Source: Candidatus Saccharimonadota bacterium
Lineage (GTDB): Bacteria; Patescibacteriota; Saccharimonadia; Saccharimonadales; Saccharimonadaceae
Direction: 5' to 3'
Length of the DNA: 64,000 bases
Assembly (NCBI GenBank): GCA_017480095.1
Contig: JAFVBG010000002.1
Span: forward strand, 129,728-193,727
Notes under the pieces: model-generated
The model's input: the letters and a program-made list of their open reading frames with translations, nothing else
What the model was told of the DNA's origin: nothing
Database searches by the model: none
Translations under genes and position numbers: made by a program
Shown: one piece after another, positions 1 through 64,000 of the stretch
Layout of the letters: every line of letters starts with the position of its first letter
Numbering within the stretch: the first letter of the stretch is position 1

Positions 1-506
1 TTCAGGCGGAACTCTTCGCAGCGCTGCTTAAAAATCTCGATTTTCGAGTCGTCCTTGCGCGCTTCACCTGGCACGCCGATACGAGCGCCGTTGTCATGCG
101 CTTCATGCCAGCGTTGCTCGACGTCGGCCTCGGAGATGTTTAATAATACCGCGGCGCGAATCGGGTGGCTGTACGCCTGAGCATTCTCAATCACGGCGTT
201 TTCTTCGCCACTCCAACGCCCGACACTAGAGAGAATCAGTGGCAACCCCCGCAAATCTTCTCGCCCAAAATACGGCAACACCCACTCATAAAACACGTCA
301 GAAGGAATCAGATTCCCCTGTTCGCTATAATGACTCCTAGTCTCGGCTTCCATCGCACGGATAATCATACCTGACGAGAGCAGACGAGCGCCCAAAATCT
401 CCGCCAGAGTAGTGCCGACGGTGTCTTTTCCGCTCATTGGGAGACCGAAAATATTAATACTGCCTGTACCTAACCAATTTTTGATGACTTCAACTTTTTC
501 TTCCAT
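1..506 (-). CDS. Adenylate kinase-like nucleotide kinase (3' end cut by window edge)
   Basis: The reading frame starts at ATG 506-504 and is still open at base 1, giving 168 visible residues. Near residue 23 lies a P-loop GLPMSGKDT, the form found in adenylate kinases and related nucleoside monophosphate kinases, which transfer phosphate from ATP to a nucleotide. The lid and C-terminal parts lie partly outside the window, so the substrate cannot be fixed. A TGC-TATAAT box ends 7 bases before the ATG, which implies a nearly leaderless mRNA. The gene is divergent from hrcA. It could be a second adenylate kinase paralogue or another NMP kinase. Confidence 0.75.
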   Translation of the reverse strand, partial: MEEKVEVIKNWLGTGSINIFGLPMSGKDTVGTTLAEILGARLLSSGMIIRAMEAETRSHYSEQGNLIPSDVFYEWVLPYFGREDLRGLPLILSSVGRWSGEENAVIENAQAYSHPIRAAVLLNISEADVEQRWHEAHDNGARIGVPGEARKDDSKIEIFKQRCEEFRL

Positions 507-544
507 TATGAATATTATAGCATACTCCAGTAAAATAGGGTAGT

Positions 545-582
545 CTGGCACTCTTGACTTTTGAGTGCTAGTCCTCTATAAT
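545..582 (+). promoter_or_regulatory. hrcA promoter with CIRCE operator
   Basis: The inverted repeat CTGGCACTC-N9-GAGTGCTAG (545-571) matches the CIRCE consensus bound by HrcA. TTGACT (554-559) lies in the CIRCE spacer and TATAAT (577-582) follows at 17 bp, so repressor binding would cover the -35. The -10 ends 7 bases before the hrcA ATG, leaving no room for a normal leader. Confidence 0.93.
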
Positions 583-589
583 AAGGGGT

Positions 590-1378
590 ATGGAACTCAC
601 GAAACGGCAAAAAGATATATTATTTGCAATTATTGAGGAATACGCTGAAGTGGCGACCCCGGTGGGGAGCGTGACTTTGGCGAAGCTCTTTGATGTGTCT
701 TCCGCCACCATTCGCGCGGAGATGGGGCGACTGGAAGAACTGGGACTGATTACTCACCCGCACACTTCGGCTGGGCGCATCCCGACCGATGCGGGCTATC
801 GGCTTTATGTTAATTCCCAGATGGAGAACACCGACAATCCGTCCGAACGAATTCCGCATGAGTTACCGACTGGAGAATCTGCTGGCGAGCGCCTAGTCAA
901 TCCCGCCAGATTATTGCAAGATCCGTTCCTAGAGAAGATTGACCGTCTATTCAATGCGCGAGTAGTTTCTCAAAATAAAGCCGACATCGCAATTCGCGGA
1001 GCAGTCGATTCCCTGGTGGAGCTGACTGGCAACTTGGGTCTCGCGACTATCGGTAGCCAACTATACTTGGCTGGTATTTCGCATCTGTTTATGCAGCCAG
1101 AGTTTCTTAATCACGAACGAGTGCAGGCGGTAGCAAAGCTGCTAGACAACTTGGAACCGTGGCTCCGAGAGACGGCGCCGGGGGAGCCACTCAATATCTT
1201 CATTGGTTCAGAAAACCCGATTGGCAAATCGGCAGAAATGTCGCTGATTATCAGCAAGTTCCACAGTCCGTTTTCAGATAATAGCTATATCGGTGTACTG
1301 GGTCCAACTCGGCAGAATTATAGTCGCGTGATGGCACTAGTGCGTAGGGCGGGAGAAATGTTGGAGGATAACTTATGA
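590..1378 (+). CDS. hrcA: Heat-inducible transcription repressor HrcA
   Basis: HrcA represses chaperone genes by binding CIRCE and is kept active by chaperonin. The 262-residue protein opens with the usual HrcA winged-helix segment (LTKRQKDILFAIIEEYAE, then VSSATIRAEMGRLEELG) and ends with the GPTRQNYSRVMALV signature. It is shorter than many HrcA proteins (about 340 residues), mainly in the central region. The operator in front of it and those at dnaK indicate autoregulation and control of dnaK. The stop overlaps the grpE start by 4 bp (ATGA), so the two genes are translationally coupled. Confidence 0.94.
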   Translation: MELTKRQKDILFAIIEEYAEVATPVGSVTLAKLFDVSSATIRAEMGRLEELGLITHPHTSAGRIPTDAGYRLYVNSQMENTDNPSERIPHELPTGESAGERLVNPARLLQDPFLEKIDRLFNARVVSQNKADIAIRGAVDSLVELTGNLGLATIGSQLYLAGISHLFMQPEFLNHERVQAVAKLLDNLEPWLRETAPGEPLNIFIGSENPIGKSAEMSLIISKFHSPFSDNSYIGVLGPTRQNYSRVMALVRRAGEMLEDNL

Positions 1379-1854
1379 GCGTAATCAAGAAAAAACCAGA
1401 AGATAATACCCCTGAAGAGCCGAAAGTCGCGCCAGAGGTGGCGGAATTGACCGCAAAAAACACCGAGCTACTAAACGATTTGCAACGGACGCGAGCGGAT
1501 TTTGAAAACTATCGCAAACAGATGGATTTGCAAAAAGCTCAGATGGCAGATTATGCCAGATTTGAAACCGTGAAGAAGATTCTACCTCTGGTAGATGATT
1601 TTGATCGCGCCATCAAGGTCTATCCAGAGCAACTGGGGGCACTGGCAAAGAATTTCGATAAAATCATGGGCGAGCTGAAGCTAGAGCGGATTAATTCCGA
1701 GCCAGGCACGGAGTTTGACCCAGAGCAGCATAATGCCGTGATGATGGAAGAAGGCGAAGGCTCGACCGAAGTAATCGCCGAGAGTTTGCAGACTGGCTAC
1801 AAATACGAAGGCACAGTGATTAAGCCAGCCATGGTGAAAGTAACTACTAAATAA
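1375..1854 (+). CDS. grpE: Nucleotide exchange factor GrpE
   Basis: GrpE releases ADP from DnaK during the chaperone cycle. The 159-residue protein has a charged N-terminus, the coiled-coil region RTRADFENYRKQMD at about residues 39-52 and the C-terminal beta domain with PEQHNAVM and GYKYEGTVIKPAMVKV. It starts inside the hrcA stop codon and is co-transcribed with it. dnaK lies 9 kb away under its own CIRCE sites, and no dnaJ is visible in this window. Confidence 0.94.
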   Translation: MSVIKKKPEDNTPEEPKVAPEVAELTAKNTELLNDLQRTRADFENYRKQMDLQKAQMADYARFETVKKILPLVDDFDRAIKVYPEQLGALAKNFDKIMGELKLERINSEPGTEFDPEQHNAVMMEEGEGSTEVIAESLQTGYKYEGTVIKPAMVKVTTK

Positions 1855-1860
1855 ATAAAG

Positions 1861-1879
1861 TGTTGTATTTTTTACAACA
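1861..1879. repeat. TGTTGTA...TACAACA palindrome before trxA
   Basis: TGTTGTA (1861-1867), five T, TACAACA (1873-1879): a 7-bp stem in the gap between grpE and trxA, just before the trxA ribosome-binding site. It belongs to a set of six near-identical palindromes in this window (also 6170, 21152, 30970, 35802 and 53623). It could attenuate transcription into trxA or bind a protein. Confidence 0.6.
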
Positions 1880-1892
1880 GGAAGGAGATTTG

Positions 1893-2240
1893 ATGAGCGT
1901 AACCGAAATTACGAGCGCAGAAGAGTTTAGAAAAGTAGTCTTGGAGAGCCAAACCCCTGTCGTGGTGGATTTTAACGCCGATTGGTGCGGACCATGCCAG
2001 ATGTTGAGGCCAAAAATCGAGAAGCTAGCAGAGGGCGGCGCCAAAATCGCCTCGGTCAACATTGACGAGCTAGATGATTTAGCCGAAGAATACGAAGTCG
2101 CTTCGATTCCCTGCCTAGTAAAATTCGCCGGGGGCAAAGAAATCGACCGCAAAGTTGGTTTATTACCAGAGAAGAAAGTAGCAAAATTTGTCGAGGATAC
2201 CATGGTCGGCTCAGACGAAGCCGAAGTCGAGGAGGCTTGA
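1893..2240 (+). CDS. trxA: Thioredoxin
   Basis: Thioredoxin reduces protein disulfides using the WCGPC active site, seen here near residue 30 (NADWCGPCQML). The cis-proline loop appears as SIPCLVKF. The start at 1893 is chosen because GAAGGAG lies 7 bases upstream; an in-frame start at 1860 would put the palindrome inside the coding sequence. The protein has 115 residues, slightly longer than the usual 105-110 because of an acidic C-terminal tail. trxB follows at once, giving a complete thioredoxin system. Confidence 0.95.
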   Translation: MSVTEITSAEEFRKVVLESQTPVVVDFNADWCGPCQMLRPKIEKLAEGGAKIASVNIDELDDLAEEYEVASIPCLVKFAGGKEIDRKVGLLPEKKVAKFVEDTMVGSDEAEVEEA

Positions 2241-2245
2241 GACGT

Positions 2246-3151
2246 ATGGATTACGATGTAGCGATAATCGGGGCTGGCGCCGCGGGATTGACGGCAGCGA
2301 TTTACGCCGTGCGTGCTGGCAAAAAAACGGCGGTTTTTGAGAAGTTGGTGGCTGGCGGACAGATTGTAAACACACCAAAGATTTCCAACTATCCCGGAAC
2401 ACCAGGAATATCTGGTGCGGCATGGTCTCAAGCTTTAGAAAAGCAGGCCTCGGATCTCGGCGCCGAAATGATTTATGATGAAGTCTTGCAACTGGAGCAG
2501 GTTGACAACGGTTTTAAGCTTTCGACCGAAGATGAAAGTTATACGGCGCGCACGGTGATTGTGGCGACGGGGCTGAACGAACGCAAAATGGAAGTCCCAG
2601 GCGAAGCAAAGTTTATCGGACGAGGAGTGTCTTTCTGCGCGACTTGCGATGGAAGCTTCTATAAGGACAAAACTGTGGCCGTAGTCGGTGGTGGCAATAC
2701 GGCGCTATCTGATGCGCTCTATTTATCTGACTTAGCGAAAAAGGTCTATTTAGTGCATCGTCGCGCAGAATTTCGGGGAGAATTTGCTCTGCAAGAAAAG
2801 ATTAAAACTCGCAAGAATGTTGAGTTAGTGCTGGGCTACATGCCAATCGAGGTGGTAGGCGACAAACGCGTAACAGGATTGAAAATCCGTGAGCGCGAAG
2901 GCACTCTGGAGAAGACGCTCGGAGTTGACGGTATTTTTGTGGCGGTAGGAAAAATCCCTTCAAACCAACTGATTGCAGATTTGGTCGAGTTGGACGAAGC
3001 GGGCTATGCTATTACCGATGACAAATGTGGCACTAAGACGCCAGGATTATTCGTGGCGGGTGATGGACGCGTGAAAGAATTGCGCCAGCTCGTCACTGCC
3101 ACGGCAGATGGGGCGGTGGCAGCCAGCTCGGCTATTGACTTTTTAGCATAA
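2246..3151 (+). CDS. trxB: Thioredoxin reductase
   Basis: An FAD/NADPH enzyme that reduces thioredoxin. The FAD-binding GAGAAGLTAAIYA is at the N-terminus, the redox-active CATC lies in SFCATCDGSF near residue 135, the NADPH site is VVGGGNTALSDA and the C-terminal FAD motif is GLFVAGDGR. The length of 301 residues is typical. The start at ATG 2246 has GGAGG about 10 bases upstream; a TTG at 2237 overlapping the trxA stop is possible. A consensus promoter facing downstream lies in its last codons. Confidence 0.95.
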   Translation: MDYDVAIIGAGAAGLTAAIYAVRAGKKTAVFEKLVAGGQIVNTPKISNYPGTPGISGAAWSQALEKQASDLGAEMIYDEVLQLEQVDNGFKLSTEDESYTARTVIVATGLNERKMEVPGEAKFIGRGVSFCATCDGSFYKDKTVAVVGGGNTALSDALYLSDLAKKVYLVHRRAEFRGEFALQEKIKTRKNVELVLGYMPIEVVGDKRVTGLKIREREGTLEKTLGVDGIFVAVGKIPSNQLIADLVELDEAGYAITDDKCGTKTPGLFVAGDGRVKELRQLVTATADGAVAASSAIDFLA

Positions 3152-3193
3152 GTGTGATATAATAGGAAGATTAGCCCCTACTGGGGCTATCTC
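3135..3193 (+). promoter_or_regulatory. Consensus promoter followed directly by a hairpin terminator
   Basis: TTGACT (3135-3140), a 17-bp spacer and TGA-TATAAT (3158-3163) form a near-perfect promoter. About 10 bases after the -10 is the hairpin AGCCCC-tact-GGGGCT (3173-3188), followed by a short T-rich tract. The hairpin can terminate trxB and the convergent pgi. As drawn, the promoter would yield a transcript of only about 25 bases. The block from the -10 to AGGAAGATT recurs at 38571. Confidence 0.55.
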
Positions 3194-3194
3194 T

Positions 3195-4481
3195 TTAAAA
3201 GCCTGGCTTGCCGAGCAGGTGGAACATCTCGCGCTTATACTGCTCCACACCTGGTTGGTCAAACGGGTTGACGCCCTGAAGCATACCAGAAACGGCGCAG
3301 GCCAGCTCAAAGAAGTAGATGAGGCGTCCGAGATTTTCGGCATCTATTTTTTTAACTTCAAGCTCGAAGACTGGGATGTTACCAGCCCGATGAGCGGTAA
3401 TAGTGGCTTCTAGCGCCTTCTCGTTGATACCAGAAAGCGGACAGCCTTCAAGATAGGTTAAACCGTCAAGCGCACCGTCCTCTTCTGGAACTGTGATTTC
3501 ATCATCGACGCCGTCGCTGGCAAAATGCATGACCGTCTCAAAAAGATCGCGACGCCCCTGTTGCATGAACTGACCCATGGAGTGCAAATCCGTAGTATAG
3601 ACCACGGAGGCCGGGAAAATTCCCTGCTCGTTTTTGCCTTCGGACTCGCCGAAGAGCTGTTTCCACCACTCGTGGAGCATGGCTAAGCGTGGCTCAAAGC
3701 TGGCAAGCACCTCGGTATTAAAGCCACGGTTCATCAGAGAGGAACGAAGGATGGCATATTTATATGCGTCGGTCTTGGCGCGGTCGGTCTCGTAGCGTTC
3801 TTCGCCAAGCTCGTCAATGGTCGGGAGCAGACCAGCCAAGCGCGCCTCATCACGAGCACCTTCAAGCAGAGCATCGACGTCCACACCAGCGGCGGCGATT
3901 GGTAAGAGTCCGACAGCAGTCAGAACGGAATAGCGACCACCAACATTATCTGGCACGACAAAGGTAGTATAGCCCTTCTGCACAGCTTCATCATGAAGTG
4001 CGCCTTTAGCCTGATCAGTGGTGGCATAAATACGATTTTTGGCTTCTTCTTCGCCGTATTTTTCGATTAATTTCTGCTTAAAAATACGGAAGGCGACGGC
4101 CGGCTCGGTGGTGGTGCCGGATTTTGAAATGACATTGACCGAAAAATCATGTCCATCAATGATGTCAAGAATCCTATTCAGCTCAAATTCAGAAAGCGAG
4201 TTACCAGAGTAAAGGACTTCAACGCCAGCATCCGAAGTCTGGCATTCAAGCGCTTCAATCACGGCACGATGGCCAAGATAAGAACCCCCAATACCGATGC
4301 AGACGAGATAATCGGATTCTTTCTGGATCTTGGCGGCGGCGGCTTTGATTTGTTTTAACTCTTCTTTATCAACGCCAGCGGTAACCCAGCCACCAAAATC
4401 ATCAGCCTTAATTTGTTCTAAGATTGGTTCAATCGGGCGAAAATCCAGTTCGACCGACTCGGATGTTTTAAGTTTAACCAT
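3195..4481 (-). CDS. pgi: Glucose-6-phosphate isomerase
   Basis: Interconverts glucose 6-phosphate and fructose 6-phosphate in glycolysis. The 428-residue protein contains IGIGGSYLGHRAVIEAL, the phosphate-binding SKSGTTTEPAVAF and the GGRYSVLTAVGLLP region typical of PGI; its C-terminal part has FDQPGVEQYK. The length fits the shorter bacterial PGIs. A GAGGAGG ribosome-binding site precedes the ATG, and a TATAAT lies about 24 bases upstream, so unlike many neighbours this gene has a normal leader. It converges on trxB. Confidence 0.95.
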   Translation of the reverse strand: MVKLKTSESVELDFRPIEPILEQIKADDFGGWVTAGVDKEELKQIKAAAAKIQKESDYLVCIGIGGSYLGHRAVIEALECQTSDAGVEVLYSGNSLSEFELNRILDIIDGHDFSVNVISKSGTTTEPAVAFRIFKQKLIEKYGEEEAKNRIYATTDQAKGALHDEAVQKGYTTFVVPDNVGGRYSVLTAVGLLPIAAAGVDVDALLEGARDEARLAGLLPTIDELGEERYETDRAKTDAYKYAILRSSLMNRGFNTEVLASFEPRLAMLHEWWKQLFGESEGKNEQGIFPASVVYTTDLHSMGQFMQQGRRDLFETVMHFASDGVDDEITVPEEDGALDGLTYLEGCPLSGINEKALEATITAHRAGNIPVFELEVKKIDAENLGRLIYFFELACAVSGMLQGVNPFDQPGVEQYKREMFHLLGKPGF

Positions 4482-4573
4482 AAAATCCTCCTCTGCTTTT
4501 TCTCTATTATAACAGATGAGGGGTTTGGGTGCAACCAGAGGGTTTAGCCTAGAATCGTTTTAATATTTTGTTG

Positions 4574-4602
4574 TTGCAATAATATTCATCTCGTGATATA
4601 TT
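4574..4602 (+). promoter_or_regulatory. Promoter of the HTH-MurA gene
   Basis: TTGCAA (4574-4579), a 17-bp spacer and TGA-TATATT (4597-4602) end 6 bases before the ATG at 4609, predicting a leaderless or nearly leaderless transcript. The AATATT repeats around 4563 and 4580 flank the -35 and could be an operator for the encoded XRE domain; that last point is speculation. Confidence 0.6.
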
Positions 4603-4608
4603 TTTAAT

Positions 4609-6147
4609 ATGAAACAACCGACATATCAGGAGGAAATCGGTCGCGTCGTCACGCGTATGCGTAAGGAAAAGGGCATGACTCAGTCCGAACTCGCCTCCGC
4701 GCTCAAAACTTCTCAATCAGCCATCCATCGTATCGAGTCTGGTCAGCAAAACATCTCTTTTGAAATGGTTAAACGTCTTTCAGACTACTTTGGCGAGCCG
4801 ATTTTGTCGGTCAATACCTCTGTTTCGCAAGGCGTAGTGGTCGAAGGCGGACATGAGCTTTCTGGTGAAATTACCATCAACACCTCTAAGAATGCCGCCG
4901 TTGGCTTACTCTGCGCTGCGTTACTTAATAAAGGCAAAACCACTCTGCATCGCTTGGCTCGCATTGAGGAAGTTTATCGTATCATCGAAGTTTTGCAGTC
5001 GATTGGTGTAGATTGCCGTTGGACAAATCGCCACCGTGATTTAGAAATTATACCACCAGCCGAATTAAAAATGGACCAGCTCGATGTCGAAGCAGCGCGC
5101 AAAACTCGCTCGATTATCATGTTTATGGGGCCACTTTTGCATCGTTACAAGGAGTTTACCCTGCCTTACGCTGGCGGTTGCTCTTTGGGCGTGCGTACAG
5201 TCGAGCCGCATCTGCGAGCGTTGCGTAACTTTGGGCTAGAGGTTGATGCTACCACAAACTCTGGCTTTTATCAAGCGACCGTTTCAAAAACCAGCCAGGA
5301 AAATAAGCGCATCGTTCTGATTGAGCGTGGTGACACCGTGACCGAAAACATTTTGATGGCGGCCGCCCTCTTCCCCGGCGAGACTAAGATTATCGGCGCT
5401 TCGCCAAACTACATGGTGCAAGACGTCTGTTTCTACCTTGAGGCGCTGGGCGTCAAAATTGATGGTATTGGTACTACTAATCTGACCGTGCATGGTCTGA
5501 AAGAGATCAACACCGATGTCGAATATTCCCCATCTGAAGACCCAATCGAAGCCATGTCTTTCATCGCGGCGGGACTGGCGACGCACTCCGAGATAAAAGT
5601 CTGTCGCGCCCCGATCGAATTTCTGGAAATCGAGCTAGAAGTTTTAAAGTCAATGAACGCCGAGATTGAAGTCGGAGCAGAATATCTGAGTAATAACGGC
5701 CGTACACGCCTAGCGGATTTAGTGATTAAGAAGTCTGACCTGGTCGCGCCAGCCGACAAGATTCATCCGATGCCATTTCCAGGTCTGAATATCGACAACT
5801 TGCCGTTTTTCTCGGTAATTGCCGCTTCGGCGCGCGGTCGCACCCTGATTCACGACTGGGTGTTTGAGAACCGTGCCATCTATGTGACCGAACTGTCAAA
5901 GCTCAATGCGCGCGTCGAGCTTCTAGACGCTCACCGCGTCTATGTCGAAGGCCCTGCCAACTGGCGTCCAGCCGAGCTGGTGTCTCCGCCGGCCCTCCGT
6001 CCAGCGGTGGTAGTCTTGATTGCGATGCTAGCTGCGCCTGGCGTCTCGGTCCTCCGCAATACTTACTCTATCAATCGTGGTTATCAAGATTTCGCCAATC
6101 GTCTGCGTCATCTAGGCGCGCAGATTTCAAACTTGACGGGGATTTAG
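4609..6147 (+). CDS. murA: UDP-GlcNAc enolpyruvyl transferase with N-terminal XRE domain
   Basis: Residues about 8-64 form a helix-turn-helix of the XRE/Cro type (RMRKEKGMTQSELASALK, then SQSAIHRIESGQ). From about residue 75 the protein is a full EPSP-synthase-fold MurA, which transfers enolpyruvate from PEP to UDP-GlcNAc in the first committed step of peptidoglycan synthesis. The catalytic lysine is in TSKNAA (K94), the PEP-binding cysteine in AGGCSLGVRTVEPH (C191), and a late arginine region in NRGYQDF. All look intact, so enzymatic activity is likely. The total of 512 residues is about 420 plus the extra domain. The fusion could make the enzyme an autoregulator or a moonlighting DNA-binding protein; this is inference. 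Confidence 0.88.
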   Translation: MKQPTYQEEIGRVVTRMRKEKGMTQSELASALKTSQSAIHRIESGQQNISFEMVKRLSDYFGEPILSVNTSVSQGVVVEGGHELSGEITINTSKNAAVGLLCAALLNKGKTTLHRLARIEEVYRIIEVLQSIGVDCRWTNRHRDLEIIPPAELKMDQLDVEAARKTRSIIMFMGPLLHRYKEFTLPYAGGCSLGVRTVEPHLRALRNFGLEVDATTNSGFYQATVSKTSQENKRIVLIERGDTVTENILMAAALFPGETKIIGASPNYMVQDVCFYLEALGVKIDGIGTTNLTVHGLKEINTDVEYSPSEDPIEAMSFIAAGLATHSEIKVCRAPIEFLEIELEVLKSMNAEIEVGAEYLSNNGRTRLADLVIKKSDLVAPADKIHPMPFPGLNIDNLPFFSVIAASARGRTLIHDWVFENRAIYVTELSKLNARVELLDAHRVYVEGPANWRPAELVSPPALRPAVVVLIAMLAAPGVSVLRNTYSINRGYQDFANRLRHLGAQISNLTGI

Positions 6148-6161
6148 TATCCCACTTCAAC

Positions 6162-6193
6162 AAAAAAGTGTTGTGAATTTTACAACACTTTTT
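6162..6193. terminator. Bidirectional terminator between murA and galU
   Basis: AAAAAGTGTTGT (6163-6174), a 7-base loop and ACAACACTTTTT (6182-6193) form a 12-bp stem flanked by A and T runs, so it works in both directions between convergent genes. Its core is the TGTTGT/ACAACA palindrome found at five other places in the window. Confidence 0.85.
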
Positions 6194-6203
6194 ATGTAAT
6201 CAA

Positions 6204-7046
6204 TTACTTTTCGCCGCCACAAACTACGTTGTTGGCGTGGACCCAGCCTTCGAGCGTGCCACCATCAAGATACTCACCGCTAGTGCGAGCAGCGCGGAAA
6301 GTGCCACCCTTAGCGATGTAAGAGGCGAAAGGATCGGTAATCATATATTCTTGGTCCATCGCGCCAAAATCGTTGGCATGGACATAGTCCACGATTTCCT
6401 TCATCAAGCTTGGAGCAATAATGTATTTGCTGACGCTAGCTAGACCAGTCACCTGTTCCTCACTTGGCTTTTCTTGAATCTTGGTGATTTTTTCGTCCTC
6501 AATCGTGAGAGCGCCACCGTTCAAAAGAGCAGAATGTGGGTGGTCGATGGCGAGCAGAGCGGATTCGTCTTCACCCTTGATTGCTTTCAAGAGAGAAGTA
6601 GCGGATGATTCCCCGCCCGGATTCCAGATGAAATCATCGCCCATAAAGACAAAGACTGGCTCATTGAGGTTATATTCTTCTGCCACCATCGCGACTGGGA
6701 CAGCGGTACCGTATTTACTAGAAGGGTCTTGAGAGACGTAGTGAATCTTCACGTTGTCTGGTAAGGTTTTGGCAAGCTCAAGACGGTCTTTTTTACCACG
6801 AGCTTCAAGATAGAGATTGAGGGCAAGATTGTCCTGATAGAACTCACGCACCTGGCAAGGCTCGACATTACTAATGACCATATAGATGTCGGTCACGCCA
6901 GCTTCAATTAGCTCCTGGACGGAGTAGTCCACCAGTGGACGGTTGCCGACTGGGAGCATGCTTTTCTCAATAATTTTGGTAATCGGTAGGCGACGAGTAC
7001 CCCAACCAGCAACTGGAATAATCGCCTTGGTGATTTTATTTGCCAT
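6204..7046 (-). CDS. galU: UTP-glucose-1-phosphate uridylyltransferase
   Basis: Makes UDP-glucose from UTP and glucose 1-phosphate, the precursor for the galE and glf products and for glycosyl transfer further along the window. The N-terminal nucleotide-binding motif AIIPVAGWGTRRLPITK is near residue 7; VFMGDDF carries the metal-binding aspartates and IQEKP follows. The length of 280 residues is normal for bacterial GalU. The start at 7046 is preferred over an in-frame ATG at 7100, because the promoter TGG-TATAAT (about 7080) lies inside the longer version. Confidence 0.93.
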   Translation of the reverse strand: MANKITKAIIPVAGWGTRRLPITKIIEKSMLPVGNRPLVDYSVQELIEAGVTDIYMVISNVEPCQVREFYQDNLALNLYLEARGKKDRLELAKTLPDNVKIHYVSQDPSSKYGTAVPVAMVAEEYNLNEPVFVFMGDDFIWNPGGESSATSLLKAIKGEDESALLAIDHPHSALLNGGALTIEDEKITKIQEKPSEEQVTGLASVSKYIIAPSLMKEIVDYVHANDFGAMDQEYMITDPFASYIAKGGTFRAARTSGEYLDGGTLEGWVHANNVVCGGEK

Positions 7047-7092
7047 ATAAAATATCTCGTTTAATGGGCTAATTATACCACAAAAAGCTAAA

Positions 7093-8709
7093 TTATTCAA
7101 GCGGAGACATCAAGTTTGGCTGTTCTTTTTTGACCTCAATCAGAGGGACATACCATTCTTCCGGATAGTTTTCAAGACCGAGTAGCAAGGCGATGGTCGA
7201 GGCGATATTAGCAAGACCTGCACCTTCTGGATGGACAATGCGATACTTGTCGCGGTTTTCAGTGTTATCATAAATGATGAACGGCACAAGGTTAGTAGTA
7301 TGAGAGGTCTTTGGCTGGCCAGAGGCATCTACAAGCTCCTCGGCATTACCATGGTCGGCGGTAACAATAAGTACGCCACCTAAACGGTCCACTTCGCGCG
7401 CAAGGCGGGAAAGTTGAATATCAATGGCTTCGAGAGCTGTGATGGTTGGCTCAAGCTCGGCAAAATGCCCAACCATGTCACCACCAGCGTAGTTGATACG
7501 GACAAAATCGTACTCGTTGAGATGCTTGATAGCTTCGTCGGTGATTTCAGCGGCTTTCATCCATGGGCGAGTGTCAAACGGCAAGGTGTCAGAATCAACC
7601 TCGATATGGTCTTCGCCTGGCGCACATTCATAAGAGTTGCCATTGAAATAATAGGTGATATGCCCAAACTTAACTGTCTCAGAGATGGCGAGCTGGTTCA
7701 TACCGTTTTCGCCGATGAAGTGGTTGAGAGTATTCGTGATTTCCTTAGCCTCGACCAGACGATGTTCTGGAACGTGAGTATCGGAATTATATTCGGTCAT
7801 GCCAGCGAAGAATACGTCGCTCGGACGATAATCGCCACGGTCGAAATACGGGAAGTCATTATAGGTGAAGGCCATGGCAATCTCGATGGCACGGTCGGCA
7901 CGGAAGTCGAAATAGATAAAGGAGTCGCCGTTTTCCACCTTGCCAACAGGTTGATTATTCTCGACAATTACAAATGGTGGGACATATTGGTCTTGAAGAT
8001 TTGGATCCTGAGCGCGGAAAGTGCCGATGGCTTCAATCGCAGAGGTAAAATGATATTCGGCATAGCCATGGACGATAGCATCCCAACCAGCTTTGACCAC
8101 GTTCCAATCATTCTCATAGCGGTCTGCGACAAAAATCATACGACCACCACCAGAGGCGATGCGATAATCTGGGTGGTCTGGGAAGGCATTGATAAAGGCC
8201 TCTATCTCGGTGATAAACTGGTTCGCACTCTGTGGTGGGACGTCGCGACCATCCAGGACGAGGTGGAGACGGATTCTCTGGACGCCTTCTTCGTGAGCCT
8301 TGGCAATCATGTGCTCAAGATGAAGGATAGAGGAGTGAACATTGCCATTACTAAAGATGCCAGAGAAGTGGAGGGTGTGGCCGTTCTTCGCTCTGGCGAT
8401 AGCACCTTGCCAGGCTTCAGAGCTCCAGATGGAGCCATCATCAAAAGCCGCGTTGATACGAGCGACACCTTGGGGGAAAATCTGACCGGAACCGATGGCA
8501 TTATGACCGACCTCGGAGTTACCCATCGTGCCAGGCATGATACCGACATATTCACCAGAAGCTTGAAGGGCAAGGGCATGGTAACCTGAAACTATGCTAT
8601 TTAGAAATTCGGTATGCGCTAACTTAACGGCATTACCTTTCACATCACGACGCAGACCAACGCCATCAAGAATCGCGAGAACGACTGGTCCAGAATAGTT
8701 TAGTTTCAT
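7093..8709 (-). CDS. gpmI: 2,3-bisphosphoglycerate-independent phosphoglycerate mutase
   Basis: Interconverts 3- and 2-phosphoglycerate in glycolysis with two Mn ions. The N-terminal VLAILDGVG metal site, the catalytic serine in GNSEVGH (near residue 65), VLDGRDVPP and the C-terminal VTADHGNAE metal site are all present. The length of 538 residues is typical. A GGAG ribosome-binding site lies about 9 bases before the ATG. A long open frame exists on the opposite strand but has no independent support. Confidence 0.95.
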   Translation of the reverse strand: MKLNYSGPVVLAILDGVGLRRDVKGNAVKLAHTEFLNSIVSGYHALALQASGEYVGIMPGTMGNSEVGHNAIGSGQIFPQGVARINAAFDDGSIWSSEAWQGAIARAKNGHTLHFSGIFSNGNVHSSILHLEHMIAKAHEEGVQRIRLHLVLDGRDVPPQSANQFITEIEAFINAFPDHPDYRIASGGGRMIFVADRYENDWNVVKAGWDAIVHGYAEYHFTSAIEAIGTFRAQDPNLQDQYVPPFVIVENNQPVGKVENGDSFIYFDFRADRAIEIAMAFTYNDFPYFDRGDYRPSDVFFAGMTEYNSDTHVPEHRLVEAKEITNTLNHFIGENGMNQLAISETVKFGHITYYFNGNSYECAPGEDHIEVDSDTLPFDTRPWMKAAEITDEAIKHLNEYDFVRINYAGGDMVGHFAELEPTITALEAIDIQLSRLAREVDRLGGVLIVTADHGNAEELVDASGQPKTSHTTNLVPFIIYDNTENRDKYRIVHPEGAGLANIASTIALLLGLENYPEEWYVPLIEVKKEQPNLMSPLE

Positions 8710-8841
8710 AGATTGCCCACTCCTTTTTGGTGCTTTTATTCTTCTTTATTTTAGCATAAGCAAAACAGATTGTAAAGCGCAGGAATCAAGCTTATGGTTT
8801 CTGCGTAAAAAGGCTATACTAACTATGAAAAAGCTCTTGGT

Positions 8842-9720
8842 TTAATTAAACTTAACCAGCTTGGCGTGCACCACCATGCGCTCCCGGTCATTATAGCAAG
8901 TGGAAAGCGTGACGATTTGATCTTTACTATTCGGCGCCGAGCGAAAATCGTAGGCGCTACGCTCGGTAATCATCTTGAGGAACTCGGCGTATTCGTTGTC
9001 ATCTTTGAAATTTGTCTTGAGGTAGTCGGTAGTGGTTGGAAGATGATAGACCGAGAAAATCTGCCAGATGCCGTTCTTTTCTGGCGAGGAAGTACGCACC
9101 ACAAAATTAGCGCGGTCAGAAAGCCAACCATTATAGAGAATATGGCGCAGACCGCCAAACATGGTAGTATCGACTCGACCATGAGCATAAAAAATAGTGT
9201 TTTTATCAGACATATTGGCATTATTACGATAGTCCATGAAGACCCAGCCCGCCGAGTTTGTACTCTTGTCAAAAGAGTGCTTAAGATAATACTCATTATC
9301 ATCATGCTGGACAAATGGGTAATTGACATTAGTGCCAGCTACCTGGACCCAACCTTTCGTCTCGTCATTAGTGAGCATGAGGTTCTTCAGATCAACATTT
9401 AGCAGGTTCATCTTGATGAAAGCCCAGTAGGGATTGTCTTCGTCTGGGTCTTCGTCCTGCTCGACGATGGCGCCGCCGTTTGTTTCGCGGATTTTGGCAG
9501 CCTCGACCGCGTTTTTTACTTGTTCATCAGTGCGGGAGTTTTCACTAGACCAGTTAGCAAAGCCGAGCAAAGCCGTCGTGCCGCCAGCGACACCTAGAAA
9601 TAATAGCACTAGGGCGATAATCTGCTTTGGCTTCAGGTGGAGAGCGAAGGAATCGGCCAGTTTCTTCTCGCGAGTGCGCTTTTTAGCGGAATCTTTTTTA
9701 GCGGAAGACCCTGTCGGCAT
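8842..9720 (-). CDS. Class B sortase
   Basis: A membrane-bound transpeptidase that cleaves sorting signals and attaches proteins to the cell surface. It has a basic N-terminus, one transmembrane segment (about residues 32-52) and a sortase domain from about residue 95. Catalytic residues are visible as His in YAHGR, Cys in TLSTCYN and Arg in DRERMVV; NYPFVQHDDNEYYLKHSFD is characteristic of class B. The start at 9720 follows the stop of the upstream membrane protein by one base. Likely substrates in this window carry VPTTG (protein at 13570-15069) and VPSTG (fragment at 47569-48306). The link is inference. Confidence 0.9.
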   Translation of the reverse strand: MPTGSSAKKDSAKKRTREKKLADSFALHLKPKQIIALVLLFLGVAGGTTALLGFANWSSENSRTDEQVKNAVEAAKIRETNGGAIVEQDEDPDEDNPYWAFIKMNLLNVDLKNLMLTNDETKGWVQVAGTNVNYPFVQHDDNEYYLKHSFDKSTNSAGWVFMDYRNNANMSDKNTIFYAHGRVDTTMFGGLRHILYNGWLSDRANFVVRTSSPEKNGIWQIFSVYHLPTTTDYLKTNFKDDNEYAEFLKMITERSAYDFRSAPNSKDQIVTLSTCYNDRERMVVHAKLVKFN

Positions 9721-9721
9721 T

Positions 9722-10288
9722 TTAATTTGCACCTCGCACTGGGAAGGTGAAGGTAGTTGCAATCACGCCACCGATGAGAGCGGAAATCAAATCCCACATG
9801 GTATCAGCCACACCTTCAGAGATAAGCGTCTGCATATGTTGACCGAAGAGCTGATCCATCATGAACTCAAAACATTCCCAAAGCACGGCGACGAGAGCGA
9901 CAAAAGCCATCGAGAAAAGGGCTTTAAACCAAAGCTTGTCTGGTTTGCCACTAGCCTGGCCGAGCAACTCCTTAGCACCAGCAGCGGAAAGACAACCAGA
10001 AGCGAGGTGGACAACCTTGTCATACGGGAAGAACTCCCACTTATAGAAATCGAGATCAATGCCAAAAATCATGGCAAAGACGACAAAGACATAAAACCAG
10101 ATTTCAAAAGTCTTAGAGATTTTAACACCGAGGAGACGCAAAAGGTCCGGGGCAAAAGCAAGCGCAGAAGTCGCTAGATACGGCAAAGTTTTGACAAACC
10201 AAGTCCCCGGGATGAAACTGATGAAGAAAAAGGCGAGACCAACGGCAACGATGGTGTATTTTAAAGCTTTGCGGATGTAATCTTTCAT
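9722..10288 (-). CDS. VanZ/DUF2238-like integral membrane protein
   Basis: The 188-residue protein has about five hydrophobic segments and the conserved polar pattern DKVVHLASG, LWECFEFMMDQ and DTMWDLISALIGG, which resembles the VanZ-like/DUF2238 (YjdF) membrane family. No biochemical role is established for these. It directly precedes the sortase, suggesting an envelope role. TGC-TATAAT ends 6 bases before the ATG inside the end of the upstream gene, so it has its own promoter even though the coding regions overlap by 4 bp. Confidence 0.7.
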   Translation of the reverse strand: MKDYIRKALKYTIVAVGLAFFFISFIPGTWFVKTLPYLATSALAFAPDLLRLLGVKISKTFEIWFYVFVVFAMIFGIDLDFYKWEFFPYDKVVHLASGCLSAAGAKELLGQASGKPDKLWFKALFSMAFVALVAVLWECFEFMMDQLFGQHMQTLISEGVADTMWDLISALIGGVIATTFTFPVRGAN

Positions 10289-10911
10289 ATCATTATTATA
10301 GCACAGGTTTCAAATATCTGAAAATCACGACTGTTTCGCCATTCATCAACCGCCTTGGCGACACCCTGGAGCTGAGGATTATTGTAATCATGAATAATCA
10401 GCGTGGCGCCTTTAGCGAGCTTCGGTGTGACGAGCTTGAGGCTAGTTCTAATCGAAGTATAGAGGTCGCCGTCGAGAAAGGCGAAGGAAATCTTTGCCGG
10501 CAAGTCCGTGGCTGGGTCTAGGTTTTCAAAGAAACCCTTTTTGATGATAGGAAGCTTGAGACCAAAACGCTTGAACTTTTCTACTACTTCGCGTTTAGTC
10601 ACCAGCAGTTCCCCTTCTTTGAACTCGGTGCCAGCGGCAGAGCCATCTTGCTGAACACGCCTCGGCAGGCCCTCAAAAGAATCGTAAATAAAGAGGCGCT
10701 TCTCTGGTGGCTGATATTCGCCGTTTTCGAGATGCTTACCAATAAAACCATGCTTCTCCAGCAACCGTTCTAGTTGGACTGAAGTATCCCCACGATAGCA
10801 GCCCAGCTCGACAAAATCGCCTTCAACCTCTAGGGATTTTTCGGCTAATTCTAGAATCTTTTGGGTTTCACGCTCCGAAACTTGTTTTGGGGCATCAGCA
10901 TGGTGTTTCAT
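10285..10911 (-). CDS. TylF/MycF-type SAM-dependent O-methyltransferase
   Basis: The Rossmann SAM site is GDFVELGCYRGDTS near residue 31. The metal/acceptor motifs FAFLDGDLYTS and IIHDYNN match the TylF (macrocin O-methyltransferase) family, which methylates sugar hydroxyls. The start at 10911 is chosen because TGC-TATAAT ends 7 bases upstream; the longer in-frame start would place that promoter and part of the dnaK CIRCE in coding sequence. The substrate is unknown; a surface sugar is plausible given the polysaccharide genes elsewhere. The protein has 208 residues. Confidence 0.82.
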   Translation of the reverse strand: MKHHADAPKQVSERETQKILELAEKSLEVEGDFVELGCYRGDTSVQLERLLEKHGFIGKHLENGEYQPPEKRLFIYDSFEGLPRRVQQDGSAAGTEFKEGELLVTKREVVEKFKRFGLKLPIIKKGFFENLDPATDLPAKISFAFLDGDLYTSIRTSLKLVTPKLAKGATLIIHDYNNPQLQGVAKAVDEWRNSRDFQIFETCAIIMI

Positions 10912-10940
10912 ACTAGTAATTATAGCACATATCCCTATAA

Positions 10941-11021
10941 TTAGCACTCTTGACAAATGAGTGCTAGTTTGATACAATAGAGGTAGGTTAAAAATTAGCA
11001 GTCGCTCAAGTAGAGTGCTAA
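10941..11021 (+). promoter_or_regulatory. dnaK promoter with two CIRCE operators
   Basis: The first CIRCE, TTAGCACTC-N9-GAGTGCTAG (10941-10967), has TTGACA (10950-10955) in its spacer, with TACAAT (10973-10978) at 17 bp. A second site, TTAGCAGTC-N9-GAGTGCTAA (10995-11021), has one half-site mismatch and lies in the 5' untranslated region. HrcA could therefore block both initiation and early elongation. AAAGGAG follows before the dnaK ATG. Confidence 0.92.
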
Positions 11022-11040
11022 TTAACAAAGGAGTATAAAC

Positions 11041-12930
11041 ATGAGTAAAATTATTGGTATTGACCTTGGTACGACAAACTCAGCTTTTGCGTACATGGTC
11101 GCTGGTAAACCAGAAGTAATTACAAACGCCGAGGGTGACCGCACTACCCCTAGCGTAGTTGCCGTGACGAAGAAAGGCGAACGTCTGGTCGGTAAAGTCG
11201 CACAGCGTCAGCGCGTAACAAATCCAAAAAACACGATTTATGGCATCAAGCGTCTGATTGGTCGCAAGTTTGAAGATGACGAAGTCAAGCACGATCTTGA
11301 TATTATGCCATACAAGATTGTGAAAAAAGGCAACGCTGTGGCCGTAGAGATGGACGGCAAGGAATACACCCCAGAGGAAATCTCCGCCATGGTACTCTCG
11401 AAGATTAAGGCCGATGCCGAAGCCTTCCTCGGTGAGAAAGTAACCGAAGCGATTATCACCGTGCCAGCATACTTCGACGATTCTCAGCGCCAGGCTACGA
11501 AAGACGCCGGCAAGATTGCTGGTCTAGAAGTACGCCGCATCATCAACGAGCCAACTGCCGCTGCTCTCGCCTATGGCCTAGAGAGCAAGAAAGACGAGCA
11601 GATTGCCGTCTTCGACCTCGGTGGTGGTACGTTTGATGTTTCCATCCTAGAGCTGGGCGATGGCGTGTTTGAAGTGAAGTCCACCAATGGTGATACCCAC
11701 CTGGGCGGTGAAGATTTTGATAATATCATCGTAAACTACCTCTGCGATCAGTTCAAGGAAGAGTCTGGCATTGACATCAAGGGCGATGCCGCCGCAATGC
11801 AACGCATTAAGGACGAAGCGGAGAAGGCTAAGAAGGAACTTTCTTCTGCTACTTCGACCGACATTAACTTACCATTCTTGACGGCTGATGCCGATGGCCC
11901 AAAGCACTTTGAATATACTTTGACTCGTGCAAAGCTAGAAGAACTAGTTGAGCCTCTGCTTGACCGCCTAGCTGAGCCAGTAGAAAAGGCACTAAAAGAC
12001 GCCAAGCTTTCCGCTTCTGATATTGATGAAGTCGTGATGGTGGGTGGTATGACGAGGATGCCGGCCGTCGTAGAACGTGTGAAGAAGATTTTTGGCAAAG
12101 ACCCAATGCAGGGCGTGAACCCAGACGAAGTTGTGGCGGTGGGTGCAGCAATTCAGGGCGGCGTACTTCAAGGTGATGTAAAGGATGTTCTTCTTCTCGA
12201 TGTGACCCCGCTTTCCCTTGGTATTGAGACTATGGGTGGTGTTTCCACGAAGTTGATTGACCGCAACACCACTATTCCAACTAGCAAGTCTGAGGTCTTC
12301 TCCACTGCAGCCGATAATCAGCCATCGGTAGAAATCCATGTGCTCCAGGGTGAACGTGAGTTTGCAAACGACAACAAGTCGCTCGGACGCTTTATCCTCG
12401 ATGGTATCGCTCCAGCCCCACGCGGTGTCCCACAGATTGAAGTAACCTTCAACATTGACGCAAACGGTATTCTTAACGTCACTGCCAAGGATAAAGGCAC
12501 GGGCAAAGAGCAATCTATCACCATCCAGAACTCTGGCAACATGAGCAAAGAAGACATCGAGAAGGCTCAGAAAGAGGCCGAAGCCCACGCCGATGAAGAT
12601 AAGCAAAAGCGTGAAGCCATTGATGCTCGCAACAAGCTCGAAAACGCCGTTTACCAGGCGGAGAAGATGCCGAAGGAATACAAAGATAAGATCTCTGAGG
12701 ATGATACCAAGACTATCTCCGAAGCTGTCGAAGCGGCAAAAGAAGTTTTGAAGAAAGAAGATGCCTCGAAAGATGATCTAGAGAAAGCGGCCGAAGCTCT
12801 GTCTGAAAAGATTATGCCAATCGGTGCGAAGATGTATCAGCAAGCTTCGAGTGATGCTTCCGCCTCTGACAATGGCGGCGATAAGAAATCCGACGACGGC
12901 GCCGTCGAAGGCGAAGTGGTGGATAAGTAA
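11041..12930 (+). CDS. dnaK: Chaperone DnaK (Hsp70)
   Basis: An ATP-driven chaperone that binds exposed hydrophobic peptides and works with GrpE and DnaJ. The N-terminal [14 protein letters not shown] phosphate loop, [26 protein letters not shown] and [12 protein letters not shown] define the ATPase domain. The linker [19 protein letters not shown] leads to the substrate domain and helical lid, followed by an acidic tail. The length of 629 residues is normal. It has a normal ribosome-binding site, in contrast to the leaderless neighbours. It stands apart from hrcA-grpE but shares CIRCE control. Confidence 0.97.
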
Positions 12931-12950
12931 TAACCCAGCTTATCATCCTT

Positions 12951-12976
12951 AATCCCCCTCTCGGGAGGGGGATTTT
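12951..12976 (+). terminator. dnaK terminator
   Basis: AATCCCCCTC (12951-12960), TCGG loop and GAGGGGGATT (12965-12974), followed by TT: a strong 10-bp stem just after dnaK. Confidence 0.9.
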
Positions 12977-12987
12977 CGAGGGACTAT

Positions 12988-13305
12988 TTAGGCTGGAGTT
13001 GGCTTGATTTCAACACCGAAGTCGTAAAGAGTTTCAGGCGCGATATCGATTTCATCATCCCAAGCAACAGAAATACCATCACAGTGTGCTCGCTTAAAGA
13101 ACCCTATATCTTTTAGCTTGCCATAGGCTTTAATTTTTGGGATTTCAGGTTTCATATCAAATACCTTGACTTTACCATCTTTGAACCAAACCTTCAATGT
13201 GAAGTCATCTTGAGGGATAACTTTTGTAACAATCCACTCTATGTCTGGCCCCTCATCGGCGCAACACATTTCTATTCCGGTTTTTTCATCAATATACGTT
13301 CGCAT
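12988..13305 (-). CDS. DUF2442 family protein
   Basis: A 105-residue protein whose C-terminal half (VFDMKPEIP, GKLKDIGFFKRAH, ISVAWDDEIDIAPETLYDFG) has the pattern of DUF2442. Genes of this family often sit next to DUF4160 genes and the pair has been proposed to behave like toxin-antitoxin modules; this is not established. Here the start ATG overlaps the stop of a broken DUF4160 gene (TAATG), so the original pair was translationally coupled and only this partner is intact. Confidence 0.75.
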   Translation of the reverse strand: MRTYIDEKTGIEMCCADEGPDIEWIVTKVIPQDDFTLKVWFKDGKVKVFDMKPEIPKIKAYGKLKDIGFFKRAHCDGISVAWDDEIDIAPETLYDFGVEIKPTPA

Positions 13306-13521
13306 TATCTTAGCGGCTCGATTTTCTCAGCCCTTCCTTCTTTTTTAGTAATTCCCAGTTGGTTTTCAGGTCGTCCTCATGTATTGCCGCCCAGGCCTTG
13401 ACAAAGCTAATCTGTTTCTTTGGCAAATCACCTTTTAGTAATTCACCATCAAAAGTAAATGAAGCTTCGTAATTTTGATACTTCACATGAAAATTCCATA
13501 AAATATGCTAATTACTGGCAT
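13305..13521 (-). pseudogene. Degenerate DUF4160 gene
   Basis: From ATG 13521 the frame reads MPVISIFYGIFM and stops. The DUF4160 core (FHVKYQNYEASFTFDGELL, then KKQISFVKAWAAIHEDDL) continues in another frame from about 13488. The usual segment between these two parts, rich in Tyr, Phe and His, is missing, so an internal deletion is likely. A second shift at an A-rich run near 13337 is needed to reach the usual C-terminus KIEPLR, whose TAA overlaps the DUF2442 start. At least two lesions make this a pseudogene; a sequencing error could explain only the second. Confidence 0.72.
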
Positions 13522-13569
13522 TTTATTCATACTCCTTATTATAATATTTTTTGAGTGGCTTGACAAGGG

Positions 13570-15069
13570 CTAGTGCTTGCGGGAGAGTCTTGAACCGAGG
13601 CTCTTGAGAAAGTGGGCGAGCTCGTGGCGGAATTGGAAAATCACTACGCCAACACCAATCAGGACAACGCCACCTATCGCCCAAAGGGCGGTGAAGTTTT
13701 TCTGCTCCACTCCGCCAGTAGTTGGCACAAGAGCATAATCCGCTCCATCATTAACTTTGATTTTACGGCAACGATTGGTTTCGGGATTGCGTTCATAGCC
13801 CTCCGCGCAAGGAGTAAGTTCATCTTCCGTGTCATCCGCAATCTTACGACAGCGATTAGTCTCAGGGTTGCGCTCGTAACCATCCTTGCAAGGGGTCAGT
13901 TCTTTCTCGGTCGGGAGTTTATTACAGCGGTTAGTGGCCGGATTAAGGTAATAACCATCGCCACAAGCCTTCGGTTCAGCTTCAACTTCAACCTTTTTGC
14001 AACGATTCGTGCTGGGGTTCAGATAATAGCCCTCGGCACAGGTTTTCTCCTCTGGCTCGACTTCAATATTCTTGCAGCGGTTCGTTTCGGGATTGCGATA
14101 TTTTCCCTCTGGACATGGGGCAAGCGTAGAGATGGTAACATCAACCCCTACACCGGAATTAACAGGGGTGGGCGAGCCACCGCTGTCAGGAGTTGAACCG
14201 GCAGAATCGTCGCCCGATATGTCCCCTGCACCGGTTGAGCCATCTACGGTTAGATCAGTTTCGCCTGCGACTGACTCTGGCATGATAATCTGCAGCGCTT
14301 CAGCATTAAAATCTGGCTCGTAAGTCTCAAGTTGCACAGGTTCAAACGTTTCCGCATCACGAGCGAGAATGTGCGGATTTGCCGAGGTGAAACTTGGTAT
14401 ACATTCGGCTTTGCCAGTCCAGCAAATAGAATCCAAAATGGTCTCTTCAGCGCTAGCTACGTCTTCCGAAACTTCGCCCACAACAGCGTCCGAAGCCGCA
14501 GTGGCAGCCTCAGACGAGCTGTCGTCCACTGGAGCCGTCGCCACCAGCCGAAGCGAGCCGCTCATGGCGAGATCTTTCGCGTAAACGGCATTCGCCACAT
14601 CAAGTGAATCCTCAGCATTCCTCACCTCTGGACTACTCTTGAGGCGCAAGACCAGCGAGCCAGGCGCCAAAAAGCTATACTCTGGGAATTCATAGACCAG
14701 ATAATCTTTTGTGCCATTGTTATACCAGAGAGCAATCCCCTCTAGCGAAACGAGGCTAGTTGTGCTGTTTACAATCTCAATAAATTCGCCCGTGTTTGAT
14801 GCCTTATCTACAGTATAGCCTGGACTGAGGGCTTTGATATAGAGTGGCGGAATTTCCACCGGCTGAAGTTCAGGGTCATCCGACGAATCAGGCGGAACTT
14901 CGAGTTCGTCTGGCGGAATTTCCGCTTCGATGTTCTCAGTGTTTGTAATTGTTTCGGATAAATCGGATACCTCCGGGATGGGAGCCACGGAAGTAGCGAT
15001 TGCAAGGTGCGTTGGGAAAGCCCCAAAGGCCAAAGTGAGTGCGGCGAAGAGCCGTGTTTGCTTTGCCAT
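13570..15069 (-). CDS. Lamin-tail-domain surface protein with Cys repeats and sortase signal
   Basis: Secreted protein of 499 residues. Residues 1-27 look like a signal peptide. Residues about 74-180 form a lamin tail domain (TGEFIEIVN, GIALWYNNGT, PGSLVLRL). Five Cys-rich repeats of about 22-25 residues follow (about 315-440), each with C..G.Y.NP.TNRC and then K or R. Near residue 448 VPTTGG is followed by a hydrophobic segment and a basic tail, which looks like a sortase sorting signal of VPxTG type or a simple membrane anchor. Lamin tail domains occur in many extracellular bacterial proteins without a defined role. Adhesion or cell-wall binding is plausible, not shown. Confidence 0.8.
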   Translation of the reverse strand: MAKQTRLFAALTLAFGAFPTHLAIATSVAPIPEVSDLSETITNTENIEAEIPPDELEVPPDSSDDPELQPVEIPPLYIKALSPGYTVDKASNTGEFIEIVNSTTSLVSLEGIALWYNNGTKDYLVYEFPEYSFLAPGSLVLRLKSSPEVRNAEDSLDVANAVYAKDLAMSGSLRLVATAPVDDSSSEAATAASDAVVGEVSEDVASAEETILDSICWTGKAECIPSFTSANPHILARDAETFEPVQLETYEPDFNAEALQIIMPESVAGETDLTVDGSTGAGDISGDDSAGSTPDSGGSPTPVNSGVGVDVTISTLAPCPEGKYRNPETNRCKNIEVEPEEKTCAEGYYLNPSTNRCKKVEVEAEPKACGDGYYLNPATNRCNKLPTEKELTPCKDGYERNPETNRCRKIADDTEDELTPCAEGYERNPETNRCRKIKVNDGADYALVPTTGGVEQKNFTALWAIGGVVLIGVGVVIFQFRHELAHFLKSLGSRLSRKH

Positions 15070-15152
15070 ATTCTCAAGTTATCATGCCGACAAAAATATT
15101 GCAAGCATGAGCATTTTACAATTTTTAGTTTTTCCGGCTAGCCCGAAAGGAG

Positions 15153-16532
15153 CTATTTTTTCTTCGCCAGATCACGCGCCGCTTGACGGACGAGTTCACT
15201 CCAACCAAGTGCAACATGTGGTGTACTAGCAATTTCGAGTAGGGAGAAATTGTGGCGAATCATGACAGCAACTTCTTGGATTGCTTCAGCGGCACCAGGC
15301 GCCATCAACGTTGCGCCCAGAATTTTACCATCGTGGCTGGCCAACATCTTGATAAAGCCCATGCGAAAATCCTGAACGTTAGCAGCGGCAACGCGCGAGA
15401 GCGGGATTACTGCCGAGCGGTATTTCTTACCACGCTTGGTCAAATCATCTTCCGTTAGACCGACCACGGCAATCTGTGGGTCGGTATCAGTCACACGGAT
15501 GAAACCGTTATAGTTCACATAGTTGGTCGCCCGGCTTGCCATGTTCATAGCGGCGATACCACCTTGATACTCAGCTTTTTCGGTCGAAACGTCGCCAGAA
15601 ATCACATCGCCAGCGGCAAAAATATGCTTCTGGGAAGTCTGTAAAGTTTTCTCGACCTTAATTCCAGCCGCAGTAAACTTCACACCAGCGTTTTCTAGTC
15701 CGAGGTCTAAGTTTGGTTGGCTACCAGTAGCCAGAATGATGGCTTCTACTCGCACCGCCTTCTCCTTATCGCCAGTCACGAAGTAGGTTTTGACGCCAGC
15801 TGCGTCTTGCTCGACGGCAATCACGCGAGAAGAAGTCAAAATCTTCATGCCAAAACGCTTAGTGAAGTATTCCGTTAAAACTTCGCCCACCTCCTTATCT
15901 TCGCGCGGCAAGATTCGCTCGGCGATTTCCGCCATCACGACTTTGCTACCGAGCTCGGCAAAATACTGGGCAACCTCGCAACCACTAGCTCCGCCGCCGA
16001 CGACCATCACGGTCTTTGGTACGCGTGGGATTTTCAACGCCGTCTCCGGCGTGTAATGTGTGACGACTTCGAGTCCAGAAATACCTGGATTTTTTGGCAT
16101 CACGCCAGTAGCGATGAGGATTTTGCGGCCAGAAATAATGCCACCGTCACCTTTTTTCACGGAAATTTGGTGCGTGCCGACAAAATGTGCATTACCTTTA
16201 ATCATGGTGACCTTAGCCTCTGCTAGCTCGTGCTTAACCTGGGCGATTTCACGGGAGACGGCTTTCTCGCGCCAGTGGGCAGAAGTCGGATAGTTATAAC
16301 GGAGAGTGGTAGAAGAAATGCCAAATCTAGCACCATACATGGATTTAGCATAGAGATGAGAGAAGTTTAAACTGGCGGCATACGGAATATCGCGAGAAGC
16401 CGCATAGGAGCCACCCCATTGATTTTTTTCGATTATGGCAACTTTTTTGCTGGTCTTAGCCAAGGCTTTGGCCGCTGCACAGCCTGCCGCTCCACCACCA
16501 ATGATGATGTAATCATAATCGTATCTCTGCAT
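15153..16532 (-). CDS. Pyridine nucleotide-disulfide oxidoreductase homologue without redox cysteines
   Basis: A 459-residue flavoprotein of the dihydrolipoamide dehydrogenase/mercuric reductase family. The FAD site IIIGGGAAGCAAAKAL is at residues 9-24, the NAD(P)H site VMVVGGGASGCEVA is near 178, and the second FAD motif IFAAGDV is near 305. At the position of the usual GGxCxxxxC active site the sequence is WGGSYAASRDIPY (residues 39-51), with Tyr and Asp in place of the two cysteines. A classical disulfide mechanism is therefore not possible. It may be an NAD(P)H oxidase or quinone reductase type enzyme. AAAGGAG lies before the ATG. Confidence 0.82.
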   Translation of the reverse strand: MQRYDYDYIIIGGGAAGCAAAKALAKTSKKVAIIEKNQWGGSYAASRDIPYAASLNFSHLYAKSMYGARFGISSTTLRYNYPTSAHWREKAVSREIAQVKHELAEAKVTMIKGNAHFVGTHQISVKKGDGGIISGRKILIATGVMPKNPGISGLEVVTHYTPETALKIPRVPKTVMVVGGGASGCEVAQYFAELGSKVVMAEIAERILPREDKEVGEVLTEYFTKRFGMKILTSSRVIAVEQDAAGVKTYFVTGDKEKAVRVEAIILATGSQPNLDLGLENAGVKFTAAGIKVEKTLQTSQKHIFAAGDVISGDVSTEKAEYQGGIAAMNMASRATNYVNYNGFIRVTDTDPQIAVVGLTEDDLTKRGKKYRSAVIPLSRVAAANVQDFRMGFIKMLASHDGKILGATLMAPGAAEAIQEVAVMIRHNFSLLEIASTPHVALGWSELVRQAARDLAKKK

Positions 16533-16594
16533 TCTACTCCTTTCTGCTATTACTTAGTTTGAAAATGTTATTGCTTAAACTTAAAATACTATTG

Positions 16595-16837
16595 CTAAAT
16601 TATTTTATCACGATTGCTATACCAGTAAGCTAGATCTTTGTTATACTTGCGGAGCTTGGTCGAAGTAACTCGGTCCAAATCTGTTGCCGTCACGACAGCA
16701 CGCGCGCTAATCCAAGTATCTACCTCGTCTACCACACGGTCCACCATGAGCTCGACGGCACCACGATGCAGCCCCAAAACTCTTGCTTCCTGCAAGATTT
16801 CCTTCTTTAACTTTGCTTTGCTATATTTCCCTCGCAC
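16595..16837 (-). CDS. Small stand-alone ATP-cone-like protein
   Basis: An 80-residue basic protein starting with GTG inside the stop of the upstream gene (TAGTG). The pattern YSKAKLKKEILQEA, then VDRVVDEVDTWI, then LRKYNKDLAYWYSN resembles an ATP-cone, the small nucleotide-sensing domain of ribonucleotide reductases and NrdR. Here it is not attached to an enzyme or zinc ribbon. Function is unknown; the match is by eye and needs profile confirmation. Confidence 0.5.
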   Translation of the reverse strand: MRGKYSKAKLKKEILQEARVLGLHRGAVELMVDRVVDEVDTWISARAVVTATDLDRVTSTKLRKYNKDLAYWYSNRDKII

Positions 16838-17535
16838 TAGAAATCCTTTAAGACTTTAAAGGCAAAGAGGAAAATCGCGAGCGTGACAAAACCAACCCCG
16901 GTCATAATCTTGATGAAGTTTTTATTCCTGACGCGCCACTTCTGAATTTCGACGATAGTTCTACCTTTTTCAATGAAGATATTTAGCAGCAACATCGGAG
17001 TAATCACGGTCAAAACATAAACTGCTATTGCTAGAATCTGCATCCCTTGTGGCAGGCAGAGAATCGCATCGGCGGCCGTAATAATCAAGATAACCGCAAA
17101 TGGCATCTCCGCACAAGCCATGGTCATACCGAGCGAAAACGCCTCGACATCTTCATCGGTCTGCTCAGCGCGCTCGTTGATGAATCTAGCGAAGCGGCGT
17201 GGAATCCAAAGTTCCGTCCCAGTACCACGCTGATAGTAAACGAACCAAATCGCAATGGCAAAGGCCATCAAAGCTCCAGTTAGAATCGCTAAGGTCGCCT
17301 CTGGCATGGAGCCGGAGAAGATGACCAAGATGAAATAACAGGTACTAGCGACAGCAAGGGCAGTAAAGAGGGAGACGCCGAGCAGGTAGCTCCGAGCAAG
17401 CTTCTTGGTAGAAGATTTAAGCTTCTTACCGATATTAGCGTGATAGAGCAAAAGTAAGGCCGAGACCCCTAGTTGTAATCCAGCATGCACGACCCCCGCT
17501 AAGATGACAATAAATAGGTTGACCAAACCGTCCAT
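16837..17535 (-). CDS. Six-TM membrane protein, unknown transporter-like
   Basis: A 232-residue protein with about six transmembrane segments and a cytoplasmic loop rich in Arg and Glu after the third. The layout resembles LysE/CcdA-type small transporters, but no diagnostic motif was seen, so no substrate is proposed. The start at 17535 is preferred because TGT-TATAAT ends 6 bases upstream; an in-frame ATG at 17553 would include the -10 box in the coding region. It is translationally coupled to the ATP-cone-like gene. Confidence 0.6.
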   Translation of the reverse strand: MDGLVNLFIVILAGVVHAGLQLGVSALLLLYHANIGKKLKSSTKKLARSYLLGVSLFTALAVASTCYFILVIFSGSMPEATLAILTGALMAFAIAIWFVYYQRGTGTELWIPRRFARFINERAEQTDEDVEAFSLGMTMACAEMPFAVILIITAADAILCLPQGMQILAIAVYVLTVITPMLLLNIFIEKGRTIVEIQKWRVRNKNFIKIMTGVGFVTLAIFLFAFKVLKDF

Positions 17536-17541
17536 GGTTAG

Positions 17542-17565
17542 ATTATAACACACTTATGGTATAAT
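17542..17565. promoter_or_regulatory. Divergent -10 boxes
   Basis: TATAAT on the minus strand (17542-17547) serves the membrane protein, and TGG-TATAAT on the plus strand (17560-17565) serves the carboxypeptidase gene. They are only 12 bp apart, so polymerases at the two promoters should exclude each other. Confidence 0.6.
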
Positions 17566-17576
17566 TAAAAGCAGTT

Positions 17577-19628
17577 ATGGTAGAGAAAAACAATAGCAAA
17601 ATCAAACTAATTGCCATCGTGGCGACTATAGTTCTTGCGATAGTCGGTATTCTGATGACGACCGAAGATACACAAATCAACTTTGAAGCTGCCTATAATA
17701 TACCGGCGTTTAATTCTCTTGCCGAATTGCCAACTACTGGCTATGGTCAATGGGCAGTTGCAGTCGATAACAATATCGTGGCCACATCGGAACCTTCAGC
17801 ACCTCTCCCAGCCACTCCTACCGCCAGCACGGCCAAAATGATTCTTGCGCTCGCCGTAATGCAAGCTAAACCTTTCAATTTCGGGGAAAAAGGCGAAGCT
17901 ATCACGATTTCCTCAGAGTATTTTAACCGTTATCTCTGGCATGTTGCAAATGGTGGCTCTGTCTCAGCCGTGGCACTAGGGGAAGAAATTAGCGAATACG
18001 ATGCCCTGGCCTCTGTGATGCTCCCCTCTAGCAACAACATGGCAGACACGCTGGCAATCTGGGCGTTTGGCTCGCTTGATGCTTATCGAGATTATGCTAC
18101 TGATATGCTCTCAAAATGGGGGCTTGCCAATACCAAAATCGGTAACGATGCGAGCGGGTTTAGCGAAACTACGACTAGTACTGCTGCTGATCTGGCCTTG
18201 ATTGGACAGAAAGTACTGGAAAATCCAGTCTTGGCGGAGATTGTGGGCTCGAAAAATCATAGCGTGCCAGTAGCTGGCGAGTTAAGAAATTCTAATCAGC
18301 TTCTCGGAGAATTGGGGATTGTCGGCGTGAAGACTGGGTGGATTGGCGATGCCTCTGGCTATCAGCTTGTCTCTGGATACCGCATCCCAGATGAATTATC
18401 TGCCGACGACCACATTGCTACACTTGCCCTACTTGGTGCGCCAACGCGTGCGAGTTCTTTTAGTGATTCTCACAGGTTGGTTTCTGCCCTCCAGGAGCTT
18501 TTGGTAGATAAAGTGCTAGTCAAACAAAACGACACGGTCGGCTATATCGACTCCTGGTGGACTGGACGAGTACCAGTTTCCGCAAAGACTACGCTCAAGG
18601 CACTAGGCTGGGAGGGGATGGAGAAATCGGTTGATTTTGAAACGAATCTAAGCGAGCAAACTGTTGGTGGGGAACAGCCGCTAGGTAAAATGCGCGTTCG
18701 TCTTGCCACGCGGAGCTACGAAACCGAGCTAATTTCGGACCAAATCCAGACCGCACCGTCTCTCTGGCAGAGATTTTTGCATCTTTTCGGCTGGAAGGCT
18801 TCCACCCCTGTTCAGCCTGTGGAAAAACCTGTGGAAAACTCTGAAAACATCTCGGAACAAGCTCCTGAAGCGGCTACGGAAGATCAAATTGAGAAGGCGG
18901 ACGAAAAGATCGCTGAAAAATCTGAGCAGGAAGAAAAGACCCAGAGTTCGCAACAGAACGCTATTGCCGAAGGTGGCAACTGTACGACCAGTTTTGGCCC
19001 GCTCATGTTGATTAACCCAAACTTCACCGTATCGACCAGCTTCATCGCGACTCGCAAGACACAGCTGATTAGCGTCTCAAAAACCTACGGGATACCAGAA
19101 TATAACTCTAATAACGGCGACAATCTACTTGATGCGGAGGCGGCGACGCATTTAAACGAAATGTTAAAAGCTTATGCTGAGGCTTATCCAGGACATTCCA
19201 TGGGAACTCGCTCATGTTTTCGACAGAAAGGCACGAATTGTGGCAGACTTTGCGCGGCGACGGGAACTTCCGACCACCATACAGGCTACACTTGTGACCT
19301 AATCGACAATGCCTATGGTACGACTTTGGATACAGATTATTATAGTAGCCACATCGAGTGGCAATGGTTGAAACAAAATTCCTACAAATATGGCTTTATT
19401 GACCGTTTCCCAGCGGCGTGGGCGGGTGGCTCGATGACCGAACCGCTGAACGTTGATGCGAACGGTAGCACTGGGCTTTTTGAAACTTGGCACTATCGGT
19501 ATGTTGGCATTACCGCCGCCACCGAAATTGCGACTGGCAAATATAATAATGGAGCTTATGATTCTCTAGAACATTACTTGCTGGCAACTGGACGAGTAAA
19601 AAGTCTGAAGCCAGCGAGTTGCAAGTGA
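17577..19628 (+). CDS. Two-domain DD-carboxypeptidase (S11 serine plus M15 VanY-like zinc domain)
   Basis: A 683-residue membrane-anchored protein (one TM at about residues 9-27). The first half is a DacA-type D-Ala-D-Ala carboxypeptidase: STAK (S84 and K87), SSNN near residue 145 and VKTGWIGD near residue 258 supply the SxxK, SxN and KTG motifs. A Glu/Gln-rich linker (about 400-465) leads to a VanY-like M15B domain with SDHHTGYTCD (near 565) and ETWHYRYVG (near 636), the zinc-binding residues. Each domain alone trims the terminal D-Ala of peptidoglycan stems. Both look complete, so a bifunctional enzyme is likely. Confidence 0.9.
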   Translation: MVEKNNSKIKLIAIVATIVLAIVGILMTTEDTQINFEAAYNIPAFNSLAELPTTGYGQWAVAVDNNIVATSEPSAPLPATPTASTAKMILALAVMQAKPFNFGEKGEAITISSEYFNRYLWHVANGGSVSAVALGEEISEYDALASVMLPSSNNMADTLAIWAFGSLDAYRDYATDMLSKWGLANTKIGNDASGFSETTTSTAADLALIGQKVLENPVLAEIVGSKNHSVPVAGELRNSNQLLGELGIVGVKTGWIGDASGYQLVSGYRIPDELSADDHIATLALLGAPTRASSFSDSHRLVSALQELLVDKVLVKQNDTVGYIDSWWTGRVPVSAKTTLKALGWEGMEKSVDFETNLSEQTVGGEQPLGKMRVRLATRSYETELISDQIQTAPSLWQRFLHLFGWKASTPVQPVEKPVENSENISEQAPEAATEDQIEKADEKIAEKSEQEEKTQSSQQNAIAEGGNCTTSFGPLMLINPNFTVSTSFIATRKTQLISVSKTYGIPEYNSNNGDNLLDAEAATHLNEMLKAYAEAYPGHSMGTRSCFRQKGTNCGRLCAATGTSDHHTGYTCDLIDNAYGTTLDTDYYSSHIEWQWLKQNSYKYGFIDRFPAAWAGGSMTEPLNVDANGSTGLFETWHYRYVGITAATEIATGKYNNGAYDSLEHYLLATGRVKSLKPASCK

Positions 19629-19645
19629 GAATATATTTTGAGCAA

Positions 19646-19680
19646 TAAAAAAGCGGCACCTGGGGGGACAGGTAGCCGCT
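19646..19680 (-). terminator. Terminator of the tRNA-fMet transcript
   Basis: Stem AGCGGC(A)CCTG against CAGG(T)AGCCGCT with a UCCCCC loop in the RNA, followed by six U (plus-strand A run 19647-19652). Strong intrinsic terminator. Confidence 0.9.
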
Positions 19681-19790
19681 GAAGTGGTCTCCTGGTCGGA
19701 GCGGAATCCGGTCATCGGAGAAACCAAATGGGACCTCGAAACGCAGGGGGGACTGCGCATAAACTTCAAGGGCCCAAGCTGGGCTCTCTT
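19646..19790 (-). ncRNA. Unidentified structured RNA downstream of tRNA-fMet
   Basis: Between the tRNA CCA end and a strong terminator lie about 110 bases with no ORF but regular folding. Predicted stems (plus-strand positions) are 772-776/780-784, 742-746/753-757 (with an outer stem 734-740/765-771), 686-692/717-725 with an inner hairpin, and the terminator 652-662/669-680, all +19000. Both the 742 hairpin and the terminator hairpin have the identical RNA loop UCCCCC closed by G-C. No separate promoter is seen, so it is probably processed from the tRNA transcript. I could not match it to 6S, SRP, tmRNA or RNase P RNA. Confidence 0.6.
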
Positions 19791-19791
19791 A

Positions 19792-19868
19792 TGGTTGCGG
19801 GGGTTGGATTTGAACCAACGACCTTTTGGTTATGAGCCAAACGAGCTACCAGGCTGCTCTACCCCGCG
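19792..19868 (-). tRNA. Initiator tRNA-fMet (CAU)
   Basis: A 77-base cloverleaf with encoded CCA. It has the initiator hallmark of an unpaired C1/A72 and otherwise follows bacterial tRNA-fMet closely, with anticodon CAU in loop CTCATAA. The anticodon stem is TTTGG/CCAAA: pairs 30:40 and 31:39 are G-C, but 29:41 is U-A, so the usual run of three G-C pairs is reduced to two. Own promoter upstream. Confidence 0.95.
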
Positions 19869-19889
19869 ATACTGTTAAAATACCTACTT

Positions 19890-19918
19890 AATATATCACG
19901 GGGAACGGAAAAAGTCAA
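19890..19918 (-). promoter_or_regulatory. Promoter of tRNA-fMet
   Basis: On the minus strand TTGACT (19918-19913), a 17-bp spacer and TATATT (19895-19890), about 21 bases upstream of the mature tRNA 5' end. Confidence 0.8.
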
Positions 19919-19933
19919 CCCCTATGAGCGGGA

Positions 19934-21235
19934 TTAGAGGTTGCCCTTGTTGTCGCAATTTTCAAAGTCAGAGGCACTGTCCTTTTTGGTTCTACATTCG
20001 TTCGTCACCCAGAAGGCCTTGTTGATGTCTTTTTGATCAGTGCCTGCCATCCAGACAGCATATTCTGGATAAGGGAAGCCTGTATCTACTAGCTCAATAC
20101 GAGCCTCAACTCGGCGATAGATGTCGTTGGCGCGACCGGTAGAGTCAACTTGAGCCTGGACCCCCACGAACGGTGCAATTTTATCAGAGCCGATACCGTC
20201 GTTGGAAAGCCCCGTAGCGCCTTCGCAGTTGGCTTTTTTACACATCGTCACAGAGAACTCCGTGCCAGAATCATTGGCATACGGCAGAGCGAGGCGGAGG
20301 AAGAAAGTGCTCGGATTGCGCGTGGTCGGGTAAGAATCTGCGGCATTCCCCGCTGGTACTGGGAGATTAATGACCGCGGTACACATAAACGCCGCGTTTG
20401 TACAACTCACGTCAAAAGGCGCATTGTAATCTTTATCCGCGATAGCGAGGACGTCAGCCTTACTGATGATTCTTACGTTCTGAGCCGTACTGGAACTATA
20501 GCTAGCAGGGCGAAGGAAGAGACTGGCAAAGTCAAGCATATTTCCACTCTTGGCAGAGATAGTGCCGAGATTGAAGCTGTTTGCAGTCTGGAAGACGTCC
20601 GCCGTAAGAGCCGGGATGAGGTTTTGATTTTTCGGTGGGAGGTTACTAAAGGCGGTTTTGTTGGTCATGTCTTGCGGGTGCCACATGATTTTTAGCGCCT
20701 GGACTTGACCGTAGTCACCGGTATTGGTGCGAAGTGGGACGACAATCGTACGGTTCGTGGAGTCGAGAGTACCACGATAATCCGTCAGTTCTTCAGAGAT
20801 TTTGACACAAGTATAAGCTTGCAGCATACTGGCGGAGTTATTGGAGTCGGAGATGTTTGTAGATTCTTGAATCACAACGGATTCATTGGTGATTGCCCGG
20901 CCAAGAGCCGTAGCTACCGTATCACAGTTACCACTAGCGATATTCGCCTGCATATCAGCGACGAAAGCACAATCCCCCGTGGTAGAGTTCTTATCCACGC
21001 AGTTGTGGTATTTCATCAAGGCAACTTTTGCATCTTCGATACCAGCCAGAGCTGAATCGTAGGCCGAAGTACTGAGATCGTCGTTGACTGTGTTCGTGAC
21101 ATCAGAAGTCATAATACGGATAAAGCTGATGGTGATAATACTCAGAATAAGTGTTGTAAAAATTACAACATATATTGCGGCTGCACCTTGCTTTGTTCCC
21201 TGTTTTTGTCTAGATGACCTAATCAAACTTTTCAT
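19934..21235 (-). CDS. PilX-like minor pilin, locus 1
   Basis: A 433-residue protein with a basic N-terminus and a hydrophobic helix (KQGAAAIYVVIFTTLILSIITISFIR is split here as residues about 17-42), followed by SAYDSALAGIEDAKVAL. This is the pattern of the PilX N-terminal domain, where a short basic leader precedes the pilin helix. The rest is a large beta-rich extracellular region with several Cys. It is the last gene of an eight-gene operon and is paralogous to 34587-35915. A TGTTGTAA/TTACAACA palindrome lies in the codons for VVIFTT. A GAGGAG site precedes the ATG. Confidence 0.78.
   Translation of the reverse strand: MKSLIRSSRQKQGTKQGAAAIYVVIFTTLILSIITISFIRIMTSDVTNTVNDDLSTSAYDSALAGIEDAKVALMKYHNCVDKNSTTGDCAFVADMQANIASGNCDTVATALGRAITNESVVIQESTNISDSNNSASMLQAYTCVKISEELTDYRGTLDSTNRTIVVPLRTNTGDYGQVQALKIMWHPQDMTNKTAFSNLPPKNQNLIPALTADVFQTANSFNLGTISAKSGNMLDFASLFLRPASYSSSTAQNVRIISKADVLAIADKDYNAPFDVSCTNAAFMCTAVINLPVPAGNAADSYPTTRNPSTFFLRLALPYANDSGTEFSVTMCKKANCEGATGLSNDGIGSDKIAPFVGVQAQVDSTGRANDIYRRVEARIELVDTGFPYPEYAVWMAGTDQKDINKAFWVTNECRTKKDSASDFENCDNKGNL
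21152..21170. repeat. TGTTGTAA...TTACAACA palindrome inside locus 1 PilX-like gene
   Basis: Perfect 8-bp arms with an AAA centre. It lies in coding sequence for VVIFTT and is identical to 35802-35820 in the paralogue. Confidence 0.6.
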
Positions 21236-21280
21236 GCTTATCTCCTCATATTATACATTAGAACGATGTTTTTTGAAACC

Positions 21281-22180
21281 CTAAGACTTTCCCGACGCAC
21301 GCACCGCAAAATTAAACTTGTTGATGGCACAGTAAGCAAAACCAGTATTGAGATTATCTGGCGCGTCTTTGCAAGTATTGGAGCTGGTCTGGATGTTGAC
21401 CGAGCCAGAAATCGTGCCGAGTGTGAAGGAGCCAGCATAGAGTGCGTGGGCGGTTAGATCCTGATAGTTGATAGCGTGAACATGAAAATCATAGACCGCA
21501 AGCTGGGTCTCGGAGCTGGCGCTCATGAGCTCACGCTTAGTATTAAAGACTTCGTTTGGAACAGTAATGCTTCTGTCCGGCGATATGCTCGCAGTCGCAT
21601 ACGAGGCTGGATAGCTACCAGGACTGCCATTCCAAGCATTAGAGCAAATCTCACGGTTGGAATCATTAAAGCGCAGTAGGCGATAATCCTGCACAGTTGT
21701 ACCGCTCGCACTGATTATGCTCTGTTTATAGTCCGTAAAGCCCTCTCTGGTCGATGAATGATAATAAGTGCCGTCCGTATTCAAAACGTAACCGCTATTC
21801 CAGACGTAAGAATACGAGCCTGTGCAGAAGAAACCGTAAGCTGGCGCAGTGATAGTCTCGTTAGAGGCTGGGATATAAACCGTGGTATTGACCTGGCCAT
21901 ACACCAGATTCCCCCAGTTTGAGCGGCATCGGCTCCGATCCGTAGTATTGGCGAGTGCATTACAATCTGGATAAGAGTTGGACGAGTCGGAAATCGTGCG
22001 CGTGAGCTCGTCGATTAGCTCAAGGCCGGCATTGTTGACCGAACGCAGGGTCAAACCCTTCTGGTAGATTGAAATTGAATAGACAATCAAAGTCGCAACG
22101 GCAATCAGCAGAAAAGCGACATAGCCAATCGAGATGGAGAGTTCTGCAATAGTAAAACCTTTTTTAGTCTGAATACTCAT
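21281..22180 (-). CDS. PilW-like prepilin, locus 1
   Basis: The 299-residue protein begins MSIQTKKGFTIAELSI, a type III/IV prepilin site: basic leader, Gly, Phe, and Glu at +5, followed by a hydrophobic helix of about 20 residues. Prepilin peptidase would cut after Gly. The remaining extracellular part has several Cys and Tyr/Ser-rich stretches. It overlaps the upstream prepilin by 4 bp (ATGA). The paralogue is 35899-36825, with the shared region KGLTLRSVNNAG against KGLSLKAVNTAG. Confidence 0.8.
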   Translation of the reverse strand: MSIQTKKGFTIAELSISIGYVAFLLIAVATLIVYSISIYQKGLTLRSVNNAGLELIDELTRTISDSSNSYPDCNALANTTDRSRCRSNWGNLVYGQVNTTVYIPASNETITAPAYGFFCTGSYSYVWNSGYVLNTDGTYYHSSTREGFTDYKQSIISASGTTVQDYRLLRFNDSNREICSNAWNGSPGSYPASYATASISPDRSITVPNEVFNTKRELMSASSETQLAVYDFHVHAINYQDLTAHALYAGSFTLGTISGSVNIQTSSNTCKDAPDNLNTGFAYCAINKFNFAVRASGKS

Positions 22181-22932
22181 CGAATTTTCTCCTGAAGCTC
22201 TGGATTATAGAGTCTAATAATAGTGCCGATAGTAGAAGGGTGGTCTGAGCCTGGCGCATACCAACAACTATAAATATGGAAATCGTAATATTCTGGTTGA
22301 TTATTCAACATATTTGACATGGCGGCCGATTTGCGCGCGATTACCCAGATACCCTCGGCTGCGCCGACATAAAGCTTGCCACTCTCATCATAATAATCCC
22401 TGTCCGATGAGTCCGAAGTGCCATCCCAAGCTGTATTACTAGCAGTATAGACCACGCGCGGATAAAGTGTTGCCTCACGAAATTTATTATTTGTCGCTTC
22501 AACCACAGTATTTGTTCCGCCAGTTGGGCTGAGATTTCGTAAATTTAGCACAAAGGCTTTATGATTTACAAGGTAGTTGCCATTATACCAGTTGCCACAT
22601 CTCCCTACTGCTAAATCTTGGATACTATCGTCATGATTAATGGCTCGACCTACAATTCTATTCCATAAGTCTTTGTAAGAATTGCTCCCTGTGCGCCCAT
22701 ATTCGCGCTCGGAGAGAAAAGCGTTATGGATGTAGCGCAAACCATCTGCCTGAGCGGCAATTTCGATGCGCGCTTGAGATAGTTCAAGCGCTGATTCGCC
22801 CTGCTGGAGGCCGATGTTCATCGTGATAATGGTAAAAATAGCCACTACCGAATAAGCCGTAATCGCAAAAAGTACCTCGATCATAGTGTCGCCTGGACGA
22901 AATTGCTTTTTATCTCTTAGTTGTTGTAACAT
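22177..22932 (-). CDS. PilV-like prepilin, locus 1
   Basis: A 251-residue protein with leader MLQQLRDKKQFRPG and cleavage context GDTMIEVLFAI, i.e. Gly, Asp in place of Phe, and Glu at +5. The conserved helix continues to NIGLQQGESAL. It probably forms a minor pilin with the neighbouring prepilins. It is paralogous to 36827-37588 (shared GDTMIEV and, near the C-terminus, TIGTIIRLYNPEL). Confidence 0.8.
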   Translation of the reverse strand: MLQQLRDKKQFRPGDTMIEVLFAITAYSVVAIFTIITMNIGLQQGESALELSQARIEIAAQADGLRYIHNAFLSEREYGRTGSNSYKDLWNRIVGRAINHDDSIQDLAVGRCGNWYNGNYLVNHKAFVLNLRNLSPTGGTNTVVEATNNKFREATLYPRVVYTASNTAWDGTSDSSDRDYYDESGKLYVGAAEGIWVIARKSAAMSNMLNNQPEYYDFHIYSCWYAPGSDHPSTIGTIIRLYNPELQEKIR

Positions 22933-23837
22933 CGGTTCTCCGTTGCATCATCTGCTACCACCACGATAATATCACCAGAGTTCCTGGCATCCGAGACTAA
23001 GCGAATATTACGGCGCCTCTGCCCTCCTCGGTCGTCAGAATCAACACAGAAGTTGACTTCTTGCGCCGAGTATCCACCACTCGTTATGCTATTAGTCAAT
23101 CTAGCGACCGAACCGTTGACTCCGAATAAGTTTCCTGCAACACTACCACTTGCCGCGGTGCCAGCAGAAGACAAAGTCCGAGACAGGTTAATCCCGTCTG
23201 CACTATATGTATTGTTGAGGTAGGTATGCACCACGCCAGACAGCGGAGAGCGGACGATGAGCAACGCGCCGGTGAAGCGACTGCCCGTGGTGTCTTCAAT
23301 CCAAGCATCCCAGTCTAGGGTGACAGAATATGACGAGGCGGAGAGTGAATACGGACTGGCCGCATTCGCACGGCTGAGCATCACGACACCGGCCTGCACT
23401 TCAGCCACGGCAGATAAATCGTCGGTGGCGGAGATGGGATGGCGATTGTCCACGATGTTTCCGATTACATCGTAAACATGAATCGCCTTTGAGTTGGTTT
23501 GGTCTTCTCCAAAGGTAACTAGTTTACCATAGACGGCGCAATCCGAGCGTCCAGAGCCAGATAGACCAGATGCCCCTAAATTGCGCGATGCAATCATGGC
23601 GGCATCCATAGTACAATAGTCACGCACTGTGGTCGTGGCCGAGCGGCTGGCGATTTGCACATCTTCTACCTCGTTATAAACTCGACGCAGGAAAGATGCA
23701 AAGTTTTGGACAGAGGAAGAAAAACGTTGGCTGGCGATGTTATTATGTGTATTGGCGATGACGCCGACAAACATCAGAGCTGCCACTGCCAAGAACAGCA
23801 TGACTTCTATAATCGTAAATCCGCGCTTACTCTTCAT
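22917..23837 (-). CDS. GspH/FimT-like prepilin, locus 1
   Basis: From ATG 23837 the protein begins MKSKRGFTIIEVMLFLAV, a canonical prepilin site with a six-residue leader; an in-frame ATG at 23864 would add nine residues and a deeper overlap with the upstream gene. The protein of about 306 residues continues with a beta-rich domain. FASFLRRVYNEVED after the helix and the C-terminal FCVDSDDRGGQRRRNIRL recur in the paralogue 37579-38517. In related systems this class forms part of the initiating minor pilin complex. Confidence 0.8.
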   Translation of the reverse strand: MKSKRGFTIIEVMLFLAVAALMFVGVIANTHNNIASQRFSSSVQNFASFLRRVYNEVEDVQIASRSATTTVRDYCTMDAAMIASRNLGASGLSGSGRSDCAVYGKLVTFGEDQTNSKAIHVYDVIGNIVDNRHPISATDDLSAVAEVQAGVVMLSRANAASPYSLSASSYSVTLDWDAWIEDTTGSRFTGALLIVRSPLSGVVHTYLNNTYSADGINLSRTLSSAGTAASGSVAGNLFGVNGSVARLTNSITSGGYSAQEVNFCVDSDDRGGQRRRNIRLVSDARNSGDIIVVVADDATENRCYNN

Positions 23838-24378
23838 CTTCGCCCTCGCAGTTTTCTGGCTCATACATCAGCTCGTCGTAAAGCCCCTGATAATAGCTGA
23901 CTTTCTCGGTGTCGCCTAGTTTTTTATAGACCTTGAGATAGAACTCTAGGACAGCTTGATATTCGCGGTCGGTCGGAGCGTAGTTTTCGGCCTCCGTCGC
24001 AAACTTCGCGGCGCGTTCATAATCTTGCACACCATAGTAATATTCCGCCGCCGCCATCTGATAGAAATGATACCCGGCAATGTTGTTAGTATTGCTCTCT
24101 AGGGCAGCATTGATTTTGCGCGCCAGCTTCTGATCGCCACCGTGCGCGAAATTATACTCTTTGACCTCAGTATAAAGCGCGCGATAAGAAGCATAAGGGT
24201 CTTCGGCGGTACCTTCGGGTAGTGGCGTATTCCAGAGTTTGGGGATAAAGATAATGCCCAAAGTAACCACTAATACTATACCAAGAGCGATGAGAATTGG
24301 ACGCCAGAAGCCCATATCGCGCCAGATTACTTTGCGACGCTGCTTAGCCTGGGCTGGAAGTTTCTTCGTTCCAGCCAT
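23827..24378 (-). CDS. Membrane-anchored TPR-like protein, locus 1 (third of three)
   Basis: A 183-residue protein with a basic N-terminus, one TM segment (about 29-46) and an extracytoplasmic helical region. YHFYQMAAAEYYYGVQDY, then ERAAKFATEAENYAP looks like degenerate TPR repeats. No enzyme motif is seen. It sits between the giant adhesin and the prepilins and could help assemble or scaffold them. The start is 2 bp from the adhesin stop. Confidence 0.6.
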   Translation of the reverse strand: MAGTKKLPAQAKQRRKVIWRDMGFWRPILIALGIVLVVTLGIIFIPKLWNTPLPEGTAEDPYASYRALYTEVKEYNFAHGGDQKLARKINAALESNTNNIAGYHFYQMAAAEYYYGVQDYERAAKFATEAENYAPTDREYQAVLEFYLKVYKKLGDTEKVSYYQGLYDELMYEPENCEGEDEE

Positions 24379-24380
24379 AT

Positions 24381-27300
24381 TTAATACCTCGGCGCAAGCT
24401 CGCGGCTATAGGTGGTCGTAGCTTGAGTAAAGCGGTTGAGCTGGGAGTAGGCCCAAAGGTAAACATCTGGGCGAAGGTTGAAGATTTCGGCTGGAGTGGC
24501 AGAACCATCATCGGCAAGGTTCTGCGCTGGGAGATTGCTATTGTTGAACTTCGCTCCGCCCTGGAGCGCGCCAGCGGTGCGGTCGAGAGAGAGTTCATTC
24601 GCAATGACTGGGCCGTTAATCATCAAGGTTCTCTTGCATTTATTGGCGGCATTGGTATCGGTGGCACTGATTTCCACGTTACAGGTGTCAACTTTACCAT
24701 AACTACTGACGGAAGTACCCGCAGTATTGGCGGCGATTAGCCAAGCGTCAACCTGGGTGACATTCTCAGCAATGGTGATATTATTCGCGATGATGATGAC
24801 TTGCGGAATATCACTGATATTGGAGATGTTTTGGGTGTTGCGCTGATTCATGACGAGGGTGTTTGGATTGGAAGCACAAGTGCCAGTGCCGATACAGATA
24901 TTGCCGTTAATGGTCACATTGCCATTGACACGGATGACGTGAGTGCCGGAGCTAATAGTAGTCGTGTTGATAGTTGCGCCACCAGATAGCTCGTAGTAGT
25001 AGGCATTAGAATTACCAGTACTGCCACCTAACTGCTTATCCGCCCCATAAGTTGGAAAGCTATTATTAACTGGAGTGCCAGTATAGCGAGAAAGAATCTT
25101 TTGCAACATATTCCCAGGCGAGACACCCGTAACGTTGGAGTGACCGAGGTCGTCGTTGTTTGAGTTGGAAATCGTCTGAATACCACGAGCATTATAGTAT
25201 TGCGAGTAGTTGCGGGTGGTAGCATAACCCATAGCGGCGCCAGAGGCGAAGTTATAGACACTACCGTTGGCTGTGACACCATATTCATCCCAAGAGCCAA
25301 AGACAACCTTATTGGCGGCGGCAGATGGGTTGAGTGCCCAGTTTGGAGCCTTATTAGAAACGGACGTATAGACACCAGCCTCAGTATAGAGACCGCCGTT
25401 CCAGACCTGGAAGTTAGCCTTTTTAGCAATCGTGCGACAAGAGGCATCTGAGAGCGCCCAGACAGCGTCATCAAAGTGGCTCATGCCACTACCCTGCCCA
25501 TCGGTAGAGTTGAAGGTAGTGCCAGAGGTCGGAGCAGACCACTTACCATGCGAACCGCCAGGATACGCGCCCACCGCCACGCAGTAGAGCGAGCCAACTT
25601 CTACACTATTGTCATCTGGGACGGTAGCCGTCTGCCAAGTGTTCTGGTCTAGCACCACGGCGCCGCGTGGATTACCGTCTTTATTCAAGGTGTCATTCGT
25701 GGTAGAGGCGGCAAACTCCTTGCAGTTGGCGCTGGTGCGGCCAAAGGCGGCGCAGAGGTCGGTGCCGTTCCAGTTGGCGGCGACTTTGCCCGTGAAGCTA
25801 GCCTTCTCCGATGGGGATACGATGAACTGAATAGCTTGGAACTTGGTGCCGTTCTCTAAGGTATAGGTCGCATAAGATTCGTTTGGATCGACGGCGGCAT
25901 TGATGCGTGGGTTGACCTTGGCGTCGAAGTTGAACTGGATATCTTCGCCGAGATAGACAGTAGAAGCACTGGAGATACGGGAGGAAGTGGTGATGTAATA
26001 ATTGTATGGTACAAGAACTTCTGCCGTTTTCGTTACGTCGGTAGCTACTGGAGTAGTGACTCCAGCCTGGGCAGTCTTGTTATTCGTAGTAGTGTATTTA
26101 ACTTTGTTCGTCTGGACTTGGAAATTGTCTCGGATGTTGACATTGAACCGACAGCCACCACCGGAGGAAGCGCCGTTGTCTTTATTCACTGTATAAATAC
26201 CCTCGGAAGGAACTTTATAAGCGTTGACGTTGACTAGGACGCCAGTTTCGGTGTCTTGTGGCCATTTATTACGAATCTCGTTATCGCAATAGCTACAAGC
26301 AGCAATATTATCTTTATCCTCGTCGGTGTTGCGATTATTCCTCGAAGTCCCGCCTGGACAGTGATGCCAGCGGCAGATGTTTTGAGAATAGTTATAGGAG
26401 TAACCATCTACCACGCCAGTCCCACCACCATAGACTGTATCACCATAGCCAGTAGTCTTAGAACAGGCATAGCGGTGGCGATAGCAGGTGAAAGCGTTTG
26501 GTCTCTCCACGTATCTTGCATCTGTACTGCCTGGAGCAGGGCCGTCAAACCAGGTATCACCAGTACAGTGATAATAATTATAGACGCATGTCTCCCAGCT
26601 TAGATACCTGCCTGGGAAGCCTTCGTGTAGGCCGTCGCAGTTGAAATTGTAACGGCATTCAGAACCGTGGAGATGATCGCCACTATTTGAACAGTAATAG
26701 TAATGGAACTCCCATTCAACCGAGTTTGCACTTTCATACTCTCTAACATAACAACCATAATATTCTTTCGCTATACTGTCCCAGCACCCCTCGTCATCCC
26801 ATTCATAATCATAGCAACTACGATTACCCCAACCAGAACCGTAATTTGGACAATAAGTGTACCAGTCCCACTGTTCATCTGCGGCACGAGAAGAATAGTT
26901 TGCACTGTCATACCCAGTGGCGATTGGAGAGGTAGTATTCTTATCGGAGTCCATGTAGGTAGTTCCTACCATGGTGGTAATTTCGTCCTTCGTCGCGGCG
27001 TTTTCGGTCCAGGTATCCTTACACTTGGAAGGGTCGGTAGCACACTTGTAGTCCACCCAACCAGCTTTATACTGGCTGTTATTGTAGTCATTGAAGCTGA
27101 CCGGATCGATATTATAAATCGACTTCGTACTCTCTTTCTTCGGTGGACCAGCGGTATCTTGCGAACCGGTGCGGTCTTTATCCCAGTCGCCAGCGTTGAC
27201 GCTCTTAGCGTCGTTCTTATGATCTACGCCCTCAAAATCTTTATACTGGCCATTATCACGAGAATCGTATTCTTTCCATGGGGCAGTCTCCGCATGGTAA

Positions 27301-29297
27301 ACATGACGAGGATTACACTTACACCAGTAGGTAGAATCTTGTGTGCCACGGTGAGCTTCTTTGATCCAGTTCTTGACGTCTTTATAAGTAATACGCTGGG
27401 CGATGCCTCTACCGACTTCAGACGAGCCGCCTTTGCCATAGGTGCTAGCCGTGCTAAAGCGCTCACAGTTGCCACCAGAAACGAAGGAGTGAATCTGGTA
27501 ACCCCCAGACATGAAGGCGTCTTTATAGTATGCACCACTACATTTGAGCTCGTTGGTCAATCCCCAAGGCGATTCGACATAGAAGCCCCAAGTGCCGATG
27601 TTGTTCACATTGCGCGAAGCAGGGTTGCTACCAGCCTTGAGCGGGAGCTCGGCTGGATTCTTCGTGGAGCTCTGGTAGAGCTTGGCGGCGTTAGAAGCAT
27701 TAGCAAGAATCTGGAGATTCCCAGCAGCGACTACACCCTTACGGCCAGAGACGGTAGTAGCATCGTTAAACTTGCCGAAGCCATAGTCTGCCGTACCAGT
27801 CGTGCCATAGGATGCACTATAACCACTAGCCCCCTTAGAACCAATGCGCGTAGTGCCATAAATCGAAAAGGTGTTTTCAAAGAGGTTGACAAAGCTGGTG
27901 CGAGCGGCATCACTATAATCGGTAGTATAAACGCCATTGGTACTACGCACGGCTTGTGCACCATAGCAGAAGGCATGCGCAAAGGTGACCGTATCACCTG
28001 GGCGAGCATAGACAAAGACGGAATCTTTGTTTGCCTTCATGGTGTTTTCAGTCTTATCAGTATTGAGGTTCGTCACCTGAGACCAGCCGTAAGTATCGCC
28101 ACGGTTGATGGAATAGATATTCTTGCCTTCACAGTAGTTCTCTGGAGGATCTGGTGGCTTTGCACTGCGTGAAAAAGTGATACAGGCTTCGGACGAGCCA
28201 TTGTCAGAATAGCTGGCTGAACCATTCGTCACGGTAATATTCTTATGATTATAATCAATCTTCTGACAGACTTTGACCGAGCCAGTCTCTGGCACAGTAA
28301 CTTCTAGGTCGGAAGTCTTGACATCTTGATAGTAATAGCCAGCTTCTGAGGCCTGTTTCCAGCCGGCGGCTTGAGAAGTGAGCTTGGTGTTCCCCTGCTC
28401 CGCCGCTTTCGGACTAGTGGACGAGGTAATCTTGTGCGTCGTATCGACAATCGGGTTGAAGCTATTTGGCGCACGGCCATCGAGCTTCAAGTAAATGCGC
28501 TGAGTAAAGTTCACCGTGACTTTCTGCGTGTTGTAGCTAAGGGTGACGTTTTGGTCTGTCCTGCCGTTTAGGGCAGAAAAGGTTTGATTACGATTATTAT
28601 AGCCGACGCCAGATTTTGAGGCAAAGTTGTAGGTATTAGAAACAGGCTCGGAAGGGTCTGGCTCAATCCGGATTTGAACAGGGTCAGAATAGCACGAACC
28701 AGGGCTACCGTTATAAGAGCTACCAAAGCAACGATAGAGGTGGACAGTAAAAGCATAACAACCGTCACCACAGTTTGGAGACATGTTGCTTTTGATGTAG
28801 TCAAGATTGACATTGCGAGTGACACCACCCGATTCCCATCCCGTAGAAAAGCCGTTGTCACTACTACCTGAACCACGATAGAAAGTAACTCCAGTAAAAT
28901 CTGTGAAAGCACCGTGAACCGTGCGTTGAGATGCTACATCCGTTGGCGACATACCGGACGAGCTAACTTCCGAGGTTAAGATGCGAACATTATTCGCACT
29001 ACCGCCACTCCCCTGATATACGGAGCCATAAAGCGTGACGGGAAGCAGACCAGCAAGATCGCCTTTATAATAGATAGCGGCATTCGACTTGTTTGCCGTG
29101 TCTGTAGTAAGCCAGGCAGCACCACGAGCGACGCCACCACCCCAGAGGTCGCAGGCGTTTTGCGTGGAAGTATTACTGCCACAACTAAGTGCAAAAGCAG
29201 ACTCCGAAAAGTAGGTGCCAAAAACAAAGCAGGTGGCAAAAACTAGCCCAAAAACCAACGGACGTTTCTGTTGACTGGCTAGTCTAGCGAATCGCAT
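24381..29297 (-). CDS. Giant secreted adhesin-like protein, locus 1
   Basis: A 1638-residue protein with a signal peptide (hydrophobic core at about 13-33, likely cut after SAFA). Residues about 38-215 form an N-terminal domain shared with the 908-residue paralogue (NNVRILTSE, GWESGGV, CYSDPVQI). A middle part unique to this protein includes a Cys-, Tyr- and Trp-rich stretch (about 800-1015). The last 300 residues, again shared, read like a repetitive beta structure (IPQVIIIANNI, VDAWLIAAN, RTLMINGPVI) and end in SRELAPRY. No sortase signal or TM segment is seen at the C-terminus. Its place among minor pilins suggests a pilus-associated tip or surface adhesin; sequence does not identify it as PilY1. 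Confidence 0.72.
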   Translation of the reverse strand: MRFARLASQQKRPLVFGLVFATCFVFGTYFSESAFALSCGSNTSTQNACDLWGGGVARGAAWLTTDTANKSNAAIYYKGDLAGLLPVTLYGSVYQGSGGSANNVRILTSEVSSSGMSPTDVASQRTVHGAFTDFTGVTFYRGSGSSDNGFSTGWESGGVTRNVNLDYIKSNMSPNCGDGCYAFTVHLYRCFGSSYNGSPGSCYSDPVQIRIEPDPSEPVSNTYNFASKSGVGYNNRNQTFSALNGRTDQNVTLSYNTQKVTVNFTQRIYLKLDGRAPNSFNPIVDTTHKITSSTSPKAAEQGNTKLTSQAAGWKQASEAGYYYQDVKTSDLEVTVPETGSVKVCQKIDYNHKNITVTNGSASYSDNGSSEACITFSRSAKPPDPPENYCEGKNIYSINRGDTYGWSQVTNLNTDKTENTMKANKDSVFVYARPGDTVTFAHAFCYGAQAVRSTNGVYTTDYSDAARTSFVNLFENTFSIYGTTRIGSKGASGYSASYGTTGTADYGFGKFNDATTVSGRKGVVAAGNLQILANASNAAKLYQSSTKNPAELPLKAGSNPASRNVNNIGTWGFYVESPWGLTNELKCSGAYYKDAFMSGGYQIHSFVSGGNCERFSTASTYGKGGSSEVGRGIAQRITYKDVKNWIKEAHRGTQDSTYWCKCNPRHVYHAETAPWKEYDSRDNGQYKDFEGVDHKNDAKSVNAGDWDKDRTGSQDTAGPPKKESTKSIYNIDPVSFNDYNNSQYKAGWVDYKCATDPSKCKDTWTENAATKDEITTMVGTTYMDSDKNTTSPIATGYDSANYSSRAADEQWDWYTYCPNYGSGWGNRSCYDYEWDDEGCWDSIAKEYYGCYVREYESANSVEWEFHYYYCSNSGDHLHGSECRYNFNCDGLHEGFPGRYLSWETCVYNYYHCTGDTWFDGPAPGSTDARYVERPNAFTCYRHRYACSKTTGYGDTVYGGGTGVVDGYSYNYSQNICRWHHCPGGTSRNNRNTDEDKDNIAACSYCDNEIRNKWPQDTETGVLVNVNAYKVPSEGIYTVNKDNGASSGGGCRFNVNIRDNFQVQTNKVKYTTTNNKTAQAGVTTPVATDVTKTAEVLVPYNYYITTSSRISSASTVYLGEDIQFNFDAKVNPRINAAVDPNESYATYTLENGTKFQAIQFIVSPSEKASFTGKVAANWNGTDLCAAFGRTSANCKEFAASTTNDTLNKDGNPRGAVVLDQNTWQTATVPDDNSVEVGSLYCVAVGAYPGGSHGKWSAPTSGTTFNSTDGQGSGMSHFDDAVWALSDASCRTIAKKANFQVWNGGLYTEAGVYTSVSNKAPNWALNPSAAANKVVFGSWDEYGVTANGSVYNFASGAAMGYATTRNYSQYYNARGIQTISNSNNDDLGHSNVTGVSPGNMLQKILSRYTGTPVNNSFPTYGADKQLGGSTGNSNAYYYELSGGATINTTTISSGTHVIRVNGNVTINGNICIGTGTCASNPNTLVMNQRNTQNISNISDIPQVIIIANNITIAENVTQVDAWLIAANTAGTSVSSYGKVDTCNVEISATDTNAANKCKRTLMINGPVIANELSLDRTAGALQGGAKFNNSNLPAQNLADDGSATPAEIFNLRPDVYLWAYSQLNRFTQATTTYSRELAPRY

Positions 29298-29299
29298 TA

Positions 29300-29959
29300 T
29301 TATCCTTCTCCATCCTGACTATTAGTGGTTAGCTTCTCAACCTCGCGACGATAGACTTCGGCCTCGGTAGTTTTGCCAGCGTTCGTATAAAGATTCTGCA
29401 AGTTCACGAGGTAGTCAACTTTCACAATGTCATTCGTCGCCAAAGGCTCATATTTCTGCGCAATTTTCACAGCTTCATTCAAAACTGTATTAACCGTATC
29501 TTTTGAATGTCCCCAGACAAAGTAGAATTCGGAATAGCGAATACCATAATAGAGCTGGGCTACGCCAGATAGCGAGTCAACTTTCTTAGAGTACTCGTCT
29601 TTAGCCTGCTCAAAGCCAAACTCGTTATTAGTGGATGATGTTATGCGCTTAATAATATCAAGTTGATAATTCATGGCAGATTCACGTGCGGCGCTAATAT
29701 CGGCGATAGCCTCTGCATCTAGCCCGTTCAAAACCGCTGGGTCATCAGAAGATGCCGCTTGGCTAGACGAACTAGAGCCAGAAGAACCTGGTCGGCCTGA
29801 ATTATTCCCTTGCTTGTTTACTAGAAACACGATGACGGCAACCACTACCGCGACGACCACCACGACCGCTATCACGCCAATCAAGAATGCTTTCTTCGGG
29901 CGCACCCGAGAGCTATTTGATGCGATAATATTCTCTGGACTAGACTGAGAATCGTCCAT
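29300..29959 (-). CDS. Membrane-anchored helical protein, locus 1 (second of three)
   Basis: A 219-residue protein beginning MDDSQSSPEN. A cytoplasmic head of about 25 residues precedes a very hydrophobic, valine-rich TM segment (about 30-50). A Ser/Gly linker and a helical extracellular region with TPR-like spacing follow (YYGIRYSEFYFVWGH, NLYTNAGKTTEAEVYR). The start at 29959 sits 1 base after the upstream stop; longer frames upstream are overlaps. It precedes the giant adhesin by 2 bp. Confidence 0.65.
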   Translation of the reverse strand: MDDSQSSPENIIASNSSRVRPKKAFLIGVIAVVVVVAVVVAVIVFLVNKQGNNSGRPGSSGSSSSSQAASSDDPAVLNGLDAEAIADISAARESAMNYQLDIIKRITSSTNNEFGFEQAKDEYSKKVDSLSGVAQLYYGIRYSEFYFVWGHSKDTVNTVLNEAVKIAQKYEPLATNDIVKVDYLVNLQNLYTNAGKTTEAEVYRREVEKLTTNSQDGEG

Positions 29960-29960
29960 C

Positions 29961-30887
29961 CTATTTTTCCTCCGTTTCGTTATTTTGATTGTCTTCGTCA
30001 ACTGGAGTGGCAATCGGAGTATCGTGGATTGCGTTGTAAGTGCGGATTTTCTCATTTAGCAGGTCGTCGATGAGCTTGTCATACTCGGTAACTTGTGCCT
30101 GCTCATCAAGTGCAGCATAGAGATCGCGGACGAGAGTATAATACTTAAACATCCGCTCGAAGTAGGCACCCAAATCTGGGTCGTCCACCAGCGGTTGCTT
30201 ATAGTCCGAGACGTCGATGTTGGTTAGCTGGCCGACAGCTTCGGCATGGCGACCAAAGTTGGTATAATACTCTGCCCGGATGATATAGATGTCGATTTGC
30301 TCGGCGATACCCTTGTGGTCTTCCAGTAGCTCGTCAAAGTATTTCAAAATCCCTTCTTCTGGGTTTTCGGCATCGGGAGTGCTCATCGAGTTGACAGTGC
30401 CACGCACGTCATCGGTAAACTTGAGCCACTCAGTCTCTTCATTGGAATAGCCGGTCTCTGGGTTGATAGCCTTCGGGTCGTAACCCTTTGGAATCAAGGT
30501 CGGGACAATGAGGAGGACTAGGGCAGCTAGGATGGCGCAAAGCACACTGAAGGTCGTGGCCTTGTGCTCGCGGTCGAAGAGACGGACGAGGAAGTTCCGC
30601 TTCAGAGTCTCGCGAGTTTTTTGCAATTCTGCTTGAAAATCTGGGTCGGGAGTCTTGACGTTCTGGATGATTTCGTCTTGCGTGCCGGCGACGGTCTCGT
30701 CTAAAATATCATCGGCGGAATACTTGACCTCCTCTTTCACACGAGTGTGTGGGTCGTGCTCAATCTTCGCACGCGAGCCTTCGTCGAGTTCGTTGGCGTT
30801 GGCAGTGTTGATCACCTCTTTTTTCTCACCCTTTGCATCAGAAAATTCAGGTAGCTCAGTAAAAGCTTTGTCATGACCTTCTTTCAT
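29961..30887 (-). CDS. Membrane-anchored helical protein, locus 1 (first gene)
   Basis: A 308-residue protein. An acidic, charged N-terminus of about 120 residues lies before one TM segment (about 130-150, TFSVLCAILAALVLLIVP), followed by an extracytoplasmic helical domain with TPR-like helices (IIRAEYYTNFGRHAEAVGQL). The start at 30887 is chosen because TATAAT (30895-30900) ends 7 bases upstream, making this the leaderless first gene of the operon. Role unknown; the long cytoplasmic part could contact the pilus motor or inner-membrane complex. Confidence 0.68.
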   Translation of the reverse strand: MKEGHDKAFTELPEFSDAKGEKKEVINTANANELDEGSRAKIEHDPHTRVKEEVKYSADDILDETVAGTQDEIIQNVKTPDPDFQAELQKTRETLKRNFLVRLFDREHKATTFSVLCAILAALVLLIVPTLIPKGYDPKAINPETGYSNEETEWLKFTDDVRGTVNSMSTPDAENPEEGILKYFDELLEDHKGIAEQIDIYIIRAEYYTNFGRHAEAVGQLTNIDVSDYKQPLVDDPDLGAYFERMFKYYTLVRDLYAALDEQAQVTEYDKLIDDLLNEKIRTYNAIHDTPIATPVDEDNQNNETEEK

Positions 30888-30969
30888 ATATATTATTATA
30901 GGGCGGATTTTGGCAAAATGCAAGTGGTTAATCGAGAATTACGCCAACAGGGGTATTTTTGTGAAAAAC

Positions 30970-30986
30970 GTTGTAAAAATTACAAC
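30970..30986. repeat. TTGTAA...TTACAA palindrome between the pilin loci
   Basis: GTTGTAA-AAA-TTACAAC lies between the locus 1 promoter and the end of the locus 2 adhesin gene. As a weak hairpin it may end locus 2 transcripts. Confidence 0.5.
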
Positions 30987-31005
30987 ATTACAGAATTATA
31001 CCCTG

Positions 31006-33732
31006 TTAGTATCTCGGAGCTAATTCCCTGACGTAGGCCGTGCCAGGCTCGGCGGAAGAGGTGATTTGGCGGAGTATCCAGAAATAACTGTCGGCGCGGA
31101 AGTTGATGATTTCGCCCGGAGCGATACCGCCGAGCGCAGTTGCGTTGAGATTGCCAGAATAGAGATTAACGCCACTATTATTACCAGCCCAGCTACCGCC
31201 AGAACGGTTGAGCGTAATGCTATCCGTGATGACTGGGCCGTTGATGATCAAAGTGCGGCCGCAGGCGGAGGCGGAAAGATTGGCAACGTTACAGGTGTTG
31301 ACATTTCCGGTCACGACTAGCCAAGCATCAATTTGAGTCACGCTGGGATCGATATTGACATTGTTGGCAAAGATAATGGTCTGCGGGACGCTAGCTAGGG
31401 TGGAAAGATTTTGGCTGTTGCGGTCGGAGAGGACGAGGCTGGCTGGATTTGAACTACAATTCCCTCCCCCATTGCAGACATTAGCACTGATACTGAGTGT
31501 GCCGTCCACCTGAATAATACGCGTCACGCCAAAGCCGGAAGTCGATGGAGTGGATAGTACGCTGCTGATATTGGCATCGCCAGGAACATAGACGTATTGC
31601 GCGCCAGATGGGAGGGTATGATAAGCCACGGCCGAGAGATCTGAGCCAGCTGGACGAGTGTCCTCCTCGGTATGGTTGTTGATTGTGAGTCGATTTTTGA
31701 GCCGTGAGACGATGGAGTTGTCGAGGTTGACACCAGACATCCCCGAATATCCCGTGATGCCACTACAAGCGTCGTTGGCCACACTGAGATGAGTCAAGGT
31801 ACAGAAGGACGAGACTGGCCCGCGTGAAGAGCTATAGCCGAGCCCAGCCGCCGAAGCAAAACCGACGGTCTTCGCCGAAGATCCACCGTTCACGACGGCA
31901 TATTCTGCCCACGAGCCAAAGAGCTTGGTGGCGGAGCTGGCCGGTGCGTTGGAGAGGGCTGCGCCTGGCGTCTTTGCCGAAGTGGTAGCGTTAATGTTAC
32001 CGTTGGAATAGACACCACCGCCCCAGACTTGCGTAGAAGGCTTTTTGGCAATCGTGCGACAGGAGACGGGCGAGGTGCGCCAGTATGGACTAGTGGTCGG
32101 GTTGGTATTAGTGTTAGAAAGGGCGTAGCCATTCAGTCCAGTGGTTTCATCAAGAGTGATACCCGGTAAATTGTGCGAGTCGGCATGAGAGATACCCGAA
32201 ATGACGCAGTACTTCGTGCCTGGCTCCACGTCTGGCACGTAGCGAGCGACGTTGGTATTGAGCGATGAACCGACGGCGGAAGTTTCGAGACAGTTAGTAA
32301 AGCCTTTGCTACGGACATAGTCGCAGAGGCTGGAGCTTGAAGCGAGGACACCGGTTGAGCCTGTCAAAAGGTCGCCAGAGACCATGCCACTGGAGACTGG
32401 AATCGTGAACTGCGCATAGGCAACCTTAGTGTCGGATGGAACAGCAGTAGCATAAGTCGTGGTGCTAACGGCTGGATTGATGCGCGAATTGACCGCTAAG
32501 ACAAAGGAGCTATTGACTGTCTCTCCCGCATAGACAATATCAGTGGCAGAGATGTGGGCAGTAGCGGAAGTTTCAAAATTATATGGGTATCTGGCAGTAG
32601 CACAGGCTTTAGCATGACCATCTTGATCGCTACGTGAAGTTTCCGTGACATTACCCTCGGCATCGACCTCGTAGTTGACGGTTTTGTCGAAGTAGAGGTC
32701 TTGACAGACAGAGAAGATGTGCCCTAAGTCGAGGTTGACCGTGGTGGTAGGATTGTTGACCAGCGCACCAGTGGTGGAAGTGCCATACCAGGCTTGGTTG
32801 GTAGCGACTCCGCCAACCAGGGGATTATCGGTGTAGGTGTTCCAGTTGGTATGAATATCACCCGCGTGTTTGGCAATCGTACTATCGTTCAAGCGGAGAT
32901 AGTGTCCAAACTCAATGTTCAACGCGCCGTCACTAACGTTCTTTTCGGCGAAAGCAGAAGTAGTATCCCAACCGTCGTCCTTAGAGACGCCGTTTAGTAG
33001 CACCGTAGTCTTGCCAGAGTAGCTGCTTTCTCCCGGCTCAGGCTCCTCACCTTCATCCTGCAGGGCGATTTTCATCGGGTCGGAATAACAGCCGCTCGGT
33101 ATCCCCTGATAGGATGCGCCGTAGCAGCGCCAGACGTGAACCGTGCGTTCATACTTACCATTACCGAGATTCGTAGCGCTAGCTTTGAACGCGTTGATGT
33201 CGAGTATAGCGTCCACGCCACCAGATTCCCAGTTCGTGGACCAAGTACTAGCCGCACCAGCCCCGCGCCCACGGTAAATTTGACTCAGGGTGTAGCTTCC
33301 ACCAAAAGTGACCGGGGTATAGGTAATGCTCGAAAAATCAGAATCTGGGGTCATGCCACTACTGCCGCTCCGGGCTTCAGTGAGAATATGGACGTTATTA
33401 CCATATTTATCATCACTGGAAGCATAGCGCGTAAAAACAGCGCCGTATAATTTCACACTAATCGTGCCTTCGGTGTAGCCTGACGGAATTGTGATTTGAT
33501 CCACGGCAGCATCACTGTTGTTAGTTAGCCAGAGCGCACCGCAGTTATTATCGGTGCAGACATATTGAGCATTATTAGCTGAGCTATTGGAACCTGGCAA
33601 GGCAGAAGCCGCAAAAGCTCTTGGCGAACTAAGCCAAAACGCTATTGTCAAAAATAACATACCAGCGAAAAAGCTAGCGGATATTTTTAACCTGCTTTTG
33701 CTAATAGCTAATCCTGCTAATGCTATTCTCAT
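31006..33732 (-). CDS. Large secreted adhesin-like protein, locus 2
   Basis: A 908-residue paralogue of the 1638-residue protein. A signal peptide (about 1-42, AFAASA) leads to an N-terminal domain with NNVHILTEA, NWESGGVDA and CYSDPMKI. The C-terminal 280 residues repeat the same pattern (VPQTIIFANNV, IDAWLVVTGN, GRTLIINGPVI) and finish in VRELAPRY. It lacks the long Cys/Tyr-rich insert. The start overlaps the upstream stop (TAATG). Shared termini with different centres suggest the ends serve assembly and the centre target binding; this is inference. Confidence 0.72.
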   Translation of the reverse strand: MRIALAGLAISKSRLKISASFFAGMLFLTIAFWLSSPRAFAASALPGSNSSANNAQYVCTDNNCGALWLTNNSDAAVDQITIPSGYTEGTISVKLYGAVFTRYASSDDKYGNNVHILTEARSGSSGMTPDSDFSSITYTPVTFGGSYTLSQIYRGRGAGAASTWSTNWESGGVDAILDINAFKASATNLGNGKYERTVHVWRCYGASYQGIPSGCYSDPMKIALQDEGEEPEPGESSYSGKTTVLLNGVSKDDGWDTTSAFAEKNVSDGALNIEFGHYLRLNDSTIAKHAGDIHTNWNTYTDNPLVGGVATNQAWYGTSTTGALVNNPTTTVNLDLGHIFSVCQDLYFDKTVNYEVDAEGNVTETSRSDQDGHAKACATARYPYNFETSATAHISATDIVYAGETVNSSFVLAVNSRINPAVSTTTYATAVPSDTKVAYAQFTIPVSSGMVSGDLLTGSTGVLASSSSLCDYVRSKGFTNCLETSAVGSSLNTNVARYVPDVEPGTKYCVISGISHADSHNLPGITLDETTGLNGYALSNTNTNPTTSPYWRTSPVSCRTIAKKPSTQVWGGGVYSNGNINATTSAKTPGAALSNAPASSATKLFGSWAEYAVVNGGSSAKTVGFASAAGLGYSSSRGPVSSFCTLTHLSVANDACSGITGYSGMSGVNLDNSIVSRLKNRLTINNHTEEDTRPAGSDLSAVAYHTLPSGAQYVYVPGDANISSVLSTPSTSGFGVTRIIQVDGTLSISANVCNGGGNCSSNPASLVLSDRNSQNLSTLASVPQTIIFANNVNIDPSVTQIDAWLVVTGNVNTCNVANLSASACGRTLIINGPVITDSITLNRSGGSWAGNNSGVNLYSGNLNATALGGIAPGEIINFRADSYFWILRQITSSAEPGTAYVRELAPRY

Positions 33733-34547
33733 TAACCTGCACCCTCAATGGTCTCAATCTTCAACTTTGGATTGCGCTCTTTAGCAAGAGCAGCGTATTC
33801 TGCAGCCTTTTCTGTACTGCCGAACAACGTCTCATAGCGATAAATATCATAAGCCGTCTCCCAGGTCGGATTTAGCTTCTCCGCCTTATAGGCATCTTCT
33901 AGGATGAGTGTGTGGTAATTCTCACCAGTCGCAATCAGCCACTCGTGTAGTGCCTTAGCACGTTCAGAGTAAAGCATGGCCTTTTCTTCATCGGTTTTAG
34001 CGTCATAAATCTGGTCCTCGTATTCTTGAATCGCCATCAACGCACCCTGTTCCTTAAAAATCGGGTTGATACTTTCGCGGATTTCTTCGACCGTGCGATG
34101 ATTAGTCACTTCTTCGACATATTCAGTAGTCTCGGTCTCCTTCGCCTGCTCGACAGCACGCTGAGTACTAGAAACCGACAACATGATTATGGTTAGAATA
34201 ACCGCAACCAGAATAACACCGCCGATAGCAACTTCCTTTTTATGCTTATTCATGAAAAGTTCGTATTGCTCCTTCGGCGTAAAGGTCGGCTTACCCTCGT
34301 TTTTGACGTTGGTAAAATAATTCTGGTTATTGTGTGCAAAAGAAGTTGAGGTGATATTACGCGAGTGGAAGGCAGGAGTACCTTGATTGGTCTGGGCAAA
34401 TTGATTGTAGCCTTGCGGAGCGCGCTGATAGTTCTGGCCGTATGAGGTCTGCTGCGCTTGCATTGGCTGGGGGTTCTGAATCGGCTGCGGCCCTGGGCTT
34501 GGTTGACCTTGAGGTGGTTGTGGTTGATATGGATTCTGCGGATTCAT
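33732..34547 (-). CDS. Membrane-anchored TPR-like protein with Pro/Gln-rich head, locus 2
   Basis: A 271-residue protein. Residues 1-75 are rich in Pro, Gln and Asn and likely disordered in the cytoplasm. One TM segment follows (about 107-125), then helical repeats (SERAKALHEWLIATGENYH, EKAAEYAALAKERNP) outside the membrane. TGG-TAAAAT ends 6 bases before the ATG, giving this gene and the adhesin their own promoter. It matches the locus 1 membrane/TPR proteins in layout, not closely in sequence. Confidence 0.65.
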   Translation of the reverse strand: MNPQNPYQPQPPQGQPSPGPQPIQNPQPMQAQQTSYGQNYQRAPQGYNQFAQTNQGTPAFHSRNITSTSFAHNNQNYFTNVKNEGKPTFTPKEQYELFMNKHKKEVAIGGVILVAVILTIIMLSVSSTQRAVEQAKETETTEYVEEVTNHRTVEEIRESINPIFKEQGALMAIQEYEDQIYDAKTDEEKAMLYSERAKALHEWLIATGENYHTLILEDAYKAEKLNPTWETAYDIYRYETLFGSTEKAAEYAALAKERNPKLKIETIEGAG

Positions 34548-34586
34548 AGTTTTATTTTACCATAAGTTATTTAGTTTGTTTACTCC

Positions 34587-35915
34587 TTATAACCCGGCTG
34601 GAGCTGAGCCAGAATTGTTACAAGCCGTGACCGTGCCATTGTCTGCGGTCCAGCAGTTGTCGGTCACCCAAGTTGTGCGGTTGAGATCGGCAGTGCCAGT
34701 CTGCTGAAGGGCGTATTCAGGGAATGGGAAGGCACTGTCGAGCAAATCCACGCGCACTTCTACCCGGCGGAAAAGGTCGTTGGCACGGCCGGTAGAGTCA
34801 ACCTGAGCCTGTAAGCCGTCAAACGGTATTTCTGAACCCTCTGGACATCCAGCCGTAGAACAAAGTGTAACCGCTAAATCTGCCGTGCCACCAAAAGGCA
34901 AAGATAATCTGAGTGCCAGTGCTTCAGTGTTACGCGTAGAGCCACCACTAAACGGAGCGGGGAAGTTGATGACAGAAGAGCAACGAAACTCGGCAGAGTC
35001 TAACGTGTTAGCACAAGAAATCAGGACTGGATTATGCCCAGCAGAGGTATCGGCGTTCACTGGAACGGTTTTATTCGAAGCTTCAAGGACGGTGCTAGCT
35101 GGGACGGTAGTGATGCCCGTAGATGAGCCTGGGAGCAATAGCAGCTCAGAGTGATTTGTCCCGACGTTGTTCACGCTCAGCTGAGCAAGGTTGAATGTAG
35201 GGTCGGTCTGGTAAACATCCACCATGACAGCAGGAATCTTGTCCGAGCTGACTGATGGAATAGTGGTATTATTAGCATAGGTACCAGTATTTTCACCCGT
35301 GTACCAAGAGAACTTGACGGCGCGCACCTGCTCACGATTACCGTCACTATTGGTATCGGCCGCCCAAAGTGGAACTAGACGAGTATTGGTAGTGGAGTTG
35401 AGCGTAGCGCGATAATCTTCGGTCTGCTCACTAATCTTGATACAAGTATAAGCCTGTTCATAGGCAGAAGAATTATTATCACCCGTGCCAGATTGCTCTT
35501 GAATCACCACTTCACCAGAAGTCACGCGGCCGAGCGCCGTACCGATAGTATCACAAGAATCATTAGCAATACCGTTTTTAATATCAGCAATCAAGCGTTC
35601 GCAGGAGCCGACTGCCGCCGTGGCGTTAGCGGTGTAGCCCTCGTCTAAGCATTTGCGATAACGGACGAGAGCGATTTTGGCTTCTTCCACGCCAGCCAGA
35701 GCAGAATCATAAGCAGAAGTGCTGAGGTCGGCATTGATAGTGCGGGTCGATTCTGAAAGAATCACTCGGATAAAGCTAGTGACAATAACCGTTACTAAAA
35801 GTGTTGTAAAAATTACAACATAGAAGGTGGCCGCACCGTTTTTGGTGGCTAATTGTTTTTGCTTAGTTTTAGCAATAGCGTTTTTTGAATATGCCTGATT
35901 AATTTTGTTCAACAT
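34587..35915 (-). CDS. PilX-like minor pilin, locus 2
   Basis: A 442-residue paralogue of 19934-21235. A basic leader ending KNG precedes the pilin helix AATFYVVIFTTLLVTVI and then STSAYDSALAGVEEAKIAL. The C-terminal LQAQVDSTGRANDLFRRVEV is nearly identical to the locus 1 copy, showing common origin. The start at 35915 has GGGAG upstream; an earlier in-frame ATG would overlap the PilW-like gene deeply. It also contains the TGTTGTAA palindrome. Confidence 0.78.
   Translation of the reverse strand: MLNKINQAYSKNAIAKTKQKQLATKNGAATFYVVIFTTLLVTVIVTSFIRVILSESTRTINADLSTSAYDSALAGVEEAKIALVRYRKCLDEGYTANATAAVGSCERLIADIKNGIANDSCDTIGTALGRVTSGEVVIQEQSGTGDNNSSAYEQAYTCIKISEQTEDYRATLNSTTNTRLVPLWAADTNSDGNREQVRAVKFSWYTGENTGTYANNTTIPSVSSDKIPAVMVDVYQTDPTFNLAQLSVNNVGTNHSELLLLPGSSTGITTVPASTVLEASNKTVPVNADTSAGHNPVLISCANTLDSAEFRCSSVINFPAPFSGGSTRNTEALALRLSLPFGGTADLAVTLCSTAGCPEGSEIPFDGLQAQVDSTGRANDLFRRVEVRVDLLDSAFPFPEYALQQTGTADLNRTTWVTDNCWTADNGTVTACNNSGSAPAGL
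35802..35820. repeat. TGTTGTAA...TTACAACA palindrome inside locus 2 PilX-like gene
   Basis: Identical to 21152-21170 over 19 bases, in the same codons of the paralogue. Confidence 0.6.
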
Positions 35916-36825
35916 AGACTTTTTCTCCCGTCGCACGAGTGGCGAACTCAAATTTATTGATAGCACAATAGGCATAATCCGAGCTCAAGTTGTCTGGCGG
36001 AGCAGTGCAAAATTCGCCCGTGGCGTTGATGTTGATGCCGCCGCGCACGGTGGCGAGAATAAAGTTACCAGAATAGAAGCTATGCTTACTAGTCTCATGA
36101 TAGCTAGGAGTGAAGAGTTGAAAATCATAAACCGCTAGGGTGTCTTCATTATTATCTGAGAGCAGCTCGGTCGGGCTGGAATTGCCACCCGTGATGACAT
36201 GACGATGGTTCGGGTTGGCATAAGTTGCGCCGTTTTGTTCAAGCGAGCTGGTACAGACTTGACGTTTCTCGTCACGCACGGCGAGAAGATGGAAACCGGT
36301 ATAATCCGTGCCATTGTAATTAAGCGTGGCCTGACTGTCTGAGAGGTTGGCCCCAAAGTTTGAGACATAAGTGGACGAATCTAGGACGTAACCCGTATTC
36401 CAGAGGTAGGAGAAGTTTCCTGTACAGAGGACACCAGAGGCTGGCACTCGCCCAGAGATAGTGGTGTTGCTGGATTTTATCCTGACGTCGCTGACATAGG
36501 TCTGCTGGAAGAGGACTTTGCTACCAGCTTTTGCACTGCCAGCACAACTGGTACGCTGGGAGGACTCGGTGAGATAGTTGCAGAGGGTGGAAACTTTCTC
36601 GGACGGAGAAGCAGTTAGAGCGCGAGCGATATGATCGGTGATGTTTTGCCCAGCGGTGTTCACTGCTTTTAAGCTTAAGCCTTTCTGGTAGAGCGAAGTC
36701 AAGTGGATAATCAAGAAGGCGATAGTCACAAGCAGTACAGCGATAAAAGCCATCGCGATTGAAAGCTCGGCAATCGTAAAACCGTCATGGTTATTTTTAG
36801 CAATAGTTTTTTGCAATCTGCCCAT
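35899..36825 (-). CDS. PilW-like prepilin, locus 2
   Basis: A 308-residue protein with a leader ending HDG and the site GFTIAELSIAMAF, then a hydrophobic helix. It is paralogous to 21281-22180 (KGLSLKAVNTAG after the helix, and YAYCAINKFEFA near the end). The gene starts 1 base after the PilV-like stop and overlaps the PilX-like gene by 17 bp. Confidence 0.8.
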   Translation of the reverse strand: MGRLQKTIAKNNHDGFTIAELSIAMAFIAVLLVTIAFLIIHLTSLYQKGLSLKAVNTAGQNITDHIARALTASPSEKVSTLCNYLTESSQRTSCAGSAKAGSKVLFQQTYVSDVRIKSSNTTISGRVPASGVLCTGNFSYLWNTGYVLDSSTYVSNFGANLSDSQATLNYNGTDYTGFHLLAVRDEKRQVCTSSLEQNGATYANPNHRHVITGGNSSPTELLSDNNEDTLAVYDFQLFTPSYHETSKHSFYSGNFILATVRGGININATGEFCTAPPDNLSSDYAYCAINKFEFATRATGEKVYVEQN

Positions 36826-36826
36826 G

Positions 36827-37588
36827 CTAGTCGCTCCCTGTACTGATTAACTCTGGATTATAGAGGCGGATAATCGTGCCGATAGTGGTGGGCATAGATT
36901 GGCCAGGAGCATTCCAACAAGTCTGAATGTGATAATCATAAAACTCCGGCTTGCCATCGATGGCGGATTCTGAGGCAACGGAAGTCACCCAAATACCTTC
37001 GGCGGATTTTAAGGTGGTGTATTCGACATTGGTATTCGTAACATCGTTGCTGCGCTCGGAAATGTTAGCATCGTCCGTGGTCTCGCCGTTGACCGAAAAG
37101 ATTAGACGTGGCTGGAGCGAGGCAACCTTGAAAATGCCAGAATCTGTCACGGTGGAATAGATAGTCTTAGCCGGGTTAGTGGCATCAATCTTGCGCGTAT
37201 TAATAACGAAAGATTTATAACCACCAAAAATGCTCTCACTACCCGTAGGGGCATAGCGCACAGCACAATTATTCACCTGAAGAGAAAGGATAGCGCTAGA
37301 GCTGGAATTGTGCTGGCTCTTCAGCCGATTCCAGAGGTTACCAAATTCTTGCCCAGAAGTTAGATTCTTGCGCTCGGTAATATAAGAGTCATGGATATAG
37401 CGGATGGCCTCTGCCTGAGCGTTAATCAAATCGCGCGCCATAGTCTGTTCAAGGTTAGTCTCAGCGGTAGCGATGCCTAGATTCATGATGGCGATAGACA
37501 AGATGGAGACAAGGGAAAAGGTGGCAATACCAAACATTACCTCGATCATTGTGTCTCCGCGTTTAAATTTGAGTGATTTTAGAGGCAT
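36827..37588 (-). CDS. PilV-like prepilin, locus 2
   Basis: A 253-residue protein: MPLKSLKFKRGDTMIEVMF carries the same Gly-Asp prepilin site as the locus 1 partner. It keeps the EAIRYIHDSYITER region after the helix and the C-terminal TIGTIIRLYNPEL. It overlaps the upstream prepilin gene by 10 bp. Confidence 0.8.
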   Translation of the reverse strand: MPLKSLKFKRGDTMIEVMFGIATFSLVSILSIAIMNLGIATAETNLEQTMARDLINAQAEAIRYIHDSYITERKNLTSGQEFGNLWNRLKSQHNSSSSAILSLQVNNCAVRYAPTGSESIFGGYKSFVINTRKIDATNPAKTIYSTVTDSGIFKVASLQPRLIFSVNGETTDDANISERSNDVTNTNVEYTTLKSAEGIWVTSVASESAIDGKPEFYDYHIQTCWNAPGQSMPTTIGTIIRLYNPELISTGSD

Positions 37589-38517
37589 ACATTACTCCCT
37601 GCGTCAGCCTCTACCACTTCGACTGCACCAGCGTTAGTACCATCTGCACGCTCAGCGTGCAAACGAATGTTGCGCCGACCAGAACCATAAACATCATCCG
37701 AGTTCACGCAAAAATCAACAACCTTGTTCTGAAATTCACCATCCAGCAGGTTTGCTAGGAGTGTATTTGCCGTGGAAGCGGTAGTGCGAGCAGCAGAAAC
37801 GGCGGTCTCGCCACAAGCGTTGGCAGGAGTAGCAAGCACTGAATCCACATTAAAGTTGCGTGGAGAGCCGTTGAAATCTGCAACTAGGGTATGAATAGTG
37901 CCATTGACTGGGGAACGAACGACTAGAATCGCGCCGCGAAAGAGGTTGTCGGTGGTGGAAGCATTTTCAATCCGACCGCCCCACTGCGGAACATAACTAT
38001 TCCCTGTGCCAGCCAGATTGATATGGCAAGTTCCCTCGCCGTCCTCTTCGTAAGCCAAGAACTCAGCGTGCACCTCTTTCAATGCGTCAGAAAGACTGAG
38101 CGTACTACTGGAAAGCTTATGCGTATTATCGATAATGTCTCCGATCACGTCATAAGTATGGACGGTAGTATCATCTCCGTTCTCGCCAAAAATCATGATT
38201 TTGCCGTAAATGCCGCAGTTGGTGCGACCAGCGGTATTAGCATTGTTGGCAGATTGATACAGAGTGGAGTTGGGGTCGGAAGAGAGCGTACAACCAATAC
38301 GCTCAGCCGTATTTGTAGCACGGGGATTAGCGGTGCTCTCGACGTCGGCATAAATCCGACGCAAGTATTCGGCAAAATCGGAAACAGTATCATCGTAGCG
38401 TCGGCGGCCGATGCTACCGCTAGTAGTGGTAATCAGAGCCACGAACATGACAGCGGTAATGGCAAGAAAAAGCATAACTTCAATAATCGTAAAGCCCTTC
38501 CTAATGCCGAAACTCAT
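37579..38517 (-). CDS. GspH/FimT-like prepilin, locus 2 (first gene)
   Basis: The 312-residue protein starts MSFGIRKGFTIIEVMLFLAI, a canonical prepilin signal with cleavage after Gly. YLRRIYADVES follows the helix, and FCVNSDDVYGSGRRNIRL near the end matches locus 1. TGA-TATAAT (38525-38530) ends 7 bases before the ATG, so the locus 2 pilin operon is leaderless and reads 38517 to 34587. Confidence 0.82.
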   Translation of the reverse strand: MSFGIRKGFTIIEVMLFLAITAVMFVALITTTSGSIGRRRYDDTVSDFAEYLRRIYADVESTANPRATNTAERIGCTLSSDPNSTLYQSANNANTAGRTNCGIYGKIMIFGENGDDTTVHTYDVIGDIIDNTHKLSSSTLSLSDALKEVHAEFLAYEEDGEGTCHINLAGTGNSYVPQWGGRIENASTTDNLFRGAILVVRSPVNGTIHTLVADFNGSPRNFNVDSVLATPANACGETAVSAARTTASTANTLLANLLDGEFQNKVVDFCVNSDDVYGSGRRNIRLHAERADGTNAGAVEVVEADAGSNVCL

Positions 38518-38547
38518 ATATTTTATTATATCACAAGCATGAGCGGA

Positions 38548-38617
38548 TTGACAAACTTAAATGTTTGTGCTATAATAGGAAGATTGGGGGTCTAAATCCC
38601 TAAGAGGAATGAGACCC
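38548..38617 (+). promoter_or_regulatory. Consensus promoter with immediate hairpin, antisense to the FtsB-like gene end
   Basis: TTGACA (38548-38553), 17 bp and TGC-TATAAT (38571-38576), followed by AGGAAGATT and a stem GGGTCT/AGACCC (38588-38593/38612-38617). No plus-strand ORF follows. The segment from the -10 through AGGAAGATT matches 3158-3172. A short RNA antisense to the end of the convergent gene is predicted. Confidence 0.5.
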
Positions 38618-39017
38618 ATTGTGAAAAGTTGCTCGGCCTTTCCTCCGCTGAACTAGCTTTTTGTTCCTCTTTATGCTTATTTTTAGCATAATCAGAATTC
38701 TTCGGTAGATAAATCATGGTCTCGCCGGCAGCCATTTTATTCTGATGCAAACGCGCGGAAAGTTCCTGATACTCATTAGAAGCGTAGTATTTATTCTCAA
38801 GGGAAATAGTCTCTACTTCAAGCTCCAATAAAGCTTTGGCACGATTCTTTTCTGCCAAAGTCTGTTCCAAACTCCAGTTACGCGCCATCGAAGTAATGGC
38901 GAAACCGATAAAATACATACTGGAGCCAGCAATCACCAAAAACACTACCCGCTCGCGCGTAAGACGGCGCTTCAAAAACAAACGAAGCTGACGGAAAATA
39001 CGGTTGATTTTATCCAT
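38592..39017 (-). CDS. FtsB/DivIC-like septum protein
   Basis: A 141-residue protein: basic N-terminus, one TM segment (about 24-42) and a coiled coil (about 50-95, EKNRAKALLELEVETISLENK), then a polar tail ending WVSFLLGI. This layout is that of FtsB/DivIC, bitopic division proteins that link FtsL to FtsQ/DivIB. The sequence signature is weak, so the call rests mainly on layout. TGG-TATAAT ends 10 bases before the ATG. Confidence 0.6.
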   Translation of the reverse strand: MDKINRIFRQLRLFLKRRLTRERVVFLVIAGSSMYFIGFAITSMARNWSLEQTLAEKNRAKALLELEVETISLENKYYASNEYQELSARLHQNKMAAGETMIYLPKNSDYAKNKHKEEQKASSAEERPSNFSQWVSFLLGI

Positions 39018-39065
39018 TAGCAGTTTTATTATACCAATTTTTGTGCTAAAATGAAAGAGACCTCT

Positions 39066-39141
39066 GGGGGCATAGCTCAGTGGTTAGAGCAGGCGGCTCA
39101 TAACCGCTTGGTCCCTGGTTCGAGCCCAGGTGCCCCCACCA
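39066..39141 (+). tRNA. tRNA-Ile2 (CAU, lysidine type)
   Basis: A 76-base cloverleaf with encoded CCA and anticodon CAU. It resembles bacterial tRNA-Ile2 much more than elongator Met (AGCTCAGTGGTTAGAGCAGG, anticodon-arm flanks CGGCTCATAACCG, and CTTGG variable region). The CAU would be modified by TilS to read AUA. Its 3' end is the attachment core of a genomic island. Confidence 0.88.
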
Positions 39142-39150
39142 GATTTTATA
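39132..39150. repeat. att core copy 1 (tRNA 3' end)
   Basis: GCCCCCACCAG, extended to ATTTTATA. The same 19 bases occur at 39837-39855, and the first 11 at 47474-47484. This is the left junction of the island. Confidence 0.85.
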
Positions 39151-39315
39151 AAACTCGGCGTTTTCGCCGATTTTTTAGTGGTAAATTTCTGTTAAGTCCC
39201 TTGCAAGTTCTAGAGTGTAATCTTACACCGATTTTACATAAAAAAGGGACAAAAACTGCCGTTTTTATCCCTATAAAATCGTCTGTTAATACCCTAAACA
39301 ATTATTCAGTACAAG
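39142..39315 (-). pseudogene. Decayed recombinase body next to att core 1
   Basis: Read on the minus strand, this stretch resembles the C-terminal part of the recombinase at 39754-40929, with stops and indels. At DNA level, CTGTTAAGT and CTGTTAATACCCTA match the corresponding gene region in order. It is the remains of an older element's integrase split at the tRNA. Confidence 0.65.
39155..39176 (+). terminator. Terminator after tRNA-Ile2
   Basis: TCGGCG-TTTT-CGCCGA followed by TTTTTT, supplied by island DNA just after the tRNA. Confidence 0.85.
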
Positions 39316-39753
39316 TTACGCTTTCTTAGATTCTAGGTATGCTTTTATAAATTTCTCAGACGGGGAATAAAGATTATCTGGTAGTTTATCCAGTGAAAAC
39401 CATCGCCATTCATCTTCGCTCCCCGGCTCCATAACCTTAAGCTTGCCACTGAACTCCCTAGCAATTACGTGCATAGTAATATAATGTCTATCTGGTTGGA
39501 TATCATCTGCCGCACCAAATAATTCTAGTTTATCAATATCTAAATTAGTTTCTTCCTTAACTTCTCGTTTTGCGCCCTCAAAAAACGTTTCATCATATTC
39601 TTGTTTTCCTCCAGGAAGAGTCCAACAGTCTGTTTCATATATACCACCAGTATCTTTTTTATTGGTAGCTCGATGCCCCAATAAGATTTTGTCATCATCA
39701 AGGAGCATTACTCCAATTCCAATTTTAATAATATCTTGCACAGTAGCCTCCAC
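39316..39753 (-). CDS. NUDIX hydrolase
   Basis: A 145-residue NUDIX protein with the box GGKQEYDETFFEGAKREVKE then ETNLDI (about residues 48-73), i.e. GX5EX7REUXEE with Asn in place of the later Gly. Such enzymes hydrolyse nucleoside diphosphate derivatives; LGHRATNKKD and the C-terminal EWRWFSLDKLP are common in MutT-like members. It starts at GTG directly after the recombinase stop (TAAGTG), so expression is coupled to it. Its 3' end lies in decayed integrase DNA. Confidence 0.85.
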   Translation of the reverse strand: MEATVQDIIKIGIGVMLLDDDKILLGHRATNKKDTGGIYETDCWTLPGGKQEYDETFFEGAKREVKEETNLDIDKLELFGAADDIQPDRHYITMHVIAREFSGKLKVMEPGSEDEWRWFSLDKLPDNLYSPSEKFIKAYLESKKA

Positions 39754-40929
39754 TTATATTAGTTTAATTATACCACGTTCACAATCCAACTTCGCTTGCA
39801 AATCTTCTCTATATAGTGTTAATGCCTGGACAATTCGCCCCCACCAGATTTTATATAAAGCCGATTTTTCATCATTTCGCCCCTGTAATTCGCTGTTAAG
39901 TACCTTGCGAAGTTCAGGGGCTAATTTTTTTGACGATTTTTCGATAAAATCAAGCCATGGGTACGGCTCTACCTCTATAATTTTGGCTGTTAATACCCTA
40001 CTATTCGGTTCAGTACCTACTTCACGTTCAACAAGTTTGGCTGCTGGTCCAATTGGCTGCAAAATTGCCCTGCGCTCCCCCACCGACATAGCGGATTGCA
40101 TTTGTTCCTTAGCACTATGTAGGGTCTTGAGCGTTCTGCCCACTATCTCATACCAATTCTTATCTCGTTCTTGAGCGTCTTTATTTACTGCTTTAACTTT
40201 ACTAATCTTATCTCTTAGTTCTTTATCTTTAGCCTCAAATACTTCGTCCTGTATCATACCTCTAAGGCGCATATCAAGTAATTTATTTCTTTCTTTCTCG
40301 AATTCCTCAAGCGTAGAATGTTGCATATCTGCAATATCGTAACGTTCTTCAATCTCTTGTTTATGTAGTCTTTCTAAAATCTGCATAGACCATTCATATA
40401 AGACTGGATGAATAGTGTATTTATCTAATAGCTCATATATTTGTCTGAAAGCTTCTTCTTCGGAAATACCACCCTTAATAGTACATTTTCTTGTAGGGCT
40501 TTTACGGGTACATTTATAGTAGATATGACGATTGATTTTGCCATTTCTAAGTTTTCTATCATGAGCTTCGGCCACAATAGAACAACCACAACTGCCACAT
40601 ACCATCAAGCCTTTTAATTGAAAATCCTCAGTATTTACCTTAACTTTTGGTTTAATATTATGAACAATAGCGTATTTACTTTTCATGCGCTGAATGCGAT
40701 AGAATTGTTCCTCAGTTATCATTGGTTCCCATAAGCCATCATGCAATACCGAGGAGTCTTCCATGTCTCTAATTTTACCCACATAAAAAGGGTTTTCTAA
40801 TATATTATGAAGTGAGGTTAACCTTAACGGAGTGCCACCACTTTTTAATCTTTTCTTAGTTCTATAGCCCCAATCGTTATTTAATATATCTAGTAATTCA
40901 GGTACAGTGTAAGCTCCAGTAAGGTACAA
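39754..40929 (-). CDS. Large serine recombinase lacking its catalytic domain
   Basis: A 391-residue protein with the Recombinase domain (NDWGYRTKKRLKSGG, LENPFYVGKIRD), a zinc ribbon (CGSCGCSIVAE, then YYKCTRKSPTRKC), a coiled coil and a C-terminal tail ending WWGRIVQALTLY. The N-terminal resolvase catalytic domain with its Ser is absent: the gene starts with TTG 12 bases after an unrelated ORF. Codons for WWGRI contain att core 2. The protein is therefore probably not able to catalyse recombination on its own. The tail may come from a different element than the body (see att copies). Confidence 0.82.
   Translation of the reverse strand: MYLTGAYTVPELLDILNNDWGYRTKKRLKSGGTPLRLTSLHNILENPFYVGKIRDMEDSSVLHDGLWEPMITEEQFYRIQRMKSKYAIVHNIKPKVKVNTEDFQLKGLMVCGSCGCSIVAEAHDRKLRNGKINRHIYYKCTRKSPTRKCTIKGGISEEEAFRQIYELLDKYTIHPVLYEWSMQILERLHKQEIEERYDIADMQHSTLEEFEKERNKLLDMRLRGMIQDEVFEAKDKELRDKISKVKAVNKDAQERDKNWYEIVGRTLKTLHSAKEQMQSAMSVGERRAILQPIGPAAKLVEREVGTEPNSRVLTAKIIEVEPYPWLDFIEKSSKKLAPELRKVLNSELQGRNDEKSALYKIWWGRIVQALTLYREDLQAKLDCERGIIKLI
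39830..39855. repeat. att core copy 2 inside the recombinase gene
   Basis: ACAATTCGCCCCCACCAG (39830-39847) is shared with the right end at 47467-47484, and GCCCCCACCAGATTTTATA (39837-39855) with the tRNA end. It therefore joins a right-type and a left-type junction. Confidence 0.8.
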
Positions 40930-40940
40930 GCTGAATCTGC

Positions 40941-41585
40941 TTAATGTATCTGAAAGATTGCTAACTTTTTCAAAACAATGTTTTCGCCGTTGCGCCGTCT
41001 TTCCTCAAATAATTCTTCAGCCACTTTACATGTTTGCGAACCAGTATTCATCTTACTGATAGGGTACTTGCCAAAATAAAGTAGCATACTGGTTATTTGG
41101 CTATTGCTATTTAATATATTTCTCAAGGTAATCTCGTAAGCTACTGCGTCAAGGTAAAACAACTCCCTAAAAACCTCCTTGCAATTATTGCGAACGGAAA
41201 CTCTCACCTTTTTATAACGAATCCTTTCTAGGGCTTCTTCATGGCTAAGATTAAATTCTTCCACCAGCTTCTTATGCCAGTGCCAGTTCGACTTCAGTTT
41301 CTCGTCGATACCGTCATACGGGCTGAATTCATAGCTAAGGCAGCGATAATCATCCTTTAATATACGGAGGATTGCTCTTTGATTTTTTGGCGTGATTCCG
41401 AATTTTCGCTCCACCCCAACGGGGCTGTAAGTGAACATCTTGCCATTTTTACGTGCAGGGCTAAGAACCAAAGAGTCACTCCTATCAAGAATGAACCCCA
41501 AGAATTCAGAACTGCCTCGCATCGCAGTAATTTTGTTCTTTAATGTTTTAGTTTTAATTTTTAAATTGTCGCTTAATTGCAACAT
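40941..41585 (-). CDS. Unknown protein in the position of the recombinase catalytic domain
   Basis: A 214-residue basic protein, not recognised. No resolvase YxRVS motif or other catalytic signature is seen. Visible features are a charged N-terminus, ARKNGKMFTYSPVGVERKFG, and a C-terminal helix CKVAEELFEERRRNGEN. A GAGGAG site precedes the ATG, and TATAAT boxes lie about 85 bases upstream. It reads into the truncated recombinase, and the two may be co-transcribed. It could be a DNA-binding accessory factor; there is no direct support. Confidence 0.45.
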   Translation of the reverse strand: MLQLSDNLKIKTKTLKNKITAMRGSSEFLGFILDRSDSLVLSPARKNGKMFTYSPVGVERKFGITPKNQRAILRILKDDYRCLSYEFSPYDGIDEKLKSNWHWHKKLVEEFNLSHEEALERIRYKKVRVSVRNNCKEVFRELFYLDAVAYEITLRNILNSNSQITSMLLYFGKYPISKMNTGSQTCKVAEELFEERRRNGENIVLKKLAIFQIH

Positions 41586-41586
41586 A

Positions 41587-41858
41587 GGATACTACTCCTC
41601 TCTACGCTACCCCTGATGGCGTAAATTAAACTTAATATTATATAGTATCCTTTCTTCTCTATATTATAACACGTTCTATAATAATTGCTAATAGACGGTA
41701 TTAGACGTGCTCGCAAAAGCCACCAACAGACACCCTAATACTCGTCATGGTCATAAACTAATAAATGTAATAGCCTAGCAATTATTATTCGCCAAAATGC
41801 CGATTTTTGCCGAAACTTCTACTGCTATGAACAAGTCCGTAGGGACGGTAAATACAAT
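41587..41858. other. Island gap with divergent promoter-like AT-rich DNA
   Basis: An AT-rich stretch with several TATAAT-like boxes (for example around 41663 and 41679) on both strands, probably promoters for 40941-41585 and for the small plus-strand ORFs. No gene or RNA structure was recognised in the rest. Confidence 0.4.
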
Positions 41859-42014
41859 ATGATTATGGAAGCCCGATTCGCAATGATTGAGGCTGGGCTA
41901 AAGGCTAAGGATTATTCGGACGTGATCAGGCATTATTCCGAGTATAAGTCAGCAATAGAGGCAAACTATGGCTCGGTGGATAATTTCATGGAGGTATTTA
42001 GGTGCGACTCTTAG
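41859..42014 (+). CDS. Small mobile-element ORF
   Basis: Fifty-one codons (MIMEARFAMIEAGLKAKDYS and so on) ending in TAG. The short helical, acidic sequence resembles small accessory proteins of phages and conjugative elements, but I cannot name it. The next ORF starts with GTG overlapping its end, as expected for a polycistronic unit. Confidence 0.5.
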   Translation: MIMEARFAMIEAGLKAKDYSDVIRHYSEYKSAIEANYGSVDNFMEVFRCDS

Positions 42015-42301
42015 ATTACGAATGCCAGACCACCTTTTGGGAGGACTTCTCTATCGCTGACAAGTTCGGAGTGGAAGCCGTCAAAGATACTTACAAGAGA
42101 GCGAAGATCGAATGGGGCGATGACCGCATATATGGCACCGAGCTTTCAATGGTTCTTAATCATAAATGCTAGCAACACTACAACGGTGACAACACCATTT
42201 TGAGCAAACTATATTCAGAATTATGGGGCGAGTTTCACGATTGCGTGCTCGATAACTGGGAGGGAGAAGACTTGCAGTATTATCTACGAATAATGGATTA
42301 G
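42002..42301 (+). pseudogene. Small mobile-element ORF interrupted by an amber codon
   Basis: From GTG 42002, 56 codons run to TAG at 42170-42172 (after VLNHKC). The same frame then continues for 42 codons (QHYNGDNTILSKLYSELWG and so on) to TAG at 42299. Composition and acidic/aromatic pattern do not change at the internal stop, so the original was probably one 99-codon gene with Trp or Gln at that point. Confidence 0.6.
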
Positions 42302-42305
42302 GTAA

Positions 42306-43796
42306 TTATGGCTTACGCCAAATCGTTATGCTTTTTCGTAATGCTACTCGTCCGTATTTCGCCATTTGTTGACTGCTGTTTCCTTTTTGCTGATGAAGGC
42401 AATACACTTTTTCGGGTATAAATCCTAAATCTTCAGCAAGACTAGTACATAGATAATCCACTGGTATTACTTCGCCACCATAGCGAACATTATCATTAAC
42501 GAATACTACTCTAGCTCCACTCTTACATACCCTGAATAATTCCGCAAATATAAACGTGAGGTCGCTAAAATACCCTTTTACCATACGAATAACGCCATTA
42601 TTATTTAGTTCACCCATATTATTGCGTTTCTCTAATGCGTCAATAACTTCATTTAGCACCGGGTTTTCGTTGATGACTTTTTCGATATAGTTGTACCTAT
42701 TAGTTTCGCCTATCTCTCTGTAAAAAGTCATGAGCACTTCTTTTTTCGGCTTACTTTCAACCGTGCAAGAAAGCAATGATTGACGCATTTGCTTCATTTT
42801 TTCTTCTGTATCAACACCCAAAAATACCAATTCAAGAGCATATGTTCTAGTATAATCATACCTATTGCAGTATGGTGGCGACGTAATAACGCAGTCAATA
42901 TAATTACCTTGCATTTTAGGCAGCTCAAATAGGGCACTATTCTCTTTATACGTAATAGATGATCTAGGGTAATCGTGATAATCGCTCTGTATATTTTCAA
43001 TATCGACTAGGGCCTTTTTGAGCTCCTTTAATATCGTATTCTTGACATCGCCTATGTCTTCACGAAAATGACACTTTGGAAATGGTTTTTTACCTTTTTC
43101 AACTCGCTGTCTATTTGCCTCAATCACTTTCTTTGATCTTGAATCCCACCCCAAATACTGACCTTTTTTGGATGTATAACTACACTCTTCTAAAGAGTTA
43201 ATCGTACAAAGTTTAAATAGTGACTTAGCTTCATCTGAATAATCGGATTTTTCAATCCATTCTTTTGAAAATTGAAGCCATTTTTCATTATTTTCTGGAT
43301 AGGCCGTGTCCGTAATTCTTATATATGGCGTCCGTTTATTATACTGCTCTGGTAGAAATTGCATTCCGAAATTTTTAATAAGGGTTTTTATTTCGTTAAC
43401 GTCATACCGCATAATATTTTGTTTTGCCTCAATCGCTACAGTTGAAATCGGCATTATATCGTAGTCAACGGAGTTAATTCCGTTCATTTGGCATACGAGT
43501 GCGGTGGTGCCACTACCCATAAAAGGATCCAAAACATTGTTACCGGCAACAATTCCGTAGTCCTTTAAGAAAGTATTCACTAAATTCGCCGAGAATCCTT
43601 CTTTGTATTTTAACCAGCCATGAAGTGCATCCTTTTTACTTAATTGAAAGCTAACACTCTGCCTATTGAATTTATCTGTCAACTCCAGGATATCTCTGTA
43701 TTTATTTTCGGCTTTTAATCTCTCTTTTTGTTCACAAACATTATCTGCTGAGAAGTTGTCCACTATGTAGTTTTGTATTAAATCCCTTTCCTCCAC
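42306..43796 (-). CDS. Type II DNA methyltransferase (amino-type, SPPY)
   Basis: A 496-residue SAM-dependent DNA methyltransferase. The SAM motif LDPFMGSGTT is at about residues 89-98 and the catalytic TSPPY at 305-309, followed by YDYTRTYALELVFLG, which is typical of cytosine-N4 or adenine-N6 enzymes. It follows the endonuclease gene by 16 bp, so the two form a restriction-modification unit in which it protects the host's own sites. The base modified is inferred only. Confidence 0.88.
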   Translation of the reverse strand: MEERDLIQNYIVDNFSADNVCEQKERLKAENKYRDILELTDKFNRQSVSFQLSKKDALHGWLKYKEGFSANLVNTFLKDYGIVAGNNVLDPFMGSGTTALVCQMNGINSVDYDIMPISTVAIEAKQNIMRYDVNEIKTLIKNFGMQFLPEQYNKRTPYIRITDTAYPENNEKWLQFSKEWIEKSDYSDEAKSLFKLCTINSLEECSYTSKKGQYLGWDSRSKKVIEANRQRVEKGKKPFPKCHFREDIGDVKNTILKELKKALVDIENIQSDYHDYPRSSITYKENSALFELPKMQGNYIDCVITSPPYCNRYDYTRTYALELVFLGVDTEEKMKQMRQSLLSCTVESKPKKEVLMTFYREIGETNRYNYIEKVINENPVLNEVIDALEKRNNMGELNNNGVIRMVKGYFSDLTFIFAELFRVCKSGARVVFVNDNVRYGGEVIPVDYLCTSLAEDLGFIPEKVYCLHQQKGNSSQQMAKYGRVALRKSITIWRKP

Positions 43797-43812
43797 GCAT
43801 GTCCTTTCGCGG

Positions 43813-44769
43813 CTATAGTGATATGAGCCAATTGCAAAAATCGGTTAACTGGTTTGTGTTGGTTAAATTTGTCGCGTTAGTCATAATATCATCAGAAAGC
43901 TGACTGTATATTTCTTTGGCCATAGCTTTTTCGATTGCTGCTCCGACGAAAGCGGTTTTGATGTTCGCATACCCAGCCTTCTTATAGCTATCCCTTATCC
44001 TGTTCAGGGACGAATTGGCGGTCTTCCAATGCTCATCTGCGCCAGCTGGGTCTATGCCACCTTTCAGCTCTCCATACATAATCGCAGACTTATCATCTTT
44101 AATCTTTTCAGTAACTTGGAGAGTGTCATTCGCAGAACAAGAATATAAACAAATATCAATATTCTTTTTTACGGTCGGAACCGTAGCATTAAATATAACA
44201 ACACGATTCCCATTCTTGTTTTTCCATTTTATAGCTTTGACTTCTTTTTCTATATCGGCCTCGTCTATTTTTCCCGGCCTCCAATCCTCACTTGAAGTAT
44301 GAAGTATATCGCAACTGATATTTTGAACGCTCATACTCGAAAAAATGGCTCGTACCAGTTTTTCTTGTCCCATTGCTCCAATCCTATTGCGCATTGTACC
44401 GCCAACCGCATCGCCTTTTATGAGCAAGTATCTAAACGTAGCTTCATCTATGTAGTTATTACCAGCGGGTTTCAAAAACTTGTCGATAAGCTCTTTTATT
44501 GCTAATATACAATCGTCTTCACTTAAATGCGTCGTTGCTTTTTCTGATAAACCAGAAGCGGTCACTAAGAAAGGGCGAACTTCTTTTATTTCTAGTAACT
44601 CTTCAGCATTTCTTGTTCCTGACACCATAGCCTTAAAGGTAAGAGCGTTTTTAATATAGGGGTCTCCGACTCTATTTTTTTCTAGAGCAATACTAAGAAA
44701 CCCAGATCTAATTTCGTCATGGCTTGTCACTAGGCTATCTGAACTTGTTATATACTTGTTGATTAGCAT
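43813..44769 (-). CDS. BsoBI/AvaI-family type II restriction endonuclease
   Basis: A 318-residue protein with GDAVGGTMRNRIG (about 119-131) and the catalytic block GELKGGIDPAGADEHWKT. E234-x-K236 and H247 match the Glu, Lys and catalytic His of BsoBI in spacing, and D205 (NIDICLY) fits the metal-binding Asp. BsoBI and AvaI cut C^YCGRG; the same specificity is a reasonable guess, not shown. The gene comes first in the operon, with TGG-TATAAT 9 bases before the ATG. Confidence 0.85.
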   Translation of the reverse strand: MLINKYITSSDSLVTSHDEIRSGFLSIALEKNRVGDPYIKNALTFKAMVSGTRNAEELLEIKEVRPFLVTASGLSEKATTHLSEDDCILAIKELIDKFLKPAGNNYIDEATFRYLLIKGDAVGGTMRNRIGAMGQEKLVRAIFSSMSVQNISCDILHTSSEDWRPGKIDEADIEKEVKAIKWKNKNGNRVVIFNATVPTVKKNIDICLYSCSANDTLQVTEKIKDDKSAIMYGELKGGIDPAGADEHWKTANSSLNRIRDSYKKAGYANIKTAFVGAAIEKAMAKEIYSQLSDDIMTNATNLTNTNQLTDFCNWLISL

Positions 44770-44881
44770 ACCAACTACATTATACCATGAGGAGCATAAA
44801 AATTCTAGGTCACTAACACTTTACGAAATGTCAAAACCAGCATTTTTAGCTGGTATTTTGTAGAGATTTTAAGTTATTTGT

Positions 44882-45082
44882 CTAGACTTGTTCCCAAACT
44901 CTAATCAGCTCGTCGAGCGTTTCAAGCCTAACTTTGGATTCTAAATCCATGAGGGTTTTGTACTCCTCTTTATTGAGGCACTTCGTCCATAGATGTTCGC
45001 TCATTTCGCCAGAGTAAAGCATTTCTTCTTTCTCTAAATTCATAAACTCTTTACGAAAACTCATCTGTTCCGTGAACTTCAT
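44882..45082 (-). CDS. Small acidic protein, unknown
   Basis: Sixty-six residues, Glu- and Leu-rich, predicted helical (MNLEKEEMLYSGEMSEHLW). Not recognised. It overlaps a shorter ORF upstream in another frame, so it may be a fragment of a larger, frame-shifted gene. Confidence 0.35.
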   Translation of the reverse strand: MKFTEQMSFRKEFMNLEKEEMLYSGEMSEHLWTKCLNKEEYKTLMDLESKVRLETLDELIRVWEQV

Positions 45083-45152
45083 TTTCAGTAATACGTTTAT
45101 AACGAGGAATCCCTTTTGCGTCTAGATATTTCATTAGTACTAATTTATTCAT
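45051..45152 (-). CDS. Very short ORF overlapping the small acidic protein
   Basis: Thirty-three codons (MNKLVLMKYLDAKGIPRYK and so on) in a different frame, overlapping the next ORF by 32 bases. It may be the N-terminal half of a gene broken by a frameshift. Low confidence. Confidence 0.25.
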   Translation of the reverse strand: MNKLVLMKYLDAKGIPRYKRITENEVHGTDEFS

Positions 45153-45195
45153 GGTACTACTAATTATATTTAGAATGATATGTTTGACTCGCCAA

Positions 45196-46527
45196 CTACA
45201 ACTCTACTTCTACATGAAATTTTTTACCTACTTCTACAACTTTCTGCGTATTTTTCTCATAGATGAAATACTTAATCCAATGTATTCCATCATACGATTC
45301 GGTTTCATAATTAACAAACTCATTCGAGCCGGAGCCCTCGATGCCGTTTTTACCCCTAGCCTTGAACAGCTCCCCACGTCTATTTTCGGAGCCTTCAGCA
45401 TTCAAAACCTGCCATCTGATTGCGTATTTAGATTTATCATATTCCGAGGCAACGAATTTTAGCTTCTGTCCTTTACCGAGGTATTTATACCACACCTTGC
45501 TTTTCGTTGAAGACGCATTTTTATTACATTCTTCAATCTCTTTCAATTTCAACGAGCCGTCTAGTTCTATTCCGAAGCCACGTCGCCTTAGTGCTTCTAA
45601 GCACTCTGGGTAGTTAGATAGGTCACTGGGAAAATCATCGCTTAAGAATCCTCGTATCTTATCTAAATCTGGGTCTTCCTTTTCAAGCAACTCATTCTCC
45701 AATGTCGAGAGGCAGGACTGAAACGCAATTCGGATTTTACTGCAATCGGCAGCTTCAATTTTTCTAGCTAAATTTTCATCAATTGTTGGCATTTTTATAC
45801 TTATTTGGCCATAAGGCTTACTAAACGTGTCTACAATTTTTCGTAACGCCACGATTACGTCTTCGGCGTACGATTCAAGTTGCTCATATTTTTCACAAGC
45901 AATGGCTATTATACATATGGACGGCAATTCGCTAGTTAAGCCAGCATAATCGCGAATCCTTTTCAATAATACTATTAAAGCCTGAAGAAAAGGTTTATTG
46001 CTCACATATTCCAAAAACCACTCTTTCAGTTTTTTGGTATCGCTTTTAACCCAATTGTTATCGCTTCTTCGTGCGACGTACCTGAAAGACCCGTAGAATT
46101 GAGATTTTATGGGTACATAATCAGCATGAAATAGCACATCAGTGTAAGAATCCCTCGAATGATAAACTCGTTCACAGCTCTCGCGTTTCTTTTTGTCTAC
46201 TTTATCGGCATACTCATCCGCCAATATATTCCTCGTGTCTAGAAGCGCCCCTACTGGCTCATTCCAGTTTTCTCTTTCTAGCACGATGTCTATATCATAC
46301 TCACCTGCAATGCCGTTTTTACTCTGTTTTGCGGTTAGGGGTTTCACAATCGTCCCCATAGAATACGAACCCTGAGCATAAACTTCCAAATCGTTAAAGT
46401 TCGCCATGAACAAAGAGATTGCATCGCCTAACGTATCGTCTATAAGTTGAGCCTGAGATTGTGTCAGAGCAATGCGGATTATAAAGTCTTCAAACAACGT
46501 ATCATATCTGCTAAGGTTCTTAGACAT
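45196..46527 (-). CDS. CD-NTase (CBASS cyclic-oligonucleotide synthase)
   Basis: A 443-residue nucleotidyltransferase of the cGAS/DncV-like (SMODS) class. AQGSYSMGT (about 51-59) and EYDIDIVLE (about 76-84) give the GS and DxD metal-binding motifs. The helical middle is followed by a C-terminal sensor-like domain (WYKYLGKGQKLKF, AIRWQVLNAEGSENRRG, ESYDGIHWIKYFIYE) that resembles the AGS-C domain. On phage infection such enzymes make cyclic nucleotides that activate a partner effector. The start at 46527 overlaps the upstream membrane gene by 8 bp. Confidence 0.82.
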   Translation of the reverse strand: MSKNLSRYDTLFEDFIIRIALTQSQAQLIDDTLGDAISLFMANFNDLEVYAQGSYSMGTIVKPLTAKQSKNGIAGEYDIDIVLERENWNEPVGALLDTRNILADEYADKVDKKKRESCERVYHSRDSYTDVLFHADYVPIKSQFYGSFRYVARRSDNNWVKSDTKKLKEWFLEYVSNKPFLQALIVLLKRIRDYAGLTSELPSICIIAIACEKYEQLESYAEDVIVALRKIVDTFSKPYGQISIKMPTIDENLARKIEAADCSKIRIAFQSCLSTLENELLEKEDPDLDKIRGFLSDDFPSDLSNYPECLEALRRRGFGIELDGSLKLKEIEECNKNASSTKSKVWYKYLGKGQKLKFVASEYDKSKYAIRWQVLNAEGSENRRGELFKARGKNGIEGSGSNEFVNYETESYDGIHWIKYFIYEKNTQKVVEVGKKFHVEVEL

Positions 46528-47053
46528 TATATTTTTTAACCCCCAAGATTTTATCATGAATGGCCATCCAAGTCCTTTTTAGAGGACAAAGAAAGCGGCG
46601 AGAATCCAACGAAAATTGGTCTGATAATTCCTCGATTTTTTTATGGTTAAGTTTAATACTGCTCTCCATAACGGCAGATGGATCACCATCCGTTTGCCAA
46701 GCCTTTTTCATTGCTTCGCCTGTTAAATCTCTTATTGACGAAAGATAAAGCGAATACCTTTTGCCATACCACCTAGCTTCAACCATTAAGAGGCTTTTAT
46801 AATACTCATTTTCTTCTTGAATGTCGTGGGCGAGATTTTTAATAGCCATATCCTCGCCTTTTGCTCGCCTACGAATCCTATAACATAACTCAACTCTCTT
46901 AAGAATAGAAGCATTCGCTTTTGCGACTAGCTCTTTCCGCTCCGATCTTCTATTACGGTAACCGGTGACGAAGTTATTGATTAGTGCAGCAATTACGGAT
47001 GAGCTAAGTATCACAGCTACAATCGTCCAGATGTTTTTTAGTATTTCCTCCAT
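46520..47053 (-). CDS. One-TM protein, probable CBASS effector
   Basis: A 177-residue protein: one N-terminal TM helix (about 8-30), then a basic cytoplasmic region (GYRNRRSERKELVAKAN, KRVELCYRIRRRAKG) and helical segments. No enzymatic motif is visible. An 8-bp overlap with the CD-NTase strongly links the two; the usual CBASS logic predicts that the nucleotide signal makes it permeabilise the membrane. The exact effector family was not recognised. TGG-TAATAT lies 9 bases before the ATG. Confidence 0.68.
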   Translation of the reverse strand: MEEILKNIWTIVAVILSSSVIAALINNFVTGYRNRRSERKELVAKANASILKRVELCYRIRRRAKGEDMAIKNLAHDIQEENEYYKSLLMVEARWYGKRYSLYLSSIRDLTGEAMKKAWQTDGDPSAVMESSIKLNHKKIEELSDQFSLDSRRFLCPLKRTWMAIHDKILGVKKYNV

Positions 47054-47162
47054 GATATCTCTATATTACCACAATCGGATTGACACGTCAAGATTATATG
47101 TTTTAATATGCTTATGTATATTTAGGCAGCACCAATCCGTAAATTTTTAACATAATTAAAGT

Positions 47163-47351
47163 ATGGAAATTGATGGTATAGAATACGAAAAGCAACTAGA
47201 CAAAGAACTTGAAGTAAAGATTGATATGTTTATTGAACTAACGGAGCATCTACTATTATGGTTACAAGAAGAAGGAATAGACCATTCACATATTCTTAGA
47301 GAGTACGAGAAAGATCATAACGGCGAAACGGTAAAAACGGCTTTTTCGTGA
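47163..47351 (+). CDS. Small acidic protein divergent from CBASS
   Basis: Sixty-two residues, acidic and helical (MEIDGIEYEKQLDKELEVK, then LLLWLQEEGIDHSHI). Not recognised. A CATAAT box lies about 8 bases upstream of the ATG. It is the rightmost gene of the island. Confidence 0.45.
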   Translation: MEIDGIEYEKQLDKELEVKIDMFIELTEHLLLWLQEEGIDHSHILREYEKDHNGETVKTAFS

Positions 47352-47399
47352 AATTTTTTATTTTTGTGATATAATATAGGTAGGTGAGGAAATTGTAAG

Positions 47400-47484
47400 T
47401 TAGCAATCGAAGTCGAAATTATTCAGTTTATCCTGAATGTCTTCCTTGTAGATTGTTAGTGTCTGAACAATTCGCCCCCACCAG
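47400..47484 (-). pseudogene. Detached recombinase 3' tail at the right island end
   Basis: On the minus strand the sequence encodes WWGRIVQTLTIYKEDIQDKL and stops nine codons later. It matches the tail of the recombinase at 39754-40929 (WWGRIVQALTLYREDLQAKL). The rest of that gene is missing upstream because the att core is the junction. Confidence 0.82.
47467..47484. repeat. att core copy 3 (right island end)
   Basis: ACAATTCGCCCCCACCAG. The sequence beyond it (from 47485) contains a tRNA-type terminator, as expected of the original DNA downstream of tRNA-Ile2. Confidence 0.82.
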
Positions 47485-47492
47485 TAGAATTG

Positions 47493-47546
47493 AAGTCGGC
47501 GTTTTAAAGGCCGACTTTTTAATAGGGAGGGCTAAGCCTCCCTATT
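47493..47546. terminator. Two hairpin terminators after the right att site
   Basis: AAGTCGGC/GCCGACTT followed by TTT (47493-47520) is probably the original tRNA-Ile2 terminator. AATAGGGAGG/CCTCCCTATT (47521-47546) follows and can end the convergent surface-protein fragment. Confidence 0.8.
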
Positions 47547-47568
47547 TATTTCCGTTAAACTTTTAAGC

Positions 47569-48306
47569 CTAGGCTTGACGCTTCGCGGATTTTTTAATTG
47601 CAAATAGTAGCACTGCAGCTACGATGCCGCCGAGAATCATCGTCATGGCATCCGTCGCCTCTGCGCCGTCCACGCCAGCAGTGAACGCGCCCGTACTCGG
47701 CACCGCCATCGCCTCATCTTCACTATCGTCTTCGGTCTCGTCTTCTGCTTCTACGACGGTAAATGTAGCCCTAGCAATTCCAGTCAAACCCGGAATATCA
47801 AAGAAGTAAATCTCAATTTCATGTTCACCGATTGCTAACGTATCTAGATACGAACTGAGTAGTGTGGTTGTCTGTATTTCTGGTTCCACAACACTGTCAT
47901 ATCTTAGGTCAATATACTGACCATCCACCATGATAGTCACATCGCCACTAGTATAGCTAGTCGGGTCTTTATCAACCACAAATGCCAAATCCTTACCACT
48001 GCTAATCTCGTGTTCACCGCCATCGCCATCGGTCACTAGATAGAAAGGACGAAACGCTACTACAATATCGGCATTCTCATTTACACTTACTAAGTCGAGA
48101 GAATAATCATCGTTTAAGAGGTCGGTTACGTCTTCCCCGTTGTATTCCACCCATACCACTTCATAACCGTCTTCGGGGACAATGTCAACATGCAGATCGT
48201 CGCCAACATCAACATAAGTAGGCGCGGATATTTCACCGTGACCGCTCCAGATGCCAACATCAACAGTGATGTAATCTTTGATGGTAAAAGGAACCCGGAG
48301 CGAAGA
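47569..48306 (-). pseudogene. Truncated surface protein with VPSTG sortase-type signal
   Basis: The frame is open from 48306 to the stop at 47569 but is preceded by an in-frame TAG and has no ATG or signal peptide until 48159 (GTG). Residues read as extracellular beta repeats (PFTIKDYITVDVGIW, VDIVPEDGYEVVWVEYNGED). They end in VPSTGAF, a linker, a hydrophobic segment and IKKSAKRQA, a sortase-type anchor. It appears to be the 3' remnant of a larger adhesin, just outside the island. Confidence 0.72.
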
Positions 48307-48392
48307 CTACTCTCGCATGGTTCTATAAGAAGTTCTTAGCGGAGCCCACCCCTGTAAAGTTTATGCTTTTTTGAAAAAATCGAAAAAACCTC

Positions 48393-48421
48393 TTGACAAC
48401 AGAGAGAAAGCATAATAATAT
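48393..48421 (+). promoter_or_regulatory. Promoter of the 68-residue protein gene
   Basis: TTGACA (48393-48398), 17 bp, TAATAT (48416-48421), then AAGGAGG before the ATG. A conventional leader. Confidence 0.8.
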
Positions 48422-48447
48422 GAAAATATATCAACTAAGGAGGACTT

Positions 48448-48654
48448 ATGGCCTACGAACATACTAATAGCAAAGGTGTCAAATACTACCTTCACAAATC
48501 TGAAGTAACCCTTCGCGGTGGCAAGAATCAGACTATCTACTTCTTCACCAAGACTGCTGAAGGTGGCAAAGGCACTCCTTGCGATCTTCCTGCAGACCGC
48601 CAGGTCAACGAAAACCCACGCAACGGTTTCTTGACCCTCTCCAAGAAGAAATAG
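48448..48654 (+). CDS. Small conserved protein, possibly Saccharibacteria-specific
   Basis: A 68-residue basic protein (HTNSKGVKYYLHKSEVTLRG, then PRNGFLTLSKKK) with no signal peptide or TM segment. It has a consensus promoter, a strong AAGGAGG site and its own terminator, which suggests high expression. I believe similar short proteins recur in Saccharibacteria but know of no assigned function; conservation was not checked. The basic, compact composition could suit a nucleic-acid or ribosome partner; speculation. Confidence 0.75.
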   Translation: MAYEHTNSKGVKYYLHKSEVTLRGGKNQTIYFFTKTAEGGKGTPCDLPADRQVNENPRNGFLTLSKKK

Positions 48655-48678
48655 TATTTAGTTGAGTTTTATAAGAAG

Positions 48679-48703
48679 AATCCCCCGGAAAAGGGGATTT
48701 TTT
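48679..48703 (+). terminator. Terminator of the 68-residue protein gene
   Basis: AATCCCC/GGGGATT with a short loop, followed by a T run. Confidence 0.9.
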
Positions 48704-48778
48704 GTTGTTTTGAAAGAATTGTGAATCTCGGCGTTTTTGTCGTTCGCTCGCCACAAGGCGCGTTTTATTCCAAGAAAA

Positions 48779-49696
48779 CTACACGAGCAAGAGGACAACA
48801 ACGGGGAGAGTCACCATCGAGAGCGCCGTCGAGATGACGACGAGCTCGGAAGCCTCGACTTGGTTGCCACCATATTTCTCAGCGAAGAGGCCAAGGGAAG
48901 TGGCGGTCGGCAGAGCTTGGATGAGAGTACAGACTGTAATGACCTCGATTGGAAAATGCAGAGCGATGGTGACCAGCCAGGTTAGAAACGGCGCGAAGAC
49001 GAGTTGGATGAGTGCAATCACAGCTAGACGCCAACGCTTAGAGAGCTGGCTAAACTTAGCGCGGGAAAGCATGTAGCCGATACAGATGAGCGAGAGTGGA
49101 GTAGTAGCAGCGGCGACATAAGAAACGGCACTCTGAAGCGGAGCCCAGAGGTGAAATCCAGTCAGGAAGAGAACCATACCGAGCAAGACAGCGATGATGT
49201 TTGGATTCAGTAGTAATTCTTTGAAGAAACGAAACGAAAGTTTGCGTTCAAAAAGGTAAACACCATAAGAGAAGAGGGCAAAATTGAACGCCACGATAAA
49301 ACCACAGTAGGCGATTACTACTTCTTGACCGAAGGCCGTAGAGATGAGCGGATAGCCTAAGAACGTAGCGTTATTGAAAATGAAGGCAAATCTAGCTTCG
49401 TAACGTATTTCCCCCTTAAAGAAGAACTTTGAGAAGAAGAACTGTGAGGCTAAAATCATGGCAAACATTACCGCTAGTCCAGCCAGAAGACCGTCGCGGA
49501 AAAGACTGGCATATTCCTCATTAAACTCCGTCGGAAAGGCATTGAGCAGTGCCGCCGGCATAAAAACCGAGAGCAGAAGATTCACTAAGTCGGCATTGGT
49601 CTTGGTCGAAATCATCTTTTTCTTGCCGAGGAAAAATCCCAGTGCGATAATGCAGACGATGGTGGCTAGTGAGCCGTAAAATAAACTTAAGTTCAT
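48779..49696 (-). CDS. AEC-family transporter
   Basis: A 305-residue protein with about ten TM segments and the auxin-efflux-carrier/malate-permease pattern: FMPAALLNAFPTE near residue 50, FGQEVVIAYCGF in the middle, TPLSLICIGYMLSRAKF at the start of the second half and LIQALPTATSLGLFAEKYGG near the end. Members export small organic anions; the substrate here is unknown. AGGAGA lies before the ATG and the gene follows 49704-50414 closely, so they may be one unit. Confidence 0.85.
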   Translation of the reverse strand: MNLSLFYGSLATIVCIIALGFFLGKKKMISTKTNADLVNLLLSVFMPAALLNAFPTEFNEEYASLFRDGLLAGLAVMFAMILASQFFFSKFFFKGEIRYEARFAFIFNNATFLGYPLISTAFGQEVVIAYCGFIVAFNFALFSYGVYLFERKLSFRFFKELLLNPNIIAVLLGMVLFLTGFHLWAPLQSAVSYVAAATTPLSLICIGYMLSRAKFSQLSKRWRLAVIALIQLVFAPFLTWLVTIALHFPIEVITVCTLIQALPTATSLGLFAEKYGGNQVEASELVVISTALSMVTLPVVVLLLV

Positions 49697-49703
49697 ACTT
49701 CTC

Positions 49704-50414
49704 CTATTTTAACACCGCGATGGCAATTTTAATGACGAGCCAGCCAAAGAACCGCACAAGAATCCACGCTATCAGGACAAGACTGATGAGGGAACAGAAG
49801 CCAGAAGCAGTCGGGGTCCAGACTGGGGAGACAAATTCGTTGCGATAGAGAGCAGGGTTGGGCAAGTCGGCTTTGATAGTCTCCGTAATGTTCTCGGAGG
49901 CTGGATATTTATTAATTTCTCCAGTCATGCAGGCGATGTAGCCTGGAGAGTTCCAAACCCAGCGATTCGCAATCGCTTGAGGCTTACAGACTGCCATGGC
50001 AGCGGCATAGATGTTGCCGTTTGGATTACTGTCATCGGCAGCCCTGGCTTCGGCCTCGGCTAGGATAGCCGCCGCTTTTTGATAATACTGGTTTGAAAGA
50101 TAGAACGGCCCTGTGCCAAAATAGACGATGTTGAGGCCGTTTTGCTCGGTAATGTTAATCACGGTATGTGAAAAGACGAACTTTTTGAGCTCATCAACGG
50201 CGGCGGCCGTCTGCACACCATCACCACTGGCATCAGTTTCCTCCACAATATTGCGCAGGCGAGTCATCTCGATGTGGTCGAACCGTAAGAATGTGGCAGT
50301 CAAGAAAAGCATCGGTATCAAAATCAAGACGAGTTGCCAAGCCTTAATTCCCTTGACGCCCTTCAAAACGCGTTTGAGCGAGAGGCGCTGTTTTTCTTTC
50401 TTGCTACCACCCAT
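49704..50414 (-). CDS. Two-TM extracytoplasmic protein, unknown
   Basis: A 236-residue protein. A basic cytoplasmic head precedes TM 1 (about 26-43), an extracytoplasmic domain of about 150 residues with two Cys (AVCKPQAIA, YIACMTGEINK) and TM 2 (about 205-230). Not recognised. TGA-TATAAT ends 8 bases before the ATG, opposite the murC promoter. Confidence 0.6.
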   Translation of the reverse strand: MGGSKKEKQRLSLKRVLKGVKGIKAWQLVLILIPMLFLTATFLRFDHIEMTRLRNIVEETDASGDGVQTAAAVDELKKFVFSHTVINITEQNGLNIVYFGTGPFYLSNQYYQKAAAILAEAEARAADDSNPNGNIYAAAMAVCKPQAIANRWVWNSPGYIACMTGEINKYPASENITETIKADLPNPALYRNEFVSPVWTPTASGFCSLISLVLIAWILVRFFGWLVIKIAIAVLK

Positions 50415-50422
50415 TTATAACC

Positions 50423-50446
50423 ATTATATCATAAAAATGGTATAAT
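50423..50446. promoter_or_regulatory. Divergent leaderless promoters
   Basis: A minus-strand TATAAT (50423-50428) and a plus-strand TGG-TATAAT (50441-50446) serve the two-TM protein and murC. Their spacing to the two ATGs is 8 and 6 bases. Confidence 0.65.
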
Positions 50447-50452
50447 CATATT

Positions 50453-51691
50453 ATGAAGATTTTTATTTCAGGAATTTCTGGCACGGGCATGGGGCCCTTG
50501 GCGTTGATGGCAAAACGAGCTGGGCTAGAGGTGGTCGGCTCCGATTTGGCAGAAGGTGCAGTCTCGAACGAGCTTCGCAAGGCGGAAATCGAGTTTGATA
50601 CTGAGGCTAAGCAAGACGGTAGCTTTCTCAAAAAGCACCTGGACAGCATAGATTGGTTTGTCTATACTTCCGCACTGCCAGAGGACCACGCTGAGCTAGT
50701 GATGGCAAAAGAAGCGGGCATCCGAACCTCAAAGCGAGACGAGCTGATTGCTTACCTCGTAGAGAAATTAGGGTTAAAAATGGTAGCCATAGCTGGTACT
50801 CATGGCAAGACCACGACGACCTCGATGATTATCTGGGGAGCTCTAAAGCTCGGTGTCCCGATTTCGTATCTAGTGGGAACTACCCTACCATTTGCAGAAG
50901 CTGGAAGTTATGATACAAATTCTGAATTTTTGATCTATGAAGCCGATGAGTACGACCGAAATTTCTTGCACTTCTTCCCCTGGCTCTCGATTATTACCGT
51001 GGCGACTTATGACCACCCTGATATTTATCCAGCACCAGCAGATTACCAGGCAGCTTTTGAGAAGTTTCGCGGACAAAGCGAAGAGGTGATTGAAGGCTCT
51101 AACTTAGAAGGTGATGGCTTCAGGCTGGCGGGCAAAGCACGGCGGAAGGATGCGGCAATGGCGATGGCAGCACTCTTGCGGATGGCTGAAGAACTAGGAA
51201 TGACTCTATCTCAAGATGAAATTATAGATGTCTTAGATAATTTCCCTGGCGCAGGTCGAAGGTTTGAACGCATTACAGACGGCGTTTACTCTGATTACGG
51301 GCATCATCCAGAAGAGGTGGCCTCGACCGTTGAAATTGCGAAAGAAGAAGCTAAGCTCCGCGGTAAACTTGGGGTGGTTTTGGTTTATGAGCCACACCAG
51401 AACACGCGCCAGCACGAGGTGCGAGAAGGCTACAAGACAGCGTTTGACGGTGTTGCTAAACTGTATTGGCTCCCAACTTATCTTACGCGGGAGAATCCAG
51501 ATTTGCCTGTGATTACCCCTGATGAGTTTATAGCGGGGCTAGATTTAGCAACACGAGACGTAGCCGAGGCGGCAAAACCTAATCGAGATCTGGCAAAGGC
51601 GCTGAAGGACTATCACCAAGCGGGCTATCTGATTCTTTTAATGACAGCTGGTCCAGCTGATGGGTGGCTGAGAAAGATATTTGAGGTATAA
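50453..51691 (+). CDS. murC: UDP-N-acetylmuramate-alanine ligase type Mur ligase
   Basis: Adds L-Ala (or, in Mpl relatives, a recycled peptide) to UDP-MurNAc using ATP. The N-terminal GISGTGMGPLALMAKRAG, the P-loop AIAGTHGKTTTTSM (near residue 113), YEADEYDR, YDHPDIYP and FPGAGRRFERI, then YSDYGHHPEEV are MurC/Mpl hallmarks. At 412 residues it is a little shorter than typical MurC (about 460). The substrate difference between MurC and Mpl cannot be settled by eye; MurC is more likely in a reduced genome. Confidence 0.88.
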   Translation: MKIFISGISGTGMGPLALMAKRAGLEVVGSDLAEGAVSNELRKAEIEFDTEAKQDGSFLKKHLDSIDWFVYTSALPEDHAELVMAKEAGIRTSKRDELIAYLVEKLGLKMVAIAGTHGKTTTTSMIIWGALKLGVPISYLVGTTLPFAEAGSYDTNSEFLIYEADEYDRNFLHFFPWLSIITVATYDHPDIYPAPADYQAAFEKFRGQSEEVIEGSNLEGDGFRLAGKARRKDAAMAMAALLRMAEELGMTLSQDEIIDVLDNFPGAGRRFERITDGVYSDYGHHPEEVASTVEIAKEEAKLRGKLGVVLVYEPHQNTRQHEVREGYKTAFDGVAKLYWLPTYLTRENPDLPVITPDEFIAGLDLATRDVAEAAKPNRDLAKALKDYHQAGYLILLMTAGPADGWLRKIFEV

Positions 51692-51692
51692 C

Positions 51693-52178
51693 ATGGGTGT
51701 AAAAAAGGAAACTAAACAAAAAGCGGGTAGGTTTGTCATCGTCGGGACTGGCATTACGGTTTTTGATTATCTGGTCTATGAGCTACTTGTAATGCTATTT
51801 TTTGGCGGCGATACCGAGAAGGCCACCATCGCATCGATTATCTCTGGAACGGTGGCGACTTTCGTGGCATACCTAGCACACAAGAACATTACTTGGAAGG
51901 CACGCCAGGTCGGGAAAGCCGAGATTATCCGATTCTTCATCTGGAACATCATCACGATGTGGATTGTGCGCCCACTTCTGACTGCAGGAGCAGGATTGCT
52001 CGATCCACTCTATGGTCTAGCACAAGGTATATTCAACTTCATTATGATTCCGTTTAGCTTCGAGTTTGTCAAAAGTACGGGGATTTTCTGTCTGACTACG
52101 GCGGTAATTATGATTTTGAACTACCTAGTGTATGACAACTTCGTATTTGGACAGAAAAACCGCAAAAATAAGCATTAG
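51693..52178 (+). CDS. GtrA family membrane protein
   Basis: A 161-residue protein with four TM segments. FVIVGTGITVFDYLVYELLV near the N-terminus and FVAYLAHKNITWK in the second helix match GtrA. Such proteins are thought to act with glycosyltransferases in moving lipid-linked sugars across the membrane. GAGG lies 7 bases before the ATG, and the gene is 1 base after murC. Its stop codon lies in a CIRCE-type repeat. Confidence 0.85.
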   Translation: MGVKKETKQKAGRFVIVGTGITVFDYLVYELLVMLFFGGDTEKATIASIISGTVATFVAYLAHKNITWKARQVGKAEIIRFFIWNIITMWIVRPLLTAGAGLLDPLYGLAQGIFNFIMIPFSFEFVKSTGIFCLTTAVIMILNYLVYDNFVFGQKNRKNKH

Positions 52179-52201
52179 CACTCTAACGCGTCGAGTGCTA
52201 A
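52175..52201. promoter_or_regulatory. Perfect CIRCE sequence between convergent genes
   Basis: TTAGCACTC-TAACGCGTC-GAGTGCTAA, an exact consensus match, lies where gtrA and the polymerase gene end and overlaps both stop codons. No promoter was found next to it on either strand. It may be an HrcA-binding site without a promoter, or a hairpin used as a two-way terminator. Confidence 0.75.
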
Positions 52202-53682
52202 TTAGTGTTTTTAGCGTCTTCTGCCTCTGGAGTCCGCACTAGAGGCGGGAAGAGATAGACATGAAACGCGTTTGGCAGACCCGAAAAGAAGCAGAGCGTA
52301 ATCAGATAAGATAGTTCAATCGCCGAAATCTTTTTGATGAACGGGAAGATGCTGATAAATAGACAGATGTATCCCAGGAGGCCAAGCTCTAGCAAGAGAG
52401 AAGCGTATTCGTTTTGGACGATTTCTTTTGAAGTGCCCATCTCGTCTGGGAATTTCTGGTAAAGGGCAGTGCCAGCCGAACCGAGACCAGTACCAAAAAC
52501 GCTGTTTCTAGGGGAATCATTCCAGGCGTCGAGGGCTTTATTAGTTAAATCAACGCGAACGTTGGTGGATTCGGCAACGTAACCATCGAAAACAGGGAGA
52601 GAATGAGTGGTAGCCTGAGCTGGCAGTTGCTCCGCTGAGCTGACATCGATAGCGCTAGTATCGGTATCTTGTGGCTCATTTTCTGGAGTGGCGTTTCGCT
52701 CTGGGCGCAGGTCGATTTTGCCGAGCGAGAGCTGGTGAATAGCCCCCGTCGTGGCGGAGACAAAATCGGTGGAAGTTGGGCCAAGCTCGGCGAAGACTCC
52801 TTGCATAGTCAGAGTGAATGCGAACGATAAAATAATTACTGGAATTGTCAATAGGGAATAACCGAACTTTGATTTTCCTGCTGTTCGGCTTCCCGTTGAC
52901 CTCTGGACTTGGCGAGTTTGGATGTATTCTACAACTAGCCTGGCTACGAAGGCAACACCGAAGGCATAGATAGCGCCGCGAGAGAAAGTGAGGAAGAGTG
53001 TAGAGGTGAGGAAGGCAAAGAGAGCGAGATATTTCTTCTGATGCCGTTTGAGATAGAGATTAAAAGTATAGAACGTGGGGGCGATAAGTAGGTTTCCCAT
53101 GAACTGAGGCTCTAGCGTCAGACCGTTAGGGTGCGGAAAGCCAAAACTCTCTGAGGTGCAGCCCAGACAGAGTAGAGAGGTTTCACGACCAGCCCCAAAC
53201 ACGTCCAAAATACATTGCAGCCAACAAACCACAGCGAATATAGCCGTGGTCGAGAGAAAGACAGTCCGAAGCTTGTCGCGATAGATTTTCTCAGCGTCCA
53301 GGAGCACGAGCACCACATTCCAGACCGAGTACCAGAGCAGGATTAGGAGACCTGCCGTCAGGAGGCCGCGCAGATGATTGGCTGACCAGCAGACGGACAA
53401 TACGGCATAGAGCGGGAAAATCGCAGTCCGCAAGAAGAGTTTACGATATTTACGCCAAATTTGTGGCAATTTGAACAGGGAAGCAACAGAGAAGAAAACC
53501 AGCCAGATTTCGGGGATGGAAAGCTCTAGATTCATGGAATCATTGCCACCCAAAGAAATCTGAGGGTAGCTAGCTAAAAACAGGCAGGCTGGAAGCAGGA
53601 AAATCAAGAACTTTTGAAGTTTTGTTGTAAATTTTACAACATTTTCTAGGGAATTACTTGGCTGGAGTTTCTGAGAGCGCAC
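52198..53682 (-). CDS. O-antigen ligase/polymerase-like membrane protein
   Basis: A 494-residue protein with about ten or more TM segments and a long extracytoplasmic loop (about 305-385), as in Wzy/WaaL proteins. The family signature FSRGAIYAFG lies near residue 235, and GTGLGSAGTALYQKFP resembles the second conserved region. It would polymerise or ligate lipid-linked glycan outside the membrane. It starts at GTG and overlaps the GT4 gene by 29 bp. The early codons VVKFTT contain a TGTTGTAA palindrome. Confidence 0.8.
   Translation of the reverse strand: MRSQKLQPSNSLENVVKFTTKLQKFLIFLLPACLFLASYPQISLGGNDSMNLELSIPEIWLVFFSVASLFKLPQIWRKYRKLFLRTAIFPLYAVLSVCWSANHLRGLLTAGLLILLWYSVWNVVLVLLDAEKIYRDKLRTVFLSTTAIFAVVCWLQCILDVFGAGRETSLLCLGCTSESFGFPHPNGLTLEPQFMGNLLIAPTFYTFNLYLKRHQKKYLALFAFLTSTLFLTFSRGAIYAFGVAFVARLVVEYIQTRQVQRSTGSRTAGKSKFGYSLLTIPVIILSFAFTLTMQGVFAELGPTSTDFVSATTGAIHQLSLGKIDLRPERNATPENEPQDTDTSAIDVSSAEQLPAQATTHSLPVFDGYVAESTNVRVDLTNKALDAWNDSPRNSVFGTGLGSAGTALYQKFPDEMGTSKEIVQNEYASLLLELGLLGYICLFISIFPFIKKISAIELSYLITLCFFSGLPNAFHVYLFPPLVRTPEAEDAKNTN
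53623..53641. repeat. TGTTGTAA...TTACAACA palindrome at the start of the polymerase gene
   Basis: Perfect 8-bp arms with ATT centre, about 15 codons into the gene. Confidence 0.55.
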
Positions 53683-54949
53683 GGTGGATTTCCTCTGTTA
53701 ATTTTGCCATGAAAGCTGGCTTATCGTATTTTTCGGCGGTTTTACGGATGGTGGCAGCAGAGAATTGCATTTTACCAAAATCTCGGATGGCTTGAGCTAG
53801 GCTCTCGACGGTCTGCTCAGAGAAAAGTAGGCCGTTTTTACCTGGTTCGATATAGTCTAAAGCGCCACCTTCACCAAAGGCAATCACCGGGCAACCCGCC
53901 GCCAGAGCTTCAACCGGGGCGATGCCAAAAGGCTCACGGCTAGGGAACAGATACCCCTTCGCGCGGCGGAGAAAAGTCTCTAATTCTTCTTGCGTCATGC
54001 GAGGGAAGAACTGAATCAGGTCGGAATTATTAGCTAGCTTCAGCAGGTTATCATGCTCTGGACCTTCGCCGATAATAGTAAGCGGTTCGCCCGTCTCAAG
54101 ACAAGCCTTGATACAGAGATCGAGACGTTTCCAGGTAACCTGGCGCGAAGTAGTGATAAAGCCCGCTCGTTTCACGGCTTTACTAGAGGTAGTTTGACTT
54201 TTTGCACTATTTGTTGCACAATTATTTTGTTCAGGCGTTTGCTTTTTTCCGTTTTTATGGTCTTTTTTGATTTGACAATTCCCCACTTCTATTTTCTGAC
54301 TTGTGGAAAAGTCTTGCTTCCCTGTGGAAAACTTTTCGAGATTCACTGGTGGATTGATAATCTTTGCTTCCCTATTATAGTACTGCTTGATTTGCGTGGC
54401 AGCGTATTTACTGATGGTAATAATCTGGTCTGGGCGCTGAGCAGCCTGGTAATCTTTCTTCCGCATTGGCTTTACAAAGAGCTTCAAACCGAGGCGAGCC
54501 AGAGGATCTAGGATGCCGAAGCCTGGATGTTTGAGATAATCATCGTACAGCTGCCAGTAATACTGAGTCGGGACATGGCAATAACAGAGGTGATAAGCCC
54601 TGTGTTGGCGTGAAGCGGTCTTGACCGCCTTGGCTTCTGCCCCTGTAACTGAGATTACTAAGTCATACCTACTAAGGTTTAGATGTGAGAACCACCGCTG
54701 GCGAAGCGGGCCAAGAAAACGACGCAGCCCAACCGGGAAGATATTAAGCCAGCCAGTACGGATGACGGCGTCTTGCAAGAGTCCACCTAGTTTTTTCGGG
54801 CGGTAAACCGAGGTATAGATTGGAGCCTCTGGATACATTTCATGGATAGCAATCAGGACTTGCTCAGCGCCACCAATCTGGTCGAGCCAATCCATAGCGA
54901 TAGCAACTTTTAGGCCTTTAGTTCCCTCTGGTGGCTTAGTGTTTACCAT
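53654..54949 (-). CDS. GT4 family glycosyltransferase with linker insertion
   Basis: A 431-residue group 1 glycosyltransferase. The N-terminal AIAMDWLDQIGGAEQVL is a typical acceptor-domain start; EPFGIAPVEALAAGCPVIAF carries the E-x7-E donor-binding motif. Between the two Rossmann halves (about residues 205-260) is a Lys/Gln/Asn/Ser-rich stretch that looks disordered and is not usual for the family. The start overlaps the upstream stop (TAATG). It probably adds a sugar to the lipid-linked chain started by the next gene. Confidence 0.88.
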   Translation of the reverse strand: MVNTKPPEGTKGLKVAIAMDWLDQIGGAEQVLIAIHEMYPEAPIYTSVYRPKKLGGLLQDAVIRTGWLNIFPVGLRRFLGPLRQRWFSHLNLSRYDLVISVTGAEAKAVKTASRQHRAYHLCYCHVPTQYYWQLYDDYLKHPGFGILDPLARLGLKLFVKPMRKKDYQAAQRPDQIITISKYAATQIKQYYNREAKIINPPVNLEKFSTGKQDFSTSQKIEVGNCQIKKDHKNGKKQTPEQNNCATNSAKSQTTSSKAVKRAGFITTSRQVTWKRLDLCIKACLETGEPLTIIGEGPEHDNLLKLANNSDLIQFFPRMTQEELETFLRRAKGYLFPSREPFGIAPVEALAAGCPVIAFGEGGALDYIEPGKNGLLFSEQTVESLAQAIRDFGKMQFSAATIRKTAEKYDKPAFMAKLTEEIHRALSETPAK

Positions 54950-56388
54950 TATTTCGCCCCTCTGCGGAATAATACTGCCGTCACCGTACGGAAGAGAATC
55001 TCGATATCAAGACGCAAAGACCAGTTTTGAATGTAATAGAGGTCGAGCGTGCGGCGTTCTTCAAAACTAATGTCGCGCCGACCAGAGACTTGCGCCAGAC
55101 CAGTGAGACCAGATTTGACCGAGAGCAGGAGCGAACGGTCGCCGTAGTTACGAAGTTCACCTGGAACGAGAGCGCGTGGACCCACCAGCGAGATGTCCCC
55201 CTTCAAGACATTCCAGAGCTGGGGCAGCTCATCGAGCGAAGTACTGCGCAAGAACTTGCCGATTCTGGTGATGCGAGGGTCGGTTTCTAGGCTATCGCCG
55301 TTTGCGCGGTATTTTTTAATCAACTGAGGCTTCCCCATCTTGATAAAGGCCTCTTCCGGCGACATACCAGAGTATTCTGGTTTCATACTGCGGAACTTGT
55401 AGATTTTGACCTTGCGGTTATACCGACTGAGACGAGTGCTAGCATAAAACGCCGAGACTTTTGGAGAAGACAATTTCACAATTAGCCAAATAATGAACAT
55501 CGGAATGAGCGCAAGCAGAAACAGGATGCCGCCAAAGATAAGGTCTTCCGTGCGCTTCAAGAAACGAGCGGCACCAGTATTGAGCGGGGTAACTTTAACC
55601 AAGATGGCTGGAGTATCGCCAATAAGAGCTAGTGAACCAGTGTGCGTAGCGAGCATGGACTCATTAGGCACATGATAATAGAGCGCGTGATGACGGATGC
55701 TCTCGGTATAGACATAGTCCGTCTGACGCGGGTCGGTATGAAAAATCGTGTCCGCCGGGGCTTTGCTCAGGCGAGAAAAAGCTTCTTTCAGGCTAGAATC
55801 TTGAAGCTTACGAAAACGCTGCGGGATATACTTCTTCCCCGCTACTACCGAGACCACACGATAGCCTTCCTCTGGAAAAGCCGAAAAATGTTCGAGCAAA
55901 GCCGTGGTGCTCTTAGAATTGCCAATGATAATCACGCGCTGAGTGCCAATTTTCCGCAAAACTAAGAGACGCAGACGGATAATACGCAAAAAGGCTCGCG
56001 TAAGTTTTAGCAGTACAAAACAGAGGACAGTAGTAAGGACAGCAACCGCACGCGTCGGGAAAAAGTTGCGGTGAAAGAAAAAATCATAGGAGATAATAGT
56101 CATGACACCGAGAATTGAGGCCGAGAAAAGTCGGTAAAGCTCTGGCGATTTAGACTGGCCAAGATAGATGCTCTTTTTATAAAGACCAAGAAAAGCCAAG
56201 ATTACCCACCAGAACGGAATCAGTAGTAATGCGGTAGTGATAAAATCCATCGTGTTTGGCTCGAAGTAATATGGGCGGTTATCAAGATGCACACGAATAA
56301 GATAGGCGGCAGCAAAAGCTACGACAATAGCCAAAGCATCCCCCACCATAAGGGCAAGCCGAAAGATGAAACTTGGATCCTTCTTCAT
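54949..56388 (-). CDS. Polyprenyl-phosphate sugar phosphotransferase (initiating enzyme)
   Basis: A 479-residue protein of the WbaP/WcaJ type: four or five TM segments at the N-terminus, a nucleotide-binding-like middle, one more TM and the catalytic domain with YKFRSMKPE, STSLDELPQLWNVLKGD and VGPRALVPGEL. It transfers a sugar phosphate from a UDP-sugar to undecaprenyl phosphate, starting surface glycan synthesis. The start at 56388 has TGT-TATAAT 7 bases upstream; ATG 56394 would overlap that spacing. Confidence 0.9.
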   Translation of the reverse strand: MKKDPSFIFRLALMVGDALAIVVAFAAAYLIRVHLDNRPYYFEPNTMDFITTALLLIPFWWVILAFLGLYKKSIYLGQSKSPELYRLFSASILGVMTIISYDFFFHRNFFPTRAVAVLTTVLCFVLLKLTRAFLRIIRLRLLVLRKIGTQRVIIIGNSKSTTALLEHFSAFPEEGYRVVSVVAGKKYIPQRFRKLQDSSLKEAFSRLSKAPADTIFHTDPRQTDYVYTESIRHHALYYHVPNESMLATHTGSLALIGDTPAILVKVTPLNTGAARFLKRTEDLIFGGILFLLALIPMFIIWLIVKLSSPKVSAFYASTRLSRYNRKVKIYKFRSMKPEYSGMSPEEAFIKMGKPQLIKKYRANGDSLETDPRITRIGKFLRSTSLDELPQLWNVLKGDISLVGPRALVPGELRNYGDRSLLLSVKSGLTGLAQVSGRRDISFEERRTLDLYYIQNWSLRLDIEILFRTVTAVLFRRGAK

Positions 56389-56448
56389 ACCCATAATTAT
56401 AACATAAAGTTCTCTGTTATGGTATAATAGACAAAAGGAGTTTTAATT

Positions 56449-57441
56449 ATGAAAATTATGGTAACTGGGGGCACGGGGTATATTGGTTCACATACGGCGA
56501 TCGAGCTGATTCAGGCTGGGCACGAAGTGGAGATTCTGGACAACTTGTTTAACTCTAAAGAGTCGGTGCTCGATAAAATTGCCGAGATTGCTGGCACACG
56601 TCCAGTTTTCTACAACTGCGACTTACTGGATTATGCCAAAGTCCTAGAGATTTTCCAGAACGGAAAATATGACGTGGTCTTGCATTTTGCTGGGCTAAAA
56701 GCCGTGGGCGAGAGCGTAGAACAACCTGTCCGCTACTACGAGAATAACATCACTGGCACCGTGAACTTGCTCAAAGCCATGCAAGAAACTGGAGTTTCCA
56801 AAATTATTTTCTCATCTTCGGCAACAGTCTATGGCGATGCTGGCGCGATTCTCTCGGAAGATTCTGAGACTGGACATGGCATCACCAACCCGTATGGCCA
56901 GACAAAGTTTATGATTGAGCAGATTTTGCGCGATATTTGCGTGGCGGATTCCACTTTCTCGGCAACAGTCCTACGATACTTCAATCCAGTTGGCAATCAT
57001 CCATCTGGTTTAATCGGCGAAGATCCAAATGGTCGGCCGAACAATTTGATGCCGATTGTGATGAAAGTTGCAACTGGCGAGATCCCAGAGCTGTCGATTT
57101 TTGGTAACGATTACCCAACCGAAGACGGCACCTGCAAACGTGATTATATTCACGTAGTTGACCTCGCCAAAGGACATTTGGCGGCGCTGGAACACATGAA
57201 GCCAGGTTTTGTTCCCTATAATCTCGGCACCGGCAAGGCAACTAGTGTAATTGAGATGGTGAAGGCGTTTGAAGAAGCGGCGGGACGACCACTGCCACAT
57301 AAGTTTGCAGAGCGACGTGCGGGAGATTTGCCAGAGCTTTGTGCGAACCCAGCCAAAGCTGAGAAAGAGCTCGGATGGAAAGCCGAGTTCACAGTGGCAG
57401 ATGCAATGAGGGATACATTGAAGTTTCTAGGGAAAGAATAA
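56449..57441 (+). CDS. galE: UDP-glucose 4-epimerase
   Basis: Interconverts UDP-glucose and UDP-galactose with tightly bound NAD. GGTGYIGSH at the N-terminus, SSSATVYGD and the catalytic YGQTK (Tyr and Lys) are intact; the length of 330 residues is normal. With galU and glf in the window it forms a UDP-glucose to UDP-galactofuranose route. AAAAGGAG lies before the ATG, with TGG-TATAAT 20 bases upstream. Confidence 0.96.
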   Translation: MKIMVTGGTGYIGSHTAIELIQAGHEVEILDNLFNSKESVLDKIAEIAGTRPVFYNCDLLDYAKVLEIFQNGKYDVVLHFAGLKAVGESVEQPVRYYENNITGTVNLLKAMQETGVSKIIFSSSATVYGDAGAILSEDSETGHGITNPYGQTKFMIEQILRDICVADSTFSATVLRYFNPVGNHPSGLIGEDPNGRPNNLMPIVMKVATGEIPELSIFGNDYPTEDGTCKRDYIHVVDLAKGHLAALEHMKPGFVPYNLGTGKATSVIEMVKAFEEAAGRPLPHKFAERRAGDLPELCANPAKAEKELGWKAEFTVADAMRDTLKFLGKE

Positions 57442-57612
57442 AATAAAGCCTAGAGGGTTCTACTTCAAAACACAAAAATACCAGTGACCGCCATCAAATT
57501 TGAAAATGTCATACACTGGTAAACGTCAGGAATATACATTTTCAAATTTGAAGGTAAGGATTAGGTCATTGGTATTTTTGGTTTTGAAGTCTGGGAAGGC
57601 TTTATTTTATTC
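57436..57612. repeat. 177-bp giant imperfect hairpin between galE and glf
   Basis: The outer arms GAATAAAATAAAGCC (57436-57450) and its complement (57598-57612) overlap both stop codons. Inside, paired blocks follow in order: ACTTCAAAAC with GTTTTGAAGT, AAAATACCA with TGGTATTTT, TGACC with GGTCA, and TCAAATTTGAAAATGT with ACATTTTCAAATTTGA, leaving a loop of about 30 bases. It is far longer than an ordinary terminator. It could be a MITE-like insertion or a structured RNA 3' end. Confidence 0.85.
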
Positions 57613-58741
57613 TTTCCACTAACTCCAGTGCGTTCTTAATCGCAACGTCCATATCCCAGTATTTATAAGCTCCGAGGCGACCACCGAGAATTAGGTTCGG
57701 ATATTTCTCTTTGGCTAGCTTTACGTACTCTTGATAGAGTTTTTCGCTTTCCTCTGTGTTGACTGGATAGTATGGCTCGGCGCCTTTAGAGAAGTCCGCA
57801 GGATATTCGCGCATCAAGATAGAAGTCGATTGGTTGACAACCTCTGGGCGGTGAATCTGGTAATACTTAAAATTATGCGTGCGGGTATATGGCACGTCTG
57901 GGTCAGCCTCGTTGATGACGGCTTCTTTCTGCTCAGAGTTTTCCACAACTTCAGTCTCAAAACGGAGTGAGCGATATGGTAGGACACCTAGTTCATAGTC
58001 CAAAAGCTCATCGACTGGGCCACAGTAAATCACCATGGCGTCTTCTGGAATCTCGGCTTCAATATCCTTGAAGCTGGTACTGAGCCGAGTTTCGATATTT
58101 TCCGAACTGAGCATATTTTCGACAATCTTCGTATAGCCCTCTACCGGGATGCCCTGATGCTTTGCCGTGATGAAATAGCGGTTGTCGTGCGAGAAACGAA
58201 CTGGGATGCGCTTTAGAATGTCAGCAGAAAGATTAGTAGCCTTGGTGTTCCACTGTTTCTCAGTGTAACCTTTGAGAAAAGCCTCGTAGAGTTTGCGGCC
58301 GACGAGCGAGATGCCTTTTTCTTCAAAATTCTGCGGGTCAGTAATTCCCTCTTTCTCAGAATCGGCTTTGGCCTCTTTGGCCACAAAACGCTCGGCACCC
58401 TCGGTGTCCATGTCTTGACCATAGAGTTTGTTGATAGTGTCAAGATTGATTGGCATAGGGTAGAGCTCGCCCTGATAGCGGGTGTTGACAGTATGAGTAT
58501 AATTATTAAAATCGGTAAACTGAGTAATGTAATCCCAGACTTCGTCGGACTCGGTATGGAAGATGTGAGAACCATAATCGTGAACTTCAATGCCCGTAGC
58601 TTCATCGAAATGGCTATAGACGTTACCCGCCAAGTGTGGACGGCGGTCGATAATGAGGACAGGTGCTTGGTGAGATAGTTTTTCGGCAACGGTCGCACCG
58701 AAAAGCCCGGCGCCGACAACTATGTATTTCTGGGTAATCAT
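57602..58741 (-). CDS. glf: UDP-galactopyranose mutase
   Basis: A flavoenzyme that converts UDP-galactopyranose to UDP-galactofuranose. The N-terminal VVGAGLFGATVAEKL FAD site, HIFHTES, GRKLYEAFLKGYTEKQW and the C-terminal LGGRLGAYKYWDMDVAIKNAL are diagnostic. The length of 379 residues is normal. TGT-TACAAT ends 6 bases before the ATG. Its presence predicts galactofuranose in the surface glycan. Confidence 0.95.
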   Translation of the reverse strand: MITQKYIVVGAGLFGATVAEKLSHQAPVLIIDRRPHLAGNVYSHFDEATGIEVHDYGSHIFHTESDEVWDYITQFTDFNNYTHTVNTRYQGELYPMPINLDTINKLYGQDMDTEGAERFVAKEAKADSEKEGITDPQNFEEKGISLVGRKLYEAFLKGYTEKQWNTKATNLSADILKRIPVRFSHDNRYFITAKHQGIPVEGYTKIVENMLSSENIETRLSTSFKDIEAEIPEDAMVIYCGPVDELLDYELGVLPYRSLRFETEVVENSEQKEAVINEADPDVPYTRTHNFKYYQIHRPEVVNQSTSILMREYPADFSKGAEPYYPVNTEESEKLYQEYVKLAKEKYPNLILGGRLGAYKYWDMDVAIKNALELVERIK

Positions 58742-58789
58742 GGGTTTATTGTAACATAAGGTCTGGTGGATGTCTAATGCTATATGGTA

Positions 58790-58912
58790 TTGACTTTTTA
58801 AGCCAAGTGTGCTATAATGAAACCATAGGGGTTATACCCCAACCGTCGGGCGTACCATTTCGGTGTTGCGCTCATGAGGACCCACCTGCGATATGGTGGG
58901 TTGCTCGATTTT
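58790..58912 (+). ncRNA. Candidate small RNA with consensus promoter
   Basis: TTGACT (58790-58795), 17 bp, TGC-TATAAT (58813-58818). The RNA, starting near 58825, has no ORF and three hairpins: GGGG-TTATA-CCCC (58828-58840), a GCG-ACC/GGT-CGC stem (about 58850-58872) and ACCCACC/GGTGGGT (58880-58901), followed by TTTT at 58909-58912. CCAACC (58839-58844) can also pair with GGTTGG (58916-58921). It was not matched to any known RNA family and is convergent with the NYN gene. Confidence 0.5.
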
Positions 58913-59570
58913 AGGGGTTGGTATTAACTTGACTTTCTCGCAAAGCATCTTCCATAATTAAATCTTTAATATTTGTAATGTCCGCAAGACTATAATGTGC
59001 CGGGCCGATGGTCCGGCTAAGCATTTTTAGTCTAGACGATAGGCAGTTTCTAACAGCAGTTCTCGGCGTAGCTAAAATGGTAATGTATGCTTCTGGATTA
59101 ATCTTTAGAACATTCTGGATTGCCTCTGCATAGTCGCCATCGCACGATGCAACAATGATATGCATCTTGTCATTATTTCTATATGCGTCGACCATCATAT
59201 CCGTTGCCAGATAAACATCTACATTGGATTTTAGCTTCAATGTTCGAGGTGCAATTTTTATATTATTCTGAGCCTTACACTCTTTGCAGATATATTTTTG
59301 ATACCTAGGCGGCTCAGTATAACTTTTTCTCTCCAGCGTACATATTTTACATCCGCTATTTTTACTAAGCTCTTCTAGATACCCACGCTTCACATCGTCT
59401 GTTTTTGAAAGACCCTCATAGTAGCATATTTTCTCAAGGTTGGGATACTTATTTCTAAAATACTTGCATAATTTTGCAAAGTTGAGACGAAAACCACAAC
59501 TGTTTAGGCAGGCAGAACGAATGTTACTAGCATCAATGTAGACGAAGGTTTTAATATCAATTAACTTCAT
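58911..59570 (-). CDS. NYN-domain (PIN-like) protein with two CxxC pairs
   Basis: A 219-residue protein. FVYIDASNIRSAC near the N-terminus and VYLATDMMVDAYRNND, IIVASCDGDYAEAIQ later supply the conserved Asp residues of the NYN/LabA family of predicted metal-dependent ribonucleases. Two Cys pairs (SGCKICTLE and YICKECKAQ, about residues 72-100) may form a zinc ribbon inserted in the fold. The RNA target is unknown; it could be the small RNA whose gene converges on it. Confidence 0.8.
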   Translation of the reverse strand: MKLIDIKTFVYIDASNIRSACLNSCGFRLNFAKLCKYFRNKYPNLEKICYYEGLSKTDDVKRGYLEELSKNSGCKICTLERKSYTEPPRYQKYICKECKAQNNIKIAPRTLKLKSNVDVYLATDMMVDAYRNNDKMHIIVASCDGDYAEAIQNVLKINPEAYITILATPRTAVRNCLSSRLKMLSRTIGPAHYSLADITNIKDLIMEDALRESQVNTNP

Positions 59571-59675
59571 GCTCTAAGCATATCATAAAAAGTTAACTTT
59601 GTCCATAACCTTTTTGCGAACATTTGTTCGGTTTTTATGGTTATGCGTGAGGTTACTATTTTTATAGGTGAATCT

Positions 59676-60797
59676 CTAACGTAAACGCCGAAGATTGACA
59701 AGCGTGCAAATCCCAGAAGACGCAATCAATGCAGCTAAGTAGGCTGCTATATCTACGTTGATCCCAAGAATGAATATAGATTGTAGTCCATCCAACCTGA
59801 AGGCTAGGCTAAATAAAGTCGTAAGGTCAGACTGTTCTATTATCGAGTACATAGCCATAATTATGATTGATGTTGCTATGGCAAAGATGGCAGATAACGT
59901 CGTAAGCAGTAGAAAACGAAAAGTATAGATGATACGAATTTGATATACACTAGCTCCCAACGAGCGATAAAGTGCAATAATTTTCTTATCATTATCGACG
60001 AGACGAATGGAAGTAAATACAATGACAATTAGGGCTACAACAACTAGAATAATTGAAGCTACCCTAAACGCAATATGCAGGTAGTTCATTGTAAGGTAGA
60101 ACTCTGGTGGGGCCCCCAAGAAAATCCCGAAGTTAACTTTCTGCTCATCCATACTAGTCATTGAGGTATTAATTTTATCGCTCATCGCGAGATTACGAGC
60201 GGCCTCAGAGTTCGGCAGTTCAAAAACTAGTGTAATAAAACTATGCCGGATATTTTTGTCCGAGTTAGCCTTTGGTATATTTAACTTGGGTGCGGGTATC
60301 AAATTCAGGATTGGATTTAAGAGATATGAACTAGATCGCTCTAAGCATTCATAAGAGAAGCTGCCGATGTTACCCTGACGCCTGTTTGGGCACGTCTTCG
60401 CCTCAGACTCTTCATATTCTGTTGGCAGAATCAGCTTGCCGGATTCATCATATTCCCCCTCCCCTACATACACTCCACCATAGGACTCAATAAGTGCGAT
60501 AGCCTTATTCTTTTTCGCTTGGACTTCTTGCAGCTCTACGTCCTGATATTCAATCTCTGCAGTTTCTGGATTATAGTTTTTAATTTCTCGCGTAAGAATG
60601 TTTGTTATACCATAAGATTTACCGCCAGCTACTTGACTAGTAAATTCTAGGTAAGTATCTTCGAAACCTTGTAACCAAAAGTTCGCAATAAAAATAACCA
60701 CAAAAATTATGCTCATCACTATAATGGTAATGATATTACGCTTGCGGTCATTTTTGAGGCCTTTCCAAGTGACCCGAGCAATGTCTTTTAGTTTCAT
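59676..60797 (-). CDS. FtsX/MacB-type ABC permease
   Basis: A 373-residue permease with an N-terminal TM (about 20-42), an extracytoplasmic domain of about 190 residues with two Cys, and three C-terminal TM segments in the FtsX fold (IALYRSLGASVYQIRIIYTFRF between TM 2 and 3, about residues 275-296, shown here in part). It is divergent from the ATPase gene. With the second permease it probably forms a heteromeric transporter for peptides, lipoproteins or envelope signalling. Confidence 0.8.
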   Translation of the reverse strand: MKLKDIARVTWKGLKNDRKRNIITIIVMSIIFVVIFIANFWLQGFEDTYLEFTSQVAGGKSYGITNILTREIKNYNPETAEIEYQDVELQEVQAKKNKAIALIESYGGVYVGEGEYDESGKLILPTEYEESEAKTCPNRRQGNIGSFSYECLERSSSYLLNPILNLIPAPKLNIPKANSDKNIRHSFITLVFELPNSEAARNLAMSDKINTSMTSMDEQKVNFGIFLGAPPEFYLTMNYLHIAFRVASIILVVVALIVIVFTSIRLVDNDKKIIALYRSLGASVYQIRIIYTFRFLLLTTLSAIFAIATSIIIMAMYSIIEQSDLTTLFSLAFRLDGLQSIFILGINVDIAAYLAALIASSGICTLVNLRRLR

Positions 60798-60830
60798 ATT
60801 TTTATGATATAATTATAGCACAAGGGTTAT

Positions 60831-61514
60831 ATGAATGCTATTGAGTTTATAAATGTATCGAAGGCCTATAAGTCTCATTCCGTCTTAGAAAACATTAGTT
60901 TTCAAATTATTTCTGGGAGTTTCGTGGTCGTTTCTGGTGAGAGCGGAGCAGGAAAATCCACTCTACTCAATTTAATCAGTGCGATGGAAGAGCCTAGCTC
61001 TGGACAAGTTCTAATAAATGGTCACGACGTCTGGAAAATGCCCTCCAGAGAGCGCACTAATTTCTATCGGCGAGAAATTGGAGTGATTTTTCAAAGTTCT
61101 TATTTACAGCCTCAGCTAACTCTTTTGGAGAATATTACCTTGCCTGGAGTATTTGCTGGGATAGACGAGCAGAAGCGTTTAGAGCGCGCAAAAAATCTTG
61201 CAGAGTACCTTGGAATTTCAGAAAACTTAAATTCTTTACCCAGTGAAGTTTCTGGTGGACAAGCTGAACGCGCATGTATAGCTCGTGCATTATTACTAAG
61301 CCCGAAGATAATTTTAGCAGACGAGCCAACTGCTAACCTTGACGCTGAAAACGCACAAAAAGTTTTAGCAATTCTTAACCAATTACGCCAAGAGTTTGGC
61401 GTCACAGTCTTAGTTGCAACGCATGATATCTTACCTAAAAAATTTGCGACTCAGTTGATTAATATAGCTTCTGGAAAGTTGGTCACCACAAATGAGACTG
61501 CGCGAGATATTTAG
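60831..61514 (+). CDS. ABC transporter ATPase (LolD/MacB type)
   Basis: A 227-residue ATPase: Walker A SGESGAGKST near residue 36, the Q-loop in VIFQSSYLQP, signature EVSGGQAERACIARALL, Walker B IILADEPTANLD and a switch His in ATHD. The sequence type is that of LolD, MacB and FtsE, partners of FtsX-like permeases. AAGGG lies 5 bases before the ATG. It overlaps the second permease by 23 bp. Confidence 0.9.
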   Translation: MNAIEFINVSKAYKSHSVLENISFQIISGSFVVVSGESGAGKSTLLNLISAMEEPSSGQVLINGHDVWKMPSRERTNFYRREIGVIFQSSYLQPQLTLLENITLPGVFAGIDEQKRLERAKNLAEYLGISENLNSLPSEVSGGQAERACIARALLLSPKIILADEPTANLDAENAQKVLAILNQLRQEFGVTVLVATHDILPKKFATQLINIASGKLVTTNETARDI

Positions 61515-62271
61515 GCTCTCACATAGAGAGTTTATCATCCTTAAGACTCGTAGCATTGCGACAGTCATAACGATTGGTGTACTTTTTGGCGCACTATTAG
61601 CTGGAATGGTCATCTTGCAGGGCATGGAAAATGTGGAATTAAAGTATGCTGGGGAGAAAACCAATTACGTAATCAATTTGTCGTTTGGGGACGAACCGTC
61701 TAATTTAGACCACATCGCCAGTTTTAACAATGTAACTGATGCTAGTATTTTCTATGATTCTGTAACACGACAAAGGAATTATATTTCAGAAAAAACAACT
61801 AGGCAAGTTGCAACTTACAAGACGTATGAACAATACAAGAGTCAGTTACGTCCACTTGTGCTGATTTTGATAATTGTCGCCATTCTCATTCTTAGCTTTA
61901 CTTTTGGACATGTGATTAGCCAAGATGCAAATACTACGGCACTCTATTATTCATTAGGAGCTTCTAGATTGCAAGTCTTTGCAATCTATTTTTGCTATAT
62001 CTTGGAAATTTGTTTCTGGGCAATGGTTTTTGCAATAGTTTTAGCCATCATTGGGTCCGGAATAGTGACTTGTATTGGGTGGGATAATTTTGTTAGGTTA
62101 TTCTCTAAAACTCACCAAAATTCGACTGCGTTTCCACCAATTCTGATTGGCGTGAATTGGGAATGTGCCACGATTCTAATCGCAATATATGCTTCAGCAC
62201 CTCTCGCATTCTTACTATGCTTAGATCAACTATCTAGAAAGAGATTAGCGTTAAAACTGAAGAAATCTTAA
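61492..62271 (+). CDS. Second FtsX-like permease
   Basis: A 259-residue permease with one TM near the N-terminus (about 22-42), a short extracytoplasmic region of about 80 residues and three C-terminal TM segments. TTALYYSLGASRLQVFAIYF in the cytoplasmic loop matches the other permease. It is much smaller outside the membrane than the first, so the pair is asymmetric. Confidence 0.78.
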   Translation: MRLREIFRLSHREFIILKTRSIATVITIGVLFGALLAGMVILQGMENVELKYAGEKTNYVINLSFGDEPSNLDHIASFNNVTDASIFYDSVTRQRNYISEKTTRQVATYKTYEQYKSQLRPLVLILIIVAILILSFTFGHVISQDANTTALYYSLGASRLQVFAIYFCYILEICFWAMVFAIVLAIIGSGIVTCIGWDNFVRLFSKTHQNSTAFPPILIGVNWECATILIAIYASAPLAFLLCLDQLSRKRLALKLKKS

Positions 62272-62276
62272 AAATA

Positions 62277-62295
62277 GGCGCCTCGTTGAGGCGCC
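62277..62295. terminator. Terminator between the ABC operon and the secreted protein gene
   Basis: GGCGCCTC-GTT-GAGGCGCC, a perfect 8-bp stem, with a T run on the minus strand. It serves the secreted-protein transcript and perhaps both directions. Confidence 0.85.
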
Positions 62296-62372
62296 CTGAA
62301 GTTTTGAAAAACAGTAGGATAGGCGAAATGGCTTATTGCGTATGATTAATAGGGCTTCTCCCTAGATAATTA

Positions 62373-62816
62373 TCAGTACTCGTAGAGGCTGAAGTTATTG
62401 ATGTAGACCGTCGTTGGGTTGCTTGGATTATAGAACTTAACTCTATAGGTCTTACTCGAAGTAGTAGAGTATGTCAGCAAGAATGACTGACCGCTCGTGC
62501 TCTGCGATATAGAGAACTCCGGACCAACGTCGATCCAAGTGCCCCAAAAGTTTCGATATTGAAACTTTGCTTTTAGTGGCCCTGAGCCACTCTGTGTCTT
62601 AATCGTACCTGTTGCGCGTATGCCGTTCAGGTTTATATTGCTACCTGGGTAAAGCGTATCAAAGTTAGATACGTAGTAATCAGTCGTGGAAGCCTGTGTC
62701 CAAGCGTAGTACTCATTATAGAGCGCAGCGGAAGCTACGACCGACATCATCGCAAATGCTGTAATCAGCACGATTACAATTACAAGAAAGCGTTTCACAT
62801 TCTTAGTAATAGTCAA
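62373..62816 (-). CDS. Small secreted protein beside the ABC cassette
   Basis: From TTG 62816, with GAGGAGG 8 bases upstream, the 147-residue protein has a basic N-terminus and a signal peptide (hydrophobic run to MMSVVASAALY). The mature part of about 110 residues is rich in Ser, Thr, Tyr and Asn and probably all-beta, without Cys. An in-frame ATG at 62888 with a TAATAT box 7 bases upstream is the alternative start. No family was recognised. A location next to a dedicated ABC/FtsX transporter suggests an exported factor such as a bacteriocin or a host-interaction protein; speculation. Confidence 0.6.
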   Translation of the reverse strand: MTITKNVKRFLVIVIVLITAFAMMSVVASAALYNEYYAWTQASTTDYYVSNFDTLYPGSNINLNGIRATGTIKTQSGSGPLKAKFQYRNFWGTWIDVGPEFSISQSTSGQSFLLTYSTTSSKTYRVKFYNPSNPTTVYINNFSLYEY

Positions 62817-62949
62817 TTTTAAAACCTCCTCAATGGAGCGCCTATTCTTCTGTTTTTCTAAAGAGCTGCCAATCGTTACGAAAGGCATAGCAATAATATT
62901 ATCACACCCCTAATTATTTTGCAATAGTTTTTCGCTCCTTTTAAATGGC

Positions 62950-63978
62950 CTACGGGCGGAATTTGACGATAAACTCGGCCGAGAGGAGCTGAAAACTATT
63001 AAGGTATTTCAGCTTCTTTTCGCGCGGAAGGTTGACGCGGGCCACGGCGAGGGCGTGGGAGACTTTGAAGCGGCGGCGAAGCTTGTGGACGAGGCTTTTC
63101 CCTTGTTTAGCTGGCAAGGGAGAAGCAAACTCCGCAAAATCGGCGACGGATTTTTCCCAGTTCTCCCAGATGAGCGAGGACTTTTTCACCGTGCTGGTGG
63201 TGGTGCCATAATTATAAATATAGAGCGGCTTCAAAACCGGGCCAATCTTGATACGGGAGATGAGCTTTTGTGGAGTCTCGCCCTGGAACTTCAGCCAGGC
63301 ATCGAGGTAGTCGAAGACAAACTTGGTATCCTCGGCAAAATCCTTCGTCACGTCAAAACGGAGATGATTATTCCGAATAATCGAAGCATGGTAGAGCTTG
63401 TTAACCGAAGAATAAAGGCGACCATCTTCGTTCATGAAACGGAGCAGATAAGCTCGTGCAGTCTCTCCAGATTTTTGCTTCGGCAAAGGCGAGATAAAGA
63501 CATCGGACTGAGAATTGCTGTTGAGCCGGAAATAATGAAACCCACAGACCGAGAAGGCTGGGGCTTTTTTGAGGTCGTCTGGGAAGATTTTTTCGGTATA
63601 GACCTTAGCTTTAGCAGATTTCTGGGCAGATTTATCCGCTTTTTTACGAATTTTCAGACCATTCAGCATGAGGTCGTAATAATCCAAAGTAATCAAGTCG
63701 TCTGAGTCGAGAAAAGAGATGTAGTCGCCCGTGGCATGATCTAGGCCGAGGTTGCGTGCGCTGGAAGCACCGCCGTTCTCTTGATGGTAAATCTTCAGAC
63801 GACGGTCTTTTTCCGCCATCTTCTGCATCTGCTCCAGAGAGTCGTCGGTAGAGCCGTCATCTACACAGATAATCTCAAGATTCTCATAAGTCTGCGTCAA
63901 GAGGATAGCCAGGAGTCGGCGAATAGCCAGACTGGTATTATAAACAGGAATGATGACCGAGATGAGCGGGTTTTTCAT
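62950..63978 (-). CDS. GT2 family glycosyltransferase
   Basis: A 342-residue glycosyltransferase of the GT-A fold. ISVIIPVYNTS at the N-terminus, ICVDDGSTDDS, NGGASSARNLGLDHATG and the DxD-like SFLDSDDLI near residue 92 are standard GT2 motifs. The C-terminal region ends in a basic stretch. It probably adds sugars to the surface polysaccharide. TGT-TATAAT ends 6 bases before the ATG, so it is nearly leaderless. Confidence 0.92.
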   Translation of the reverse strand: MKNPLISVIIPVYNTSLAIRRLLAILLTQTYENLEIICVDDGSTDDSLEQMQKMAEKDRRLKIYHQENGGASSARNLGLDHATGDYISFLDSDDLITLDYYDLMLNGLKIRKKADKSAQKSAKAKVYTEKIFPDDLKKAPAFSVCGFHYFRLNSNSQSDVFISPLPKQKSGETARAYLLRFMNEDGRLYSSVNKLYHASIIRNNHLRFDVTKDFAEDTKFVFDYLDAWLKFQGETPQKLISRIKIGPVLKPLYIYNYGTTTSTVKKSSLIWENWEKSVADFAEFASPLPAKQGKSLVHKLRRRFKVSHALAVARVNLPREKKLKYLNSFQLLSAEFIVKFRP

Positions 63979-64000
63979 ATTTATATTATAACATATCTTA

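Follow-up and report, generated by a model that had tools for sequence, protein, structure and literature searches.

Several tip sets serving a single type IV pilus (T4P) machine are already known, in Myxococcus and Xylella. In Myxococcus xanthus, three FimU-PilV-PilW-PilX-PilY1 clusters (clusters 1-3) work on one machine (PMC7541494), and the genome described here likewise combines several four-pilin sets with a large secreted, putative tip protein and one machine. PilX lacks Glu5 in both systems, which is the pattern reported for PilX/GspK (PMC7541494). The large protein of Myxococcus is, however, PilY1, of a family with a C-terminal beta-propeller, whereas its counterpart here is a predicted solenoid without a PilY1 match; the bitopic TPR-like partners found here, in a Saccharibacterium, also differ from the Myxococcus clusters. 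Neofunctionalised paralogous minor-pilin sets have been described in Xylella fastidiosa, in which the pilE/V/W/X, fimT and pilY1 sets are, as here, duplicated and diverged minor-pilin/tip-adhesin operons; that system uses PilY1, and its sets have been shown to have phenotypes that mostly oppose each other (PMC9956873).

Two further systems are close. The ComZ/PilA2 competence tip of Thermus thermophilus has a beta-solenoid of the ice-binding fold, as is predicted for this locus, at a proposed T4P tip, together with a GspK-like tip pilin, but the solenoid of ComZ is inserted in the pilin, whereas here the solenoid protein, with its Sec signal peptide, and the Glu5-less pilin are separate genes. 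At its T4P-1 locus one, Nanosynbacter lyticus TM7x has, like this genome, the machinery common to the class and minor pilins of the PilV, PilW and PilX types; it has two machines, no duplicated T4P-1 tip set is reported, and its 24 listed pil genes include no secreted solenoid protein (PMC12206443).

Two paralogous cassettes of minor pilins and a large secreted protein

The window analysed, a stretch of 64,000 nucleotides, comes from a metagenome-assembled genome (MAG) whose attribution to the Saccharibacteria was supported. The two paralogous cassettes announced in the preliminary description were indeed found, by ORF reading, at positions 19934-38517 on the minus strand, which carries all the genes of the locus; the 14 genes are intact ORFs with no internal stops.

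Cassette A runs from 38517 to 31006. It starts with a GspH/FimU-like minor pilin (37579..38517, 312 aa), recognized by profile matches and by its motif G|FTIIE with Glu5, and continues with a PilV/GspI-like pilin (36827..37588, 253 aa, G|DTMIE) assigned from gene order and 37% homology to its cassette B counterpart, a PilW/GspJ-like pilin (35899..36825, 308 aa, G|FTIAE) assigned from homology and motif, and a PilX/GspK-like pilin without Glu5 (34587..35975, about 442-462 aa, G|AATFY), whose probable start lies around 35915. A bitopic TPR-like protein of 271 aa (33732..34547) comes next; its partner, the secreted protein (31006..33732, 908 aa, tail RELAPRY), completes the set.

Cassette B runs from 30923 to 19934 and opens with two bitopic TPR-like proteins. 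The first is a 320-aa ORF (29961..30923) with matches to the relatives' loci L046 (5e-144) and L045 (4e-12), and is better started at the ATG at 30887, giving 308 aa; the second, a 251-aa ORF (29300..30055) with a weak match to L057 (2e-6), is better started around 29959, giving about 219 aa. The secreted protein follows (24381..29297, 1638 aa, tail RELAPRY), then a third bitopic TPR-like protein of 183 aa (23827..24378), with 11-14 profile matches in relatives' loci, where its position between the secreted protein and GspH is kept. The last four genes encode the GspH/FimU-like (22917..23864, 315 aa, G|FTIIE), PilV/GspI-like (22177..22932, 251 aa, G|DTMIE), PilW/GspJ-like (21281..22180, 299 aa, G|FTIAE) and PilX/GspK-like pilins (19934..21235, 433 aa, G|AAAIY, without Glu5). 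The gene order thus differs as had been described, the secreted protein following the pilins in A and preceding them in B. The membrane-anchored proteins called TPR-like in that description were confirmed as bitopic proteins of both cassettes, but their TPR identity is weak: the Pfam profile search gave TPR_2 at E 0.73, for one protein only. Upstream of cassette A lies up141 (38592..39017), a protein of 141 aa with one TM segment, matched in 33 relatives' loci at about 50% identity and thus a conserved neighbour in nearly all of them; its gene has a TATAAT 10 nt before the ATG.

The minor pilins

The proteins of the two cassettes were compared by all-against-all BLASTP. Each pilin found its namesake as best match: GspH with 36% identity (E 1e-52), PilV with 37% (E 4e-55), PilW with 38% (E 5e-62) and PilX with 42% (E 2e-104). 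This namesake pairing bears out the presence of GspH, PilV, PilW and PilX in each block. For the GspH of cassette A, PF07963 and TIGR01708 matched below cut-off, and N_methyl was above cut-off in the genome-wide search. Four minor pilins with a prepilin motif are thus encoded together, as in type IVa tip complexes. Across the sequences compared, Glu5 is absent from PilX in about 44 of 46 cases and present in the other three pilins in 39/42, 32/33 and 35/43.

The AF2 model of PilX from cassette A (pLDDT 75) consists of an N-terminal helix of about 89 aa and a beta domain, and no solved pilin was among the structure matches listed. The PilX1 of TM7x is predicted to have a jelly-roll-like beta domain (PMC12206443); the present model had weak jelly-roll matches only (Z 6.4 to virus VP1; Foldseek E 0.02 at best), which we attribute to a common beta arrangement and not to kinship. 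Sequence searches of Pfam, NCBIfam and the PDB returned nothing useful for PilX or for the large proteins.

Architecture and predicted fold of the secreted proteins

By eye, a Sec signal peptide is present in both secreted proteins, and neither has a prepilin motif. BLASTP aligned their N-termini (34%, 2.7e-24) and their C-termini (34%, 4e-64), in agreement with the shared terminal domains described earlier, and gave no match between the centres. In protein A the signal peptide and the shared N-domain are followed by a short linker, an Ig-like sandwich (386-564) and a predicted beta-solenoid (571-881). Protein B has, after the signal peptide and the shared N-domain, a VCQ domain, a centre of about 700 aa, an Ig-like domain and the solenoid domain. 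This centre, rich in cysteine and aromatic residues and typical of the family, is absent from the 908-aa protein A; the short centre of A gave a pairwise score against B not above shuffles, and a profile match of E 0.003 on the VCQ motif only. The centres are therefore unalike, as had been noted, but they are not two comparable regions, A having a short dissimilar linker. The proposal that they are alternative binding heads is not supported, since A simply lacks what B and its counterparts in relatives have in this place. The C-terminal tail is conserved among relatives with the consensus P-x-aromatic/aliphatic: P occupies position -3 in 53 of 58 secreted-protein tails, against 3.6% of other ORFs.

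The AF2 model of protein A has a mean pLDDT of 50 and its N-terminal half is unreliable; the solenoid region 571-881 is moderately confident. Structure comparison of this region gave Z scores of 12-13.4 for 17 structures of ice-binding proteins and of 9.7 for ComZ (6qvi), with the next unrelated fold at Z 7.3. At the level of sequence, no match was found to PF11999, to the ice-binding or ComZ families, or to their solved members. The model predicts for the C-terminal domain the fold of the ice-binding-protein (DUF3494)/ComZ group, a three-sided beta-solenoid. PilY1 was considered and rejected as an identity: PF05567 is absent from both proteins and from the whole genome, and the C-terminal model is a solenoid with no propeller.

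Linkage to the pilus operon and the tip reading

The conserved module was found in 24 Saccharibacteria MAGs. The T4P operon of several families begins with a membrane protein and the secreted protein, followed by pilM...pilD and GspH-PilV-PilW-PilX. Two loci of one family (f1; L096 and L099) show the contiguous order membrane protein-secreted protein-pilM-N-O-B-T-C-A-D-GspH-PilV-PilW-PilX; in L097 (f6) the pilins of this operon are divergent, and in L098 (f31) the operon can be followed up to pilC, where the sequence examined ends. A large secreted protein was present directly upstream of the locus-one pilM in 22 sampled regions from about 18 families, and wherever a sampled locus-one region was covered in full, it adjoins pilM. 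The solenoid profile matched at E<1e-5 in 16 of these 22 upstream regions, against 0 of 17 upstream of the other pilM type. This large, adhesin-like protein, the putative tip protein, is a standard and apparently overlooked part of the pilus in the whole class, and the solenoid component seems new.

Three observations make a role at the pilus tip the best reading: in relatives, the T4P operon has the secreted protein as its first large gene; PilX lacks Glu5 like known tip pilins; and the Thermus tip pilin ComZ has the solenoid fold that is predicted here. To this extent the tip complexes proposed in the preliminary description hold. We consider it rather probable that the locus encodes the tip (priming) module of a single type IV pilus twice, in copies that have diverged.

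The likeness to ComZ also raises the question of DNA uptake. One or both cassettes could form DNA-uptake tips, the solenoid protein being a ComZ-like DNA receptor and not a host adhesin. Thermus ComZ, with the same predicted solenoid fold, is a proposed tip-associated DNA receptor (PMC6561018), natural competence exists in Saccharibacteria (PMC10633639), and one minor-pilin paralog of Xylella has turned into a DNA receptor (PMC9956873). However, the fold is also found in ice-binding proteins of quite other function, the ComZ solenoid lies within a pilin and not in a separate Sec-secreted protein, and the large, fast-changing N-terminal part resembles a recognition head more than a generic DNA binder. 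We therefore judge this explanation unlikely. As a point against the two-module reading itself, the pilus machinery might also work in DNA uptake.

Expression signals and origin of the duplication

A near-consensus promoter, TTGTCA-18-TATAAT (38525..38554), ends 7 nt before the ATG of the cassette A GspH, as in a leaderless-type start. A perfect TATAAT near the ATG is found in 19 of 42 relatives' GspH genes against 0 of 31 PilV genes. Within cassette A, the gene for the 271-aa TPR-like protein has a promoter-like TAAAAT 7 nt before its ATG. The first gene of cassette B is preceded by a -10 element TATAAT (30895..30900), 7 nt before the ATG at 30887, with a weak -35. Between the cassettes lies a terminator-like hairpin, GTTGTAA-TTT-TTACAAC followed by a T-run (30965..30986), and the folding of 30935-31005 gave z -2.4 against shuffles. 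A and B each have a promoter-like site, which, with the hairpin between them, would agree with separate expression.

The duplication is rare: two intact PilX genes were found in none of 80 other genomes of the genus, and in two relatives from other genera. An assembly artefact is thought unlikely, because the locus is in the middle of a 341-kb contig and single-cassette relatives have the same flanks, with tRNA-Met and up141 on one side and tRNA-Met and a reductase gene on the other. The duplication was placed inside a subclade with support 100/100. The best tree groups A with L045/L046/L047/L049 (94/92), with B just outside; A and B as sisters were not rejected (AU p 0.084). The N-domain common to A and B, which had no counterpart in any relative searched, favours sister copies or exchange. 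Most simply, the ancestral order (adhesin first, pilins last) was kept in B and rearranged in A, which would then be a duplicated copy with its own promoter.

Alternatively, B (or A) could be a spare, redundant or decaying, that drifts and has no role of its own. This would fit the restriction of the duplication to one of 81 same-genus genomes, the loss of the centre of about 700 aa from A, and the long branches of the cassette B pilins in the tree, which could reflect relaxed constraint. Against this, all 14 genes are intact, both cassettes have the Glu5 pattern, signal peptides, RELAPRY tails and promoter-like sites of their own, and neutral decay would have broken the frames at 36-42% identity. 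We find a spare copy quite unlikely.

One machinery in the genome

The machinery, PilM/N/O/B/C/T/D with the major pilin, is encoded at 303-315 kb of contig C3, away from the cassettes. In the assembly, which has 8 contigs and a completeness of 97.9%, the PF00482 search gave one PilC and no second assembly platform. Since only a single PilC and a single locus for the machinery turned up, the two tip sets probably serve one pilus; the extra PilB-like ATPase described below and the incomplete assembly leave a slight probability of a second, partial system.

A T2SS-like pseudopilus, in which GspH-I-J-K-like proteins would push out the solenoid protein as a released substrate, is suggested by the best curated matches of the pilins, which are the T2SS GspH/GspI models, by the GspK-like pilin without Glu5, and by the published view that PilY1 itself is analogous to a T2SS substrate (PMC7541494). 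Since PilM and a PilT-type ATPase, both characteristic of T4P, belong to the machinery, and the thick pilus of Nanosynbacter is assigned to T4P-1 and involved in twitching (PMC12206443), such a pseudopilus is very unlikely. It is most improbable that the cassettes feed two different pili, like the T4P-1 and T4P-2 of Nanosynbacter, the second through an extra PilB-like ATPase (PF00437) that stands on contig C1 beside rplS, rnhB, recA and recX, much as locus two of TM7x carries recAX (PMC12206443): only one PilC platform was found in the 97.9% complete genome, the cassettes are mutually paralogous with a T4P-1-type solenoid protein in both, and the literature describes a single T4P outside clade G1.

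Discussion

Returning to two tip modules on one pilus, the following course of assembly may be proposed. GspH, PilV, PilW and PilX would form a short helical cap from which the pilus begins to assemble, the Glu5-less PilX being outermost. The secreted solenoid protein would dock on this cap at the pilus tip through its conserved C-terminal half and its P-x-Y tail, helped by the bitopic TPR-like proteins, which may act as chaperones. Its variable N-terminal part would make the contact as a head, so that the protein would take the functional place of PilY1. The contig C3 machine would then build pili on either cap, carrying the short head (A, 908 aa) or the long cysteine-rich head (B, 1638 aa), and we infer that the two heads bind differently; their use for different hosts or stages, as suggested in the preliminary description, would be conjecture. 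The organism probably lives on other bacteria. Extended to all Saccharibacteria, a PilY1-free tip with a tail-docked, TPR-assisted solenoid protein might be the universal host-contact head, here duplicated to give two heads on one machine; we put this forward tentatively, as possible rather than probable.

The locus points to one concrete candidate gene class for the tip protein of the essential pilus of Saccharibacteria, which bears on host recognition, and its rare natural duplication would allow two heads on the same machine to be compared within one organism. If this reading is true, large T4P tip proteins would not all be PilY1, and the idea of a solenoid at the tip would be extended beyond Thermus ComZ.

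Content of the two cassettes and of their large secreted proteins

The gene content ascribed to both loci in the preliminary description was borne out: the genes lie on the minus strand, from 38517 to 31006 in cassette A and from 30923 to 19934 in cassette B, in a source genome of 813 kb that is 97.9% complete. In all-against-all BLASTP, each pilin scored highest against the same-named protein of the other locus (E 1e-52 to 1e-104, 36-42% identity); the comparison also showed that the large secreted proteins of A and B have their N- and C-terminal parts, not their centre, in common. The pilins of both cassettes carry prepilin-type signal sequences. Glu5 is present in GspH, PilV and PilW and absent from PilX, in both cassettes and in nearly all relatives, a few entries of that count being start-site or motif misreadings; the same pattern has been described for the tip pilins PilX/GspK (PMC7541494). 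All relatives of the locus that carry a name come from Candidatus Saccharibacteria MAGs, for the most part from ruminant gut.

By eye, a Sec-type signal peptide heads both large proteins (AFA|A and AFA|L); neither has a C-terminal anchor. In an alignment with 19 relatives, the centre of B proved family-typical, with the motif xAKPGDxVxFxHxxCxGAxxV followed by a cysteine/aromatic-rich stretch, and its profile matched the relatives' loci L046 (6e-19) and L047 (3e-15); at this position A has only a short linker. The centres are thus indeed not shared, but their reported difference is mainly one of presence in B versus absence in A. The AF2 model of A (mean pLDDT 50) is unreliable in its N-terminal half and moderately confident in its C-terminal half. 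Residues 571-881 of the model matched 17 ice-binding-protein structures (Z 12-13.4) and, at Z 9.7, ComZ, the tip pilin of Thermus competence, the folds ranking next being at Z <=7.3; residues 386-564 resemble an Ig-type sandwich. Since no sequence-level match of the large proteins to the ice-binding-protein or ComZ families was found, the solenoid assignment is a predicted fold and not a family membership.

The solenoid protein is linked to the pilus machinery across the class

A single operon unites the genes in relatives belonging to other genera and families; its order is small membrane protein, solenoid protein, pilM-pilN-pilO-pilB-pilT-pilC-pilA-pilD-GspH-PilV-PilW-PilX. It is complete in L096 and L099, has divergent pilins in L097, and in L098 runs up to pilC, at the end of the retrieved sequence. 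For 40 pilM genes sampled across the class, we examined the preceding 5 kb. A large secreted protein was encoded just before pilM in 22 of them (about 18 families), and 16 of these 22 regions matched the solenoid profile at E<1e-5. Ahead of another 17 pilM genes stood different genes, chiefly those for PilC, a pilin and minor pilins (second system), and none of these 17 regions matched the profile; the remaining one (L134) was shortened by a contig end. Proline occupies position -3 from the C-terminus in 53/58 of such secreted proteins versus 3.6% of other ORFs, and 55/58 end in Y, F or L.

In the genome of the window, the machinery (PilM, PilB, PilC, PilT, pilin, PilD) is found at a separate site, L010. 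What were the two ends of the former operon now adjoin as [TPR-like, secreted protein][GspH-PilV-PilW-PilX], the arrangement seen in cassette B. From gene order, A would be a rearranged copy and B would retain the joined ends. The genome holds one PilC and one machinery locus. A solitary PilB/GspE-like ATPase with no second PilC lies at L011:11475-13109 (contig C1) near rplS, rnhB, recA and recX, a neighbourhood resembling that of TM7x T4P locus two; it may be the remnant of a second system. An orphan type IV pilin with an N_methyl motif is encoded near ruvB (L012:8466-8984, C3 at about 78.5 kb), with 26% identity over 69 aa to the major-pilin candidate.

Rare, recurrent duplication of the cassette

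A PilX profile search of 81 genomes from the genus detected two intact copies in this one only; 74 of the other 80 had a single copy and the remainder none. Of 64 genomes sampled from the family's other genera, G074 (in tandem, about 11 kb apart) and G010 (on two contigs) each had two real copies, and in each pair the copies were sisters in the tree. Duplication of the cassette is thus both uncommon and recurrent. In concatenated pilin trees A, B, L045, L046, L047 and L049 formed one clade (100/100), with A closer to the four relatives (94/92) and B on a long branch; A and B as sisters were not rejected (AU p 0.084).

Solenoid-type large proteins are multiple more often than whole cassettes, with tandem pairs in several genomes. 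Tandem copies upstream of pilM were observed in other families in L108 (2-1804 and 1863-4928), L136 (301-2217 and 2876-4900, operon strand) and L099 (693-3469); here the head is duplicated and the pilins are not. Duplication of tip cassettes is a variation on a kind of system already known: in Myxococcus one machine is served by three such clusters, for which tips of differing properties were speculated (PMC7541494), and in Xylella duplicated sets have functionally diverged (PMC9956873).

Expression signals and neighbouring genes

TATAAT stands 7 nt before the ATG of the GspH gene of A (38525-38530) and of the first gene of B (30895-30900), a spacing like that of leaderless promoters. The hexamer recurs 7-10 nt upstream of start codons in window genes and relatives' GspH genes; a perfect TATAAT near the ATG was found in 19/42 GspH genes and 0/31 PilV genes of relatives. 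This points to frequent use of leaderless transcripts in the lineage. The cassettes are separated by a hairpin and T-run (30986-30965, z -2.4) and, since each has its own TATAAT, A and B are likely, by prediction, to be on separate transcripts.

A 141-aa single-TM protein, up141 (38592-39017), whose ATG follows a TATAAT of its own at 10 nt, adjoins the pilus-tip locus in about 33 relatives' loci. The low-GC segment (0.38-0.42) at 39132-48159, absent from relatives' loci, is a predicted defence island adjoining tRNA-Met. It contains a NUDIX gene and genes for a serine-recombinase-type protein (39754-40929), a methyltransferase (42306-43796) paired with a BsoBI-type restriction enzyme (43813-44769), and a CBASS-type SMODS/AGS_C nucleotidyltransferase (45196-46557). 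The 3' end of the tRNA-Met is repeated over 19 bp at 39132 and 39837, which looks like an attachment-site duplication. A gene with D-Ala-D-Ala carboxypeptidase S11 and VanY domains (17577-19628), between tRNA-Met and a reductase, was not found at the same place in relatives' loci.

A model of the pilus tip

We propose that each cassette makes a minor-pilin cap, the Glu5-less PilX probably being outermost at the tip, and that the solenoid protein would dock on it through its C-terminal half and P-x-Y tail. Its variable N-terminal part would face outward, so that A and B may bind differently. The bitopic TPR-like proteins may keep the solenoid protein, or its tail, in hold until assembly. The single PilC and single machinery locus would serve both cassettes, as one machine with two caps. 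The main rival reading is a DNA-uptake tip, which the likeness to ComZ favours. The preliminary description stands as an observation, and its interpretation as alternative tip complexes is supported in part.

No such secreted protein figures among the 24 pilus genes published for TM7x, and no description of one was found in the literature searched, which left preprints and most subscription papers outside coverage. The class-wide solenoid protein is a candidate replacement for PilY1, a more interesting outcome than the duplication of the cassettes.
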